DNA of 64,000 bases from positions 1,550,001 to 1,614,000 of the forward strand of contig JAVTLE010000016.1 in NCBI GenBank assembly GCA_033439295.1, written 5' to 3'. This DNA comes from Deuterostichococcus epilithicus (taxonomy: Eukaryota > Chlorophyta > Trebouxiophyceae > Prasiolales > Stichococcaceae). Position numbers and translations under genes: made by a program. How positions within the stretch are numbered: the first letter of the stretch is position 1; every line of letters begins with the position of its first letter. The notes under the pieces were generated by a model. It saw nothing but the letters and a program-made list of their open reading frames with translations, searched no databases and was not told where the DNA came from. Positions 1 to 64,000 of the stretch are shown one piece after another.

Positions 1-314
1 CATACGACGATGTCGTTGGGCATGCCGGCGAAGGGCTTGACAGCACACTCAGACCTGCAAGCAGCCTTGTGCCTGCTGCGACAGTTGCACCAGACCAGCC
101 GAACAGGCACTCCAGCCCGGTCTGGGCAACAGGCAGTGCGCCCAGTGTCACAACAGCCCGATGTGCGGCCGAGAACCCCCTGCCATAAATTATTTCGCGA
201 ACTGCAACTCAGTGTCCAGACAAAAGTGCGGGTGGGTGCCGGCGTCAGGTGCGGCTGCGGGGCGCCCGGCGGGCGGATGCGCGGCTGGCACAGCTGAACC
301 AGATTAAGCAGAGC

Positions 315-3300
315 ATGGCGGCCCCCGACTGGGAGCTGGACGACTTCGAATGGTGCGCAGCACTGTGCGGGGCGCCACAATGTGTAGCAAACCTGGCATG
401 CCTGGACTGCAGCTGCCCGCAAAGGTTGATGCTGCCGGCATCGCAAGGCTGGAGGCACTGTCTGCTGCGGCGGCGATGCCGGAGCAGGCACAGAACTCAC
501 AAATTTAGTGGAACTGATGGAGGAGCACGGCACGGACAGCTCATTCCCGCATGCGGCAATCACGCTCTTACAGTTGCTCGGTGCACGGCTGCCGCAGGCG
601 ACCAACGTTCAGGCCGAGCATGAAGCTGGCGCACCAGCCGCCGCGGACGCCCGAGGCTGCCGGCCGCCGCGCCGTGCTGGCTGGCTACGTGGCAGCGCTG
701 GCCGACCTGGCGGCTCCCAAGAAGGCGCTGGCAATTCTATCGGACGCGCTGCGCCTAGAGGCCTTCGATGCCGGCATGAAGGCAGCGCTGCAGCAGCGGC
801 CAGGTCAGCCACTGCTAGCTCTGTGACTACAGACCGATTCTCGACCAGCAAACACAGTTTCGTATTTTGATTGTGTCTGGGGAGCTGAGAGGGCCTCGGC
901 TTTCTGCAAGCAGAGGGCAGCCGCAGAATCTCGGCTGCTGATGGCATGGAGCGACTTGCATTCCTGTCATGCAGACGCGCACGTGCTGGTGCTGGGGGCG
1001 GGGGGAGGGCTGCTGGCGCCAATGGCGGCTGGCGCCGGCGCAGCCCGTGTGACCGCCGTGGAGCGCACACGTATGCTGTACCGCATGGCTCGCCAGGTGC
1101 TGGATGCCAACGTCGCCGCACCAAACATCGATCGCGTCCACCTGATCGACCGCAAGCTGCGCGCTGTTGGCGTCGCAGGCATGATCGCTCGCGCTCCTAC
1201 ATGTCTGCACGTAAAGACAGGCATGCCGGCCCCCAAGTGCACATAACTTTGCATGATGGCGCTGCAAGTGGCATAGACCTGGCTGCTGCTCCCGCCTTTG
1301 CAACACCCAGGTTGTATGCCTACCATTCCAGGTGAGCACCTGCCGCCCGACATCGAGCAGGCGGCCAGAGAGCTGGCTGCTCGCAGCCAGCGCAGCAGGA
1401 GCTGCACCATGTCGTCGCGTCAGCTCGCTGTCTCGGCGCCGCCTTCGCCTGGCACCGCAGACCGACCTCAGGCGGCATCGGCGCCAGCGCAGCAAGCGTG
1501 CGACGAAGCACCAGTGCAGGACGCCTCAGCGGTCGATGACAGCGGTGACGTGTGCCCTCGTGCGTCGGTGCCAGCGCAAGGCTCTGTGGCCCAAACCCCT
1601 GGGGCCTACGGAGACACAGCAGCAACAGGTGGAGCATGTGCGGCAGGCGGCGAGTCAACAGGCGTGGAGCGGGAGCAGCCGAGCATTGAGGCCCGCAATG
1701 CAGCGGCGGTGCTGGACGCTGCCGCGGTCCTGCCGTGCCGAGCGGACGTCCTCGTGACGGACCTCTTCGACCAGGGGTCCGCTCTACTGACATGCATTCA
1801 GTAGCGAAGAGTTCGGCTTCAGCAGGTTGCAGGAAATAGACGGCTGCCTGTCAACCCAGCCAGAGGCCTATCTGGTGGGAGTCCTTTTCAGCCAATTCAA
1901 ATGCGCATATGGACCACACCTAACGCCGATTCTACGCACCGGCTGCAGTGTTCTTGGGCTGGGGCTCCTGCCTGCAGTGGACTATGCTGCGGCGCGGCTG
2001 CTGGCGCCGGATGCCATCATTGTGCCCGCCAGGGTGCAGGTGAGAGCTGCAGCTGGGTCAAACGGCCGCATCTTCAGCCGCGATGTGACTGTAGCATGGT
2101 GGCGCAATGAAATAGTGCCACCAGGACGTGTGCCATCACAAAGATGTCCAGTTCAGGTCATGATATCATCACGTTGTGATGCCACGAAGCCATGACGCAG
2201 GTGTATGCCATGCTCATCGAGCTGCGCATTGGCGAGGTAGCGGGCTTCGACCTGTCCTGTATGAACACCTACCGGTGGCACCCCCACATCGAGCACATTG
2301 AGCTGGACAGGTGCTACCTCGACACGGTCTTGAGGTCACCTGCAGCGTAGCTTCCAGCGATTGAGCAATCTGTGTCGAACCTGCAAGTCTGTCTACTAGA
2401 GTCTGGTTTCTACGGCCAAAATGCCAGCGCACGTGCAGTTCCATATCGGCCTCGAAAAAAGGTTCACCGACCGGGAACTTGGTGATGCCCTTTTGCAGGG
2501 TGCCACATCAGCGGCTATCGCAGCCCTTCCTGGCACTGACACTCGACCTCCAGCAGCGGGTGGCGGTAGCGGCGTCCGGCGGTGATGCCGCTGCAGACGC
2601 CGCCGGCGCTGGCGGCGGTCCCGACGTCGGCTCAACAGGCAGGGCGGCCGACGCCGGCTGCAGGCAGCTGGCGCCCTTTGATGCCGGGCAGCGCCACGCG
2701 GCGGAGTGGCAGCAGGTCGAGAGGGTGGACGTCCGCATCGAGGCTGGCGGCACCTGGAACGCCGTGGCCTTCTGGTTTGACCTGGACATGGGGCGCGGCA
2801 GCGGCGCGAGCATTGGCAGCTGGCAGGGCCCCGACTCTGCAGAGACCGTGGCGGGTGCTGGCTCAGACGCCTCTGGAGGGTGCAGGAGCGTTGGCAGCAG
2901 CTGGCAGCAGAGCGTGCAGTATTTGGATGGGATGACGGTGCAACAGGTGAGCATCTGCCGATCACAGGGAGAAGTTTATCCCATGGGCTTGATTCCGTTC
3001 GTGAAGCTGAGGAACCTTTCTTGCCGATGACTAAGCTGGTGGGCGATGGCAGGTCCCGATAGCTGAATGCTGCCGTCCGTGATCCTCCAGTGCTGTAGCC
3101 TGCACACGCCTCAAGAAGTCTGGAGCAGCCCTGCCCATCCGCCACAGCATTGTTGTCCATGCGTTGTGCAGGGCGGGACGGTGGAGGTGCTGGTCCGGCA
3201 GGACGCGGGGCAGCTGCACTTTGCAGGCAGCCCGCCGGCGCGGCGGCCGCGGCACGCCTTCCTGCCGCGCTGGCACTTCGACATGCTGGGCGACGCTCAG

Positions 3301-6106
3301 CGCAACGCGGCCTACCAGGCCGCCATCGAGCGCGCGGTGAGGCAGCTTCAATCTTGATCCTACTGCTGAAAGCTTGCATGTTTCACAGTGGGGGCTGCGC
3401 AAGGCCCAGCATGTTGGCCCCCCGAACCAGCAGTCAGTGCGCGGCAGTTGATAACTCAAGCTGACCTAGTCCGCGTTTGAGCTGGCAGTCTATCAAATCG
3501 CACACCTGTGCCAGTTGATGTGATGCCAGTATTCAATCTGGCGATGCCATTCTGACGATGCAGCACACCTGCGCAGGTTGCGCTGAAGCGCGCGGTCGGC
3601 TGCGGCCACATCCTGGCGCTGGACATCGGCGCCGGCTCCGGGCTGCTGTCCTTGATGGCCGCCAAGTGCGCTCGCCGCTGCTGCAGGCCGAGATTTGCAA
3701 CAACTGCTGACACTGCAAAACGGAAGCAATCCCTGTTGCCGCTCAATCATCGCATCTGGGGCTTTGAAAACCAGCTTCTGTGTGTTAGCAGGCGGTTGTT
3801 TCACAGACATTTTCAAACTACCACAAACAAAGAGACATGCAATCTCGCCGCTGCAGGGCGGGCGCAGACCAGGTGGTGGCGGCGGAGATGAGCGGCCACA
3901 TGGCGGACGCCGGCGGCGAGGTGGTCGCCGCCAATGGCTTTGGCGCCCGCGTCATGATGATCGACAAGGACGCCCGTCGCATGGACGTGGTGCACCTGCC
4001 TCTTTTAGAGTCCAGTTGGATCCCTAATGGCGTGTGCAGCAAGCAGGACTTGAAGTGGCGCAAGACGAGAGTCAAGGCACTGAATTATGCATGGCATTCT
4101 GTGCAGGTGCGCAAGCCGGACGGCACGCCGCCTGACATGGACCGCAAGGCCGACATACTCGTGTACGAGGTGCGGCAGCCTATTCTGAGGAGCAAATTCT
4201 TTATCTATTCAAGGCAGCAGTGCCCTCTTGGTGCATCATTCATTTCCTGAGCCGCTTGACACCACTGCAGTCCAGCCCTCTGCACTTGAATCTCCACTTT
4301 AGCCCTCTACAAAGCAAGATGGTGAGTGGCTGCATAAGGTCATTACTGTCCTTGCCTCAACCTCCACAGCCGTTCAACACTGTTCTCTTCCCCGTCTGCC
4401 ATTGAGGACGCTGCACCGCTACATTCAGGTGTTCGACTCAGGGCTGATTGGCGAGGGCGCGCTGCACTCAGTGCTTGCCGCGCGATCCAAGCTGCTGGTC
4501 CCCGACGCGCTCATGGTGCCGGCCGCCGCCACCGTCTTCGCACAGCCGCTGCAGCTGCGGCGGCACGGCCGCGCCCGTGGTTTTGACGTGTCCTGTGCCA
4601 ACCGCTGGCACTGGCGTCCCGACTACGAGGGCGTCGAGCTGGGCCTGTGCAGGTGCATTTTCAATGTCCGTGCTCTTTGTTCTTGCAACATGCCAGCGAG
4701 TAGACTGTGCCAGTCATTGGAAAAAAACCTCCCGCTGGAAAGTGCTGGGAGTCGACTTCACTCCAGGGTCGCGCATAGCCTGTGCTGTTGAGAGCTGTAC
4801 GCCAGCTTACCGGGCTCTGCTCACCTCCAGAATCGACGAGCAGACCTTCATGAGGTGGCACCTGACCATGCAATGGCATTCATCTGACAATTCCTAGCGC
4901 CCTGTGTCGGTGCAGAGACGAGTGGACGGCACTGGGGCCGGTCATGGAGGTCATGGGCTTCGACTTCTATGCTGCCGAGGCCAACATGGCGCCGGTGGCG
5001 GTGGAGCTGACAGTGCGCATCACGCAGCCCGGCGTCTGGAACGCGGTCGCCTTCTGGTTCGAGCTGCAGCTGGATGAGGAGACGCGCCTCGACACCAGCC
5101 CCTACTGCGACAAGGTGCACCCTGCATCATGGCGTGCCATGCGGTGGTCTGCAGCACAGAGAAGGGCTAAACATGCCAGCATCCTGTCGCGCCCTGGCCC
5201 ATGTGTCGGGAGCCTGCGGGGAAAGGGAGATGGCGCAAAGCAAGCGGAGCAGTGTGTTGCGCGAGACAGAACGCTACATGGCTGGTAGGTGAGGCCCCTC
5301 TGCAATTCTATGCCAGTCATCTGCAGCAAACACTGGCACGGCATGCCTGCACCTTTGCAGCGGGCATTGCAGTGGCTCAGTACATGAGCGACACATGATG
5401 TTGGTGCCTGCAGGACGGCAACTGGCGGTAGGCGCTGCAGCAACCTCTCACCGGCTTTCTGACGATGACAGTGTCGACTGCAGGGCGGCACCTGGCAGCA
5501 GGCGGTGCAGTGGCTGGAGGAGGTGCGCGTGGCGCCCGGCACGCGGCTGCCGCTGACGGCCAGCCACGACACCTACGGCATTGCCTTTGCCCGCAGCCCG
5601 CCCCCAGTTGACACCGCAGACGAGGCTGCCGGCGCCGCAGGTGCTGCCGCGAAAAGCAGGTCTGCCGGGCAGTGCAGCACGGGAACGGCAGCACTGCCGA
5701 CTGGCGTCCTGCTACAGGTGTGGTCACGGTGCAGATGCACCTGCGACTCGACACTTGCCACAGCTGGTTGTTGCTTCATGCGCACATTGGTTGTAGCGAA
5801 CACTAGACCCGATGAGTACTCAATACAAAACCATTCTGTGCTTTGCCTCGCTATCAGCGCCAATTCAACTTATGAGCCAACCAGCATTATACCGATTAAA
5901 TCTGCTCCGCATCACAGGACCGCGTGTGGGACTCAGCATACAAGCAGCTGGCGGAGCTTTATGGGCAGCTGGCCAAGTCCTGCATCCAGAACCCGCTCGA
6001 GTTCCGGTCGGTGGCGGCCGCGGCGGTGGCATTTGGTGCCCGGCCGCACGACTTCGGGCTCGACACTGAGCAGGCCGTGGAATTCTGCACCAAGATGATG
6101 GCCTGA
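315..6106 (+). CDS. PRMT7: Tandem-module protein arginine methyltransferase, PRMT7-like
   Basis: Multi-exon gene for an S-adenosylmethionine-dependent arginine methyltransferase with two Rossmann + beta-barrel modules. An N-terminal helical, TPR-like stretch is coded at 613-803. Module 1 starts at 975 with a glycine-rich SAM motif (VLVLGAGGGLLAP). Its double-E loop is altered (TDLFDQ...VLGLG, 1745-1970) and its barrel contains WNAVAFWFDLDMG (about 2755-2790). Module 2 runs from 3171: WHFDMLGDAQRNAAY, then LALDIGAGSGLLSLMAAK (3577-3664), an intact double-E loop YEVFDSGLIGEGAL (4160-4460), and a barrel with VWNAVAFWFELQLDEE (about 5035-5085). The last exon begins near 5918 and ends in TGA at 6104-6106. 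Order and motifs match PRMT7; helices before tandem modules also recall PRMT9. The start is taken as the in-frame ATG at 315, but the frame is open upstream, so an earlier exon is possible. Exon-intron borders are inferred from conserved protein and GT/AG signals. Confidence 0.82.
5411..5440 (+). repeat. Intronic copy of acceptor plus exon head (PRMT gene)
   Basis: Bases 5411-5440 match 5481-5510 at 25 of 30 positions, offset 70 bp. The downstream copy is the CAG acceptor and start of the real exon coding GGTWQQAVQW. The upstream copy keeps CAG but soon meets an in-frame TAG, so it is not usable as coding sequence. Confidence 0.75.
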
Positions 6107-6711
6107 GTGCCGGCAGACTGAGGAAAGCACTTTTTGTGTAGATGGCCAGCTTGTCTGTTGCATGTGCAAGGCTGTTGAAGGTGTCACCAGGCCCGCAGTG
6201 CATGGCTGTGGCAGTTCAGCGGCAAATGCAACACGAGCCGGGAGGTTGCTGTGTGGGGAAGACCAACCAACGACGTCTGGACGCTTTACATTGTGCACGG
6301 AGCGAAACCACTACAGCGATCGGGACTGCTTCTGACAGGCACTTGTTCATGGAAGTGATGCCTAGTTCTGGCAGTGCGCAGGACTGCTGACGACACGACA
6401 CAGGCGCTCTGAAACCACAAACACCATGACCTATGTACATAGCTAGGCCGTCTGACGTGAACCCTGATGTCTGGAATCGGCACCCTGTTAGCTAGGAGCC
6501 TGAGAAACCTGAGAAGCACAAGAGTGCGGCAAAGAATGTGCAGCGGCAAGACTCGGCCACGAGGTAGGTGGCGCCATTGCGCCGCAAAGAATGGGTCCAC
6601 CTGACATTCAGGAGCTGCTGCCTCAGGCTGCCGGCCGGCAGGCTCAGGGCTCGGGCCGCTGCACAGGCGCAGCGGTAGTGCCATCTAGTGGCGCCGCGAC
6701 AAGCGCAGCGC
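6107..6711. other. Intergenic region between convergent genes
   Basis: This stretch separates the 3' ends of the arginine methyltransferase gene (+) and the hypothetical gene (-). Only short, non-conserved open frames occur. It should hold both 3' UTRs; I see no gene, repeat or RNA structure in it. Confidence 0.6.
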
Positions 6712-9493
6712 TCAGTGGCAGGGCGAAGACGCTCGCAGCGCCACCCGGCTGGCGGCCAGCAGGTCGGAGCCGCCGCCCACGCTGATGCTGGCCCGCAGCG
6801 AGCCGCCAGACGCGGCCACGGCCGCCGCAANGCGCCGCGACGGCAGCCGAACAGCAAAGTCCGGCTCGAGGGCCTGCACATCGTGCCCCGCTGCCGCCGG
6901 CTGCGCCTTCAGCTCCGTGGCGGCCGCCTGCAGGGTTGGAACATCGGGTGGGCTCAGATGTGCTGCCAGCAGGGGAGAAGGGGTGAGGGTGCCATGGCAC
7001 GTGCGGTACGGCGCGTGCTGCTGACACGGCACATGCTGTTCAGGAGGATAGCGCCCAAGCCACAGACGAGCATGGCAGCCTCGCTCAGCGCAGCCCCTGC
7101 AGCCGGGTCCATGCTGCCTGGCGATCCACGGCAAGCATCGTGTGCGCCAGCAGTCGGGACAGCGGTCAGGCGGGGCGAGAGGAGGCGGGGAGCGTGCCTG
7201 CAGGTCGGCGCAGCGGGAGGAGGTGTGCAGCTGCGGCTGCGTGCTGCCGCTGGCGAGCGAGCTCGGCTGGGAGTCCGCGTCGCTGCTGCCCGCTGATGTC
7301 AGGGCGACATCCTCCGCCGACGGCGACGATGGCGCCGGCTGCGCCGCCACCGCACGGACCTTGCGGCGCCGCGAAGTGGGCGGACCGCGCCACAGCGGCC
7401 GCACGAACTCCTCGATGTCCACCTGCGACTCCCGCATGGCCGTCCAGCCCTGCACGGTACAGGCGGGAGAAGTGGGCTCAGCACCTGACATGCCTGCTTT
7501 GCACAAAAAGTTCGATGCTGGCTTGCTGTCCGCGGCCCGCAGTTGCTGCGGCTGCGGCTGAGCGGAGGCGCGCCGACAGGACACGATCGCAGGCTGGGCA
7601 TGTGCACATTGTTGTCGGCAGCAGTCCAGTCAGCAGTGCTGGCATGGCGGGCCTGACTTGTACAATGCAAAACTGACCCTACAAAGCCAGAGCGGCCTTG
7701 ACAAGCGGCTTCCTTTGTGGCTGCTGGACGGCAGATCAGCACGTCAAGCACACCTGCGGCGCGGCGGCGAGGGCGGAGGGGCCCTGCTGCTGCAGCTGCA
7801 TGCGGCGGTCCAGCGTCACAAAGCGTGCCAGCGGCGCGTCGGCGGCGGGCATCTCCGACAGGCACAGCCCCTCCGCCGCCAGCTTGGCCGCCAGCCTCGC
7901 CTTGATCGGCCCCTCCTGCGAGGATGCCGTCACCCACGACCGCATGCTGCGATCGTGGCGCGAGGCCTTGCGCGCCTGCAGCAGAGCACATCACAGCACC
8001 CATCAGCTGTCAGCTTGCGGCTGGGCGTCTGCCCTGGGTGGTAGCATGCAGGCAATCACGAGCTGCTGTTGCACGCTTGTGGGCGGCTGGATGCAGCAGG
8101 ACGAGTGCACCACGCTACAGGCACCATGCATCGGCAGCGGGAATGTGTGCGTGGGGGACTGAGCATGCCGCACCTCGGGGCTTTCCGTGCGCAGCCGCAT
8201 CGCCTTGTACTCGGCCACCATGGCCTCCGCCTCCGGGAAATACAGGTGCGGCTCCACGCCCTCGGGATGGTCGTAGTAGCGCTGCGCCGCAGCCGCAGCC
8301 TGCGGCAGCCAAGAGCAGCATGTGTCAGTGCTTGTTCCGCCGGCTGCGAGCTCGCCAGCACACCCGCGATGGTCTGGAAACGCACGGACTGCCGGCGCTG
8401 CCTGCGTGCCACTGCAGCCTAGCCGCCGCCATGCTGCAGGGTGGCTAGGGCGTGGCGGTCGGAGCAGACCGTCTGATGCGTATGCAACGCGGCAGGAGGC
8501 AGCTATGCCATCAGTGCAGGGCGCTGCGGCGGGCAACAATACTGACATAGTGTCGACACGGGCGCTTCGAGTGCGTCAAGGCTTCAGGCCACAGCGTGAC
8601 AGGCGTGCGCACACCTCAGCAGGGCTGGCGAAGGCTGCGGCGGGCAGCGCCTCGGGCATCGCCTTGGGCGCCTCAGCTGGGGGCGCCTTGGCAGCCTGCT
8701 TGGCGGCGCGGCGCGCGGCGCCGGACTCCTCCGTCGTCCTGCGGGCGCCCTTTACTGGCCTGCGACGGAAGGCATCAGTCGTGTCAGGTGTTCGGCACAA
8801 CAGGGTCAGCCATGCCATCAGACTGTCTGACTGGGCTTTCATCGTTCTCAAGCAGCTGGCTGCCATGCTTCGAGCAGCTCGGCTGGCTGCTTGCTGGAGC
8901 TGCGGTTGCAATACAGGCATGCGGAGGGCTTGTGCTGTGCACGAGCCACAAACGAAACATGTTGCAGGCGACAGGCATCGAACGCAAAGGGCAGCTCACC
9001 TGGTGTCGGCAAGGCTGCACGGATGCTGGACCGCCTCGCCGCCGTCGGCTGCAGCATACACAAGGCCGTCAGGACGCCATGTCGCCGCAAGACGGCTGCT
9101 TGCCAACAGCGAGGCAAACTCAACACGAAGCCATCAGGGCGGAGGCCGGCGGAGGGCATGGCAGCACCGCACCTGCTGCGCCGCGGCTGGGAGCCATGCA
9201 GCTGAACAGGCTGAGGATGGCCGCCATGAAGCCGGCGCCCTGCAGGCAGCAGACAGGCAGGCTGAGAAGGTTGCAGGTCCGTAGGTACAAGTGTCGCGTT
9301 GGCCCGGGCCGCACGGCTGCAGCAAGCCGCCGGCGCCGGCCCCCTTCATGTGCCATCGCAATCAGGCAGCTTTGTAAGAGCAGCTGGCTGGCCAGCCGTG
9401 GCTATGCAGGCCAGCACCAGGCCCGATGCCTGCACTCACCTGGCCCGTGGTACGTGGCTCCTGGCTGGGCTGGCTGCGGGCTGCGCTCGCCAT
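6712..9493 (-). CDS. Hypothetical multi-exon protein
   Basis: I do not recognise this family. Exons join in frame with GT-AG borders: 9493-9440 (ATG, MASAARSQPSQEP), 9240-9173 (hydrophobic FMAAILSLFSCMA), 8754-8615 (Ala/Lys-rich), about 8300-8177 (AQRYYDHPEGVEPHLYFPEA), about 7975-7757 (charged, helical, RMQLQQQGPSALAAAPQ), and 7465 down to a stop at 6712. The last open stretch may be one exon or may be split by an intron from about 7198 to 6928. All phases are compatible, and the run YYDHPEGVEPHLYFPEAEAM looks constrained. The short hydrophobic segment near the N terminus could be an organelle- or membrane-targeting element. One N lies in the last exon at 6831. It is divergent from the U-box gene and convergent with the methyltransferase gene. 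Function is unknown. Confidence 0.6.
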
Positions 9494-10238
9494 GGCTGCG
9501 GCTGATGAGTTAGAGGTGCAGCGGGGCAGCGAGGCGCACGGAAAGCGGGGACAAAGAGTGAGAGGGCGAGTCTCGGGCCGGCGTTTGTAATTTAAAACCC
9601 CCGGATTCCCGCGTTTGATGCGAGATTCCCGTGAGGACTTGTCACAAACCCGCTGGTGAATCAAGTGGCGGTACTGCGATTTCGCCAGTCCCCATATCAA
9701 ACAGTTCTGCTGAATCTCTTGCATTCCGAACACATTCGCCTTCACGAGGCAGAAACTTGCCCGCCGCGGCGAAAGGTGGCGCCAGCTTATTGGGTCGCTC
9801 CTCGGAACTTCCGTCGTGAGCTGACCGCGGCGGAGCTCCGGCAGCAGTGCTGCCAAGCGGCCTACCGCTTGCGGTCTACGGTCGCGTTGGTTCCACAATC
9901 TTGCTGGCCAGAGGAGGCACAAGGTGTCGATGAACTTTGCACCCTCGCTCCAAGGCTCCAAGGCATTTCGTCGAACGCTGACTCTCATCAGGCATTTGGG
10001 TCCGGATCTGATGTCAGCGGATGGGCTTCATCCGTAGTCCTTGAGTGCAAACCATGCCACACGAAGGCCTGAACACCTCTGGAGCTCTCTTAGGCGCAAT
10101 GTGCATGCAGGCATTTGCGCACACTGATGCAGTGCCTGCACCCTGTGGCATTGCGAGACAGGAGCTGCAGCGAGCCTCAAGCACAAGTAAGCAATAACTG
10201 GCTCTGTGATGTGCTTGATTGCAGCGCCGCGGTGAACG
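9494..10238. promoter_or_regulatory. Shared upstream region of divergent genes
   Basis: These 745 bp lie between the start codons of the hypothetical gene (-) and the U-box gene (+), so both promoters should be here. GC is lower around 9590-9620, with an AATTTAAAACCC stretch. No conserved motif or gene could be supported. Confidence 0.5.
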
Positions 10239-13200
10239 ATGGCCAGCAAGGAGGCGCTGCTTGCGGCGGTGGGCAAGCATGCCAAGAAGCTGCAGAAGGT
10301 AGGCATTCGGTCAGCAGATGTGCACGGATGATGTCGATGTTAAGACCCTCTGATGCTGCGTCAACATGGAGTCGTTGTTCAAACCACGTCACAAGGGCCA
10401 TGGCACAGAGGTAATCTCGCAGCACTCCTGCCGGACAGGCGGGTCCTTCCTGGCTGGTCCATCCTGACAGGCGGAAATCGACCTGGTGCATGCTGGACAC
10501 CGATTCGGGCAAGAGCGACTCATCTGGCAGTCTGCTCCCATGATGCAGGCGGTGGGGCAGTCAGGCCCCGGTGCGGCTGACCGCGTCGCCGCACCACTTG
10601 TCCAGGTGCAGCCTCTATCATATACATGTGCCGCAATTGAGTTTGACATGCGTCCCTGACGCATCAACTCTCTGTAGGCAGGCATACTGGGTCCGTCTTC
10701 AGGTGTCCATAACTCTCTGTGCTGGAACGCAGATTGCCGGCATCTTCTGCTCCAATGACCCGACACAGCTAGCTGGCAGCGCTGCATCTCCTGATGAGTA
10801 TGCCAAAACGATGGACATGGTGTGCTCTTGTTCTCTGTCTGAATCATGACACTCAGACGACGTTGGGAGATTCCGGGTGCCTGCTTCAGACAGCCTGCAG
10901 CGCAGTACCAGTGGCTAGCAATGCAATGCCCGACATCACTGCAGCTGGCAATCAAGAACATGTTGGCTTATTGCTGCAGCCTGATCTGGGCTCGCTGTCA
11001 GATTTATAAAAGGAGTGTCCCGTGTCTCAGTGGGTCCAGTCATTCGCATTGCTCAACACCGAAGGACTGCCGCTGCTCGTTGCACTGGTGGGGGTAAAAA
11101 GATAGGACAGGGCGTTGCAGAGGTGGAGTTTGGGTAGCACCGGGCGTCTGCAGGGCGGGGCCTTTGCCGCGAGCTGCTGAGCCATGTGCAGCCCTACCCA
11201 CACCTCGATGCCACGACTCGCTGCTCTCTGGCTAACCAGCACAGGCAACAGGTGCATTTATTTGTGCCAGGAGGCTGACGCACAATCACGACTAATCCGC
11301 AGGTGATCAAGAATGTCAGCAAGGCCATTGCTCGCCAGGACGCTGTCACGTCTGCGGAGAAATCCAGGCCCGGGTCCGTGGCCGCCATCGTGACGGGGCT
11401 GTGCATTGCATGCCGCCCGGGCTCTGATGCGCTGACGCAGGCGCTCGGCCCCGCGGCGCCGCAGGTGCTTTCCCACCGAGCTAGCGAGAGCTGTTATGAC
11501 ACAATGACACACCTGCATCGGTGGCATGTTGCTGCAGGCAGCGTGTGCCAGGGTGCGTGGAGGTGGCCACCGGGTTGTGTAGCGTCCCTGTCAAGGCCTT
11601 GTGTGCCTTCCATCTGCCCTGCATGTCTGCACAGCCGGTGTGACGGCAGTGCGACGATTCATGTGCGATGCTGCAGCTGCTGGCCTGGGCGGAGGCAGTC
11701 GACCACTCCAAGGCCCTGCAAGTACCAGAAGGCGCCGAGGAGTCTACAGCTGCAGCTGATCGGGTGGTGCGTGTTTGCTTGAGCCAACCCGCTCTCATGT
11801 AAGCACATTGTCCCAGTGTTGCACAGCTGGTGCTGCCGCTTCACATCCTCGCTCGCACATCATCCCTCTGGGAAATCGCGCAAAACGTGCTGTAGCGACT
11901 TCACACAGGGTCTGCACTGCTCGCGTCTTGCTCATGACTGCACCCTATCTGCAGTCCATCATCACTCTCTGCTGTGTCATCTTCGCAATAGGCAAGGGCG
12001 AGGCGGCTGCTGCTGGCGTGTGCAGCATGCATGTTTCCCAAGACTGCCGCCTGCACCCTGATTGTACATACCCTGCAGGGCGTTGGTACATGCCTTGCAG
12101 TCCGTGCTCACCCTTGGTGTCGCAGGCGGAAGCGACGCAGCTGCTGGCGCGTGTGCTGCACACCGACCTGCCTGCCAACGCCACCAAGGCCCTGAAGGCC
12201 GACACCACCGCCTTCGACAAGACGCTGAGCCTAGTGCGGACTGAATCAATCATGATAGGGGTGTGTGACGGAAACGTACTGCACAATTCAATGCAAGAGC
12301 CCTGATGGGGGCTGCTCATCAACCTCCATTCACCATTTCGGCGCACCGATTGTCAATATGTCAGAACGTCTGACTGAGCGCCTTCATAGCTCCAAACGAA
12401 TCTGGTCTGGACAGGCAGAGAAGCTGAACGCAGAGCTAGGCGCCTGCTTCAGCTGCAGCTCACACCCCTGGCGGCAACTTGGTTGGTCCTGCTGATTGAG
12501 CTCAATGCAGACAGGCGGAGAGGCTGAACGCGGAGCTGGGATCGCGCCTGGCAGTGGCGCTTGCTGAGTGTAGCGCAGAGGAGAAGCACACCGACGAACA
12601 AGACGACGATAGAGCGGCGGTGGCCGTGACCCGCCAGCTGGCGGAGAGTCTGTCCGCCACGCTGGCGGCGCTGGTCAAGCTGCCGCCGCCCAAGGGGAAG
12701 TGGACCAACGTCCACCGCCGCCGCCTGCTGCAAGTGCGGCAGCCTTCCTGTCTCGGCGGTCAGTCACGCACGAGCAACTCCTTATGACCTGCTTGTCAGG
12801 CATTGTGCCTTGGTGCAATTGCCAGACCTTGACAATGACAGCACGGAAGCATCAAGGTTCCACAACCTGCTGTCGGCTGCAGGTGCTCAGGCACGTGGTG
12901 CAGCACATGACGTCCGCTCCTAGCCTGTGGCGCTACTGGGTGCCCATCCTGGCCGACGCCGCGCCGCCCCTCGTCTCCCAGGCCGCCATCACAAGGTGCT
13001 TGACTATCGTCGAGCGCATTGCATGGTTCACCAGTGCTGACGAGCTTGGGACAGTGGTGCTTGTTGTGATGCGACCATGCTTCCAGGGTGGCGATTGCAG
13101 CATTGACACTGTCAACAAGTAAGGAAGTCTGACAGTGTCTCGCACCAATAATGTGCATGTTGTGCATGACAGGCAGCCCTGGAGTGATGTCTCCGAGTTC

Positions 13201-16200
13201 GTCAATTCGGTCATTGCCGGGCTCAACGCCGAGCTCGACGCCGCCGAAGCGGCGTCTGCCAAGAGTGGCCGCCTTGCCAAGGTTGAGGGTCTGGCAGCCG
13301 CACTGGCGGCAGTGACCGGCGACTCCGCTGCGCCAAAACACGCCCGCCCGCCTGCGGCCGCCGCCACCGCCCAGCGCGCAGCGCTTGCCAAAGTGCTCCA
13401 GGTGTGCCCAAGCGGCAGGCTGCTAGAGGTGCTCTTCAGCTCAAAATGTGCCTTCAGCAGGGAACTGTCTCTGCCACTCTTCACATTGTAGGTCGCTCGA
13501 CTGCGCCTGCGGGCTGTCGTCGACACAAAAGCCATCAGTGTCTGTGGCTGCCTGTTGACGATGCACGATGAAGGATAAACCACCTGCACCTGCAGCATCC
13601 AATCAGCACGCATTTCATGGGCAGCAACAGTGACTGTGTCCACAAACCTGGCACATCTTGTAAGGCTCGAAAACTGTGCAGAGGACGAGCTCTGACGCCG
13701 AATGCGGGACTGCAGAAAAGATTACTGAGATGGTGTGCCCTGCCATACTTGGCAATGGTGTTCAGGTGATGACCAGGCTGCTGGCGAAGTCGGAGCCCAG
13801 CATCCCGGAGTTCGACCTGCCGCTGTACTCCGATGAGCTCGCCGAGGAGACATTCTGGGAGCCCGCCCGTGCTGTCAGCACGGTGGGGGCGCTGCACGAC
13901 GCGGCCGCTGCTGCCGCCGCCGCGCTGGCGGCCGCTGTGTCTGCAGACCTGGCCGCAGCCAAGGCCGGCGGCACGCCTACAGATGCAGACAAGGTGCGCT
14001 CCCTGTCCTCGAGCTCTTAGCCCTTGCAGAACCCCACCTGACGAGCTGAGCTTGGGTCCACCCGAGACCACTGTGTGCTTGCACTAGAGTGTCATGTGAC
14101 TAGTCACTGTGGTGCCAGCTGCATGATGATCCTCCGAGTGTCATAAGAAGGGTCACTTCAGCTGGCCCACAGGCCAAAAGTACCTATGCTGCTGAGGCGA
14201 TCGGGGACATTTGGCTTCAGCGCACGCCATTTGTTTAGCCCAATCTACAGGCTGTATATCTGGCAGCTTCATAAGCTAGGCTGAAGCATTGGCAGCGAGA
14301 CGAGGTGGCTGCAGGCTCCTTCAACGAACTAGTTTCACAATCCCCCCTGATCTCTCCCTGCCAGACTGAGGCGCTCGCGGCCGAGGTGGCGGCGCTGCAC
14401 ACCTACATCCGCTTCTGGCCGGAGCGCCACCTGCGGGGCCGTGGCACCGCGTCGGGGCAGCTGGGCGCGGGCGCCCTCGCCGCCGCCGCCGCGCTGCTCG
14501 CAGCTGCCGATCTGCCGAGCGTGGCCGCGGACACAGGCTCCAGTGCTACCGCCGACCAGGTGTGAGCACAGGCGGCACGGTCTCCTGCGGCACTGCAGTG
14601 TCATCTTTGCAAGTGCTCGGCGCCAGCGCTTGCCGCCTCTGCTGTCGTCATCCTCCAAGTTATGCACTCTGCCAGGTCTGGCAGCTCCCCTGCGGGCACA
14701 CCTGGCCGACTGCATGCCATTGAATGACGACAGCAGTGTCGGCAGGCTGCCATTCATGTTTGCAATTATATTTTGCAGCAGAACTGCAGTAAAGCCCTGG
14801 TTCACCTTCCACTTTAGCTATCTGTCGTCATGCAACGCGCCTGCGGAGTGCAGCAGCTGGCAATCATGGGGATCCGCTGTGCCGGCAACCCGACGTCTTG
14901 TGTCAGCAGTCGTGTCAGCAGTCAGCCCACACACTCCAGCCTTGTTTCGGCTGGACTTCCTGCTAGGACGCCTCTACTGGAAGTTTGCTACTCAAGGGTC
15001 GACATGTGCTGCACTTGTTGTGCAGGTCAGCACCGGCGTCGCCTCCGCGCTGGCGGTGCTGGCGATGGCCACCAAGAACGAGGAATTCCCGCCGCCCGAC
15101 GCGCCGGACGACCACCCGCAGCTGCAGCGCCCCGACCACGTGACGGAGGCATGCAAGGCAAGCTTTCAAGAATACAATTTTCTTCAAGAATACAATTTTC
15201 TAAAATTTCAACCTTGAAGCCGGCTCTGCCAAGACGACCGTGGAGTCAGTGGTCAATCACTGGCTGTGCTCCAGCGCGGAGTCAAATGGTGACTGGAACC
15301 AGATGTTCTGAGTGGATCAGTTACCACCCATGTCCGGTGTGCGCAGGACTTGGTGCCGGGCGCAGGCCCGCCCGCAAGCCTGACGGTGTGCGTCGGCAGC
15401 GCCCCTGACAGCACGAGCGCACCTGGGTGGCTGCAAAGCGCGGCTGACGCTGGTCATGGCCCATACCACATCTGCCTATGTCGGGTTTCCACAGGCGCTG
15501 GCGGTGCTGGCTGGGCATGTGGGAACCTTCAAGGGCGAGGGCGCCAAGGCGGCGGAGGCGGCGGTGGCCGAGGCCTTCGTCAACATCATGCCAGCGCCTG
15601 CCAAGGTGGCGCTGCTGCAGAGCTCTGCCCACCCCTGGATGCAAGCAAGAAAAGCGATAAGCAGGCTTTGCTTCCAGGCCTTACATGAACTAGTCCTTGA
15701 CTGCTCGTGGCATGGGTCCGTACACGCAGCTCCCACAGTGATCTGTCACGCCGCCACACAAGCCTCTGGAAGGGAGCTTGTCCGGGCTTGGCGCCCACGT
15801 GCTAGTCCATCCGCGCAGCCATTATTTCACCGGGTTTCAGCGGCCACAGGATCGGCAGCCTGCCGCCACAGCACACTGATGCACCACCGCCTTCCCTGCT
15901 GGTGCCCAAAGCCTACCCTGTGAATCACCCTGAGACCTCAACACAACTGCTGACTCTCGGCTGCAGGCGCTGGAGAAGTGCATCATGGTGGAGGCCCGCC
16001 TGACGTCTGCACTGCAGTGGCTGCCCCCCTTGGAGGACCTGTGCGCCGCGACTGCCACGGCGGCGGCCATCCCGGGCGTCGCGGCAGCGCTGGCGCCCGG
16101 CGCCCGTGGCGACTGGGCCGCCGCCAGCGATGCGGCGCTGCTCAAGACGCCCGACGGCGAGAGAAAGCGCGTTGACCGCGCCCTGCAGGTGCCCTAAACC

Positions 16201-17842
16201 CTGAACCATGCAGGCCTGCACATGCAGTCCCACGAAAAGACCTTCCTGCGAAGTTCTCGATTCCTGGGGAGCTTTCGATGCGTCGACTGAGCCCTGCTGG
16301 TGCCCTCACTTCTGCAGGTGTTGCATAACTCTGAGGAACATCAATTGTAGGCAGATGTGTGGAATTTGACGGAATCAATCTGCGCTGCACGCCCCAGGCG
16401 CTGCCTGTGGATGAACATACGGCTACTGCAGAACATGCGATGGCAGCTGTGCATGGCTTGGCCAGGTTCACGGATGGGGTAACCGCAGTCGGCCTACTAC
16501 GGTGCTGCAGCCGCTCTGATACATGCCCTGATGCTTGCTGGCAGGCGGTGACGGACGCGCTGGCCAAGACGGAGGTGCCGGCAGCCGTCAAGGAGGCGGA
16601 AGACAGGGTGGCGGCGGAGCGCGGCTTCAACCCGGCGCCTGCCAACGGCGTCGCGCACTCCACCGCCTCGTCCATGGCCAGCGGCCAGGTGCCAGTTCCT
16701 TATAGGGCATTTGGCATGTTTCGGCAGCCGCACACCCCCGTACAGTAGCGGCAGTGAGCCGCCGCAAGCAGTGCTGCAGGTGTGCATGCCATGTACACTT
16801 GCATGTGTATCATCCTCGTCCCCAACGGCGGTGCGCAAATCTGGGGCCGGTCGGCGTACGATCCAGGCGGATTGGTGTGCTGCAAAAAGGTACAAGCAGG
16901 TACAAGCTCCTTGCCTGTGCTTGCTCATTTGAACACCTTGCTACTGCTGCCCCCGCAGGACGACGCCAGCAGCGTGGCGGCCAGCGAGCCGGGCAAGCCG
17001 ATGACGGCTGCAGAGAAAAAGAAGGCCAAGAAGGCGCGTAAGAAGGCCGCTGCCGGCGCCGCTGGCGAGGAACCCGCAGCCGCCGCCGCCGCCGCGGCTG
17101 CCGCTCCGGCCGCCAAAGACGCCGTCGCCGCCAAGCCTGCAGCCGAGCATGCGCCGGCTGCGGAGCCCGAGACGGCCACCGCCGAGGCCGCGCCTGCGCC
17201 TGCGGCGGCGGCGCCTGATGCGGCGGAAGACGCGCCGCCGCCCGCGCAGCCGGCAGAGGTGGCGCCGGGCTGGATGATCTGTCCGCTGAGCAAGGTGGGC
17301 CTGCAATTCTGTGTCCTGAGCCCGCATGCACACGAGCGCGAGGACAGCTGCCGGGGCACACCTTGCGAGCAGTAACGAGGAAGGGGGTGGGACTAGGGTG
17401 CCAACGCCACCGTCAAATTTTTCTCCGGCGCCGAGTTTGCATTTCGACTGTCATTCAGGGCGTCATGCGCGACCCAGTGGTGTGCCAGGACGGCCACACC
17501 TACGAGCGCGCCGCCATCCTGACCTGGCTGGACGATCACGACACGTCGCCGCAGGTGTGACTGCACTGTTCTTAGTTTTTGATGCCGCCAGCGCACATTG
17601 ACCACCTCAAGCTGGCCGCCTGCTTTCGCAAGCCGTTTGCGGTGTCCGCCGTGTTTTTCCAGGCCCCGATTTGAGCTTGTCGTATGGGGAATCGTCATCC
17701 TGTGGCTTTTCGGTTGCCATGGCCCTCACGATGTCCTCGCACTGTGGTGCAGACGGGGGAGCCATTGGACAAGGACAGCCTGGTGCCAAACTACAACCTG
17801 CGCAGCATCATCCGGCAGAAGTTCCCGGACATGGCCAACTGA
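10239..17842 (+). CDS. U-box E3 ubiquitin ligase with long helical N-terminal region
   Basis: The gene starts at ATG 10239 (MASKEALLAAVGKHAKKLQK) and has about 17 exons. The long N-terminal part is helical and Ala-rich with no family I can name; blocks include LCIACRPGSDALTQALGP (11303-11465), WRYWVPILADAAPPLVSQ (12882-12994) and EALAAEVAALHTYIRFWPE (14365-14562). A Lys/Ala/Pro-rich linker follows (16962-17270). The C terminus is a clear U-box split over three exons: MICPLSK (to 17296), then GVMRDPVVCQDGHTYERAA with LTWLDDHDTSPQ (17459-17554), then TGEPLDKDSLVPNYNLRSII and a stop at 17840-17842. U-boxes bind E2 enzymes and pass ubiquitin to substrates; the N-terminal region would be the substrate side (inference). 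The intron after TEACK uses a GC donor at 15158. U-box identity is firm; the joins between N-terminal exons are less so. Confidence 0.85.
12411..12440 (+). repeat. Intronic copy of exon head (U-box gene)
   Basis: Bases 12411-12440 match 12511-12540 at 26 of 30 positions, offset exactly 100 bp. The downstream copy is the acceptor and first codons of the exon coding AERLNAELGSRL; the upstream copy would read AEKLNAELGACF. Confidence 0.75.
15165..15200 (+). repeat. Perfect 18-bp tandem repeat, two units
   Basis: An A/T-rich 18-base unit starting TTCAAGAATACA occurs twice without mismatch, at 15165-15182 and 15183-15200. It sits a few bases inside the U-box gene intron that begins with the GC donor at 15158. 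Confidence 0.9.
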
Positions 17843-18402
17843 TGCGGAGGCTACGAGCCAGGGCGGCTCATGCCAAGTGCTGTGGCCTCAGATGGCCATG
17901 CTGGGCTGGCGGGCTGCGCTGCCATGTTCATGAGTGCGGCACCATGCTGAACCAAGGTGCTCTGATCGATCGATATCAGCCGTAGCTGCAAGCAAGGATC
18001 AAAGTGTTGTTCGTGTGCAGCGTGTCTTTCATGGAAATTCGGACGATGTTTGTGGCGATGCTGTGATCTAGCTTGCTTCGGAGCTTGATTCGTTCGCCTG
18101 CATGAGGAAAGCGCCAAACATGCCGCCGGTTATGCCCGTGCATCATTGATGCCACGCAGTGTGTCGACATCGCCAGCTGGGGGCTCACCTGCACTGCACT
18201 GCATTGTACGATCCACCGCTCACAATTTAGCGGTCTGTTGCGTGTCGCTGGGCATTCACATATCGCTGATTGCTGCAGATTTGCCAATTCTGGTCTCCTG
18301 AGCAATAACAAGCGCTTTTAAAAGATAAGAGAAGTGAAGAAAGGTAACCAACATCGGCATCAACATCAACACCCGAGCCATACAATGTAGCTGTGCAGCA
18401 GA
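17843..18402. other. Intergenic region downstream of U-box gene
   Basis: Holds the 3' UTR of the U-box gene and probably the promoter of whatever follows. A purine-rich AT patch lies at 18315-18345. No coding or RNA gene could be supported. Confidence 0.5.
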
Positions 18403-18675
18403 ATGCTTTCGCGGGCGCCGCTGATCGGCCAGCCGTGGTCAGTAGTGCACCATCTTTATCTGCCGGCCACAGGTGCAGCGAGCCTGCCTTAGGGCCAAGT
18501 TCTCAGGCCGCAGCTGCGGCTCCATACACCCCAGCGCAGCGGGATTAGGACCGGCGGCGCGTGAGCTGGTGCAAATCCTCATTTGCAGACTTACGTTGCG
18601 GCAGCCGCATATGCTGCGGCCGCTGGGCCGTTGCTGCGGAAGGAACCTCCAGACTACGAGAAGCACAAGGCATAG
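18403..18675 (+). CDS. Possible 41-residue membrane-associated protein, two exons
   Basis: Proposed from the sequence only. Exon 1 is 18403-18441 (MLSRAPLIGQPWS). Exon 2 is 18589-18675, with an Ala-rich hydrophobic stretch followed by GPLLRKEPPDYEKHKA and a TAG. The intron 18442-18588 starts GTAGTG and ends TTTGCAG, and both exons are phase 0. The layout (short N terminus, one hydrophobic Ala-rich helix, charged tail with a PPDYEKHK end) resembles very small subunits of mitochondrial membrane complexes, but I cannot name a family. A different frame at 18561-18809 is also open and could compete. Confidence 0.33.
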
Positions 18676-19745
18676 CAGCGCAGCAGGCATGGGAAGGACG
18701 CCCGGTGAAGTTCACCTACAGAACGACCTGGACCTTGAGCAGCGGCGATGGCAGCAGCAGCGGGAGCAACAGTAGCGGCAAAAAGAGGACTCAGCGGCAA
18801 TGGGACTGATTGGAGGCGCGGGCGCGCATGGCATCGGACAAAGACGCCTGCGCCCACTGGAGCACTTCTAGACATGGAACAACATGGGCATCGCAAGGAG
18901 GTGGTTGCCAATGTCCGATTGGATGCCGCCTCATGATTGTTGCAAGTTCAGCCAACCAGAAGCTGGTTCATGTGACCACCCGTTCCTTACAGAGCCGGGA
19001 TCAGTCCTGCGGTTGAGAGATCCTTCGCGGGAAGATTCGAACCGAGGTAGCTCCAAGTCGCAACCAGGTAGCTCGCTCTGTGCAGGAGGTTACAGCGGTT
19101 TCGTCCTGTCGGATACTGGATGTCACTAGACCAAGGGGGCAATCACGAAAGTGCTCGAGCCACAGTACAGAAATCCAGCCTCGAGACCCGCCGAAAGCTT
19201 ACGCAAGCGTTCGAATAGCATGCGTGCGGCGCACCTGTGAGCAACCGACCGCAACCGTCTCGAGGAGTGACGTTACGAGTTTTGACAGCCATTATACAAG
19301 TTGAGAGTTAGGCCCTGCGCGTTTCGGCGGAAGGAATTTCACCGCAGAGTGAAACGGCTGGACAATATTGGGCGGTGCACATCGCCGACCGTCATCACTA
19401 GAAAAACCTAGCGCAAGATCGGCCGGAATAGCAGTTTGGAAGGAGTCGAGACCCCGAGAGGTCGGCATGGCCGCGAGCAAGGTGCAGGACGGGCGTGCCA
19501 GCGCCGACACGCTGCAGCACCGAAACAAGTACCAGTGCGCTCGCTCAACACCTCGCAGTCAAGATATCGAAGAAGCGGTCACCTTAAAGCACGTTATGTA
19601 TGTAAATTCCCTGCTGCTGAAGCCACTGCTCACGCGTGCCTTGAAAGCAGTGGGCGCCGCTGCCGGCTAGCTTGCTGGGCCTGTGGGGGGCGGCGCCGCC
19701 CCAGACGGTCACCCACAAAGTTTCGGCTAGCAATCATACAAGCCT
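18676..19745. other. Region upstream of the diacylglycerol kinase gene
   Basis: No gene is supported. An ATG at 19467 opens a frame (MAASKVQDGRASADTLQHRN) that could be a 5' exon or leader of the kinase gene, since it has AAG|GTGCAG after five codons, but no join could be confirmed. The rest should hold promoter and 5' UTR. Confidence 0.4.
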
Positions 19746-22700
19746 TTGAAACAGCAACTTAGACTGCCCATTGCCATGAGACTGAGCAATCCTTCCGCGC
19801 TGCCGGGCAGCATCCCGGTGCGATTCCTGCAGGATGCCCACCCCGAGGTGGACCAGAACAAGGGCACCCCGGAGCACGAGGAGATGGGCAGCGAACCGCA
19901 GACGCCCATACTGGTGTTCATCAACCCCAAGTCTGGCGGCAAGTGCGGGCCGCTGCTGCAGAAGCTGCTGCTGCACGGGCTGGGGGAGCAGCAGGTGATT
20001 CTTGTGCGGCCAAACTCATGGCGCAGCAATGTCCTGTGCCACAAGCGGAAAATTGTTCGGAATGTGTCATACACGGCGTACCGCAGCAGCGTAGGTGCTT
20101 GTTTTACTCTGTGGCGATGCACATCGCTAGCCAGCACGGACTGAACCCTTTGTTGCCGCATGCCGGCCCTGGAGTTCCTCATGGCACGTGCCTTCTTGCC
20201 CACATCTTGGCCACAAGTGCCGGGTAGCAGGGTTGAACCCTGCCTCTGCTTCGCCGCCCAGGTACTGGACATCAGCAAGAGCGAGCAGCACCCAGACGTG
20301 GTGCTGAAGGCTCTCTACAAGAATCTGGACGCAGCATCGGAGAAAGGCGACCACGCTGCAGATGACATAAAAAAGTGCGCCGCTGCACGGCCGTGCACGA
20401 GGGCTGGTCCTTCGCAGCCTTGCAAAAGAGTGATGAGCAAGGCATGCGGACCGGCACACGCTTTCCACATACCAATGTCAACTTCCGCAAATGCTGTGTG
20501 CTGCATCAAGTGTGCACACTACTCCGGTGCAAAGAGTGCATCAGCACCCCTGGGCAGAGTGCTGTCACTTTCGTCGCAGGCGTCTGCGGATCGTTGCTGC
20601 GGGTGGGGACGGCACAGTTGCATGGGTGCTGTCGGTGGTCAGGGCGCTGGGTCTCGACCCGCCACCGCCAGTCGGCGTCATCCCCCTGGGCACAGGTACC
20701 TGTGTGCCTCTTACCTGCTCGACGTGGCACAGCGCCTCACTCCACTCCTTCCGCTCCCATGGGATGACAGCTCGTTTCGTGCGCTTCAAGGGTAACTGAA
20801 GCTGTGACTCCCCTTGCGCGTTCAGGAAATGGCATCAGCGTCAACCTCGGATGGGGCAAGAAGACGCAGCCGCGCATGCTCAAGGTGACCACCGCCAGGG
20901 CGGTGTGGAGTTTAGACTGCTTGGTGGCTGGCACGAGCATTGCCCTTTCGCTCTGGCGCGGTCGCAGCAGCAGCAGCTGCAGCAGCAGCAGCAGCAGCAA
21001 CGGCCAACTGACACATCACATGCACATGCCTGACCCGCGCCCGGCATCAGGCAAGGGAAACCGGACGCACCGGGAGGCAGTGCAACCCTCAGCAGCCCCT
21101 TGAGGTGATGGCGGCAGCAGAGTGCTGACCTGCGACCGGGCTGCCCCTGAATTCGTCCGCCTGCCTGGCAGGGCCGCGACAAGGCGGACAAGGAGCTGGA
21201 GGCCATTGCAAATGCGGAGGTGCGGCCAATCGACCACTGGGACATCGAGATGACCTCAGGTGGGGTCCCCCAACCAAAACGTGCTGGTGCTGGAACTGTG
21301 GACACGGACACGTTGCTGCAGGCCTCCTGTGCATGGCCCGGGGTTCTAAGGCATGCTGGTGACCGCCACCCACTCGAAAGTGTGGTCACCCTGAGGCATT
21401 CTATTTCAAGCATGACTTTTGTGGATATTGCAAATGTGTTTTGCGATGGGGGCAGTCGGCACGAGTCTCCCCGACACCCCATTGACGCGCCTGCGCCTCC
21501 CCTTGCAGCGGATGGCAGCCTCATCAAGGAGCTGCCACACTCCATCCACAATGTGGGCGGCAAGGACAGTGCAAAGGGGAGCAAGGCCAAGGGCGACTTC
21601 TGGTGCGCTGCCCTTTCACATGATGTTTTTTTTGCCTCATGTGCCGCCTAGACCAGCTGCACTGTCGCGAGCACGCAGAAGCTCCCGAACGTCTATGGAC
21701 TGCACTGGCTGTCAGCATCCAGCCATCTGCAAAGTACCTGCGTGAGCAAGCAGCGGTCCTCCTTTGGTCATGCGCCAGCGGCGTTGTAAATGTCGTCCGT
21801 GTCGCTCACCAAGCGAATCGGCAATCGTGACATCTTCTTCTGGGCATTGTGCAGGTATTACCTGACAATCGGCCTGGACGCAGAGGTTTGTCCCTGCTGT
21901 TCCTCTCAGCATGACGCGCCCCCCAGTGCCCTTGTCGGTGTTGAAGGCTGGCATCAGCATCCACTCACCGTACCCTGAGCATGACGTGCGCTGCCGCAAG
22001 GTGGAAGTGCTGTCAATTTCCGACAGCAGGGCAGATGGACTGGGCCACTGTGTCGCAGGTTGCATACCGGTTTCACAGCCTGCGGGAGTCGAAGCCTTGG
22101 CTGTCGCCGACGCGGAAGACCAACATCTTCTGGTGCGGCCTTGAGCAACCAGTGTAGCTGACTGCAGATATATTTGCTTTGGCAGCATCGTGTGCGGTGA
22201 CACTGAGCTGTATGTTTTTGTGTGCGCACACGCTGCTGCCGGGGCCGGCGCCAGTGGCTGTAATCTCCGCTTCTTGCATATTCCTTGGCTGTTGACACAT
22301 CTATCGCCTTGCAAGGTATCCTGCAGCGAGCTTTGGTGCATGCCTCTGACCCGTGACCGTGCCTGGCCGCAGGTACTTCTACGCGACATGCCGGTCAGGG
22401 TGGTTCTGTTGTCCGACGCCCTTGAATGAGAAAATGTCGCTGCGGCAAAAAGACAACAAGACCGGCGAGTGGCGTGACGTGGACATCCCGCGCACTGTGG
22501 AGGCCATCATCTTCATCAACCTGCAGGCGCGCATGTGCTCTTGATTGACAGCTGCTGTCCAGCATACTGGTCGTTTCTGTTTGTCTCAGAGCAGGGCTGT
22601 CGCAAGGATCCTACTCAACGTCAGGCCCCTGCTGCAGCTGCGGAGGTTTCGAAGCGCCATTTCATGAGACCGGCTCAAGAGCCATGTCCGCTGAACTCAT

Positions 22701-24168
22701 TGAGCTGTGCTCTGTCTCTGTTGACCGTGCTTGGCGACAGATCTTGCGTGTCATCCTGTCCGCCGCTGAGAACATGTATGTCGTACCGCAGTCGTACACG
22801 GGCAGCCGCGACATGTGGGGCTTGTACGACGAGGACGAGACAAGGAGGCGGCATCAGAAGGTGGGCCCCTTGGCCCCTTGGACTCTTGTAACACGCCCCG
22901 CAGACAAGCCCTGCAGCTGGAGCACCCGTCCTTCATGTGGCAGTGTCGACCGTGCTGCCCCACCATCGATGCTGCAACAACACTGAAGGATTTTTGCTGC
23001 CAGCGTGTGGGCATGGCAGATGCGGCATTGGTGCCTGATCACAGGTGCCCATCTATGATGACGGCCTCATCGAGGTCATCGGCCTGGAGTCTGCTGGTGA
23101 GCTATGCCCTATTCATCAACCTTGTTCCCTGCAGCTCGCGCACACGCATCAGCTGTGTTTGCGCCACAGCAGCATGCCCCTTGCTTGGTGAGTCGCCTGA
23201 AGCGGGCGCCACACCGCATCAACTTGTCCCCGCCTGGCGACTTACCTGACACGGGGTGCGGCCCCGCATTGCAGGCAGGTCGTGCATGGCGCTGACGAAC
23301 CTGTGGAAGCGCATCCACGGCAACCGCCTGGCGCAGGGCTCTGAGTTCGAGCTGCACCTCGCCAAGCACGGTGAGTGCGCCTGTGGCACCTTGGCAGCTG
23401 CACCTCCCCAAAGCAGCTCTCAGCCCCTGAAGCCTCCCTGCCAGCGGAGACAGCCGATGGCCGGTGCGGTGCCTGCCGCAATTACATCACTTTCAATGAG
23501 CAGGGAGCCGCCGGCCGGCAAAGGGCTTGCCTGGGGCAGTCCAGGCCCACTGATGCAATACCGGCAGGCGCATTCGGCAGTTAAAGCACGAGCCGCTGCT
23601 AAACTGTCTGAAACATGTGTCCCGCAGGCGGCGGCGACACGCACCTGCGAGTGGACGGCGAGCCGTGGCGGCAGGAGGTGCCGGACAGCAGCAGCGCCGA
23701 CGCGCCGCTCAAGGTCAACGTCAAGCTGTCGGCGCCGGCGCGGGTGCTGGTCAACACCGGCAACCTGCCGATCAAGGTGATGCGCCTCCCTATTCCGGCT
23801 CTTGTCTCCACTGCGACACGTCCCTGTCAGGGGGACCCGGCTGTGCCATGGTTCCGCTGGCAAGATCTCATTGGCAGTGCGGGCTGGTGGTGTTGGCGCC
23901 TGTGACACTCCCTGCCACAGCCTCCCGCTGATGACCAGGGTACTGACCTCCGGAAACTGAATCTTCTTCCACATTTCTTGCGCAGAACAAGTGGACGCGG
24001 GCGGCGGCCGATGCAGCGGGCAGCGCCACCAGCGGCCGCCCCTTCGAGGGCGACGAGGAGACGGTTGTGGCCAGCAAGCCCAGCCAAGCGGCGGCCGCGG
24101 AGGCGGAGCGCATCAAGCCCGAAGTCAAGCAGCAGGGCATGCATCTGTTCACACACCACGCCGAATAG
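19746..24168 (+). CDS. DGK: Diacylglycerol kinase, plant cluster-II-like
   Basis: The enzyme phosphorylates diacylglycerol to phosphatidic acid in lipid signalling. About 14 exons join in frame. The catalytic start [12 protein letters not shown] is at about 19910-19945; the ATP-binding [13 protein letters not shown] and VGVIPLGTG are in 20581-20696. [13 protein letters not shown] follows at 20826-20884, where most DGKs have GND. The accessory domain includes [12 protein letters not shown] (21172-21259), [18 protein letters not shown] (22060-22132), the Cys-containing [12 protein letters not shown] (22374-22526), [12 protein letters not shown] (about 22790-22859) and [13 protein letters not shown] (23629-23776). 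The stop is at 24166-24168. No C1 domains are present, as in plant cluster II enzymes. The start is ATG 19746 or 19776. The exon ending at 22526 needs a GC donor to stay aligned with the family. A (GCA)n run lies in the intron near 20964. Confidence 0.9.
20964..20999 (+). repeat. (GCA)n microsatellite in intron
   Basis: An interrupted GCA/CAG triplet run (one CTG interruption) lies in the intron after the exon ending at 20884 of the diacylglycerol kinase gene. Confidence 0.9.
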
Positions 24169-24665
24169 GGTGTCCTACCGTAGCTGCAGGCCACACGGTG
24201 CAGGGGGCCACATTGCTGCAGTCTTGTTGGGGTGGGCTGGGGAAAGGGGCCTGTTGGGTGTGGGCGGCTTGCGGTACATCACTATTTTATGAGGTACCAC
24301 CACGCCAGGCGGTGCGAGGATCGCCTGTTCGTTTACTTTCGTTTCGACCGATGTCAGCAGGGTGTTTGAGATTTCGAGGGCAGTAGCTATACATGGCACG
24401 CGTGCATGGGTTGTGCAACCGCCGACGTGGCTACCTTGAACTCAGAAATCCCAAATCAGATTGACAGCAAGGCATTCAGATCAGAATTCGTGCTTTATCT
24501 ACTGCTGTCTACCTGTGTCTAATTTGTAGCTGCCTGTCATTGATACTGGTGCTCGCCGACCTACCTGCCATTCAACTACAAAATGGAGTCGTTGCTTGTG
24601 CTCAACATACTGATCGCTGCAAAATTGCATGGGACATGCCCAGCGCCATGCCGCCCTGCTGAAAG
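24169..24665. other. Intergenic region between convergent genes
   Basis: Separates the 3' ends of the diacylglycerol kinase (+) and MFS transporter (-) genes. I see only short chance frames; it should contain both 3' UTRs. Confidence 0.6.
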
Positions 24666-27600
24666 TCAGGCCTCTCCATCCTCTGTCCTGAGCGGCCGCC
24701 GTCCCACCAGCTGCTTTGCGCGTGCCTTGTCCTTTGGATATGTGAAGTGCAGTCCTGCACAGGTTGTGATCGCGTTTGGAAACGATTCGAGACATACCCA
24801 ACCCGGGTTTATGCCAGCATCAGCTTCCAGCCAATGCTTTCAGCCAATGCCCCCCATATTGCATGCAAAAGCATCAAAACAGAACAGCCAGATGTGTCGA
24901 AATTAACCCACCTGTGTAGAACAGAAAGCACAGGAACCATGGCACCAGCATGCACACGAGCAGCGCATTGCCGAGCGCCTCAGCATTCCTGCATGGCAGC
25001 CACAGCCGGTTTGACCAGCATCGTTTTGCCGCATTGCTGGTCAGACAGGCAGCTGCATCATGGAATGCGCCAGCGTCAATTTCAAGACATCAGGGGTCTA
25101 CCTGTGGTCCTCTGAAGCCTGCCCGGATGTCGATGCAGTGCCCTAAGTCGCACAAGGACAATGGCAGACGTCAGGAGAAACAGCATGTTAGACACCGCGT
25201 GGAATGCCAGGCCAGCCACCGACGCCGCAAGATGACACAGCGGCAGAATGCAGGCTCTAGGCAAAACTTTGCAAGTAGGAGACACAGCACAATAGTCCAT
25301 GGCTTTTGGCCGACTCACGTGGTAGCCAAAAACGCGCTCTGCTATGATGCCGACGAGTGGCGCTGCAATGGCTGCAAGCGCCATCTCGAACGTGCGATCG
25401 AACGCATAAATCAGGTTGCGCTGACTGGGCGGCACCTGGAACGACATATCACCAACACCAGGTACTGCAGAGCAGGTTGTTCAGCAGCGCAGCAGAACAC
25501 AACGCGATACATATGAGGCATGTGTCTCGCAGGTTCCCCACCGACTGGGCATAAAACGAACCATGTGCGCAGCACGGCACCGTCGTGAGCTGCAGTGCGC
25601 AGCAGCATCGAAGCAAGCCGTGAGCCGCAGCTCAGCACGCTGAGCTCTTCAGCGTTGCGCTTGTGATGTGATTCTCAGCCATGCGACACGGTTGGGCGTG
25701 GCATTCATCCTCTGGCACGCACCAGCTCGGAGAATGCGGGGTTGTTGAAGCAGGGCGCCGCCCAGCTGATAAGGCAGCCCATGGCCGTCAGCACGATGGC
25801 GTACGCCGCCACTGTGGCCGGCTCCCCGTTGTGCGGCAGCCCCTGCTCACACAAACGGGTGCAAGGTTCAACAGGTGCATACCGACTGGCGCGCGTGAAG
25901 GCCGGGGCATTGTTACCACCGTGCGGCAATGTCAGCTTGTGCTGCATGCACGAATCAAGGCGTCAGCAGCATTGGAAGTCGATCGTGTGCAACGAGCAGT
26001 CAGCAATAAGGTGGACACGCCTTGAGCAGGAGGAAGGAGAAGGGGACACCGGCGGCGACGCTGAACTGCGTCGCCGCGATGCGCCCGTGGTTGGGGTAGT
26101 GCCGCGCCGCGATGTCGCCCACCCAGCCGCCCAGCAGCCCGCCGAATGCGGTGCCGCCCAGGAACAGCGCCTTCGGCAGGGGCGATGCCGGTCAGCCGAG
26201 GAGATCCGTGTACCATCCGTGTGCTTGCGCCCTGCTGGCATGCTGTCCCTGTCAGGTCTGGGCACCCTGAGGGCGGCTCTGGGCGCCTGCCAATGGACTC
26301 TCACTCCACTCCAAGCAGCAGGTGCGACAGGGGAGGAAGCAGGGCAGGCAGGAGGGCGGCCCGACGGGGGGAGGCGCACATATAGGAGTGCGGCGTCAAA
26401 GTCGGACATGCCCAGCAGCTGCAGGTACAGCGTGAAGAAGACCATCGCATTCCTGCGGGGGGACGCAAGACGGAACCTCAGGCTGTCGAGTGTCGCGTCG
26501 GATGCTGACTTGCAGTGTCTCCGGGCCGTGTTGCAGCGCCGATTCGACCTCATGCGTCCTCCGATCTCCTGTTGACACAATCGGACAACTGTCCGACCCT
26601 TCCCCCAATTCGGCCGCAACATCAGTCAGCCGCAAGGGGTTGCGAACACACGCACAGCTAGGGCAAGGCGCGCGCCGTGGGATGCACAGCAACGTGCACT
26701 GGCCGCGGTGCCCATGAGGGGCTGCTGGCAACGAAGCCCCACAGGATGTCGGCTACTTGCTGGAAGCCATGTGTGTGGGCAGAACCTGCAGTTTCTGGGG
26801 GGTTTGCAGCAGTTGCAACCCACCAGGGGGTGCTGCCCACGATGCCCTGCAGGATGACGATGCCGAAGGTGGGCAGCGTCATGAACTCGGCCGCCGCGGC
26901 CAGCGTGGCCCCCAGCGACTGCGACTCGCTGGCCTTGCCTTTGAACTTCACCTGCGAGCGTGGTTCCTCACGCCATATGATCTGCATGCGTGGTTTCGAC
27001 ATTGGTGTCTGACCGTTGGCGCGTGGACGGCAATGCACTGGCCGTGCCTCGAGCTTCGCTTCTGCATGACGTTTCAAGATATGGTCGATCACTGAGGTCT
27101 TTGCCTTCGGAATGTGGCTTGCAGTTCACCCGACTGCTCTGCGGCATTTGTGACGCCCAGACCTGAGAGGCCAGCCTCCTGACACCAGGACAGCAGCGTG
27201 CAGTGGAGCAAACAGTTTGCTCCCACCGGCCGCCAGAAGCGGCCGGCGCAGCGTGCGGTGGGCAGGGGCACCTGTGCATCGCTCTCGAAGCGGGGGTCAT
27301 GTGCCAGGAAGAAGGTCAGCACACCAATGGCGACGCTGACCAGCGCCACGGTCAGGAACACAAAGCGCCATCCCTCGATGTCCAGCGGCCGCATGTGCCC
27401 TGCAAGGCGTGTGAGGAGTTGCGATCTGTGCTGATGCTATCCTCGGCAATCCCTTGCGGCAGAAGCGTGCCATGCGACTGCGCAGGTTGAACTGCAGACA
27501 AGCAGATGGGCGGATCACATGAGCTCAGCTGCCACAAAGGGTGCAGTGCCCAGCTCTCCAAGCATGATTCAGAGTGCGCACTGCCAATCCATCCTCACCA

Positions 27601-28814
27601 ACATTCGTGGCGTACAATGTGCCCAGCATGGCACCGACGGCGCCGGTCAGGTACAGCATGCCAAACGCTTTGCCTCGATCCAGCTCGTCGTAGTAGTCGG
27701 CGATGAGGGACTTCGCAACAGAGAAATCCAGGTGCTGATCATTCCCTGCCTCAACCACATGTACCACAACACAGTCACCTGCAGCATCCCCAGTGTGCAG
27801 GCCATGGACTCATTCGATCAGCCTTCACACCTGGCCATTGGGGATCACCTGCAGAGGAGCGCACCGCGCATTCAGGGGCGCTCGCCATCAGAGGACGACC
27901 AGCAGGCAGATGGCACGCAAACTGCACGAGTGTCGACCGCCGCCAGCCGTGCTGCAGTGCTGCTCACCAGCGACAGCCCGATGCCGTTGACGCCCCAGAA
28001 CATGGCGGCAGTGACCAGGCTGTGCGTGCCGGCAAAGCCCGCCGTGCAGCAACCCCACAGCAGGCAGCCGAAGGCGATGACCCAAACCCTGTTATAATAG
28101 TGCCCTGCGCAACAATTAAATGCCATGGAGGCCAGCGCACGTGGTACGCAGGTGCATGAGCATCACGACGGCCATTCCCATGCAGCAGCCAAACTGGCGA
28201 CTGGGCAGTGTAGATGTAGGGAAGGCGGCAAGGGCGGTTAATGCTACTCCAGGCACCTGCCAGTCCACCAAAGGGGGAGGCCAGAGCCTGCACCACCGCG
28301 CGGCTCAGGGTGCACATGCCGAGCTGGGATGGCGTGGCGCCGAAGCTGCCGCCAACGTAGCGATACAGTGCTGGGAGGATCTGCAAGGCAGGAACGCGAG
28401 AGGGCTGGGGGTCAGGACGAAGGCTCAAGCACCAAATAGCAGGATGTGCTGCCCATGTGCAATGCGGCAGGCGCGTCTCCGGAGCATGAGCTTGATAGGG
28501 GACAAGGACTTGCCTGCTCATCGCTGCGCTCCATGATTCCTGGGGGAACTCGAACGAAAAAGGCTCAGCAGAACCCCTGACGATTGGTGAACAGCAGCAT
28601 TGGCATGACATTTTGTGACGCACAACGCACCCGCCAGGTTGACCATCGTGGTCGTGAAGGCTTTCTGACGCAGCGCCGTCCTCGATGTGCTCCCCGCGCC
28701 GTCAGCGTGGAGCAGCGGCTCGTCCAGGCCGCCGGATTGGTGTGCAACTCCATTGCCATTCTCCACGGCGCCGTTGGCGGTGGCATCTCGAGCGCCAGCT
28801 GCTGGACCTGGCAT
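24666..28814 (-). CDS. MFS transporter, plant spinster-like
   Basis: A 12-helix major facilitator protein of the type known in plants as spinster homologues (putative sphingolipid or other lipid carriers); the substrate is inferred from family only. Exon 1 is 28814-28631 (MPGPAAGARDATANGAVENG..., ending MVNLAG). A 26-bp exon 28539-28514 gives GIMERSDEQ. 28380-28257 gives LPALYRYVGGSFGATPSQLG. Later exons give FWGVNGIGLSL (from 28104), SLIADYYDELDRGKAFGMLY (to about 27610), EGWRFVFLTVALVSVAIGV (to about 27271), IVILQGIVGSTPW joined to NAMVFFTLYLQLLGM (about 26836 and 26454), FGGLLGGWVGDIAARHYP (to 26021), GLPHNGEPATVAAY (from about 25840), YAFDRTFEMALAAIAAPLVG (about 25441-25324), and TYPKDKARAKQLVG with stop at 24666. 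The introns after 28514 and 26021 need GC donors. An upstream ATG at 28913 is also in frame. One short exon near 27790 and one junction near 24990 are unresolved. Confidence 0.87.
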
Positions 28815-29543
28815 GTCTCGAAGTGTTTCTGCTGGATTTGAGGCCAATATTCCTACGCGTATGTCATCATAAGCAGTCTGTGGCTGCGCTGGACTATATG
28901 AAAATATTATCACCCAGTATGTCTGTCTAAAGGGTCACGCCAACCGCTTCGCGCAAGGGGGTCTGGTTGCTCTAGGCTCGACCTTGCGGGACGCTGCGAG
29001 TGCTCAAATACGAGGCTAGTGCGGCCAGCGACCTGGCGGCGAAGAGATGCTGACGGTGACGGCAAGCACCAACAAAATGTTCGGTCGGAGCGGGGGCTGC
29101 GGCTGCAAATTGATGCTGCTGAAGCTTTTCAAATCTTACAGTCGAGCTCTGGCAAGACTGACGCCTAGGCCGCCTCTCAGCTGCACGAATGAGAGACAGC
29201 ACAGATCTCCACCTCGACTAACGTGAGTTTAGATCCACGTCGGACTGTCCAGGGCGCGAGGAACTGCCGACAGCATGTTCAAGTGCGCCTCGGCTCCGGA
29301 CGCTATAGGCCAGCAGTGAGCGTGGTCACATCCTGCAGCAAATTGCATCGAGCCTTACTGCGCATGACGCCCGCGGTGCCCCGCTACGCAAGAGGATCGC
29401 CGTCCACTTCCACAGGATCCTGTTCAACAGCAGCTCCACGCTTCGTTGAGTGTTGTCTCCGCCGTGTCCTGCGGAAAGATACGAGTCTCATGATCAGGCA
29501 CTGGCTGTCGGTGGACATGCCGGTGTAACACCAGCATCAGCAG
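28815..29543. promoter_or_regulatory. Shared upstream region of divergent genes
   Basis: About 730 bp between the MFS transporter (-) and dynein intermediate chain (+) start codons. Promoters of both are expected here. No conserved element or extra gene could be supported. Confidence 0.5.
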
Positions 29544-32500
29544 ATGGAGGTGCGACATGCGAAGGCACAACCTACACCGTGCACCGCCTTCACAGACATT
29601 GAAACAAGGCAAAAACCACGGATCCGTGATCTTTTAGATATACTTCGAATACGTCAAGAAGCGGCGGGACTTCGGCAAGCATGCAGCCTACAGGGTGCAA
29701 GAGGCAGACATGCGCTCGCATGTACCGGCAGCTGCACATGCTCACCGAGCTTCGATCAGTTTCACGCATGGGACTGGTTAAGTAGCACATGTTGAGATTC
29801 GACAAACAGCACTCCGTGCCGACGCGCATCAGACTCGACAAACAGCGCACCTCGCTGCCGCACATGAGGTACTGTTCGACCTGCGGCCGAACGAGGAGTA
29901 CGCCCGGAGCATGTGGAGCGCAACCCCGGCAACGCGGGCTCGCAGGCGGGCCGGGAAGTGTCGGCACACGAAGTCAACACTGATGCCGTGGTCCATGTGG
30001 CGGCGGGCATGGCGCACACCGAGGGCGGCTGGCTCAAGGAGGTGAACTCTACCGAGGTGGAGTCCACCATCCGCTTCAAAAAGAAGGTGAGCCCGCAAAG
30101 CAGATGCGTGTGCCGGCGGGCGCAGCGCGGCTCCGCACATGTCGTGTCTGCGCACCAGTGCCTGCGAGCGGGCAGACATGCTGCTGGTCCTGCAATGCCC
30201 GAGACCCCAAGACGGCAGCCTGTGCATGCCTTCCAAGTCACCGGTGCACAACCAGCAGACTCCAACCCTGCCTGTGCGGTGACTTGCCGCAGATCGAGAA
30301 GGACGAGCAGTACATCAAGACGGTGGTGAAGCTGGCGGGAGTGGTGGAGGGGCTCGTCCGGTGCAACAATGCCATCGACATTTACGGAAAATACTTCCCA
30401 GAGGTGCGCAGGGTTGCAAACAAGTGTGTGAGCCGGTGAAACACTGCTCAGGACGGCTGAGATCGCAGACAAGGGTGCAGCGCCAGCTCTGAAGAGCAGG
30501 GGTGCCATGCCATGTCTTGCAGATGGCGTATCACACTGGCAGCATCCACTTTGTATCTGCTAACACCAACTTCATCCGACACACGGTCCGCAGGGGCCTC
30601 CGGAGCCGGCCAGCAGCGGGCCGGCGACGACGAAGATGGTGTGCGTACTGAAAGACCCGTGCGGCACAAATTGGGGCGCAACCTATGTGGCGTGGCACCC
30701 CGACGGCTCCCGCCGCCTCGCCGTGGCCTACGCCATCATGGTGCGGGCCTGATATCACAACGGCGATGCTGCATTTGCAAACCCTCGGCTGCACAAGTGG
30801 AGTATGCCTTTCTGCGTAGTGCCTCTTGGTGGTCGCTGCTAAGCTGCTGGTTCTCTTGCGAAACATGCCGCACAAACCACTTTGGGTCATTGACACGAAG
30901 CACAAGCGTTGTCGCAAGCAGACGAGCCTTTAGGATCACGCCTGACGGTGGGGGCCAGGCAACATGCCACCCCCGTGTGCAGGATCAAGCCGCTGTCGTT
31001 ACTTTAATGTGCAGAAGTTTCAGAAGCAGCCCGACGGGCATGCCGCTTGCTTCCGCGCTGTGGGACCTGGCGCATCCCAACGCCCCAGAGTCCCTGCTGC
31101 AGCCGGCCAGCCAGCTGACCTGCATCAACTACAACATGAAGGACCACAACGTGCTGGGCGGGGGCCTGCTCAACGGCCAACGGTTTGGCGTGTTCGATCC
31201 ACGCAAGGGGGCGACGTCAGTGGAGTGCACCGCTGTCATGGCCAGCCACAAGTGCGTTTTGCGTAAAGCCAATTTCGTTGACAAGAAAGCTTGATCAATA
31301 AGGTTTGCCTGGCTTGAATGCAGCGACCTCTTTAGGTGTTCCTCAAGCACCACCCAAGTTGGATATGAGCAGACACTCCACAGCCTGGGCACTCTTTCTG
31401 ACGCCGCTTCCTGCCGTACCGTCTCTGTACTTGTGAGTTCAACTGCAAACAGAAACTTACCTCGTCACACCGCAGGGAGCCGGTGTTCGACTTTGCGTGG
31501 CAGCAGTCCAAATCAGGCTCAGAGGCCGTGACGGTGGGCACCGATGGTGACGTGATGTGGTGGGACATTTGGCGCCTGAGCGAGCCGGTGAACCTGACGC
31601 TGCTGGTGAAAGACAGTCAGTACACACTCGGCGAGGTGCGCATGCCTGGCAGCGTCCCTCACATCTCGCACTATGCCTGGAAGGACCGCTGCACATTGCC
31701 CTTTTGAGCGCTGGCCATCATCGCCAAACCTGCAGCAGCGCTTGCCAGCAGTCTGCAACTTCAGCAGTGGATGCAAACCATTGCAGGCTTCCCAGAAGAT
31801 AGCCAGCCGGAGTACATATGCAGACGGCGCCTGAAAGATTGCACCTCCTTTGCAGCCACGCAACAGGCACCTCACGGGCAGCAGGTGCAGTGGTGTGAAA
31901 TGTCTGACCAACTGACCAAGAGTCCGATGAACGATGCAGATGTCGCTAGAATACACCCTGGCGGCATGTCCCCAGGTTTATCGTGGGCACCGAGTCCGGC
32001 ATCATCTTCTCATGTAACCGCAAGAGCGGCAAGACACTCGCTGATCGCATCACAGGGATGCACACCGGTGCGAGGCTGTGGCAACTCGTCCCCAGTCTGT
32101 CGTTGACCAGTTACAGACTTGCCATTTCCATGTGGCATCATCTGTGTTGCTCCATTTCACCCAAGTGCTGACCTGACGCAGCTTGCCTCCTCACTCAGGG
32201 CGGTCCTGCCTACATCCAGTTTCACGCTTGCTACATGCTCTCTGACAGAGCACAAGCGTGGAGCACATGCTTGTAACCTAGTCCAGGCAGTCCAGGTAGT
32301 GGACATAAATCAATTCTGTCTCGTATTCTGCCGGCCGCAGGGCACCACGGCTTGGTGTATGGCATGATGCGGCACCCGACGCTCAGCAAGTACTTCCTGA
32401 GCGTCGGTGACTGGATTACGCGCCTGTGGGCCGAGGAGCTGCGTAGCCCCATCATCACCTTGCCCTACCAGCCAGTGGAGCTCAACGCTGCTCGCTGGTC

Positions 32501-33977
32501 GCCCACCAGGTGATGCGCCATCTGATGACCCTGTGACGGCAGCCTGCTGAATTGCACGAGTTGGCGCCGGGGCAGGTGCATCCTCTCAAGCAACAGTGCC
32601 AGGGAGCTCGCCGGCTGCTGGGCATGTACATGGCGCACCTCGCCCGGAATGGGTTCACGGCACAGGGCTCCAAAGACAGCAGAAGCGGCTGAGGCCATGC
32701 ACAGATTCCTCTGTGGCGTCTGGCCATCTGTGAGTTCCTAGGCAGGAGCGCTGCGTACGGAACAACTCAGTGACGCATGTGTGATTGCTGCAGGCCGGGC
32801 GCGTGCTTCATGGCGAGGGCGGACGGCATCCTGGACACATGGGACTATCTCGAGAAGCACCATGAGCCGGTGCTGTCCACACAGGTGCGCCAACCCAGGG
32901 GGTCACAATTGCACATTGTTGGTGCTTCAGCATGTCGATCACATGCTGCAATTGTCGCAGAGGGGTGCCCCTTGCCACTTGCGGATGTGAGTATGTTTCC
33001 TTGCTCGGGCCTGCTCATGCGCCCGCCCTGCGCCACCGCAGGTGTCGGCCACGGCAGCGCTGATGTCGCTGCGGGTGCGGGAAGGCGGTGGCGAGCAGCG
33101 GTTGGCTGCGTGGACGGCACCGTGACAATCGTGAAGCTGTCCGCTTCGCTTTCGGAGATGCAACCCAACGAGAGGGCCACCAATGCAGCGGTGGGTTCAA
33201 GCAGCCCTCCTTCACAGCACAGCCCCGGCCTGGCCCTTACTGCAGCAATCGGAACAAAGTGGATGGCGGTGCTGGCGGGCCTGTGCCGCCCTGTGCAGGG
33301 AAGGAGCCATGCATGTTTGTGCATTAGTGGCCGACCAACACTGCGCAGCCCTCGTGACCATGTTGTGTAGCTCTGCATCGCGGCCCAGGAGGCTGTGCCT
33401 GAAGTTGGACGGCCGTATGCCAGGTCCCGACACCCCATTGAGGCACAAACACAACGTGCCACATGTATGCAGTCGTTTGAGCAGGAGGTCGCTCGGGAGA
33501 GGAACCTGGATAAGGTGGCCAAGGAAGCCCAGGTGCGCTGTTGGCAACAGCAACGTGTCTTCATCCAGCAGCAATAGTACACCCAGCCACCTGCCGCAAG
33601 ATCAAGCAGACCTGCATGAGCAGACCGCGCGCTCCCGAGCTGCAGGCTGCCGCAGCGGCTGCCGCATTGTTGAAACTCCCAGAACCCCTGTTCAGGTGGT
33701 GCAGGCTCGGCGGTTAAAGCAGGCCAGCAAGGTTGCCGCAAAGCCGGACGATGCCGCTGCTCAGAAGGATGCGGCCAAGATTGCACAGGCCACAGCATAC
33801 TTTTACCGCCTCACCGGCCTCATGCCGCCCGGGGCAGAGGCGGCCACTGACGGTCCTCCTGCTGCTGAGACGGCTCCTGCTTCACTGACTGGCGACACAC
33901 TGGCTGAGACAGCGTCTGGCACACCAGCTGGAGGGGTCGGTAGCACCGCAGCCAGCAAAGCGATGGAGGAAGTTTGA
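29544..33977 (+). CDS. DNAI2: Outer-arm axonemal dynein intermediate chain 2 (DNAI2/ODA6-like), with frame breaks
   Basis: WD-repeat protein that ties the outer dynein arm together in motile flagella. A six-base coding exon ATGGAG (29544) joins 29638-29721 to give MEIYFEYVKKRRDFGK, the family N terminus. Then LFDLRPNEEYARSM (from 29869), VERNPGNAG, HTEGGWLKEVNSTEVESTIR (to 30086), NAIDIYGKYFPE (to 30403), YVAWHPDGSRRLAVAYAIM (30594-30740), LWDLAHPNAPES (exon about 31016-31253), DGDVMWWDIWRLSEP (about 31475-31635), FIVGTESGIIFSCNRKSGK (31978-32067), YFLSVGDWITRLWAEE (about 32341-32510), ADGILDTWDYLEKHHEP (about 32793-32884), CVDGTVTIVKL (33112-33147) and the C-terminal exon 33694-33977. The frame shifts near 29911 (one G seems missing), 31040 and 33100 (one G seems missing). 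The family segment between 31635 and 31978 is not found and the phases there do not fit. It is either a decaying gene or damaged draft sequence; identity is firm. Confidence 0.85.
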
Positions 33978-34654
33978 CGATAGCGAATGGAGAGCACGTT
34001 CCACGGGTTTGTTTGCGTTCCAGCACTGCTGGAATGTCATCGCTGCGGTATGACAATTAGTCGGCGTAGAGATTTGCCGCAGCCACAAAAGGTTCCTGCT
34101 ATTTTGACAGGATGGACATGGCCAAATCAGCGCACTGGATCACAACAAATGTACCTGCTAAGAATGTTACACACAAAGCCCCAGGCACACACTAGATAGC
34201 TAATGACCACGCTCAATGCAAGTGAAACTAAGGCCCTTCAACAGGACCCTCGCCACCCCGAAACCATGCCCTGCACTGCTGAAAGCTGACAGATATGGTA
34301 CACTCAATTCGCCCCGACGGGCACATACATAGCGAGCTTAGTTGAAGTGCGGGCGCTGGATGGCGCTGCTTTGTGAACTCGACCTGTCCTGTCTGTAAGC
34401 TGCTGCCCTGCCTACTGCAATAGCGACAAAACCTATACAGTGTGTGCAGTGACGGGCCGTCCGCGCAGCAGGTCAGCCTCGCGCCTTGGGTACGGCGCCA
34501 CTTCTCTTGAGCACAGCGTCTGTTCTGCCCTCTTGGGTGTCGCCCTGCAGGTCGGGGCGACTACTCTGTCTTGGGTGTGTCCTGCGGCAGAGCCTCCTCC
34601 CAGCCGCAGCACGTTGCGGGCTGCAGTCGCGGGGTTTGGAGGGGCGGCGCCGCG
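33978..34654. other. Intergenic region between convergent genes
   Basis: Lies between the 3' ends of the dynein intermediate chain (+) and ankyrin-repeat (-) genes. No gene, repeat or RNA seen. Confidence 0.6.
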
Positions 34655-37600
34655 CTACAGGCTGCCCACCAGCATGCGCGAGTCCAGGTGCCCGAGGGGC
34701 GGCGAGCCCACGGCCAGGGACCAGTCCACCCCGCCGCGGGCTGCGGCGTCGGCGGAGCCGGGCGCCTTGGCGATGTGTCGCTCCACGAAGCGCCAGCCGC
34801 TGACCGCCAGCGACGGCGTGGCCGGCTGGCCGCCGAGTGAGCCGCCGCTGCCGTGCGAGCAGGCGTAGCCGCCGCGGTCCTGCGGCGGCGCCGCCGCCGT
34901 CGGGAAGTTGAAGCTGGCCGCGCGGCCGAAGCTCGTGTCGCGGCCGCCCAGGATGCCGCCGAAGCCGTGCAGCAGCGGCTCCTCGGCGATGCCCTGCAGG
35001 TTGTCGAAGCTGCTGTCGGAGCTCAGGCCCTCGGTGAACACGCTGTGCTGCCGGCGATGGGCGGCCGCGGCCTGGATGCGGCCGCCGCGCACGGGGCTGC
35101 CATCGGGCTGCTGCTGCTGCTGCTGCCCAGAGGCGGGGCCGCCAAAGCCGCTCTGCTGGTACACGGTGTGCTGGAAGGGCGTCGGCGCCGAGGCCTGCGC
35201 CGTGAGGCCGCCGTCCCTCGGCGACATGGCGCCGTCGCCGCCAGAGCCGCCGCCGCCCCCAAACAGCGAGAAGGGCTGCGACCCAACGGGGGTGAGCGGC
35301 CGCGGCGCCTGCTGCCCGCCGCCGCCGCCGCCGCTGTGCGGCAGCGGCCGCCCGCCGTTCTGCGGCAGCGGCCGCCCGCCATTCTGCGCCGTCCGGCCGG
35401 CGGCGTGCGGCGGCCGCCCGTTCTGCAGGATGGCGGCGCCCATGCTGGGGTGCTGCATCAGCGTGAGCTGCTCCGGGGTGAGGGGCGCCAGCGCCGCCAG
35501 CGCCGCCTTGGTGTTGCGCGACATGCCGCTGGCCGCGCTGCCTTGCGCGCCTGCGGGTGGCGGAGCCCGCGCCGTTGGCACACAAACGTGCAGACCCGCC
35601 TTTGGCCCAGAGCACAGCAGTTGCCGGGTATATCTTAGATACCTCTTCCACAGGAGAAGACAGGGAGATCCTGCCAGACGGCGCTGCCTGGAGTCGCAAC
35701 CAGGGGAGAGCCCATGCAAGCCAGGTGCAGGCAGAACGAGCCCGGCGCTGCAGCTCCTGACATCCGCAAGGAGCCCTCTTCACCTCGTGTGAGGTGCGCC
35801 GCGGTGACGGCCACCGCCGCGGACACGGCTGCCGCCTCGTGTGCCGCAGCGTCCTGGAGCACAGCGTCTAGCTGGGCGCGGTGCGAGCGCTCCGCGAGGA
35901 CTGCCGCCGCCTGCAGCTCCGCCACCTGTCGCAGCTCGAGTCAGGCGAGTTCAGGACTGATGCACGTGTACAAGCGCCGGCCACCTGCCTCCACAAGATG
36001 CTTGCTGCAGTGCCAGAGGTTGGCATGGCCGCAGCGCATTTCCCATGCACCACCTCGATCGCATGTTCGGCGGGTGCAAGCAGACTGAAACGTTGGAGAT
36101 GGAAAGCGTTTGGATGAGGACATAGGCAGAGGCTCCGGACCTGTCGCTCCAGGGCCGCCATGCGGTCATGCAGCGCCGCGGCGCCGTGCGCCTGGGCTGC
36201 GAGCTCCGCCTGGGCCGCCACGCAGCCTGCGCAGATGAGCTGCTCGTGCTGCTGGGCGCCCGGGGCCNGNGGGGCGGCGCCCTCGGCGGCGCCTGTCGGC
36301 GATGCGGGCGCAACGCCCGCGGCGTGGGCGGCTGCCCTCGGGACGCGGGCGCCTGCTGCCCGGCTGACGCCTGGTGCTCCACAGACGCTGCGGCCGCGTG
36401 ATCCGCCACCCAGGGAGGCTCCGCCGCAGGACTCCGCGGCGGCGCCGGCGACGNGTCGGAAGCCGANTCGCGGGCCCGCGTCGCGGCGCCGACATTGGGC
36501 AGCGCGCCCGCCGTGGCGTGCGGCGCCTCCGCTGTGCGCGGCGTCAGGGGCGCAGAAACCGCCGGGACGATCGCGCTTCCAGCCCCTGCAGCGAGGCTGC
36601 TGTCTGTCTTGGAGTCCTTGCCGGCGACGAGACAGCCGCCGCTGCTGCCGACACCGTCGCCGCCGCCGCTGCCGGCAGGCTGCACGCCGGCAGAGCGTGC
36701 CAGCCGGCGCGCCCATGTCATGGCGCCGCCTGCCTCCTCCGCGGCTGTCGGCGTGGCAGGCGCCGGCGCTGCAGCAGGCGAGGCACTGCCGCTGCTGGAG
36801 GCGCCAGCGACCGATGCCGCCCCAATGGCAGCGGCGGCCCCCGCCGACGGGTGCTGCTGCTGCGAGTGGCACGGGTGGCCCGAAGCCGCCTGGGCGCGGG
36901 CAATGACCAGCGCCCCAGTTGGCGGGTGCGTGGAGGCGGGCCGGCCGCCAAATGCCGCGGCGAGCGCGCCGCACGAGGCGGCAGAGTCCAGGGACACGCC
37001 GTCGTCGCTGCCCTGCCGGCTGAGGCTGCGGCTGCGCGGCTGCGGGCCGGACGGCCGCTTGGAGCTGCCCAGCTGCTGCAGCGACGCTGAGCTGCCCCCG
37101 CGCCGCCTGCGCGACAGGGTGCGCATGCATCATTGCCACGAGCAATCACGAGGGAAGGGGTGTCAAGAGGGATGCCGGCTCACTGGCATTGGCAAGAGCT
37201 GGTACTGTTACTCGAGCAGTTGACGGTGTCGACGAGTTGTGCGTTCAGGCCTGGTGCTGCAGGAGCCGCGCACCCGGAGATGATCTCGATCTCCCGCGAG
37301 GCGGTGCTGCAGCTGCTGTTGAGCGACGCGCACGACGGCGTGCGCGGCCTGTGGTGCTGCTCCGGCGGCTGCGGCGTCTCATCCTGACCCGGCTGCCGCT
37401 CCGCGCGCCGCTGCTTGCGCCCCGACGCCACGGTCTGCCACTGCTCCGCCGGCTCCGGTGGCAGCGGCAGCCAGGCATTGAGCTTATGCGTGGCGGCCGC
37501 CGCGACGGGGGACGCAATTCCGTCGCCCGGCGGGCGGCCCGAATGGTCTCCGGGATCCCTCTCGGCGCCGCTGGCTGCCGGCGGCGATTTGCAGCGAGCA

Positions 37601-40496
37601 GCGCCGCGCCCGCATGACTGGGCAGCAGCAGCGGCCGCTGCGATCGCAGATGCACCGGTGGCGTCAGCAGGCTGCCTTGCTGGCGCCGCCGCCCGCGCAG
37701 GCGCTGCTGCAGCGCCGCCAGCCAGCTGGGCCCCGGCTGCCGGGACTGCAGCGACGGCGGGGGCATCGCCGGCATCAGGCGTCGGGACGTCCCCGGCCGC
37801 AAGCCCCGCCTCGGAGGGGCCGGCCTCCGGGACGCTGGGGGGCAGCGCCGTGCCGAGCGCCCGCCGCGCCTTCTTTGCCTTCTTGCGCGCCGCCTTGGTG
37901 GCGGCCGCTGCCCCCGGGGCCTTCTTGCCACACGACCCGCCCTCCGCCTCCAGGCTGGCCAGCAGCGCAGCCTGCGGCAACCAGCACCAGACGCCAGTCA
38001 GTCCCGTCGAGCTGGTCTCTGAGTCAGTCCCTCGAGCACGTCCGGAGCTGTGATGTGCGACAACGTGTGAGCCGGACACAGGAGGCTTTGCGCTCGTGCT
38101 GAGGCAGCAGGCGACGCTGCTGGGCGCGGACTGCCAGGCGAGCATGCCGCCGCAAAGCTGCAAAGCCAGCCGGGGCAACCAGCAGGAGGGACACAAGTGA
38201 CCTGGTTGGCGTCAGAGGCGGCCTGCAGGACCGCAAGGTGAGCCGCCAGCGCCTCCGCCGCCCTGGAGCCCGGCGGCGCATATTCCGACACGCACCGCCC
38301 GCGCCGGTCCCTCGCAGCCACCTGCGCAGGGCGGGATGCACACGTGTGAGCGGGGCGCACAGGCCAGCAGGTGGCTCGGGCTTGTTGACCCGCGCAGGGG
38401 GGCGGGCGGCCAGACCGCAGGCGGTTGCAGTGGGGCCGAGACGCCTGAGGCCAGCGGCTGCTGCACAGCAGGCTCGGCACAGTCCGGATGGCGGTCGCGC
38501 GCAGCGCGCGCTGCGGTTGGCAGAGCGCACCGAGGCGCCCGCCTCGAGCAGGGCGGCGAGCGCGGCACAGGCGTCGTTGCCGGCGGCAAACATGAGCGCG
38601 GTGCGACCCAGTGCGTCCGCAAGCTCCAGCGTCGCGGCGCCCGCCAGCAGCGCTTCACAGCCTGGGCCGCCGTCAGCCGCCGCCGCCAGCATCAACGCCT
38701 GCGCGGTCACGGGTGGGGACGTGAGGCGCGGCCGCACGGGTTGCTCCAGCACGAAAGGTCTGGTGCATGAGGCTTCCCGGACCCAGCGGCATGAGGTGGA
38801 GACAGTCCAGGTCATGTGATGCAGCGCGGCATTGGTGCAGCCCCGTGTGCACCCAGTTTCAGGCAGCGGGCTCACCGATGAGCCGTTCGGCGCCCAGGTG
38901 TCCGGCACGGCGCCGCCAGCCAGCGCCGCATTGAGCGCCTGCACCGCCGTGGAGCCTTCCTCGCCCGCACATCCCAGCAGCATCGCATTTAGCACCTGGA
39001 CAAGCATTTTCGGTAATGGTGAGTCGACATCTGATGCGAGTGGAGGTGAGTCAAGGAGCGACCGTGTGCAGGCATGGACTCGCAGCTGAGGTGCAAGTCT
39101 TCGCTTCGCCTGCCGTCCCACCTCGTGGTGTTGACAGAGGGCCGCGACGTCGACGGGTGTCTGCCCCCGCGAGTTGGTCAACAGCACCGCGGCCGGCGCG
39201 GCCTTGGCCAGGCTGAAGGCGGCCATCGGGTGGCCGTGCGCCGCTGCCAGGTGGAGGGGCGCGTCGCCGTGGGTGTCGACCGCCGCTGGGGGCGCGTCGG
39301 CTTCGAGCAGCGCCTCGACCGCCTCCTCGTTGCCATAGCCCGCAGCAAAGTGCAGCGCCGTGCGCCCTGCATGCAGTCGAAGCAGAGATGGATTCAGGGA
39401 GACATGGGCGATGAACGGTGATGAGCCCATCTTCGGCAAGGGGGAAATTTTGTCCAGTCGAACAGATGCACAGCGCAGTTGCACTTCAGCTTGCATGCAG
39501 CCGCCGGCCGTAGCCTGCCTAGAAGGTGCAAAATTCAGCAGCGTGGTGCGGGGACGAATGCTACGATCAACGACTGGCAAAGTGGTTGTCCTCAACAACG
39601 CTGAAGCGCAAGCACGAGTTCAGACGTGCAGACTGGAGTGCTGTCTGCTGTCCGGCCAAGGCGTCGTGAGCATTCCGACCCGGGCTGTCCAGCATGTGCA
39701 GGAGCTTTAGCAGGCTCGATCAGACAGCGGTCTGCGTGTTTAGCCCCGTATTCGTCGGTTTGCATGCCTTTGAGCTATTTGCTCGATTCTGCGGGCGGCG
39801 AATATGCAACTGCGCCGTCCGGCGTGGCGAGCAGCAGAGGGTGCCTCGGGGCTCAGCATATGTTGCATGTGTGGATGAACACACTCGTGGCTTCGATAAC
39901 CAGTGTCAGGCGCAGCGGAGCCACCGTCGTAGGGCAAAACGACCGGACGAACGGCGAGCTATTCAAAGTCTGCCCATATGTGGAACTCCACGCACCGCGC
40001 AAACAGTTCAAACATGAATTTTACTGGGTTTGCACCATCCCCGACGGCCGAGAGTGGCGAAGCAGGAGTTATCAAGCACCGGATCGAGGGCAGCTTGCGC
40101 GTGTTGCGCGCTGCTTGACAGCCGCGCCAAAGTGGCAGCAAAGCACCACTGTCGTCCAGGATAGCGATGTGTTGCCAACATGCCTGGCAATCGCCCGGCA
40201 GGCTTCGTTCTTTGCGCTGGACCCTTCGAAACATCGGTTTGCCAGAGTGCTCGCTGCCAGGCTCGCAACTCACCGTCGGCATCCCTCGACGCGGTGTCCT
40301 CGTCTCCAGCCTCCAAAGCCGCACGCAACTGCGGGACGAGCCCCAGCTTCGCAGCATTCATCAGCCTCGACTCCGGGTTGAGAGGTTGACTCGCGCGAGC
40401 TGCATTCGCCTGCTCCAACCTGCCGTCGCCGGGGTCCGCCGTGGCGATTGCTGCTGACTCCAGTGTGCCCCGGCTCGTGCTGCCGGGGGCACACAT
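34655..40496 (-). CDS. Ankyrin-repeat protein with coiled-coil and low-complexity C-terminal half
   Basis: Starts at ATG 40496 (MCAPGSTSRGTLESAAIA), with a first ankyrin-like helix pair LMNAAKLGLVPQLRAALEAG in exon 40496-40274. After a 0.9 kb intron come repeats GRTALHFAAGYGNEEAVEAL and DAPLHLAAAHGHPMAAFSLA (39369-39122), then LNAMLLGCAGEEGSTAVQAL (to about 38876), ALMLAAAADGGPGCEALL and GRTALMFAAGNDACAALAAL (38704 to about 38500), and VAARDRRGRCVSEYAPPG (about 38325-38200). The second half is disordered: a Lys/Ala block KKAKKARRALG (about 37870), Ser/Ala/Pro-rich stretches, a coiled coil AALHDRMAALERQVRSL (about 36145), another at VAELQAAAVLAERSHRAQLD (about 35930), then Gly/Gln-rich sequence with a short poly-Gln (35108-35128) and LTPEQLTLMQHPSMGAAIL. 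Four N bases fall in the coding part (36268-36467). Probably a protein-binding scaffold (inference); no catalytic domain seen. Confidence 0.78.
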
Positions 40497-40797
40497 CGTG
40501 CCTTGAACTCTGAAATGCTTCTTCTGTTCGAAGGCGCGCGCCTTGTGCCCGGTGCAAGTCTGACGACATGTGGCGACAGTGTCGTCAGCAACTCGGAGAC
40601 GGTTTGTGCAAATTCATGTGCACATTTGCGAGGTGTGGGTTGACCTCCAGACGGCGCTTGCACGACTTTGAAGCTTGTCGTCAATTGCATCTCAGGTCAG
40701 CGCGCTTGCTGGGCCTCACCTGCATCGCCTGCAAATTGCCAAATTTCTGCCGATTCCAGCGCCGTTCCTTATATTCAGCACAGTCGATAAGGATCAA
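40497..40797. promoter_or_regulatory. Compact divergent promoter region
   Basis: Only about 300 bp separate the start codons of the ankyrin-repeat gene (-) and NAT9 (+). Both promoters must lie here or within 5' UTRs. No specific element identified. Confidence 0.5.
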
Positions 40798-42106
40798 ATG
40801 AAGGACAACTCAAATCTGGTCCTGTCCTCCGACAGAGTCGTGCTGGTGCCCTACCGTCGTGAGCATGTGCAGCGTTACCATTCGTGGATGGTGCGTCGCA
40901 CGCCACCACGCGGCAAGATGCCAACATGATTTCAGCTTGCGCATGGATCATCTAGGCATCTCGCAGACGTGTGACTTCACTCAGCACATGCAGGAGGATG
41001 CAGAGCTGCGGGAGGCGACGGCGTCAGAGCGCCTTACCCTCGAGGTGCGCTGTCACTGCATGCTTCACCACATCCTTTATGTGACGATGTAGTTTGTGAC
41101 ACCATGCATCCGCTAGCAGCAAGTTTACTGGCTGCTGCAGGAAGAGTACGACATGCAGCGGAAGTGGGCTGAGGACGCTGACAGTGAGCACGATCGCAGT
41201 GACACGTTTGGGGTGTGCGGTTCCGCCGCCGTTGCGATCTTGAGAAGGCTGATTGCTGCACCTCTGAGCATTGGCGTGCACAACTGCAGAGTGCACCTTC
41301 ATCGTTCTTGATCCCGCAATGCCGGCCACCGAAGGGACTGGGAGGCATGGAGGAGGTGATCGCGAGACGCACCCATGACGATACGGCGGACTCGCAACAA
41401 TGCACAGCGACTACATGCCCTGATGTGACCTGCATCGCTGCAGGCATGGCCGGGGACGTGAACCTGTTCTTCAATGATGTCGAGGACGGCATGAGCACCG
41501 CCGAGATCGAGGTGAGCGGTTGCGGCCGGCATCCCTGCATTGATGACCTTGAACATGGACCAGGTGCCGGGGTGGCGTCCAGGTCCAGCGGGTCGAGCTG
41601 CGGTAAGTATGCCGATGACATAGTACCGATGGCAACAACCTGTGTCAGTACGAGGTGACACGCAGGCCCTGCTGACGGGAGCTGCTGTGCAGTGCGCAGG
41701 TCATGATTGCTGAACGATCCAGCAGGAGGCGGGGTCTGGCGGCTGAGGCGCTGTGGCTGCTCATGACCTATGCGACCAATGATCTGGTGAGACCTGGCGG
41801 GCCAGCAGGTCCTGCATTTACACCGATAATATGAGGTTCAGATTGCTGAAGCGATACGAGGGCCCTTGAAACCCCGGCATGTCTGCCACGCAGGGCGTCA
41901 GGAAGTTCCGAGCCAAGATTGGCGAAGCCAACGCCTCGTCGCTGGCGCTGTTCCTGGATCGGTTGGGGTTTGTGGAGGTGTCTAGGAGCAGCTTCTTCCA
42001 GGAGGTGACGCTGGAGCTAAAGCTGGATGTTGCAGCGGCTGTCAGCATGTGGGATGAGCGGCCCGACTGGCGGAGAGGTCATTACAATCCAATCGACAAC
42101 ATGTAA
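40798..42106 (+). CDS. NAT9: N-acetyltransferase 9 (GNAT family)
   Basis: Seven exons: 40798-40890, 40994-41044, 41141-41183, 41290-41355, 41444-41511, 41700-41786 and 41894-42106. They join in phase to 206 residues, matching the usual length (human NAT9 is 207). Family signatures in order: LVLSSDRVVLVPYRREHVQR with YHSWM, LREATASERLTLE, EEYDMQRKWAEDADKCTFI, GDVNLFFND, AEIEVMIAERSSRRRGLAAE (the acetyl-CoA-binding RRxGLA-type loop), and KFRAKIGEANASSLALFLDR followed by LGFVEVSRSSFFQEVTLEL. NAT9 proteins are putative N-terminal acetyltransferases linked to microtubule stability in animals; the algal substrate is unknown. The ATG at 40798 is chosen because it begins the conserved N terminus, though the frame is open upstream. 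The gene ends 103 bp from the stop of the convergent PGAP1-like gene. Confidence 0.92.
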
Positions 42107-42209
42107 TTGACTACTCCGGTTTGTGATCGACGCGATGGTCTCCCAGCAGGTGTTCGTTGCTCATAACGTGCAAATAACTACGGTACCTCAAGGCATGTGT
42201 TTGCACCAC

Positions 42210-45200
42210 TCAGAATTGCTTTGTGACCTCATGATGACGCGTGTGCCTGTAATGCCAAATCGAAACCACGAACACGCTGCTACAGATAGCCAGAACTAGG
42301 GAGAGGACCTCGCTGCAGACTGCGGGCGCCGCAGCCGCCGCAACAAAGATGGACAGGGCGCCTATTGCAGCTGCGATGTCGATGATGACCTTCCTTTGGA
42401 GCCGTTCTCCTAATTGCCTGGTTCCAGGCTGCGCGGACAAAACATACGTCAGCCAGGCACACGACCAACCTGCCATGCCGAGTAGACCTCAGGGGTGAGC
42501 AAACCTACTCAGCGCTGTCCCTGGTATTGTAATTAGAGACAACTGATCTTCGCATCGTCTTCTGGGGCACCTGAAGCAACAATATGCCATGGACGCCCGC
42601 CGGCAAGGCCAGCAGCACGTCCTGCAGCGGCACCCGCGGCAGCGCGCGGAAAGGCAGCAGCACCCGCGCAACGAGGCTGGGCGCCGCCATGAGCATCGCG
42701 CACAGGTAGGCGGCCCACAGCAGCCGGTCGCGCTGCGAGGACAAGAGGCCCCGATGCCCGCCCTGCAAGCACACGCCCATGTCGATGGTTGTTACTGGCA
42801 GAGGGCATCAGCACGGTCAGGGAACAGACATCGAAGCACCAAGACTGATTGCCGAGTTGCCGAGTCCTCTACACCTGCTGCTGGTGGCACATGTGGCTCG
42901 TGAGGCCTGCGACCGCGAGGGCAAGCGACGCGGAAGGGTGTGCAGCGGCGGCCGCTGCCGCCAGGGCGGCAGCGGTCAGCAGCCCCGCCATCGGCGACCT
43001 GATGCCAGCAAGCACACGGCTTGGCAGTCGTAGATATTCGGCATGTTCCGGTACATCTGTGTCGGGCAATTGAGAGACCGCGTCAATCATGCCGCATGCA
43101 CCTGCAGCCGATGTCTGACGGCGGCTTGCCGCGGCGGCCCGACGCTTGCGCTGCAGCCGCGGCTGCCCTTCCCGCCAGCACGCATTTCGCTGTGTGCTGA
43201 ACCCCCGCAGCAGCCAGAAACAGCGTCTGGCAACAGCTTGCCGCCACGGTGGCTAACAGGAGGCCCTGGCCTGCTGACATGCCGAGGGCGCCTTGAGAGG
43301 GCGACACGGCGTTGAAGACCAGTTGCAGGGCGGCAGACGCCAGCGCCGGTCCGAGGACAGCCGTGACCGCCTCCGCCACGGAGGTTCCTCGGCCACCGGA
43401 TGCCAGCGCCAGCTGCGCCAGCGCTGCCGCGGCGCACAGCGCTGGCAGCAGGAAGCCGTGGAGGTGGATCGCATGCACTGCTGCCGCGGGTCCGTCCCAG
43501 CGCAGCCTGCAGACCGCATGGTAAATCCACTCGCTTGCCTAACGAGGAATGCATGTCTAGAGGCAAGCGTGTGGTTGAGCATAAAAGCAGGATGACAGAT
43601 GCGGCTCGAGGCAGTCCAGTCCGCTCACCTGAGGGTCAGGCTGCAGCGCGGATCGCTGATCAGGGTGACACCCTCGGAGGCCGCCGCTGAGCGCCGCCAC
43701 AAGGCCAGGCCCTGTGCTGCTGCGCGCAGGTTGGGAGGCGCGCTGGCGTCGCCCACTGCTGCCTCGCCTCGGCCAACCTCAAAGTAGGATGCCAAGCAAG
43801 TCTCTGCTGGCTGGCTACCAGCTCCTGCCTGCGCCCCCGTTGCTGGCGGCTGCTCTGCGGCTGTCAGGCGGAACGCTGCAGCGCTCAGCCACCACGGCAC
43901 GGACTGGTCCAGCCGTGTGGCGACCTTGTGGCCGGCAGGGATGGCATGGCCACTGAGCCATAACGCGGCCCATGGCAAATGCTGCTGACTCGCTTGTTCA
44001 TCCTGTGACAAAACCTGCAGGTGACATGGCACTGAGATTCAACACAAGTCCTTGGTGCAACGGCGGACATTCAGGTGATACCGTGCAACCTGGGGGTGCT
44101 AGCATGCCATTTGGCAGCTGGTGGATTCAATTGGACAGATGACTGATTGGTACAATGCCTCAGGTCAAAATGCCCAGACCCCGTGAAGAAAACCTGGCTA
44201 GCAAATGCAGCCAAACACGACTGTGTTTCTAAACACGACCAGCGACTCGGATAATACCGTTCCACTACTTAACTACTGCTCAAGAGCAGTCGTATCAGGG
44301 ATCATTCCTCGTTGACCATGGAAGCTTGAAATGCAGCATATTTGAAACATCTGTTGAGACGTGGCAACACTCACCTGTGCGATGACCTGCGCCTTAACTG
44401 CTGCCACAGGGTGTAGCCAGAGCAGCACCCTGGTGCCAGCCGAGAAGGCGTCGACACGCAACAGCCAGGCCGCCTGAGACATGTAGTCGCGCCCCCTCAT
44501 CACCTCCTGCCACCGTCTGCAGTCCAATGGCAAGCAGCACAATCGTTACCTGAGGCATGCTTGCTCTCTGGGTGTCCTGATTCGCCGTCTGGCATACTGG
44601 AAGGTGCAGAGCACAAGCGCATGGGCACCCATTCTGGAGCTGTCAGACACAGAATGCGCAGGTGTCCGCACAGTGCCAACGAAATTTGTGCGCCGGTAGA
44701 TCAGAAACATACGGCAGACTGCAGCATAGCACACTTGCCTGCGGTCCTGAACTTTCAGCCTCTGGGCATCGGCCATCGGCGGCAGCGGCGACGCATCGGC
44801 CGTCACCTCGTGCAGCTGCTTGCCATCATCCACAAGCAATCGGAAGCCGCCGCAGGGCTGGGCGCCAGTCACGAGCAGCGTCAGGAGCGCTGGCTGCTGC
44901 GCCCCCCCTTGCAGGTCCCACTGCCACCACTTGCTCCTGCGCATGCAGACAGGCACCCTATCTGTGGTCCGCTGTCAGAGTTGCAGTGTGCGTGCCCAAG
45001 CCTCTTGACCCACACTGCAAACGAGATTAGAGCCACGACAGGCAAGCTTCCAGGGGCAGCATCACATGTTTATTGAGCGAAAGTTGGCGAGGACGTGACT
45101 CGAGCAGGTTGAGAGGCTGTGAACACGCATGGTGAGCTTGCCTGTGATCGGCCTGCCAGGAGTGCGACGCTGCCAAAGTCGCCAGCCGCCCGCGAACGAC

Positions 45201-47246
45201 CTGAGCGTCTGACGGCGGCTGCTCCGGCGCAGGCTGCGCGCAGCCTTTGAATTGCATCCCCATGCTGCGGTCTCCATTGGCGCCTTCGTCCCTTATTGAA
45301 ATGTCTGTCACGCCGCCAGCTGGTCCCAGCCTCAGATGCTGCCGCACGAGCTGCAGCACCGCTCCTGGCTGTCCGAGCTGCTCCGGACCCCGCATGCCGG
45401 GCAGCTCCAGCAGTAGGGCCACCAACAGAACCACCAGCTGGTTGCACCACACGATGGCCTGCAGGCGTCAGTCAGTGCCGTGCTGTTAACGCAGCTCGAC
45501 TCGGTCAGCAGAGCAATGGCAAGCGCACATCCGAGCAGGGCGGCGATATGTGCGACAGACGGCCTCCTCTGGTCAAAAGTTGCGGCTGCAACATGCTCAA
45601 TACCAGGCCAATTCAGCAGCGCAGGCTCCCGCTCTCGCATCCACCTGGTGGTCGGCCGCCGCCCAGACGCCCAACAACTGCTCGGCGCTGACCTCGAGCG
45701 CCCAGCCGGCCGGCACCAAGCCACGCAGCGAGGTGAGCTCTGCCGGCACCTAAGAGCATCAACAGGCATGTCACAGCTGCCTGATTTGCCAGCCTTTGGA
45801 GTAAGTCTAGTCACGGTCAGTATTGGCAACAAGCCATCAAGGCCCTGTTGTATGTTGTCCTGCAGAGGTGGCACACCGACTACAGCAAGAGGAGCTACAA
45901 GGACAGGCAGCAAGTCAGCCATCAATGCCCTGCTGCATTTCGTCCTGCAGAGGTGGCGCACGGGCTAAAGCAGGAGAACCTGCAAGGGAGGCGGGCGGCA
46001 GCAGCACCTGGACATCCGCAGCGCCGCCGTCGATCGACAGCACCGGCACGGGCGGCGCGGGGCGCGAGGCCAGCCGCCTGTAGAAGCGTGCAAGCGCTGG
46101 CTGCACGTGCGCGGGCGACCGCTGGTGCGGCGTCGCGAGCGTCACCACCGCCAGCACCTCCGACGCGTCTGCGGGGGCTCGAACCAGCCGAGTGAGTGAG
46201 CCATGATCCGCCATGTTCAGCAGAAAACGTGTTTATGCCGTGTTCAGCAGAAAGGCTCCGAGGACGGACATACGCACGGGGACCAGGGCGCGAGGCTCGG
46301 CTGATGCTCCTCAGTCGGTTGCCGGCGTAGACCACGCACCAAAGCCGGGGTGCTGTGCAAGCTCTGCCAGCGCTGCGCGGGCGACGATGCCGCCCATGGA
46401 GTGCGCCACGAGTATGACCCTCCACGGCGTGCCCAGCCCGCACTTCCGCATGTGCTGCCGCCGCAGCCAGCGCAGGCAGTCCGCTGCAAATGCCGTCTGG
46501 CGCTCCTGTGCGTGCAAGCGTGAAATAGACCTTGCCAAGCCTCTCGCTTGCATGACATGCGCAACGTGTTTGCCGTCGTTGCAGTGGAGCTGCTGTGATT
46601 CTGTGTGCACAACACCCGCACAGTGTCCGCCTTTAGGGATTGAGTGCACCTACCAAAATGCCGCCATCCAGCGCCGAGTGTTCCTCCCGGAAGTCTGCGG
46701 TATGCCACCGCAGGGGCCGGCCGCTCAGCTGCCGGGACGCCTGCCGAGCCCCCTCAGACGCCAGAGACCGCACCTGCGATTCGACAGAAACGCTCGCTAT
46801 GAGCTGCACCGGTGCAGTGTGCTAGGCAGGCAGTGCGTCTGATGGGAGAGCACAGCAGCGGCTCACGGGATGCGGGCAGAGGGGCTGTGGATCTCGCCTG
46901 CTGATAGTTGCCAGCGTTGCCGGGCAGGAACAGCACCGGAACGTCTGAGTAGTTCTCTCCTGCGCTAAACGGAATTGTACATCAGTGTTCCAGATAGCGC
47001 AGCTCGGACACGACCGCTTGGCGTAACCGCACCTTCTGGAGCCTTTGCCTCGATGTCTTCATACAGGTGCAGGCCGTAGCGGTTGGCGTATATGCTGCTG
47101 ATGTTGACAGGCACGTAGCTCGGGTGCATGTAGGTCATCTCGCACTGGTACTGTGCGTGTGAGCGGCGGCGCAGGCTGATGCCGGCATGCGCAAGCAGCG
47201 CGAGGGACAGCACGGCTGCGGCGATCCGCAGTGTTTGCTGTCGCAT
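42210..47246 (-). CDS. PGAP1: GPI inositol-deacylase, PGAP1/Bst1 family
   Basis: ER membrane alpha/beta-hydrolase that removes the inositol acyl chain from GPI anchors before ER exit. Exon 1 (47246-47033) encodes a signal-anchor helix (AAAVLSLALLAHAGISL) and YQCEMTYMHPSYVPV. Exon 2 (46959-46898) has VPVLFLPGNAGNYQQ and is joined to VRSLASEGARQASRQLSG (46773-46654) through a GC-donor intron. The nucleophile elbow VILVAHSMGGIVARAAL is in 46505-46344. Then VVTLATPHQRSPAHVQPAL (about 46166-46010), GVWAAADHQ joined to AIVWCNQLVVLLVALLLELP (from about 45455), which carries the conserved D-H-x-x-I-V-W-C-N-Q. Later exons (about 44956-43640) encode the luminal part. Several hydrophobic segments (about 43478-42540, and IIDIAAAIGALSIFVAA at about 42390) form the C-terminal membrane domain. 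Stop at 42210. Catalytic Ser and GPI-family blocks are clear; some middle exon borders are approximate. Confidence 0.88.
45835..46000. repeat. Tandem repeat, period about 85 bp, in PGAP1 intron
   Basis: Two diverged units begin CATCAA at 45835 and 45920 and share GCCCTG, GTCCTGCAGAGGTGGC and GCAAG-type blocks in the same order. They lie in the intron between the exons ending near 46010 and starting near 45750 of the PGAP1-like gene. Confidence 0.7.
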
Positions 47247-47814
47247 CCGATCTGCGATCAGGTCTACATCGACGCCCTTTGCATCAACCCTGATTCGGCT
47301 CTAATCACCGGGTGGACTCACCCGGACGAGCCCGAGCCTCGCCTCGCAGCGCTTGCCAGCAGTAAGTTCTGTGCGAGATGTCATAACCGAAGGTTGTGCG
47401 CACTATACATCATATATGGGCATCGCAACAAGCGTCTGCAAGGGATCTCACATGCAAAGATCTTCAAGATCTTTCTCGTCACCATCGCGCCCTCACTGTT
47501 GCGTGTCGTGCAACCTCTACATAATGCGCAATTCACGGTGACTGCCTACATCACCACTCTTGCAGCACACAGGCTGGTTCGCGGGTCCTTGGCATGCGAC
47601 GACGAGTTGGTCTAGGTGTCGGAGTCAGCCAATCATCATCATTGCCCCGCTCAGCGGCTCGTCGAACGCGCCACCTGCAGCTGTAGCAAAGCTTTGCAGA
47701 GCGCTGCAAAGAAGTCGACACTCGGCATCTTCGCCAGCAGCGATTGCATCAAGCTGCGACACAACTGTAGTACGTCCGCTCGCGCGTCCTCGAGCACACT
47801 CCTCCCACTGCACC
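47247..47814. promoter_or_regulatory. Shared upstream region of divergent genes
   Basis: About 570 bp between the PGAP1-like (-) and aldehyde-dehydrogenase-like (+) start codons. Promoters of both are expected. No gene or distinct motif was found. Confidence 0.5.
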
Positions 47815-50800
47815 ATGGCGCGCGTGCTGGGCACAGCGCTCGGACCGGTCTTGGGCTTCAGTAACTGGGCGCTGTCGCCGCTGCACCCCGCACCCCGTGC
47901 GCCCGTCCTACCCGTCAAAGGTCCGCTCTATCTCTGTTGCCGGACAAAAGCATGGCAGCTGGGTGCTTGAGCTGCGTTACTATGTCCCGCAACTGGAAAG
48001 GCAGGTGTAGGCTCCCGCCAGGAGTGAGTTAAGTCTTGAAGTTTGCGCGCAGATGCTGTGAAGCCTATGCCAGCGACGCCGGAGCCACAGCTGTTGGAGG
48101 CGCTGCGGCAGCTGGACGCCAACAAGGACGCGTGGGTGGCGCTCAGCGACGGCGACAAGGCCCAGCTGCTGCGCTCGTGCCTGAAGACCACTGCCGAGGT
48201 GCCACCCTGCGCAGAAGTTGCTTCTACGAGCCATAACATGCTGTCAAGATGCAGCCCGACTAGTGCTCTACCGGCCTCTCGTTCTGTGGTCTTGCTAGCT
48301 ACTATAGCATTCACCGAACGCGCCTCACAACCTCTGGTCATGCCAGCAGCGTCCCACCACCACTACAGGTAGCCAAGGAGGCAGCAGAGACGGCTACCAA
48401 GGTCAAGGGCTCCTGGTCCAACGGCATCGCAGAAGAGCACATCGCGTGGGTGCCGCTGGTGTCTGGGCTGCGCGAGTATGCTGAGACGCTGGAGGCGGGC
48501 GGCGCTCCAAAGCCCGCTGGCACGAGGACCCTGCCGAGCGGCCAGCACGTCCTGGACGTCTTTCCGACAGGGTGTGTGGTCGACGACGCTCTTGGGTTTC
48601 AGGGTCGTGTAGCAGATCGCATCCACACGAAAGCTGCAAATGCTTGCAAGGCAGTCGCCTCCGTCTCATCAGGATCTCGACATACCTGGTTGCCTGATTG
48701 GAACTCGCAGTTATCAAACGCCAGCTACATCGTCATGACCAGCAGGTTCAAAGCTTTTCACCAGCCGTGTGTCAACAACGTCCTTCTTACTGGCCGACAG
48801 GCTGGAGGCGCTGCTGTTTGGCGGCTGGAAGGGCGAGGTGTGGGTGGAGCCTGGCAAAGAGCCCACGCAGGTGAGCTGTCAATGTCACATGCAGCCACTC
48901 GGAATGCGAATCCGCAGAGTCGCTGCCATCGCCGGCATGCTGGTCTCGTTCAGCCCCCTCCAGGGTCACCAGAAACTGGCAGAGGGTACTTGCAGCGGCC
49001 GCTTAATGGTCTGACCAGCAGGACAGGCCGGCAGGCCGCCGCCAATGTTCATCGCGGCCATCCTGGAAGTCACAATCCTGAAGTGCGCCCGCGCAGGGGC
49101 AGATTGCGCTGGTGCTGGGGGCGGGCGGTGTTTGCAGTGGCCGCCTCACAATGTGATCAGACGCACGAAAATTGGGCACCACCAATGTGGGACAAGTATC
49201 CCCTGCAGGGCACGATCCGGAAGCGGGCCGGCGGCAGGGGTGAGGTGGCGCTGGTGCTGGGGGCGGGCAACCAGGCTCCGGTGGCGCCGCTGGACATCCT
49301 GCACAAGCTGGTGGCGGAGAACGCGGTCGTCGTCTGCAAGATGAACCCCGTCAACGAATACCTTGGCCCCTTCCTCAGGTGTGCTGGCTGATGCGCAGCC
49401 TTTGCAAAAGCAGATCTGCTTGGCGAGAACCCGAAATGCGTCTTGAAGACCCTGTCCTAAGTGCGTGGCTTGACTCAGGGCGGCCAGCGGCGATCAACGC
49501 CAGAACTCATACTCAGGCATGCGCCTCCCACATTCAGGCGGGCACTGGCGCCGCTGGTTGATGCCGGCTTCGTAGACATCGTGTACGGCGGCGGCAAGGA
49601 GGGCGCCTACCTGTGCAACCACCCCCTAGTGCGCTCACACAATTCATCACTGCTGGCTCATCTTCCAGTGATGTGCTCGCAGCTTCTCGTTAATTGTCTC
49701 AGTGCGAGGACCAACTGGGCCTGCACCATACTTGACCTGCTGCGAAGGGCAGCAAGCATCTCGAGATCGTTACCTTTGCTCGATCAGAAAGCAGTAACCC
49801 TGCAGCAGAGTGTGCCATTCGGTGCACAGGTGGGCAGCATCCTGCTGACCGGGTCCTCGGCAACATATGACGCCATCGTGTGGGGCTCCGACAAGGACAA
49901 GGTCCGCCCAACCTCCCATTGCCCCGGTATGCTGTAACTCACATCCAGGATGCTGCCCTGAGAGCTCCCGCGCCTTCTTGAGTTGTCACAACTCAACGTC
50001 TGTGAGACTCGACTCGCCTGCTGGTCTACTCTGGCGCACGCAGGGAGTCGGTGTCATCCCACATGTTGCCTTGATGCCGCAGACGAGTAGGGCGCTGAAC
50101 AAGCCCATGAACGGCGAGCTGTCCTGTGTGACGCCTTGTGCCATCTGCATATTATTGAAACACTGTCAGAATGGTTGCGCAGAAGAAGAAGGCGCTGGCC
50201 AAGCCGGTAGACGGCGAGCTGGGGTGCGTCACACCGTACATCATCTGCCCTGGCGGCGCCTGGAGCCAGGCCGACCTCGACTTCCAGGCCGGCCAGGTGC
50301 CCTCTTTTCCTCAAAATAGCGTTGTCAAAACCCTGATTATCATCGACCTGATGGGGTTCAGCCCTGTCGAGTAGCTGCGGCCGCAGCGACCTTAACAGAA
50401 GCTCTCCACGCCACTGTGCACTGCAGGCACTGGGTCGGCCTGCGGGTTTGGGAAGCAAGGGATGGGTGCCAAATGCATAGGGACCCAAGAATGCGCAGGT
50501 CTTTCTGTGTGCCAGCAAGCCTCTCGACTGGGTCTCTGCTGCCGCGCAGGTGGTGACAGGGCTGATCCACAATGCGGGCCACAACTGCACCAAGGCGGAG
50601 CTGGTCGTCACAGCCGCGGAGTGGCCGCAGCGGCAGCAGTTCCTGGACGCCCTCAGGTAGCGCCTTCCACCCAAACGGTTACCGCTTTCAGCACGGTCCC
50701 GTGCGCTGTGTTCGCTTGCCTTCCCTTGTCGCACTTCAGCCCCTCCAGCGATGAGCCTGCAATGCGGCCTTTCTGCGTGCGCGCGCCGGCCCAAGGTCAG

Positions 50801-52882
50801 ACCTCCGGAAGCGACTGGCGGATACGCAGCCTGCAGGTGGCTCAGAGCTGTCTGCCAGCGGCTCTGAGTATGCAGCTGTTCACGGTGGACTGCCTGCGGT
50901 GTGTGCAGGAAGCAGCTGGGCAGGGCGGCGCCACGCACCGCCTACTACCCTGGCAGCGAGGCGCGCGCGGACGCCTTCTGCAAAGCCTTCCCAGACGCGG
51001 AGGAGTTTGGCAGCGCCGACGGCAGCGTGCTGCCGTGGCGCTTCAAGGCGGGCCTCAGCCCCCATGAGGTGCTCGCTTGTCTGTCAGGCAATTCCGGGAA
51101 TGTCGCATCCTGTCTCCTCCTGATGAAGCCAAGCTCTCCTGCGGGGTGCTGAGTGTCCAGGACCTCATGCGAACGCTTTGTGTTGGGACAGCTGGCGTGC
51201 TGTGGCTTTGGTGCGGCATGCCACAAAACTGCGGCTGCCCTCGAGCCACAGCAGCTCCTTCCGTTTCCTTGACAGCTGCATTGTGTGCGCCTGGACGCAA
51301 GCAAGGGTTGACCAGGAGAAGTGGTGCGGCGTGCTCCAGGAGGTGGCGTTTGCTGTAGCTCTTGATCCACCCGCGAGACGACTGCCTTGTGCTCATGTGG
51401 TGGCTGGGCTGGCGCCTCACAGGCAAGGACGGGCCAGGAGACTTCGGTGCGGCGCGCTGCAGGCGAGTCCGACCAAACTGTGCTGGTGTGATCTGACGAT
51501 GACCAACCAATCCATGTTGATGCCCCACAGGCGAGGACGGACCAGGAGAACTGGTGCGGCGTGCTGCAGGAGGTGGCGTTGCCCGGGGCGGAGCTGGCCA
51601 ACCCTTCGCTGTTCCTGCCCGCGGCAACGGCCTTCGCGAACGACCGCTGCTGGGGCAACCTGTCCTGCTCGCTCATGGTGCACCCCCAGGTGGGTCCACT
51701 GTTTCGATGACCCATGCAAGCAGCTCCTGACATGTGGCCGTTGCTGCAGCAGCCTGCCCTGTGCACTGTGCCTGCGCCGCCATCTCCCCTGCGGCTTGAG
51801 GGAACGTGTTCTGCTTTCCCGGTGGGAAGCGGCTCTCTTTGGACGTGCCCTCATCTTCCGATCGGCTGCCTGATATCTCGGTATGCCATGCACGGCTCAG
51901 CATTGCCGGCTCCAAGGTGGGCTCAGAAGGTGTGCGACAGTTGCTAGATGGGTTGTGACGGCATGTTCAACGCCCGTTCTTCTTGACTCATACCAAAGGC
52001 AACTCCACTTGGCTGCAGGTCGAGGCGCGCCATGGGGTTGCAGTGGAGGAGGCGATCGCGGGTCTGCGCTACGGCAGCGTGTGTGTCAACGTGACCACGA
52101 TAATGGGCTTCTCCAACACACGCCTGTCATGGGGCGGCTTTGCGGGCAACACCCCCGAGGTGCAGGCCCCAGCCCCCTCCTTGGAAGCAGCTTGGCCGCC
52201 CAAGGCTCCTGTCAGTCTGCAGTTTCCAGGTCCTGGTGATGGGACGCCATTCTGACAGACTTCCTCGTTGTGCAGAGTTTGCTTGCAGACGTATGTAGTG
52301 TCGACACTTTCGTCGACCAGCAGCGTGGGTACTCTGTGGAAGCCCTGGCAGGACATCGCGCATGTCGGATGATGACACCATCACGATGCTGAGGGTCGAC
52401 GCTTCAAACGGGAATCGGGCCCGCTGCTGACCGCAATCCCGCGTGCCACGTCCAACAGGACATCCAGAGCGGCAACTGCGCGACGCACAACACGATGCTG
52501 GTGGACGCGCCACAGAAGAGCGTGCTGCGGGCGCCGTGGCGCATCCGCCCCACGCCCTTCTGGTCGCCGTTCGCCAAGAATGCAGAGGCGCTCGCGCCCC
52601 GCGCCATGACCTTCATGGTGCGCGCCCCTTTTTCTTTCATAAAAAAAAAAACTTTCACAGCCTCGTGCACCAGCACAGGCCCTGACCGATTGACCTGTCC
52701 CTCGTACGCTCATGGTGCCTCGGCCTGGGTATCCGGGTGGACGTGTGTGATGATTCAGACGTCAGAGCCCCTCGCCATGCGCAAGTCCAAAGTTCTAACA
52801 TGGGCGTGTGTTTGCCCTGCTGCAGGCCGCACCGTCGCTGGTCGCCATGACGCCCCTGTCCGTCTCCGCACTGCTGTGCTGA
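47815..52882 (+). CDS. Aldehyde dehydrogenase-fold protein
   Basis: NAD(P)-dependent aldehyde dehydrogenase superfamily member; substrate unknown. Exon 1 (from ATG 47815) begins MARVLGTALGPVLGFSNWAL. Then LEALRQLDANKDAWVALSDG (48052-48199), ADRTHKVKGS-like region KVKGSWSNGIAEEHIAWVP (48369-48572), EVALVLGAGNQAPVAPLDIL and VVVCKMNPVNEYLGPFLR (49210-49378), DAGFVDIVYGGGKEGAYL (49539-49629), the cofactor loop GSILLTGSSATYD (49830-49901), the putative general-base motif GELGCVTPYIIC (50182-50298; canonical ELGGKSP), and the catalytic cysteine in LIHNAGHNCTKAELVV (50549-50657). C-terminal exons: TAYYPGSEARADAFCKAFP (50909-51067), WCGVLQEVALPGAELANPS (51531-51689), LRYGSVCVNVTTIMGFS (52019-52160), 52458-52617, and 52826-52882 ending VSALLC and TGA. 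Three exons have decayed copies in the preceding intron. The divergence of the GELG motif marks a distant ALDH subgroup. Confidence 0.85.
49094..49127 (+). repeat. Intronic copy of exon segment (ALDH gene)
   Basis: Matches 49235-49268 with one gap; the last 21 bases of the block are identical (coding ALVLGAG in the real exon). Offset is about 141 bp. The copy lies in the intron just before the real exon. Confidence 0.75.
50071..50150 (+). repeat. Intronic copy of the catalytic-glutamate exon (ALDH gene)
   Basis: Aligned at a constant 100-bp offset with 50171-50250. In 50091-50120 it matches 24 of 30 bases. It would read ALNKPMNGELSCVTPCAIC, against ALAKPVDGELGCVTPYIIC in the real exon, and also follows a CAG acceptor. 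The frame stays open through the copy. Confidence 0.8.
51301..51350 (+). repeat. First of two intronic copies of an ALDH exon head
   Basis: Matches the real exon head 51531-51580 at 44 of 50 bases, offset 230 bp. The reading frame is still open and would give ARVDQEKWCGVLQEVAF, against ARTDQENWCGVLQEVAL in the real exon. Confidence 0.85.
51423..51470 (+). repeat. Second intronic copy of the same ALDH exon head
   Basis: More diverged copy, offset about 108 bp from the real exon head at 51531. It keeps the CAG acceptor, GGGCCAGGAGA and GTGCGGCGCGCTGCAG blocks, but a small length change puts the second half out of frame. Confidence 0.75.
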
Positions 52883-53413
52883 GCAGGACCCACCTGGACA
52901 GATGCTGGGGTGCGTCACACAAGCTGATACTTGCAGTGGCATTGACCTTTAGCGCATCTGAAGCCCGATGGTTGCTTGCCAGCGGCCAATCCTGTATCAT
53001 CTCTCACGTCGTGCAAAGTTTTGTGCCACTCCAAAAAATGTTGAATTCGCATTCCTGCCGGCGCTGTTTTCTAGGACTGTCTTTTTGTAGGACCACTAAG
53101 GCGCGGCAGCTCAAGAGTTACAAGCCGAACTCGTTGAAATGCTTACTCAGCCTGTGTAAACGCTGAAGCAGAAATCATTACAGGTACCAACGAATGTAGT
53201 GCAGCTCACAGCACGTGCATGACTACAGCCTTGCATTCATCCTGCCCAAGCTAAAAGGCCTGACAGTTCGACTTTGCGAACGCGCCCAGGAGCGTTTGAC
53301 ATTGAGTTGTCGAAGGCGAAGTTTGTTGAGTATCAGAGGCACTCCCTGCACAGCCGATCTTGTGCACGCTGCCCAGCTTGTGCAAGCTTCTGGCTGCAAG
53401 GTCACTGTCAAGA
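52883..53413. other. Intergenic region
   Basis: Holds the 3' UTR of the aldehyde dehydrogenase-like gene and the region upstream of the small membrane protein gene. A TGTAAA, close to the TGTAA polyadenylation signal used in green algae, occurs at about 53155. No gene supported. Confidence 0.45.
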
Positions 53414-53794
53414 ATGGCAGAAGTAAGATCACAGGGTAGCCGGCAGCTGCTGCAGCTTGTGCGTGGCTACTATCACCGACCCTGCACTCAGCGCTTTGCC
53501 TGCGTCGGCGTGATCTCCATTGCAGTCGCTGCTGTGGCGCTCTTCCTGGTTCTGCTTCTATTCTACTACCTCTTCAAGAGGGACTATCTGAAGCAGTGCA
53601 TCACTTCCAACAGAAAGCCGAAGCCAATGCAGCAGCAGCGGCAGCAGCAGATGGCGGAGTGGGCGCCCGGGTCTGCGCAAGGCACAGCCGCACCGCCGTC
53701 ACAGCACACACAGCCTGCAGCTGGGGCAGCCTACTACCCGCAGCATCATGTATGGCAGGCGCCGTCAGCCTGGCAGAACGCAGCGAGCCTCTAG
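53414..53794 (+). CDS. Small single-pass membrane protein with Gln/Pro-rich tail
   Basis: Single open frame of 126 residues from ATG 53414. Residues 1-27 are basic and polar (RQLLQLVRGYYHRPC). Residues about 28-54 form one strong transmembrane helix (VGVISIAVAAVALFLVLLLF), followed by the stop-transfer KRDYLK. The tail is Gln-rich (PMQQQRQQQ) and then Pro/Ala/Tyr-rich (AGAAYYPQHH). No signal peptide and no family recognised. It precedes a gene with the same layout at 54565. The ATG is chosen as the first before the basic segment; an in-frame ATG at 53360 is also possible. Confidence 0.6.
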   Translation: MAEVRSQGSRQLLQLVRGYYHRPCTQRFACVGVISIAVAAVALFLVLLLFYYLFKRDYLKQCITSNRKPKPMQQQRQQQMAEWAPGSAQGTAAPPSQHTQPAAGAAYYPQHHVWQAPSAWQNAASL

Positions 53795-54564
53795 GCGGTC
53801 ACGCCGAGCCGAAAATGGCGCTGCGGTGGATTCAGCCACCTCAATTTGGCTAGGCGCCGGCTGGCATCGCATACTCCGCTGAGGTCACGTCGCGTTGCGC
53901 CTCCGAGCAAGCAGCTGGCTGCTGCCATGTCACTGGAGGTAGCTGACAGACTGACAGGAAAAATCGAGTCTGCCGACCGCAAGGGGTCGATGAGTGATGT
54001 TCGAAGGAGTTTGGTTATCTACCCTCCTTGATGATTGCATCACGCATTGGCGGAGCTGGCTTGAAGCCGAGTAGGTAGCTGATACGCTCTCACAGTGTGC
54101 TTGACTGTCCGTAGACGCGGTGTCGTTCTCGCACCCCGCAGTTCGTCGACAGCCTTTTGACGTGCCTGCTCCAGGCGAGGAGACGCGTTCACCTAGCCAG
54201 GTTTTGGTTGGGGGTTGTACGGCTGTAACGCTCCTGTGCACACGAGGTGCGCCTGGGCATGTTGTTGCGGGATTTGCCGAAATATCAAAGCGACTATTTG
54301 ACTTCGTGCACCAAGAAACTCGACGCTCGCAGAGTGTCAGAACTGTTGTCTTGTGGCGTCATCGCAGAAGGATGGGCAGACCGCTAACACTCGAGGCCTC
54401 GGCGCATTCGCGGCAGCTGCTGGGGTACATCGGCTACAATGGCTACAACAACAGAAGTGTTAACTGCTATAATCGCAGTGGATGCCTCGCGGGTGCGAGG
54501 CCAAGTCAAGCGTTGTTATTAGCGTGTAGTCCTTAATCCTGGAGCATTCTCCTAATCCAGATGT
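53795..54564. other. Region between the two small membrane protein genes
   Basis: About 770 bp. Open frames occur at 53846-54031 and 54120-54536, but neither shows conserved sequence or splice signals that I can support. It may include an unseen 5' exon of the following gene, because its ATG sits just before a CCCGCAG acceptor-like motif. Confidence 0.4.
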
Positions 54565-55112
54565 ATGCCCGCAGGAGCCATCATCGGCGCCGCCGTCTTC
54601 GCTCTGATTGCGGTCGCGCTGCTGACGTGGCTGCTGTTGCGCATGCGCCGCCAGCGCGCAGCGCAGGCCACCTACTACGCCAACAACCCGCAGCAGGTCC
54701 CACAGCAGCAGTACGCAGGCCCATACCCCGACCAGTATGGCAACCAGCCGCAGTATCCGCCCCAGTACCCGCAGCAGGGCCAGGGACCACCGCCGGGCCC
54801 GCCGCCGGCCAACATGAGCAGCGCCGAGCGCGAGGCGTACGAGGCGGAACAATACGCCAAGTGAGTTGCTGGCTGCCGTCCTGCTATCCTTCCGAACGAC
54901 ATCTTCCCGTCGTCAGTGCGCTGTCAGTCAATTGCGTTATTCGATTGCCATGTTTCATTACTGTCACCATTGTGGAGTCCACGTGAAAAATGTGGTCAAT
55001 TGCGCTGCACTGCTGCAGGTACGGCGAAGCAGGAGTGGTGCAAGGGTACCCGGCTGGTGCTGCTGGTGCAAGCAATGGAGTCCAGATGTCGCAGATCCCC
55101 AACAAGCCTTGA
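54565..55112 (+). CDS. Small single-pass membrane protein with Pro/Gln/Tyr-rich tail
   Basis: Two exons, 54565-54860 and 55019-55112, joined in phase by a GT-AG intron, give 129 residues. The N terminus MPAGAIIGAAVFALIAVALL leads straight into one transmembrane helix, then basic LLRMRRQRA. The cytosol-facing tail is rich in Pro, Gln and Tyr (QYAGPYPDQYGNQPQYPPQY), followed by MSSAEREAYEAEQYAKYGEA. Such tails occur in phase-separating or trafficking proteins, but the function here is unknown. The start could instead lie in an upstream exon, since CCCGCAG|GAGCC at 54567-54578 could act as an acceptor. Confidence 0.6.
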
Positions 55113-55324
55113 AGGCTGCGCTGTTGGTGCTACTCTGTTCGCAGGTTGTGTTTCGATCTGTCGTGTATTTTCTCAATTTGAAGTACTCGCTTCCAGAATT
55201 GATTGTTTTCCAGAAAACTTCAAGAAGTTCGAATGAGACAACGTCGCAAAACTGAAACTGAAACTCTGCTAAAACTCTGCACATACTTCAAAGGCTGTAC
55301 ATGCTGAAGATCCTGTACCATTGG

Positions 55325-57421
55325 CTAGCTAACATTCCTGCATGCTGCCAGCTGCTGCACGTGGGCGAGCAGCTGCTGCCGCAGCCATTGCGCGACTGCC
55401 TTGGCGCCGTCCAGCGCTAGCTCCATCACCTGGCACAAAATTTGATCATATTGTGAGACATCACCCTGTTGGCTTCATGGTTTGCACCGGAATCTCTGAC
55501 ATGGGGTGCTGGACAAGGTTGTGGCTGCGCATGCCCGACTGCAGCGCAGTGGTAGCAACGACCCAGCCAGAACTGGAGCTTGCGCAGCAAGTGCGCGGCC
55601 GCAGAAACTGCGGCCGGCAGTGGTTGTTTCATCTTCGAAGGGTAACTAAGGACGGCCCCAGACTGCAGCATGGGCGTCCACTCTGTCCTTCGAGTCGCTT
55701 TAAGCATTATCCGTCTTTTCTTCTCAAAATGCAATGCAGTCCCGTGTCAAACACTGGCACTGGGCTGCGGTGGCCTCGCCTAGGGCGTGCAGCATGCACG
55801 CCAACACGTTTGATTGCAAGCAAGCACGACTGAGATCAGCAAACGCTTTCATTCAGAGGATTCACCGTCTCCAGCGTCTCGATGGGCAGCTTCTCGTCCA
55901 GCTGCAGCAGCGGCGTGGTGTCCAGATTGGTGTGCGCCGCCAGCGTCAGCGTCGCGCCGTCGCCAGACTCTTCCAAGTGGTTGAGATCCAGCAGCGGCGT
56001 CGACTCCAGGTAGCCGACGCTGCAGGCCGCGACCATGTCCCGCAGCGGTACGCCTGCGTTGCGCACTCAAGTAGTGGAGGTCAGCTGAGCGGTGAACTTT
56101 GAGCAGCCCAGGCTGCAGGTCGCAGTTGGGTCCTCGCGCGCATGCGAGGATGTCAGAGTGTTACTTTGCTCCATTGAGCGACCATGTCCCTTGCATCCAT
56201 TTGCCCAACACCTGAACATGACCCCCGAGGCCTGTCCGTCTAATTGCGGCCATGCACCTTTGACAGTGGGGCTGCAGAGGCGTGATACATGGTTCACGGG
56301 CGGAAGCACTGCCTCAACTGCTTGACCGACTCAATCAGCCAGGCGTGCCATGTACTTGCTCATGCAGTTGGGGAGGATTGCGCTGTGAAGCACAACCACT
56401 GGGAGCGGCACCCAACCTGCATGTGCCAGCGCAAGCATGGCAGCGTTGATGCAGGCGGCCTGCACGCCGCCGTCGGCCACCAGCACGTGCACAAACACGT
56501 CCACCTGCGACAACGCGCAGCGTTCGTGGCTGCAACAAACATCAAACAAGATCCGATCCTGCTGGATCAGACCCTGGAAGCAGACGCGCGGGGTGCCTTC
56601 CACCATCGGCACGTGCACAAGGACATGCACCTGTGGGACGTGGTCGGCGCTCAAGGCCGCAAACAAGTATAGCACACGCCACAAACAAATCTGCCTGCGA
56701 GATCTGCACGATGGTCAGGACTGCAAGTTGCGTGTATGTCCTTCTCCTGAAAAGCGCTCAGAGGTAGCTCGCGGGCACCGACAAGGCAAGGTTGAGTCAG
56801 ACACGCCAGGCACGTGCCTCCTGTGGCCTCTGCCTGGGCCTCCCTTCGAAGCCTTCCAGAGCTGCTGATGAGCTCTGATGGGCATGCGCCCAACTAGGAG
56901 GGGTGTGACTCCGTCGCATCCGCACAAGCAGTCTCTGCCGCAGGAAGCGTCCCACCTGCGACCGCGGCAGCAGCTCCAGGATGATGGTCTGCTCCAGGGT
57001 GCCCTTCAGCGTCTGGGCCGCCTCCACCGCCCGGCGGTCCGTGCGCCCCGCCCGCCGCTGCTGGCCGCTTGCAAACGCCGCGGAGCCCACGTCGCAGTTG
57101 ACAATCGCACGGTCGTACGCCATCTCGCCTCGGTTCTCCACCTCGTGCGGGCCGTACACTGCCGCCATGACCTGAGCGACCATCCAAAGCGTGATCTTCG
57201 AACTGTAGCGCACTGGCTCACTGGTGGTGCGCTGCGGCAGCCAGGCGCCTGCAGGGGAGCATCAGTGCAGGTGCCGGTCGCGTGCGTGCCTTTGTGTTGC
57301 CCATCTGGAAGAGTGCCGAGCCGTTGGCGCTGGCCAGGCAGCCCAGCTGGCAGTCGAGTCGGCGCAGTTCCTTTGGTCGCCTGCCGTCGAGCCGCAGTCC
57401 CTCAGGACTGACAAACTCCAT
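55325..57421 (-). CDS. RRP41: Exosome complex component RRP41 (EXOSC4/Ski6)
   Basis: RNase PH-like subunit of the exosome ring, which handles 3'-end RNA processing and decay. Five exons: 57421-57290, 57171-56956, 56504-56417, 56053-55866 and 55429-55325. They join in phase to 242 residues, close to the human length of 245. Signatures: MEFVSPEGLRLDGRRPKELR, FQMGNTK joined to VMAAVYGPHEVENRGE, QTIILELLPRSQ, VDVFVHVLVADGGVQAACIN, AAMLALAHAGVPLRDMVAAC, LESTPLLDLNHLEE, and LPIETLETVMELALDGAKAV. The intron after GNTK needs a GC donor (57289). The intron before the third exon holds a decayed copy of that exon's head. It is divergent from the NFD4-like gene. Confidence 0.95.
56603..56630 (-). repeat. 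Intronic copy of exon head (RRP41 gene)
   Basis: On the minus strand, 56630-56603 matches the real exon head 56504-56477 at 22 of 28 bases, offset 126 bp, and is likewise preceded by CAG. It would read VHVLVHVPMVEG, against VDVFVHVLVADG in the real exon. Confidence 0.75.
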
Positions 57422-58393
57422 GGCTGTCGCAGGCCTTCCGGGATCTTCCTGATTGCTGAAGCTTGCTGGAGCCTAGAGCATCGCGTCAGAGTCGCGCCGC
57501 AGCCGGCTTGCTGCCAGATGCAGGCCCGCCGCTGGCTGCAAACAGCTGGCCGGCGGCCTTGAAAGGGTGATCAGCACGACGGCCCGGGGCGCCGATAGTC
57601 GAGGGGACAAAGGATCGAAGTTCGCACGCTTGATTGCGCCTGAAGCCGATAACAGGCGGCGGCGACAGCAGCAGCCGCCAAGCGATTGTCCGGAGGGATG
57701 GCGAATACTGTCAGCAGAGGTCGAAGCTGATGCCGCATTCGTCAGGAGAGCTCGGGGGTAGTCTCAGCGATCTTGACTAGTGCAGCGACTTCTGATGCTG
57801 ATGTGAAGGCCTTGAGAGCCTGGTGCTCTCAGATGTCCCTCCCAAGATCTCCGAAACTTTGCCTGCGCGCACCGACACGAAGTTGCCACAGCAGAGGTAC
57901 TGCCGGTGTCCCTGACCCCCAAACCCTTCACTCTCTGCCCACACAGCACCCGTTTCCTATTGAGCGAATGCGGCTGCTGCCGTCACCGACGAAATCTGGC
58001 TGGGGCATTGCACCGTCGCTGCGACCCTATCGATGCTCGTCGCCTCCGTCACAGCCGAAAGAAGCTACACACGCTTTTAGATCGCTCATGTATGACTGAA
58101 TGAGACAGCGACCAGCTCATCAGCGGACCTGCTTCAAATTTGAAGCCGCTGGCCATCGGCAGTCGAGACCGGGAAGGTCCAAGCCTCAGCGCGAGCCTGG
58201 GTCTGACGCTTGAGGGGGACTGTAGAAAACAGGTACTCCACTGGCATGGTCCTGCACACGGGCGCGCTCGCTGCTGTTGGTTCGCCGCATGAGCACGTGC
58301 ACAAACGAATATGTGCAGCCGCTGGCCGCTGCGAAACATGATCGCCTGCGGCTTGATTCGAGCAGCGTTCTGAACAATCGCAGGATTTGCTCA
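57422..58393. promoter_or_regulatory. Shared upstream region of divergent genes
   Basis: About 970 bp between the start codons of RRP41 (-) and the NFD4-like transporter (+). Both promoters are expected. No gene or RNA could be supported. Confidence 0.5.
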
Positions 58394-61300
58394 ATGGCGG
58401 ACAACGCGCCGACCGGATTCTACTGGAGTAAATGGCTCACCTTCAGCTTTGCGACGCTGCTGCAGCTCAGCTCAGGCCTGGGCTACACCTTCTCAATCTA
58501 CTCGACCGACCTGAAACACCACTTCAAGTGCGTCCTCCTTGTCTTCATGCCTGCCTTCATGGCTCCAAGGGAGTGTCTGGTGTGCCACATCTGCTGCCGC
58601 GCATTGCGGCATGCGCCCGCCGCTAAGCTGCAATGCTCCCACACATGGGTTTTGAAGTGTCTCTGATATCTTTGCCGCAGGTGGTCGCAAGAGCAGATCG
58701 CAGGGCTCGGCACAGCATGCAATGTCGGCGGATACACCCCGCTGCTGGCGGGGCTGTTCTATGACCATATGAAGCTGCACAACTGGTGTGCAACACCATC
58801 TTTCCAGACCTTTATGTGCCATCCATTAATTTTTGGTGCACAGACACACTGCTGTAGTACCAAACATTCTTATGCAGTTCTTAGACTTTTTGCAAAAGTA
58901 CGACATGAGCAGATGCCTGCTTCAGCACACAGCGAACGACGGGTCGAGCTGGGGCGAACAGGTGGCGCTGCTTTTCGCCTTGCAGGCTGGGCCCGATGAT
59001 GACGGTGCTGATTGGCGTGCTACTGCAATTCGGCGGCTACTACGGCATGTACATGGCAGCGGTGGGCCACTTCGATGCGCCCTACTATGTCATGTTGCTG
59101 CTGGCATTCGCCGCCTGCAATGGGCAGACATGGTACGAGACCGCCGGCCTTGTGACGTCCGTCCGCAACTTTGAGACGGAAAGGTGCGGTACTTTTTGGC
59201 TTTGTCCAATGTATCATTGAAATAACCTGTTGCATGCCGTGCGGCGGTGCTGTTCAGAAACTCGACTGGTGTGTGAGATCTGCGTCGCGAGTCGCGAGTG
59301 TATCTGTGCGCCTTTATTTGCAGCAGGGTGCTGCTGTTGGCTTGTGGTGTCTGGACAGCGATGGCAAGGTGGCCTGTCGTCACAACATGCAGGGGCACCG
59401 TCATTGGCATCTTGAAGGCCTTCCTGGGCCTGTCCGCCAGCGCGTACATCACCATTTACGTCTCTTTCATCGAGCCAGATGCCATCAAGTTTCTGAAAAT
59501 TCTCGCGTTGGCGCCAACGGCGGTGGCCCTTTTTGCCAGCGTGTTCATCAACTTTGTGCCGTTCATCCAGATCGAGCCGCACACCAAGGTGTGGCCGCAT
59601 GCTGGGGCGTGCCCTCAATCAGCAAGCTGATTCCCTGCACCAGCTGCCTGGTTCGGAGGCTGGCTTGTTGGCTGCATGGAGTGCCAAGCTGCCTGAGCTT
59701 GCTGCTTCAGGCTGGGGCTACTCCTGGCTCCTGTCGCTGCTCAGAACTGAGCAGTAGACCTAAAGGACCAGAATCAATATGCATATGGCCTGCGCATCTG
59801 TTGTCGTGAGACTGCAGTTGATGCATCATTCGCTGCACGGCGGTCGCCGGCCTGCATGACGCCGGCCTTCTACCCTTCCTGCAGTCGCACGCCTTCCACA
59901 TGATCTTCACGGCGGTCATCGCGCTGGCATTCTATCAAACAGTCATCGCCATAGCACGCTCAGAGGCGTCGGAGATCAACTTTTGGACCGGCGTCCTCAT
60001 GACCTCTGCGGTGGCGGTGCTCATGCTGCCCGTGATGGCCATCCCCTTCATCTTTGGCGGCCCGCGCGCCAAGCAGCTGCAGATCTCTAAGCACAAGCCG
60101 CGCAAGGTGCGGGGGCGGCACTTGCAAAACGTGTGGTGTGTCCCAGCTGTCATGGACACCTACCGAGCAACTGGCGTCCAGGCCCAGTCTCGGCATCAGG
60201 GATGTTTAAACACTTCGGCACATCAGCTCCCTGTGAGGCAACCAAGCTGTCTAACGAGCTGATGGTGCTTCGGATGATATGGCAGCAGTCCATTGCACAC
60301 ACTGCACGCGGCGGGACTCGTTTATCGGGGGCTGGCGCTCTGAGAGGGATTGTGATGGTTTCAAGTTGGCCGTGTCCCGCAGGGGCCGATGCCGTCCATT
60401 GCGGAGCGGGCCGAGTCGGACCTCAACCTGCCGCTACTGGGGGAGCAGGCGCAGGGGCAGCAGCAGTCGCAGCAGCAGGCACGGCAGCCGCGCAACCCGG
60501 TGGAGCTGAGCCCGACGCAGTGCCTGCGCTCGGCAGACTTCTGGATGCTGTTTGCGATCAACGGCATCTGCTCCGGCGCGGGGCTGACGCTGCTCAACAA
60601 TGTCAGCCAGCAGGTGCGGCTACCCCTCGGCCTGCATCGGCTCGATGCAGGCCCGTCAGGTTAAGGCACTTGTGTGCCCCTTTGCACGCCCCGACATGCA
60701 CTCTCTCGCGCCACTTTGGTGGGCGGTCACCTCGATGGGACGGTATCGCAGCACACGGTCCATGCCTGTACTCTTCAGTCCGGTTCCTCATCTGAGTTGT
60801 GTGGTATTGCGCTGTCAGCTGCTGTCGCTGGGCGCCAACAAGACCTCGCAGTCGGGCTTCGTCTCTCTGTTCTCCGTCGCCAACTGCGTCTCCAGGCTGC
60901 TGGCCGGGTGCGCTGCTTGCTTGCCCTGCTTTGCGTTCCGTCTCTGATCGCATGCTGCCGAAAAGGCTCACTGATTTGCCTTGCACCAGACATCACGCGG
61001 TGACCAGGCAAGTGGGCGCCATGGAATGCACGGCGGGGGCGCGCACGGCCAATCGCTGCTTCGTGGTGCAGCACAGTATCCGATGGTGCTGCAAGCCTGC
61101 TTACCAGCTCCTCTACGCCAGCTGCTGTCTCCGGTGCACAGAACATTTTCCTCTAACGAGCTGGTCACACTTCTGCTTCAGTCCACCATCCTTCGGTCCA
61201 CCTTCAGATGATTCGCTCCTCAACTAGTCAGTAATCCACTTCCTCTGCTGTCTCATTCCAGGTTCATCCCCGATCGGCTGATCAAGGTGTACAGCGCGCC

Positions 61301-63388
61301 GCGCACCGTGTCGCTCGTCTTCCTGGGGGCGCTGTCGATCGGCGCCGCGGTGCTCAACGCCTTTGCCGGGGTGCAGCTCCTCAATGCCTCCTCCTTCCTG
61401 GCCGGCTTCGCCTTCGGCGGCATGCAGGGCATCACGCCTGCGATCACCAGCGAGCTCTTCGGGCTGCAGAATTTCGCGACCAACTACGCCATCATCCAGA
61501 TGGGGCCAGCGCTGGGTGCGTGACATTCAATTTCTGCTCCCCGCCTGGCAGCAACCGCGACCATCACCGCCGAATTGAAGCGTGCAACGCCTGCGCCTCT
61601 TCGAGCATGCATATTCTGGAGCAGTTGCACAGGGAAGTTGTCCAGATGGCTGGTCGGGGGCCTCTAAACGCAACCCTGCGTGCCAAGTCAAAAGTTGTGT
61701 GCAGCAACTGCCTTGGTGGCGTCTGCGCTGCCTTAGAAGCAGTGTGTCAGCACAGTGCAGTCGATGCCCTCTAGGTTGACTGTGGCCCCCCATCAGTACT
61801 TGCCGCTGCTGGCGTCCCGTTGAGGGCGTGGCACACTGCGCGAAAGGAGCTCATTACATGTTCTGCCACACCGGTGCAGGCAGCTACTTCATGGCGACAA
61901 AGCTCGCGGCGGCGATGTACAACTATGTCATGCGGCAGCAGGGGCATGCGCACTCGTGCCGCGGGCCTTCATGCTTCCGGTGGACCTTCCTGGTGGTGGC
62001 GGCGTTGTGCACCGTCGCCACCTGCCTGGCGCTGCTGCTGTGGTACCGCAGCCGCGCCGCCTATCGCAGCGTCATCAAGGTGGGTGCTGGCTCCTGCGCC
62101 ACCTGCGTTGTCCGCCCCTCTGTGCCTCGCGTCCTTCCTCTCCCATGCAGCGGCCTATATGCTGGGGCGTGGCTGTGCTGGTTTGTTCACGCCTACTCAC
62201 AGCTCGGAAATGTCATCGTGAGCGGACCCGTCCCACAGTGCACCCGGGTGCTGCGGATGAACAAGGCGATCGTCAACAGAGCGGCTGATTCCTGTCTCCA
62301 GTCTCAAGCGCTGGACTCGCACACAGGCGACGATGGCGGAGCTCAACGAGCGGGGCATGGAGGCGGAGATGGAGACGCCCATTTCACGAGGGGAATCAAG
62401 GATGCAGGGCACAGACCTGCACAACCAGAAATGTGCCGCCGGGTCGCAGGTGATGATGGCGGAGCGCATGAAGCGGGGCATCAAGGCCGAGATGGAGGAG
62501 GCGCGCGAGATCCTGGACGCCTACGTGGAGGAGAACAGGGCGCTGGTGGACCTGCTGGCCAAGGGGCGGCGCCACGTGCAGGACCTGCAGCTCGCAGCGT
62601 CGACATTCAAGCCGGAGGACCCCGACGAGGCGAACATGGCGAGGGTGGGTGCACATCCCCTTTGTTCTCGTCCCAGCCCCTGCGTTTGGGCGTCAGGAAG
62701 CGCCACCAGCAGGCTCTGCTCGGTGCAAGGGGCTGCCAGGGGCTGCAGCCAATACCCCCCGGGCGAGGGAATGAGTCATGGCGGAGTGGCGCATGTAACG
62801 GAGGCTGCTGCCGCCAGCCGTTGGCACATCACCCTTGAAGACGCAGTTGCATTCCTGCTGCACAATCACGACTGGGCTTTCGACTGGATGTTTTTGTGGA
62901 ACTGCGCATGGCGCAGGAGGAAGGACATTTGCCGGCACTGTCGAACCGCGCGCGAGCGCCAGGGCATTGTTGCGCAGGTGGTGCGGGAGCTAACAGTCAG
63001 ATGGAAGGGCGCCATACGGGACTTCTGCCTACACTGGCGCACTGTGCCCAGCTGCTCTGACCAGCGATCGGCTCCCGATTCGCTGCGTCACCCTGAGTCG
63101 CTCTGTCTTGTGCAACAGGTGGTGCGGGAGCTGACGGGGCTTGTGGAGGGCGCCAACGCGCTGCTGTCTGGCTCTAAGGGTTTAGAGCACAAGTACCTGG
63201 CACTGCCCAGCTATGCCAGCCAGCGGCTCAGTCTGGCATTGGAAGCGGACCCCAACGCGGGGGCAGCCGGGCGGCCAGCGGGGCAGGCGGAGCTCACAGG
63301 CCCCCGCACCGGCGGCGCGACGCACCGGCTATACCAGTCTGGCGGCCGGAGCGGCCGGCGCTCCGACCCTCAGCTCGAGGATGTGTGA
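58394..63388 (+). CDS. Nodulin-like/NFD4-type MFS transporter with C-terminal helical extension
   Basis: Exons 58394-58527, 58681-58785, 58986-59183, 59393-59588, 59885-60106, 60383-60613, 60819-60907, 61262-61515 and 61880-62079 join in phase to 543 residues, the usual size of the plant NFD4/Nodulin-like MFS family. Landmarks: MADNAPTGFYWSKWLTFSFA, LSSGLGYTFSIYSTDLK, GLGTACNVGGYTPLLAGLFY, NGQTWYETAGLVTSVRNFE, GTVIGILKAFLGLSASAY, EPDAIKFLKI, a Gln-rich loop around QGQQQSQQQARQ, SADFWMLFAINGICSGAGL with LTLLNNVSQQ, FVSLFSVANCVSRLLAG, FIPDRLIKVYSAPR, and FGGMQGITPAITSELFGLQN. The last transporter exon has no stop near its end, and its phase-0 GTGGGT donor can splice to 62450-62644 and 63119-63388, adding about 154 helical residues. 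Substrate unknown; relatives are linked to nuclear fusion and to vacuolar or plastid transport in plants. Confidence 0.85.
62327..62377 (+). repeat. Intronic copy of exon head (NFD4-like extension, first exon)
   Basis: Matches 62450-62500 at 40 of 51 bases, offset 123 bp, with its own CAG acceptor. It reads MAELNERGMEAEMET, against MAERMKRGIKAEMEE in the real exon; the frame remains open. Confidence 0.75.
62450..63388 (+). other. Two coiled-coil exons: C-terminal extension or a separate small gene
   Basis: Exons 62450-62644 (MKRGIKAEMEEAREILDAYV, then ENRALVDLLAKGRRHVQDL) and 63119-63388 (VVRELTGLVEGANALLSG, then SKGLEHKYLALPSYASQRL, ending at TGA 63386-63388). Both are phase 0 and highly helical. 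They fit as the 3' end of the NFD4-like gene because that gene lacks a stop before 62079. A separate gene starting at ATG 62453 or 62456 cannot be excluded. Confidence 0.6.
62978..63014 (+). repeat. Intronic copy of exon head (NFD4-like extension, second exon)
   Basis: Matches 63119-63155 at 27 of 37 bases, offset 141 bp; the first 14 bases after CAG and the final GGGCGCCA are identical. It follows its own GCGCAG acceptor. Confidence 0.7.
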
Positions 63389-63886
63389 GGGGCGGAGGCC
63401 GCGGCGGCAGGCGCAACGGCGTGGCCTCGGCGGCGCAGCAGCTGGAACCACCTTCTGGGACCTTGTTTCCGAAAGTTTGGTTCTGAGATCAGTGGAGTCC
63501 GGGTCGCAGCGCTGCTGCGACCATGGTTGAGCGACTGGTGCGGCACTCGGACTGAAACTGGGATTTCTCAAATCCGGGAATATCTTCATTCAAAATTGTG
63601 GTGGGTGGGCTTTGCTGCAGCTTCCGGTTCACACGGTTGATACATGACAAAACTCGCTAAAAGCAAGTGATGGCATTCTCCACCGACCTCACCTGGATGC
63701 ACCTCACTCCACTTGCAGAGCTGTCGGAGCCCATTCAAGTCCCGATCAGCAGGTCCAAATGCGGAAGTCCTTGTCAAAAGCTGACCGCCACGTAATGCCT
63801 CGGTGGGCTTGCTGTCGCCAGCTGGCAAACATGCGCGCGCGACGAGATCAGTAGCCGGACAATCCACGTCGCATTCATGCGAAGCG
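63389..63886. other. Intergenic region near right edge
   Basis: Holds the 3' UTR of the NFD4-like gene and the promoter of the partial gene at 63887. A minus-strand open frame (63586-63945) has no recognisable features and overlaps the following exon; I do not call it. Confidence 0.45.
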
Positions 63887-64000
63887 ATGCTGCGCTCGAC
63901 CGTATCAGCCGCGCTGCTGGTGGCCCTGGTTTTCGCAGTCCCCATCGCCCAGGTGATGATGATCTGACCTTCTGCCAGCGCTACATCGCTCGAAGTGTCA
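63887..64000 (+). CDS. First exon of a probable secreted or ER-targeted protein (partial)
   Basis: ATG 63887 opens a frame coding MLRSTVSAALLVALVFAVPI followed by AQ, then a GTGATG donor at 63953. A basic residue followed by a hydrophobic core and a small-residue end is a textbook signal peptide, and a signal-peptide-only first exon is common. The rest lies beyond the window, so the product is unknown. Confidence 0.45.

Follow-up and report, generated by a model that had tools for sequence, protein, structure and literature searches.

Repeated local copies of exon ends in the introns of Deuterostichococcus epilithicus

In the genome of Deuterostichococcus epilithicus, exon ends have been duplicated locally, and repeatedly, into the introns that flank them. 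A copy of the exon's own head lies in the preceding intron at 26 of 417 acceptors, while 0.33 would be expected, and a copy of the exon's own tail lies in the following intron at 10 of 406 donors, with 0.45 expected. In the part of the genome that we sampled, this corresponds to a head copy in about one intron in sixteen. On balance, we think that recurrent short duplications of exon ends, with decay of the inner copy, lengthen introns in this genome.

Copies of exon ends in flanking introns

The window is a 64-kb stretch of DNA (JAVTLE010000016.1:1,550,001-1,614,000) from a genome of 46.8 Mb in 21 contigs. We added a sample of twenty 10-kb pieces from 16 contigs, two of which adjoin the window, for a total of 264 kb or ~0.6% of the genome. 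The genes are GC-rich and dense in introns, as in a green alga. (L009, L010, L014, and L019, below, are 10-kb samples.) Genes were predicted with a home-made gene finder, which was self-trained on the sequence and which resolves conflicts at the level of exons. Across the 264 kb, it predicted 493 exons and 341 introns, with a median intron length of 224 nt. The self-training reached a splice consensus of MAG/GTGCG for donors and TGCAG/G for acceptors (the slash marks the splice junction). In the window and the samples, ~7% of donors are GC donors, the polypyrimidine tract of the acceptors is weak, and CTNAC is enriched at -20 to -50.

To search introns for copies, we used 281 of the 341 introns, including 72 in the window. 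The other 60 were dropped because they were shorter than 80 nt or longer than 900 nt, because their flanking exons were under 50 nt, or because the coding score was below 6. The exons behind the 417 acceptors and 406 donors were filtered likewise, by length and coding score. As a control, the heads of other (unrelated) exons were matched to the same introns. At a score of at least 28, 18 of the 281 introns contain the head of their own next exon, while 0.25 would be expected from other heads, and 6 of the 281 contain the tail of their previous exon, with 0.3 expected. Exon ends that do not border the intron, be it the preceding exon's head or the following exon's tail, gave no hits in the 281 introns at this threshold. 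Inverted heads gave none in the 281 introns at a score of 28 and three at a score of 24.

Our sets of head copies are nested. The 18 were found with a head query that includes TGCAG; 19 were found with either the TGCAG query or an exon-only query; and the 26 are the widest set, which considers every acceptor or donor that is flanked by at least 80 nt (for acceptors, non-exonic sequence upstream). The excess over unrelated heads is clear for both the 18 and the 26. The 26 head copies are spread over 12 of the 21 sequences and over 9 of the 16 sampled contigs. Their offsets range from 62 to 230 nt and are within 92-140 nt for 18 of the 26. We also scanned the 264 kb, without reference to any annotation, for direct repeats with at least 24 matches in 30 positions. 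These occur at a rate of 0.62 per offset at offsets of 100-150, and of 0.002-0.011 per offset at offsets of 1000-4000.

A preliminary description of the window had listed nine pairs in which a second, diverged copy of an acceptor and its exon head lies upstream of the acceptor itself. All nine show similarity, and in seven of them the listed copy is where the exon head aligns best within the 350 nt upstream. The remaining two pairs are clear in an ungapped display: for 5411/5481, the best alignment fell on a third, weaker place near 5331, and for 51423/51531, it went to the copy at 51301. Copies on the donor side, which were absent from that list, exist as well. Copies of exon ends in flanking introns are thus confirmed as a genuine observation. 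The features in the window are:

5331-5392 (+): possible further, weaker copy of the head of the exon at 5484 (local alignment score 24 with +1/-1 scoring; BLAST of the upstream flank, E = 0.044)
5409-5440 (+): copy of acceptor TGCAG and exon head, in the intron before exon 5484-5717 of a PRMT7-like gene; one in-frame stop
5484-5717 (+): exon with copied head in the PRMT7-like gene; a real exon by gene model and PRMT9/PRMT7 homology
12410-12440 (+): copy of acceptor and exon head in a U-box protein gene, from alignment
12515-12733 (+): modelled exon with copied head; this gene's predicted protein has its U-box close to the end
16280-16305 (+): donor-side copy, in the following intron, of an exon tail and its donor (16169-16194)
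26711-26751 (-): donor-side copy of an exon tail whose own donor is at 26824
49069-49126 (+): exon-head copy with AG lost and with intron-side similarity, in an aldehyde-dehydrogenase-like gene
49209-49378 (+): modelled exon with copied head, acceptor at 49209; Aldedh domain in the predicted protein
50078-50121 (+): copy of acceptor and exon head, before exon 50183-50296
50183-50296 (+): modelled exon with copied head (gene model and domain search)
51301-51350 (+): first exon-head copy, AG lost, before exon 51531-51689
51414-51441 (+): second copy, acceptor and head of the exon at 51531; in-register similarity ends after ~28 nt
51531-51689 (+): modelled exon with two copies of its head
56595-56633 (-): copy of acceptor and exon head in an RRP41-like gene, from alignment
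56417-56504 (-): exon with copied head in the RRP41-like gene; a real exon by gene model and RRP41 homology
62324-62374 (+): upstream copy of acceptor and head of 62450; same frame, both copies open, could be coding
62975-62994 (+): upstream copy of acceptor and head of 63119; same frame, both copies open, could be coding

Homology speaks to the splice junction itself in two of these genes. For the PRMT7-like gene, similarity to PRMT9 extends on both sides of the 5484 junction, with a gap of two residues at that point, and the RRP41-like protein aligns without gaps to human RRP41 across the junction at 56504. In the other window genes with copies, the U-box, Aldedh, and Nodulin-like/MFS domains identify the genes and do not prove the junctions.

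Three of the nine pairs need amendment. At 49094/49235, the copy is present, but the acceptor is modelled at 49209 and the copy lacks the AG; similarity at this copy spans -89 to +60 (intron-side p = 0.005). The pairs 62327/62450 and 62978/63119 (offsets of 123 and 141) are similar as described, but the sequence alone does not mark them as decayed intronic copies: they are open and in frame throughout, so splicing may in fact use the upstream acceptor. Because the gene finder begins these exons at the upstream copies, these two pairs lie outside the 26. The coding score per base, between the copies versus in the exon beyond, is 0.085 vs. 0.180 for 62327 and 0.037 vs. 0.103 for 62978. The window also has a 71-nt direct repeat at 45832-45987 (offset 85, 82% identical), which is outside the set of exon-end copies.

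Decay of the copies and intron length

The upstream copies had been described as decayed, and this is borne out by the 19 copy alignments. At the three codon positions, identity is 0.80, 0.81, and 0.73; the changed codons comprise 84 non-synonymous and 50 synonymous changes; the copies carry 5 stop codons; and 9 of the 19 have a frameshift. Changes from GC to AT number 87, versus 49 in reverse. These changes are the pattern of an unconstrained copy beside a constrained exon.

Introns with a head copy have a median length of 369 nt (n = 19), versus 219.5 nt for the 254 introns without one (p = 2e-8), although this difference is partly forced, since short introns cannot hold copies at such offsets. 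With the offset subtracted, the median of the copy-bearing introns falls to 252 nt, and they no longer differ significantly from the other introns (p = 0.12). Introns with copies are therefore longer by about the offset, in keeping with the earlier suggestion that the upstream copies are a source of intron growth. Head copies are found in 15 of the 58 introns of at least 300 nt and in 0 of the 98 introns of 80-200 nt. With head or tail copies counted together, the fractions are 19/58 at 300 nt or more, 5/125 at 200-300 nt, and 0/98 below that. Of the longer introns examined, roughly one in three thus bears a legible trace of the step by which it grew.

Origin of the copies

We propose that short local duplications, with a unit of ~60-140 bp, span an exon end, mostly on the acceptor side. 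The splice site beside the intact exon stays in use, as homology shows in the two genes that we checked and as the gene models indicate elsewhere. The inner copy would be left in the intron, where it would decay, and the intron would gain ~100 bp, which the intron lengths support. Repeated rounds would give rise to small arrays, such as those at three of the loci. We infer that each event began as a tandem duplication that took in both intron tail and exon head, and that the inner copy then loses its intron side faster than its exon side. The arrays and the intron lengths support a tandem origin. A candidate cause for the loss of intron sides is deletion that silences the competing acceptor. 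Such silencing would fit the direction of one comparison, although the difference is not significant: the intron side is kept in 4 of 7 copies that have lost the AG and in 5 of 19 copies that have kept it (p = 0.19). With regard to possible loss of the branch point at the inner acceptor, the CTNAC motif is found at 7/26 inner copies, 10/26 real acceptors of the same introns, 91/391 other acceptors, and 223/1842 random intronic CAGs. Alternatively, recombination might re-homogenize the heads and not the flanks, or part of the effect might come from many events being of one older age. Points against our proposal are that some tails in the arrays do not match, and that inner acceptors with an intact AG still have good scores (4.20 vs. 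5.39, n = 19).

The largest array has five copies and lies on the minus strand of L014 (6652-7290), with acceptors at 7232, 7141, 7018, 6897, and 6779, or spacings of ~91-123 nt. Nearest the exon, two copies make up a complete tandem unit of 118 nt, which contains a CTGAC motif that resembles a branch point; their tails agree at 83% over 53 nt. The outermost copy has a tail similar to those of the two youngest copies (p = 0.003-0.005), but those of copies two and three match no others in the array. L019:5374-5760 has four copies of acceptor and exon head, at 5374, 5496, 5611, and 5714. The last three tails are mutually similar (p = 0.005-0.033), and the first does not match the other tails. 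(Three of these copies were predicted as short exons because the head contains CTGCAG/GT at +39.) On the minus strand of L009 is an array at 6966, 6848, 6782, and 6716, in which the last two tails match, with a 66-nt unit (p = 0.003), and the first two do not.

Donor-side cases outside the window, all on the minus strand, are at 7284 and 6581 in L009, at 9665 in L010, and at 5069 in L014. In these, a copy of the exon tail, mostly along with the GT core, sits 95-138 nt inside the following intron. L009 7283-6717 is the only listed intron with both a head copy and a tail copy, which are ~290 nt apart. An origin from processed transcripts (cDNA) predicts the tail of the previous exon beside the head copy, which is not so in the listed introns. 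Recursive splice sites are another poor fit, as only 3 of the 22 listed head copies have GT at the start.

Joint duplication of intron tail and exon head should leave the intron side more diverged than the exon side, because both intron copies drift while only one of the two heads does. We simulated duplication and decay on real introns, with assumed rates (the substitution pattern, and indels at 0.12-0.3 times the substitution rate) and with 45 nt of tail required in the acceptor case. With a constant birth rate, intron-side homology is present in 90-94% of the detected copies. At a fixed divergence, the share is 87-92% for k of 0.2, 43-59% for k of 0.3, and 21% for k of 0.4. Among the actual copies, intron-side homology is seen in 3 of 19 at p < 0.05 and in 9 of 26 at p < 0.1. 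A more loosely placed test, of the stretch between the copies against up to 300 nt upstream, gives 6 of 26 at p < 0.1. In aggregate, intron-side similarity is weak (p = 0.022 over 19 copies; combined p = 0.06). For donor-side copies, intron-side similarity is seen in 1 of 10 at p < 0.05 and in 2 of 10 at p < 0.1.

These low shares raise the possibility that exon ends are copied alone, together with the splice core (roughly -5 to +40 at acceptors and -45 to +6 at donors), by templated repair or by some process tied to splice sites. The edge of the copies at acceptors is indeed sharp: with 36-nt windows and a score of 26, hits number 2/280 for -40..-4, 21/281 for -4..32, and 1/279 for 20..56. 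The donor edge mirrors this more weakly, with a peak of 7/281 at -32..4 versus 0.8 in the control. Also, the 60-nt head in L014 8484/8355 is 92% identical while its flank is unrelated, with no intron-side similarity, and the donor-side copies mostly lack an intron side. However, copying of exon ends alone does not account for the intron-side similarity in the three arrays and in 9 of the 26 head copies, or for introns that grow by about the whole offset instead of by a short head. Furthermore, no DNA-level mechanism is known that is tied to splice sites. We consider this explanation unlikely.

Another alternative is the account given in the preliminary description, in which intron tail and exon head are duplicated in tandem and the upstream copy then decays. 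With neutral decay, such events could have come steadily or in one older burst (k of ~0.25-0.3). The adjacency of the copies, their decay, the growth of the introns, and the full tandem units in L014, L019, and L009 all agree with this account, which is supported in part. What does not agree is the intron side (9/26 instead of ~90%), the kinds of repeat pairs, and the preponderance of heads. At offsets of 60-150, we observed 25 exon-intron pairs, 2 intron-intron pairs, 9 exon-exon pairs, and 8 others. The steady-rate simulation gave 148 intron-intron vs. 116 exon-intron pairs, and the simulation with a single age of k = 0.3 gave 20 vs. 143, which is near the observed 2 vs. 25. The missing intron sides and the deficit of intron-intron pairs count strongly against a steady rate. 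They count less against an older burst, because a k of 0.3 lowers both the intron-side share (to 0.43-0.59) and the intron-intron pairs; even so, 3/19 and 9/26 are still low. The copies sit more tightly at the splice site than steady-rate duplication and decay predicts.

The age of the copies can also be judged from their scores. The excess of heads over the control is 17.8 at a score of 28 and 20.6 at a score of 20. The predicted excess at a score of 20 is 23 for k of 0.2, 28 for 0.25, 35 for 0.3, and 55 for 0.4, so the distribution of head scores fits a copy age of k ~0.2-0.25. Ages of 0.25-0.3 are disfavored only moderately, because the error in the score-20 count is ~6. A single old burst at k of 0.4 would fit the missing intron sides, but its predicted excess of 55 is far from the 20.6 that we see.

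Heads outnumber tails, 26 to 10, which is the opposite of the simulations. Tails exceeded heads by about threefold or more at every age tried (87 vs. 29 at a steady rate and 117 vs. 26 at a single age of 0.3). No version of the simulation reproduces the head bias, given the rates that we assumed. Taking these results together with the score-20 excess, we think that purely neutral tandem duplication is quite unlikely.

The copies might instead be maintained, either because they serve as regulated alternative acceptors or as decoys, or because gene conversion keeps correcting the heads from the exon. This would explain why heads stay similar while flanks often do not. The cores of inner acceptors that have kept the AG score 4.20 (vs. 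5.39, n = 19), and the 62327 and 62978 pairs in the window are in frame and open. On the other hand, the identity by codon position, the excess of non-synonymous changes, the stop codons, and the frameshifts (see above) run against it. Use of the inner acceptor would shift the frame in 20 of the 26 cases and would add a stop in 2 more, which leaves 4/26 open and in frame; these counts are biased, because the gene finder absorbs open in-frame copies into exons (as at 62327 and 62978), so the 4 is biased low. With that bias, protein isoforms from inner acceptors look uncommon. If heads were corrected from the exon, they might be mosaics, but the 5' half (0.788) and the 3' half (0.806) give no such signal. 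Maintenance by function or conversion therefore seems very unlikely.

Finally, although the sequence is GC-rich, codon bias is strong, and the gene finder is home-made, the controls (0.25 and 0.33 vs. 18 and 26) and the same peak of offsets in the annotation-free scan leave chance, base composition, or errors in the gene models as a hardly credible explanation.

Relation to known routes of intron growth

The lengthening of existing introns is mostly explained by transposons and by general drift. Though we think it rather unlikely, a process tied to splice sites, mainly acceptors, might copy exon ends and their splice core into the neighboring intron, or might protect such copies from loss, so that introns in this lineage would grow by dead exon ends and not by random duplication or transposons. 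Regardless, the sharp edge of the copies, the scarcity of intron-intron duplications, and the bias toward acceptor over donor copies are quantitative facts that models of intron growth must meet. All three lend themselves to testing wherever a genome has good annotation and RNA data.

In the titles and opening lines of abstracts that our literature search covered (with subscription journals largely outside), copies of exon ends are not described as a main route of intron lengthening. Tandem duplication of exon sequence that bears a splice site is among the accepted ways in which introns are gained (PMC3443670, PMC2891723). In the accounts of intron gain by AGGT-bearing tandem duplication (PMC2891723, PMC3443670, PMC4974935), as here, a duplicated splice site resolves the duplication and the protein is unchanged. 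In contrast, the AGGT model puts the copy of the exon head at the start (the 5' end) of the new intron, while our introns are 226-567 nt long and the copies lie 62-230 nt before the acceptor. Because there is no new intron and the copy is nearer to the 3' end, we view exon-end copies as a variant of intron gain by tandem duplication.

Introner elements, as summarized in PMC9860276, are similar in being a genome-wide source of intronic sequence. They differ in that the stretch between the copies has just one match in our genome in the two cases searched (the search skips very common words). Also, when the 26 inter-copy stretches were compared to the 264 kb, only short matches were found (the best had E = 0.003 over 23 nt), so we rejected an origin from transposons or introners. 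Inverted copies of the inter-copy stretch nearby scored like the control, with a single control for each.

Intron gain in Daphnia by repair of staggered breaks, as sketched in PMC3443670, leaves short direct repeats, and the likeness is that repeats flank the inserted intronic sequence. In our case, the repeats are mostly 25-60 nt and are anchored on an existing acceptor, and a foreign insert is not shown. Lastly, small intragenic tandem duplications whose extra material is spliced out (as cited in PMC3443670) have that splicing in common with the present case. The difference is that we see no new intron: an existing intron is lengthened, and a copy of the exon end is left behind in it.
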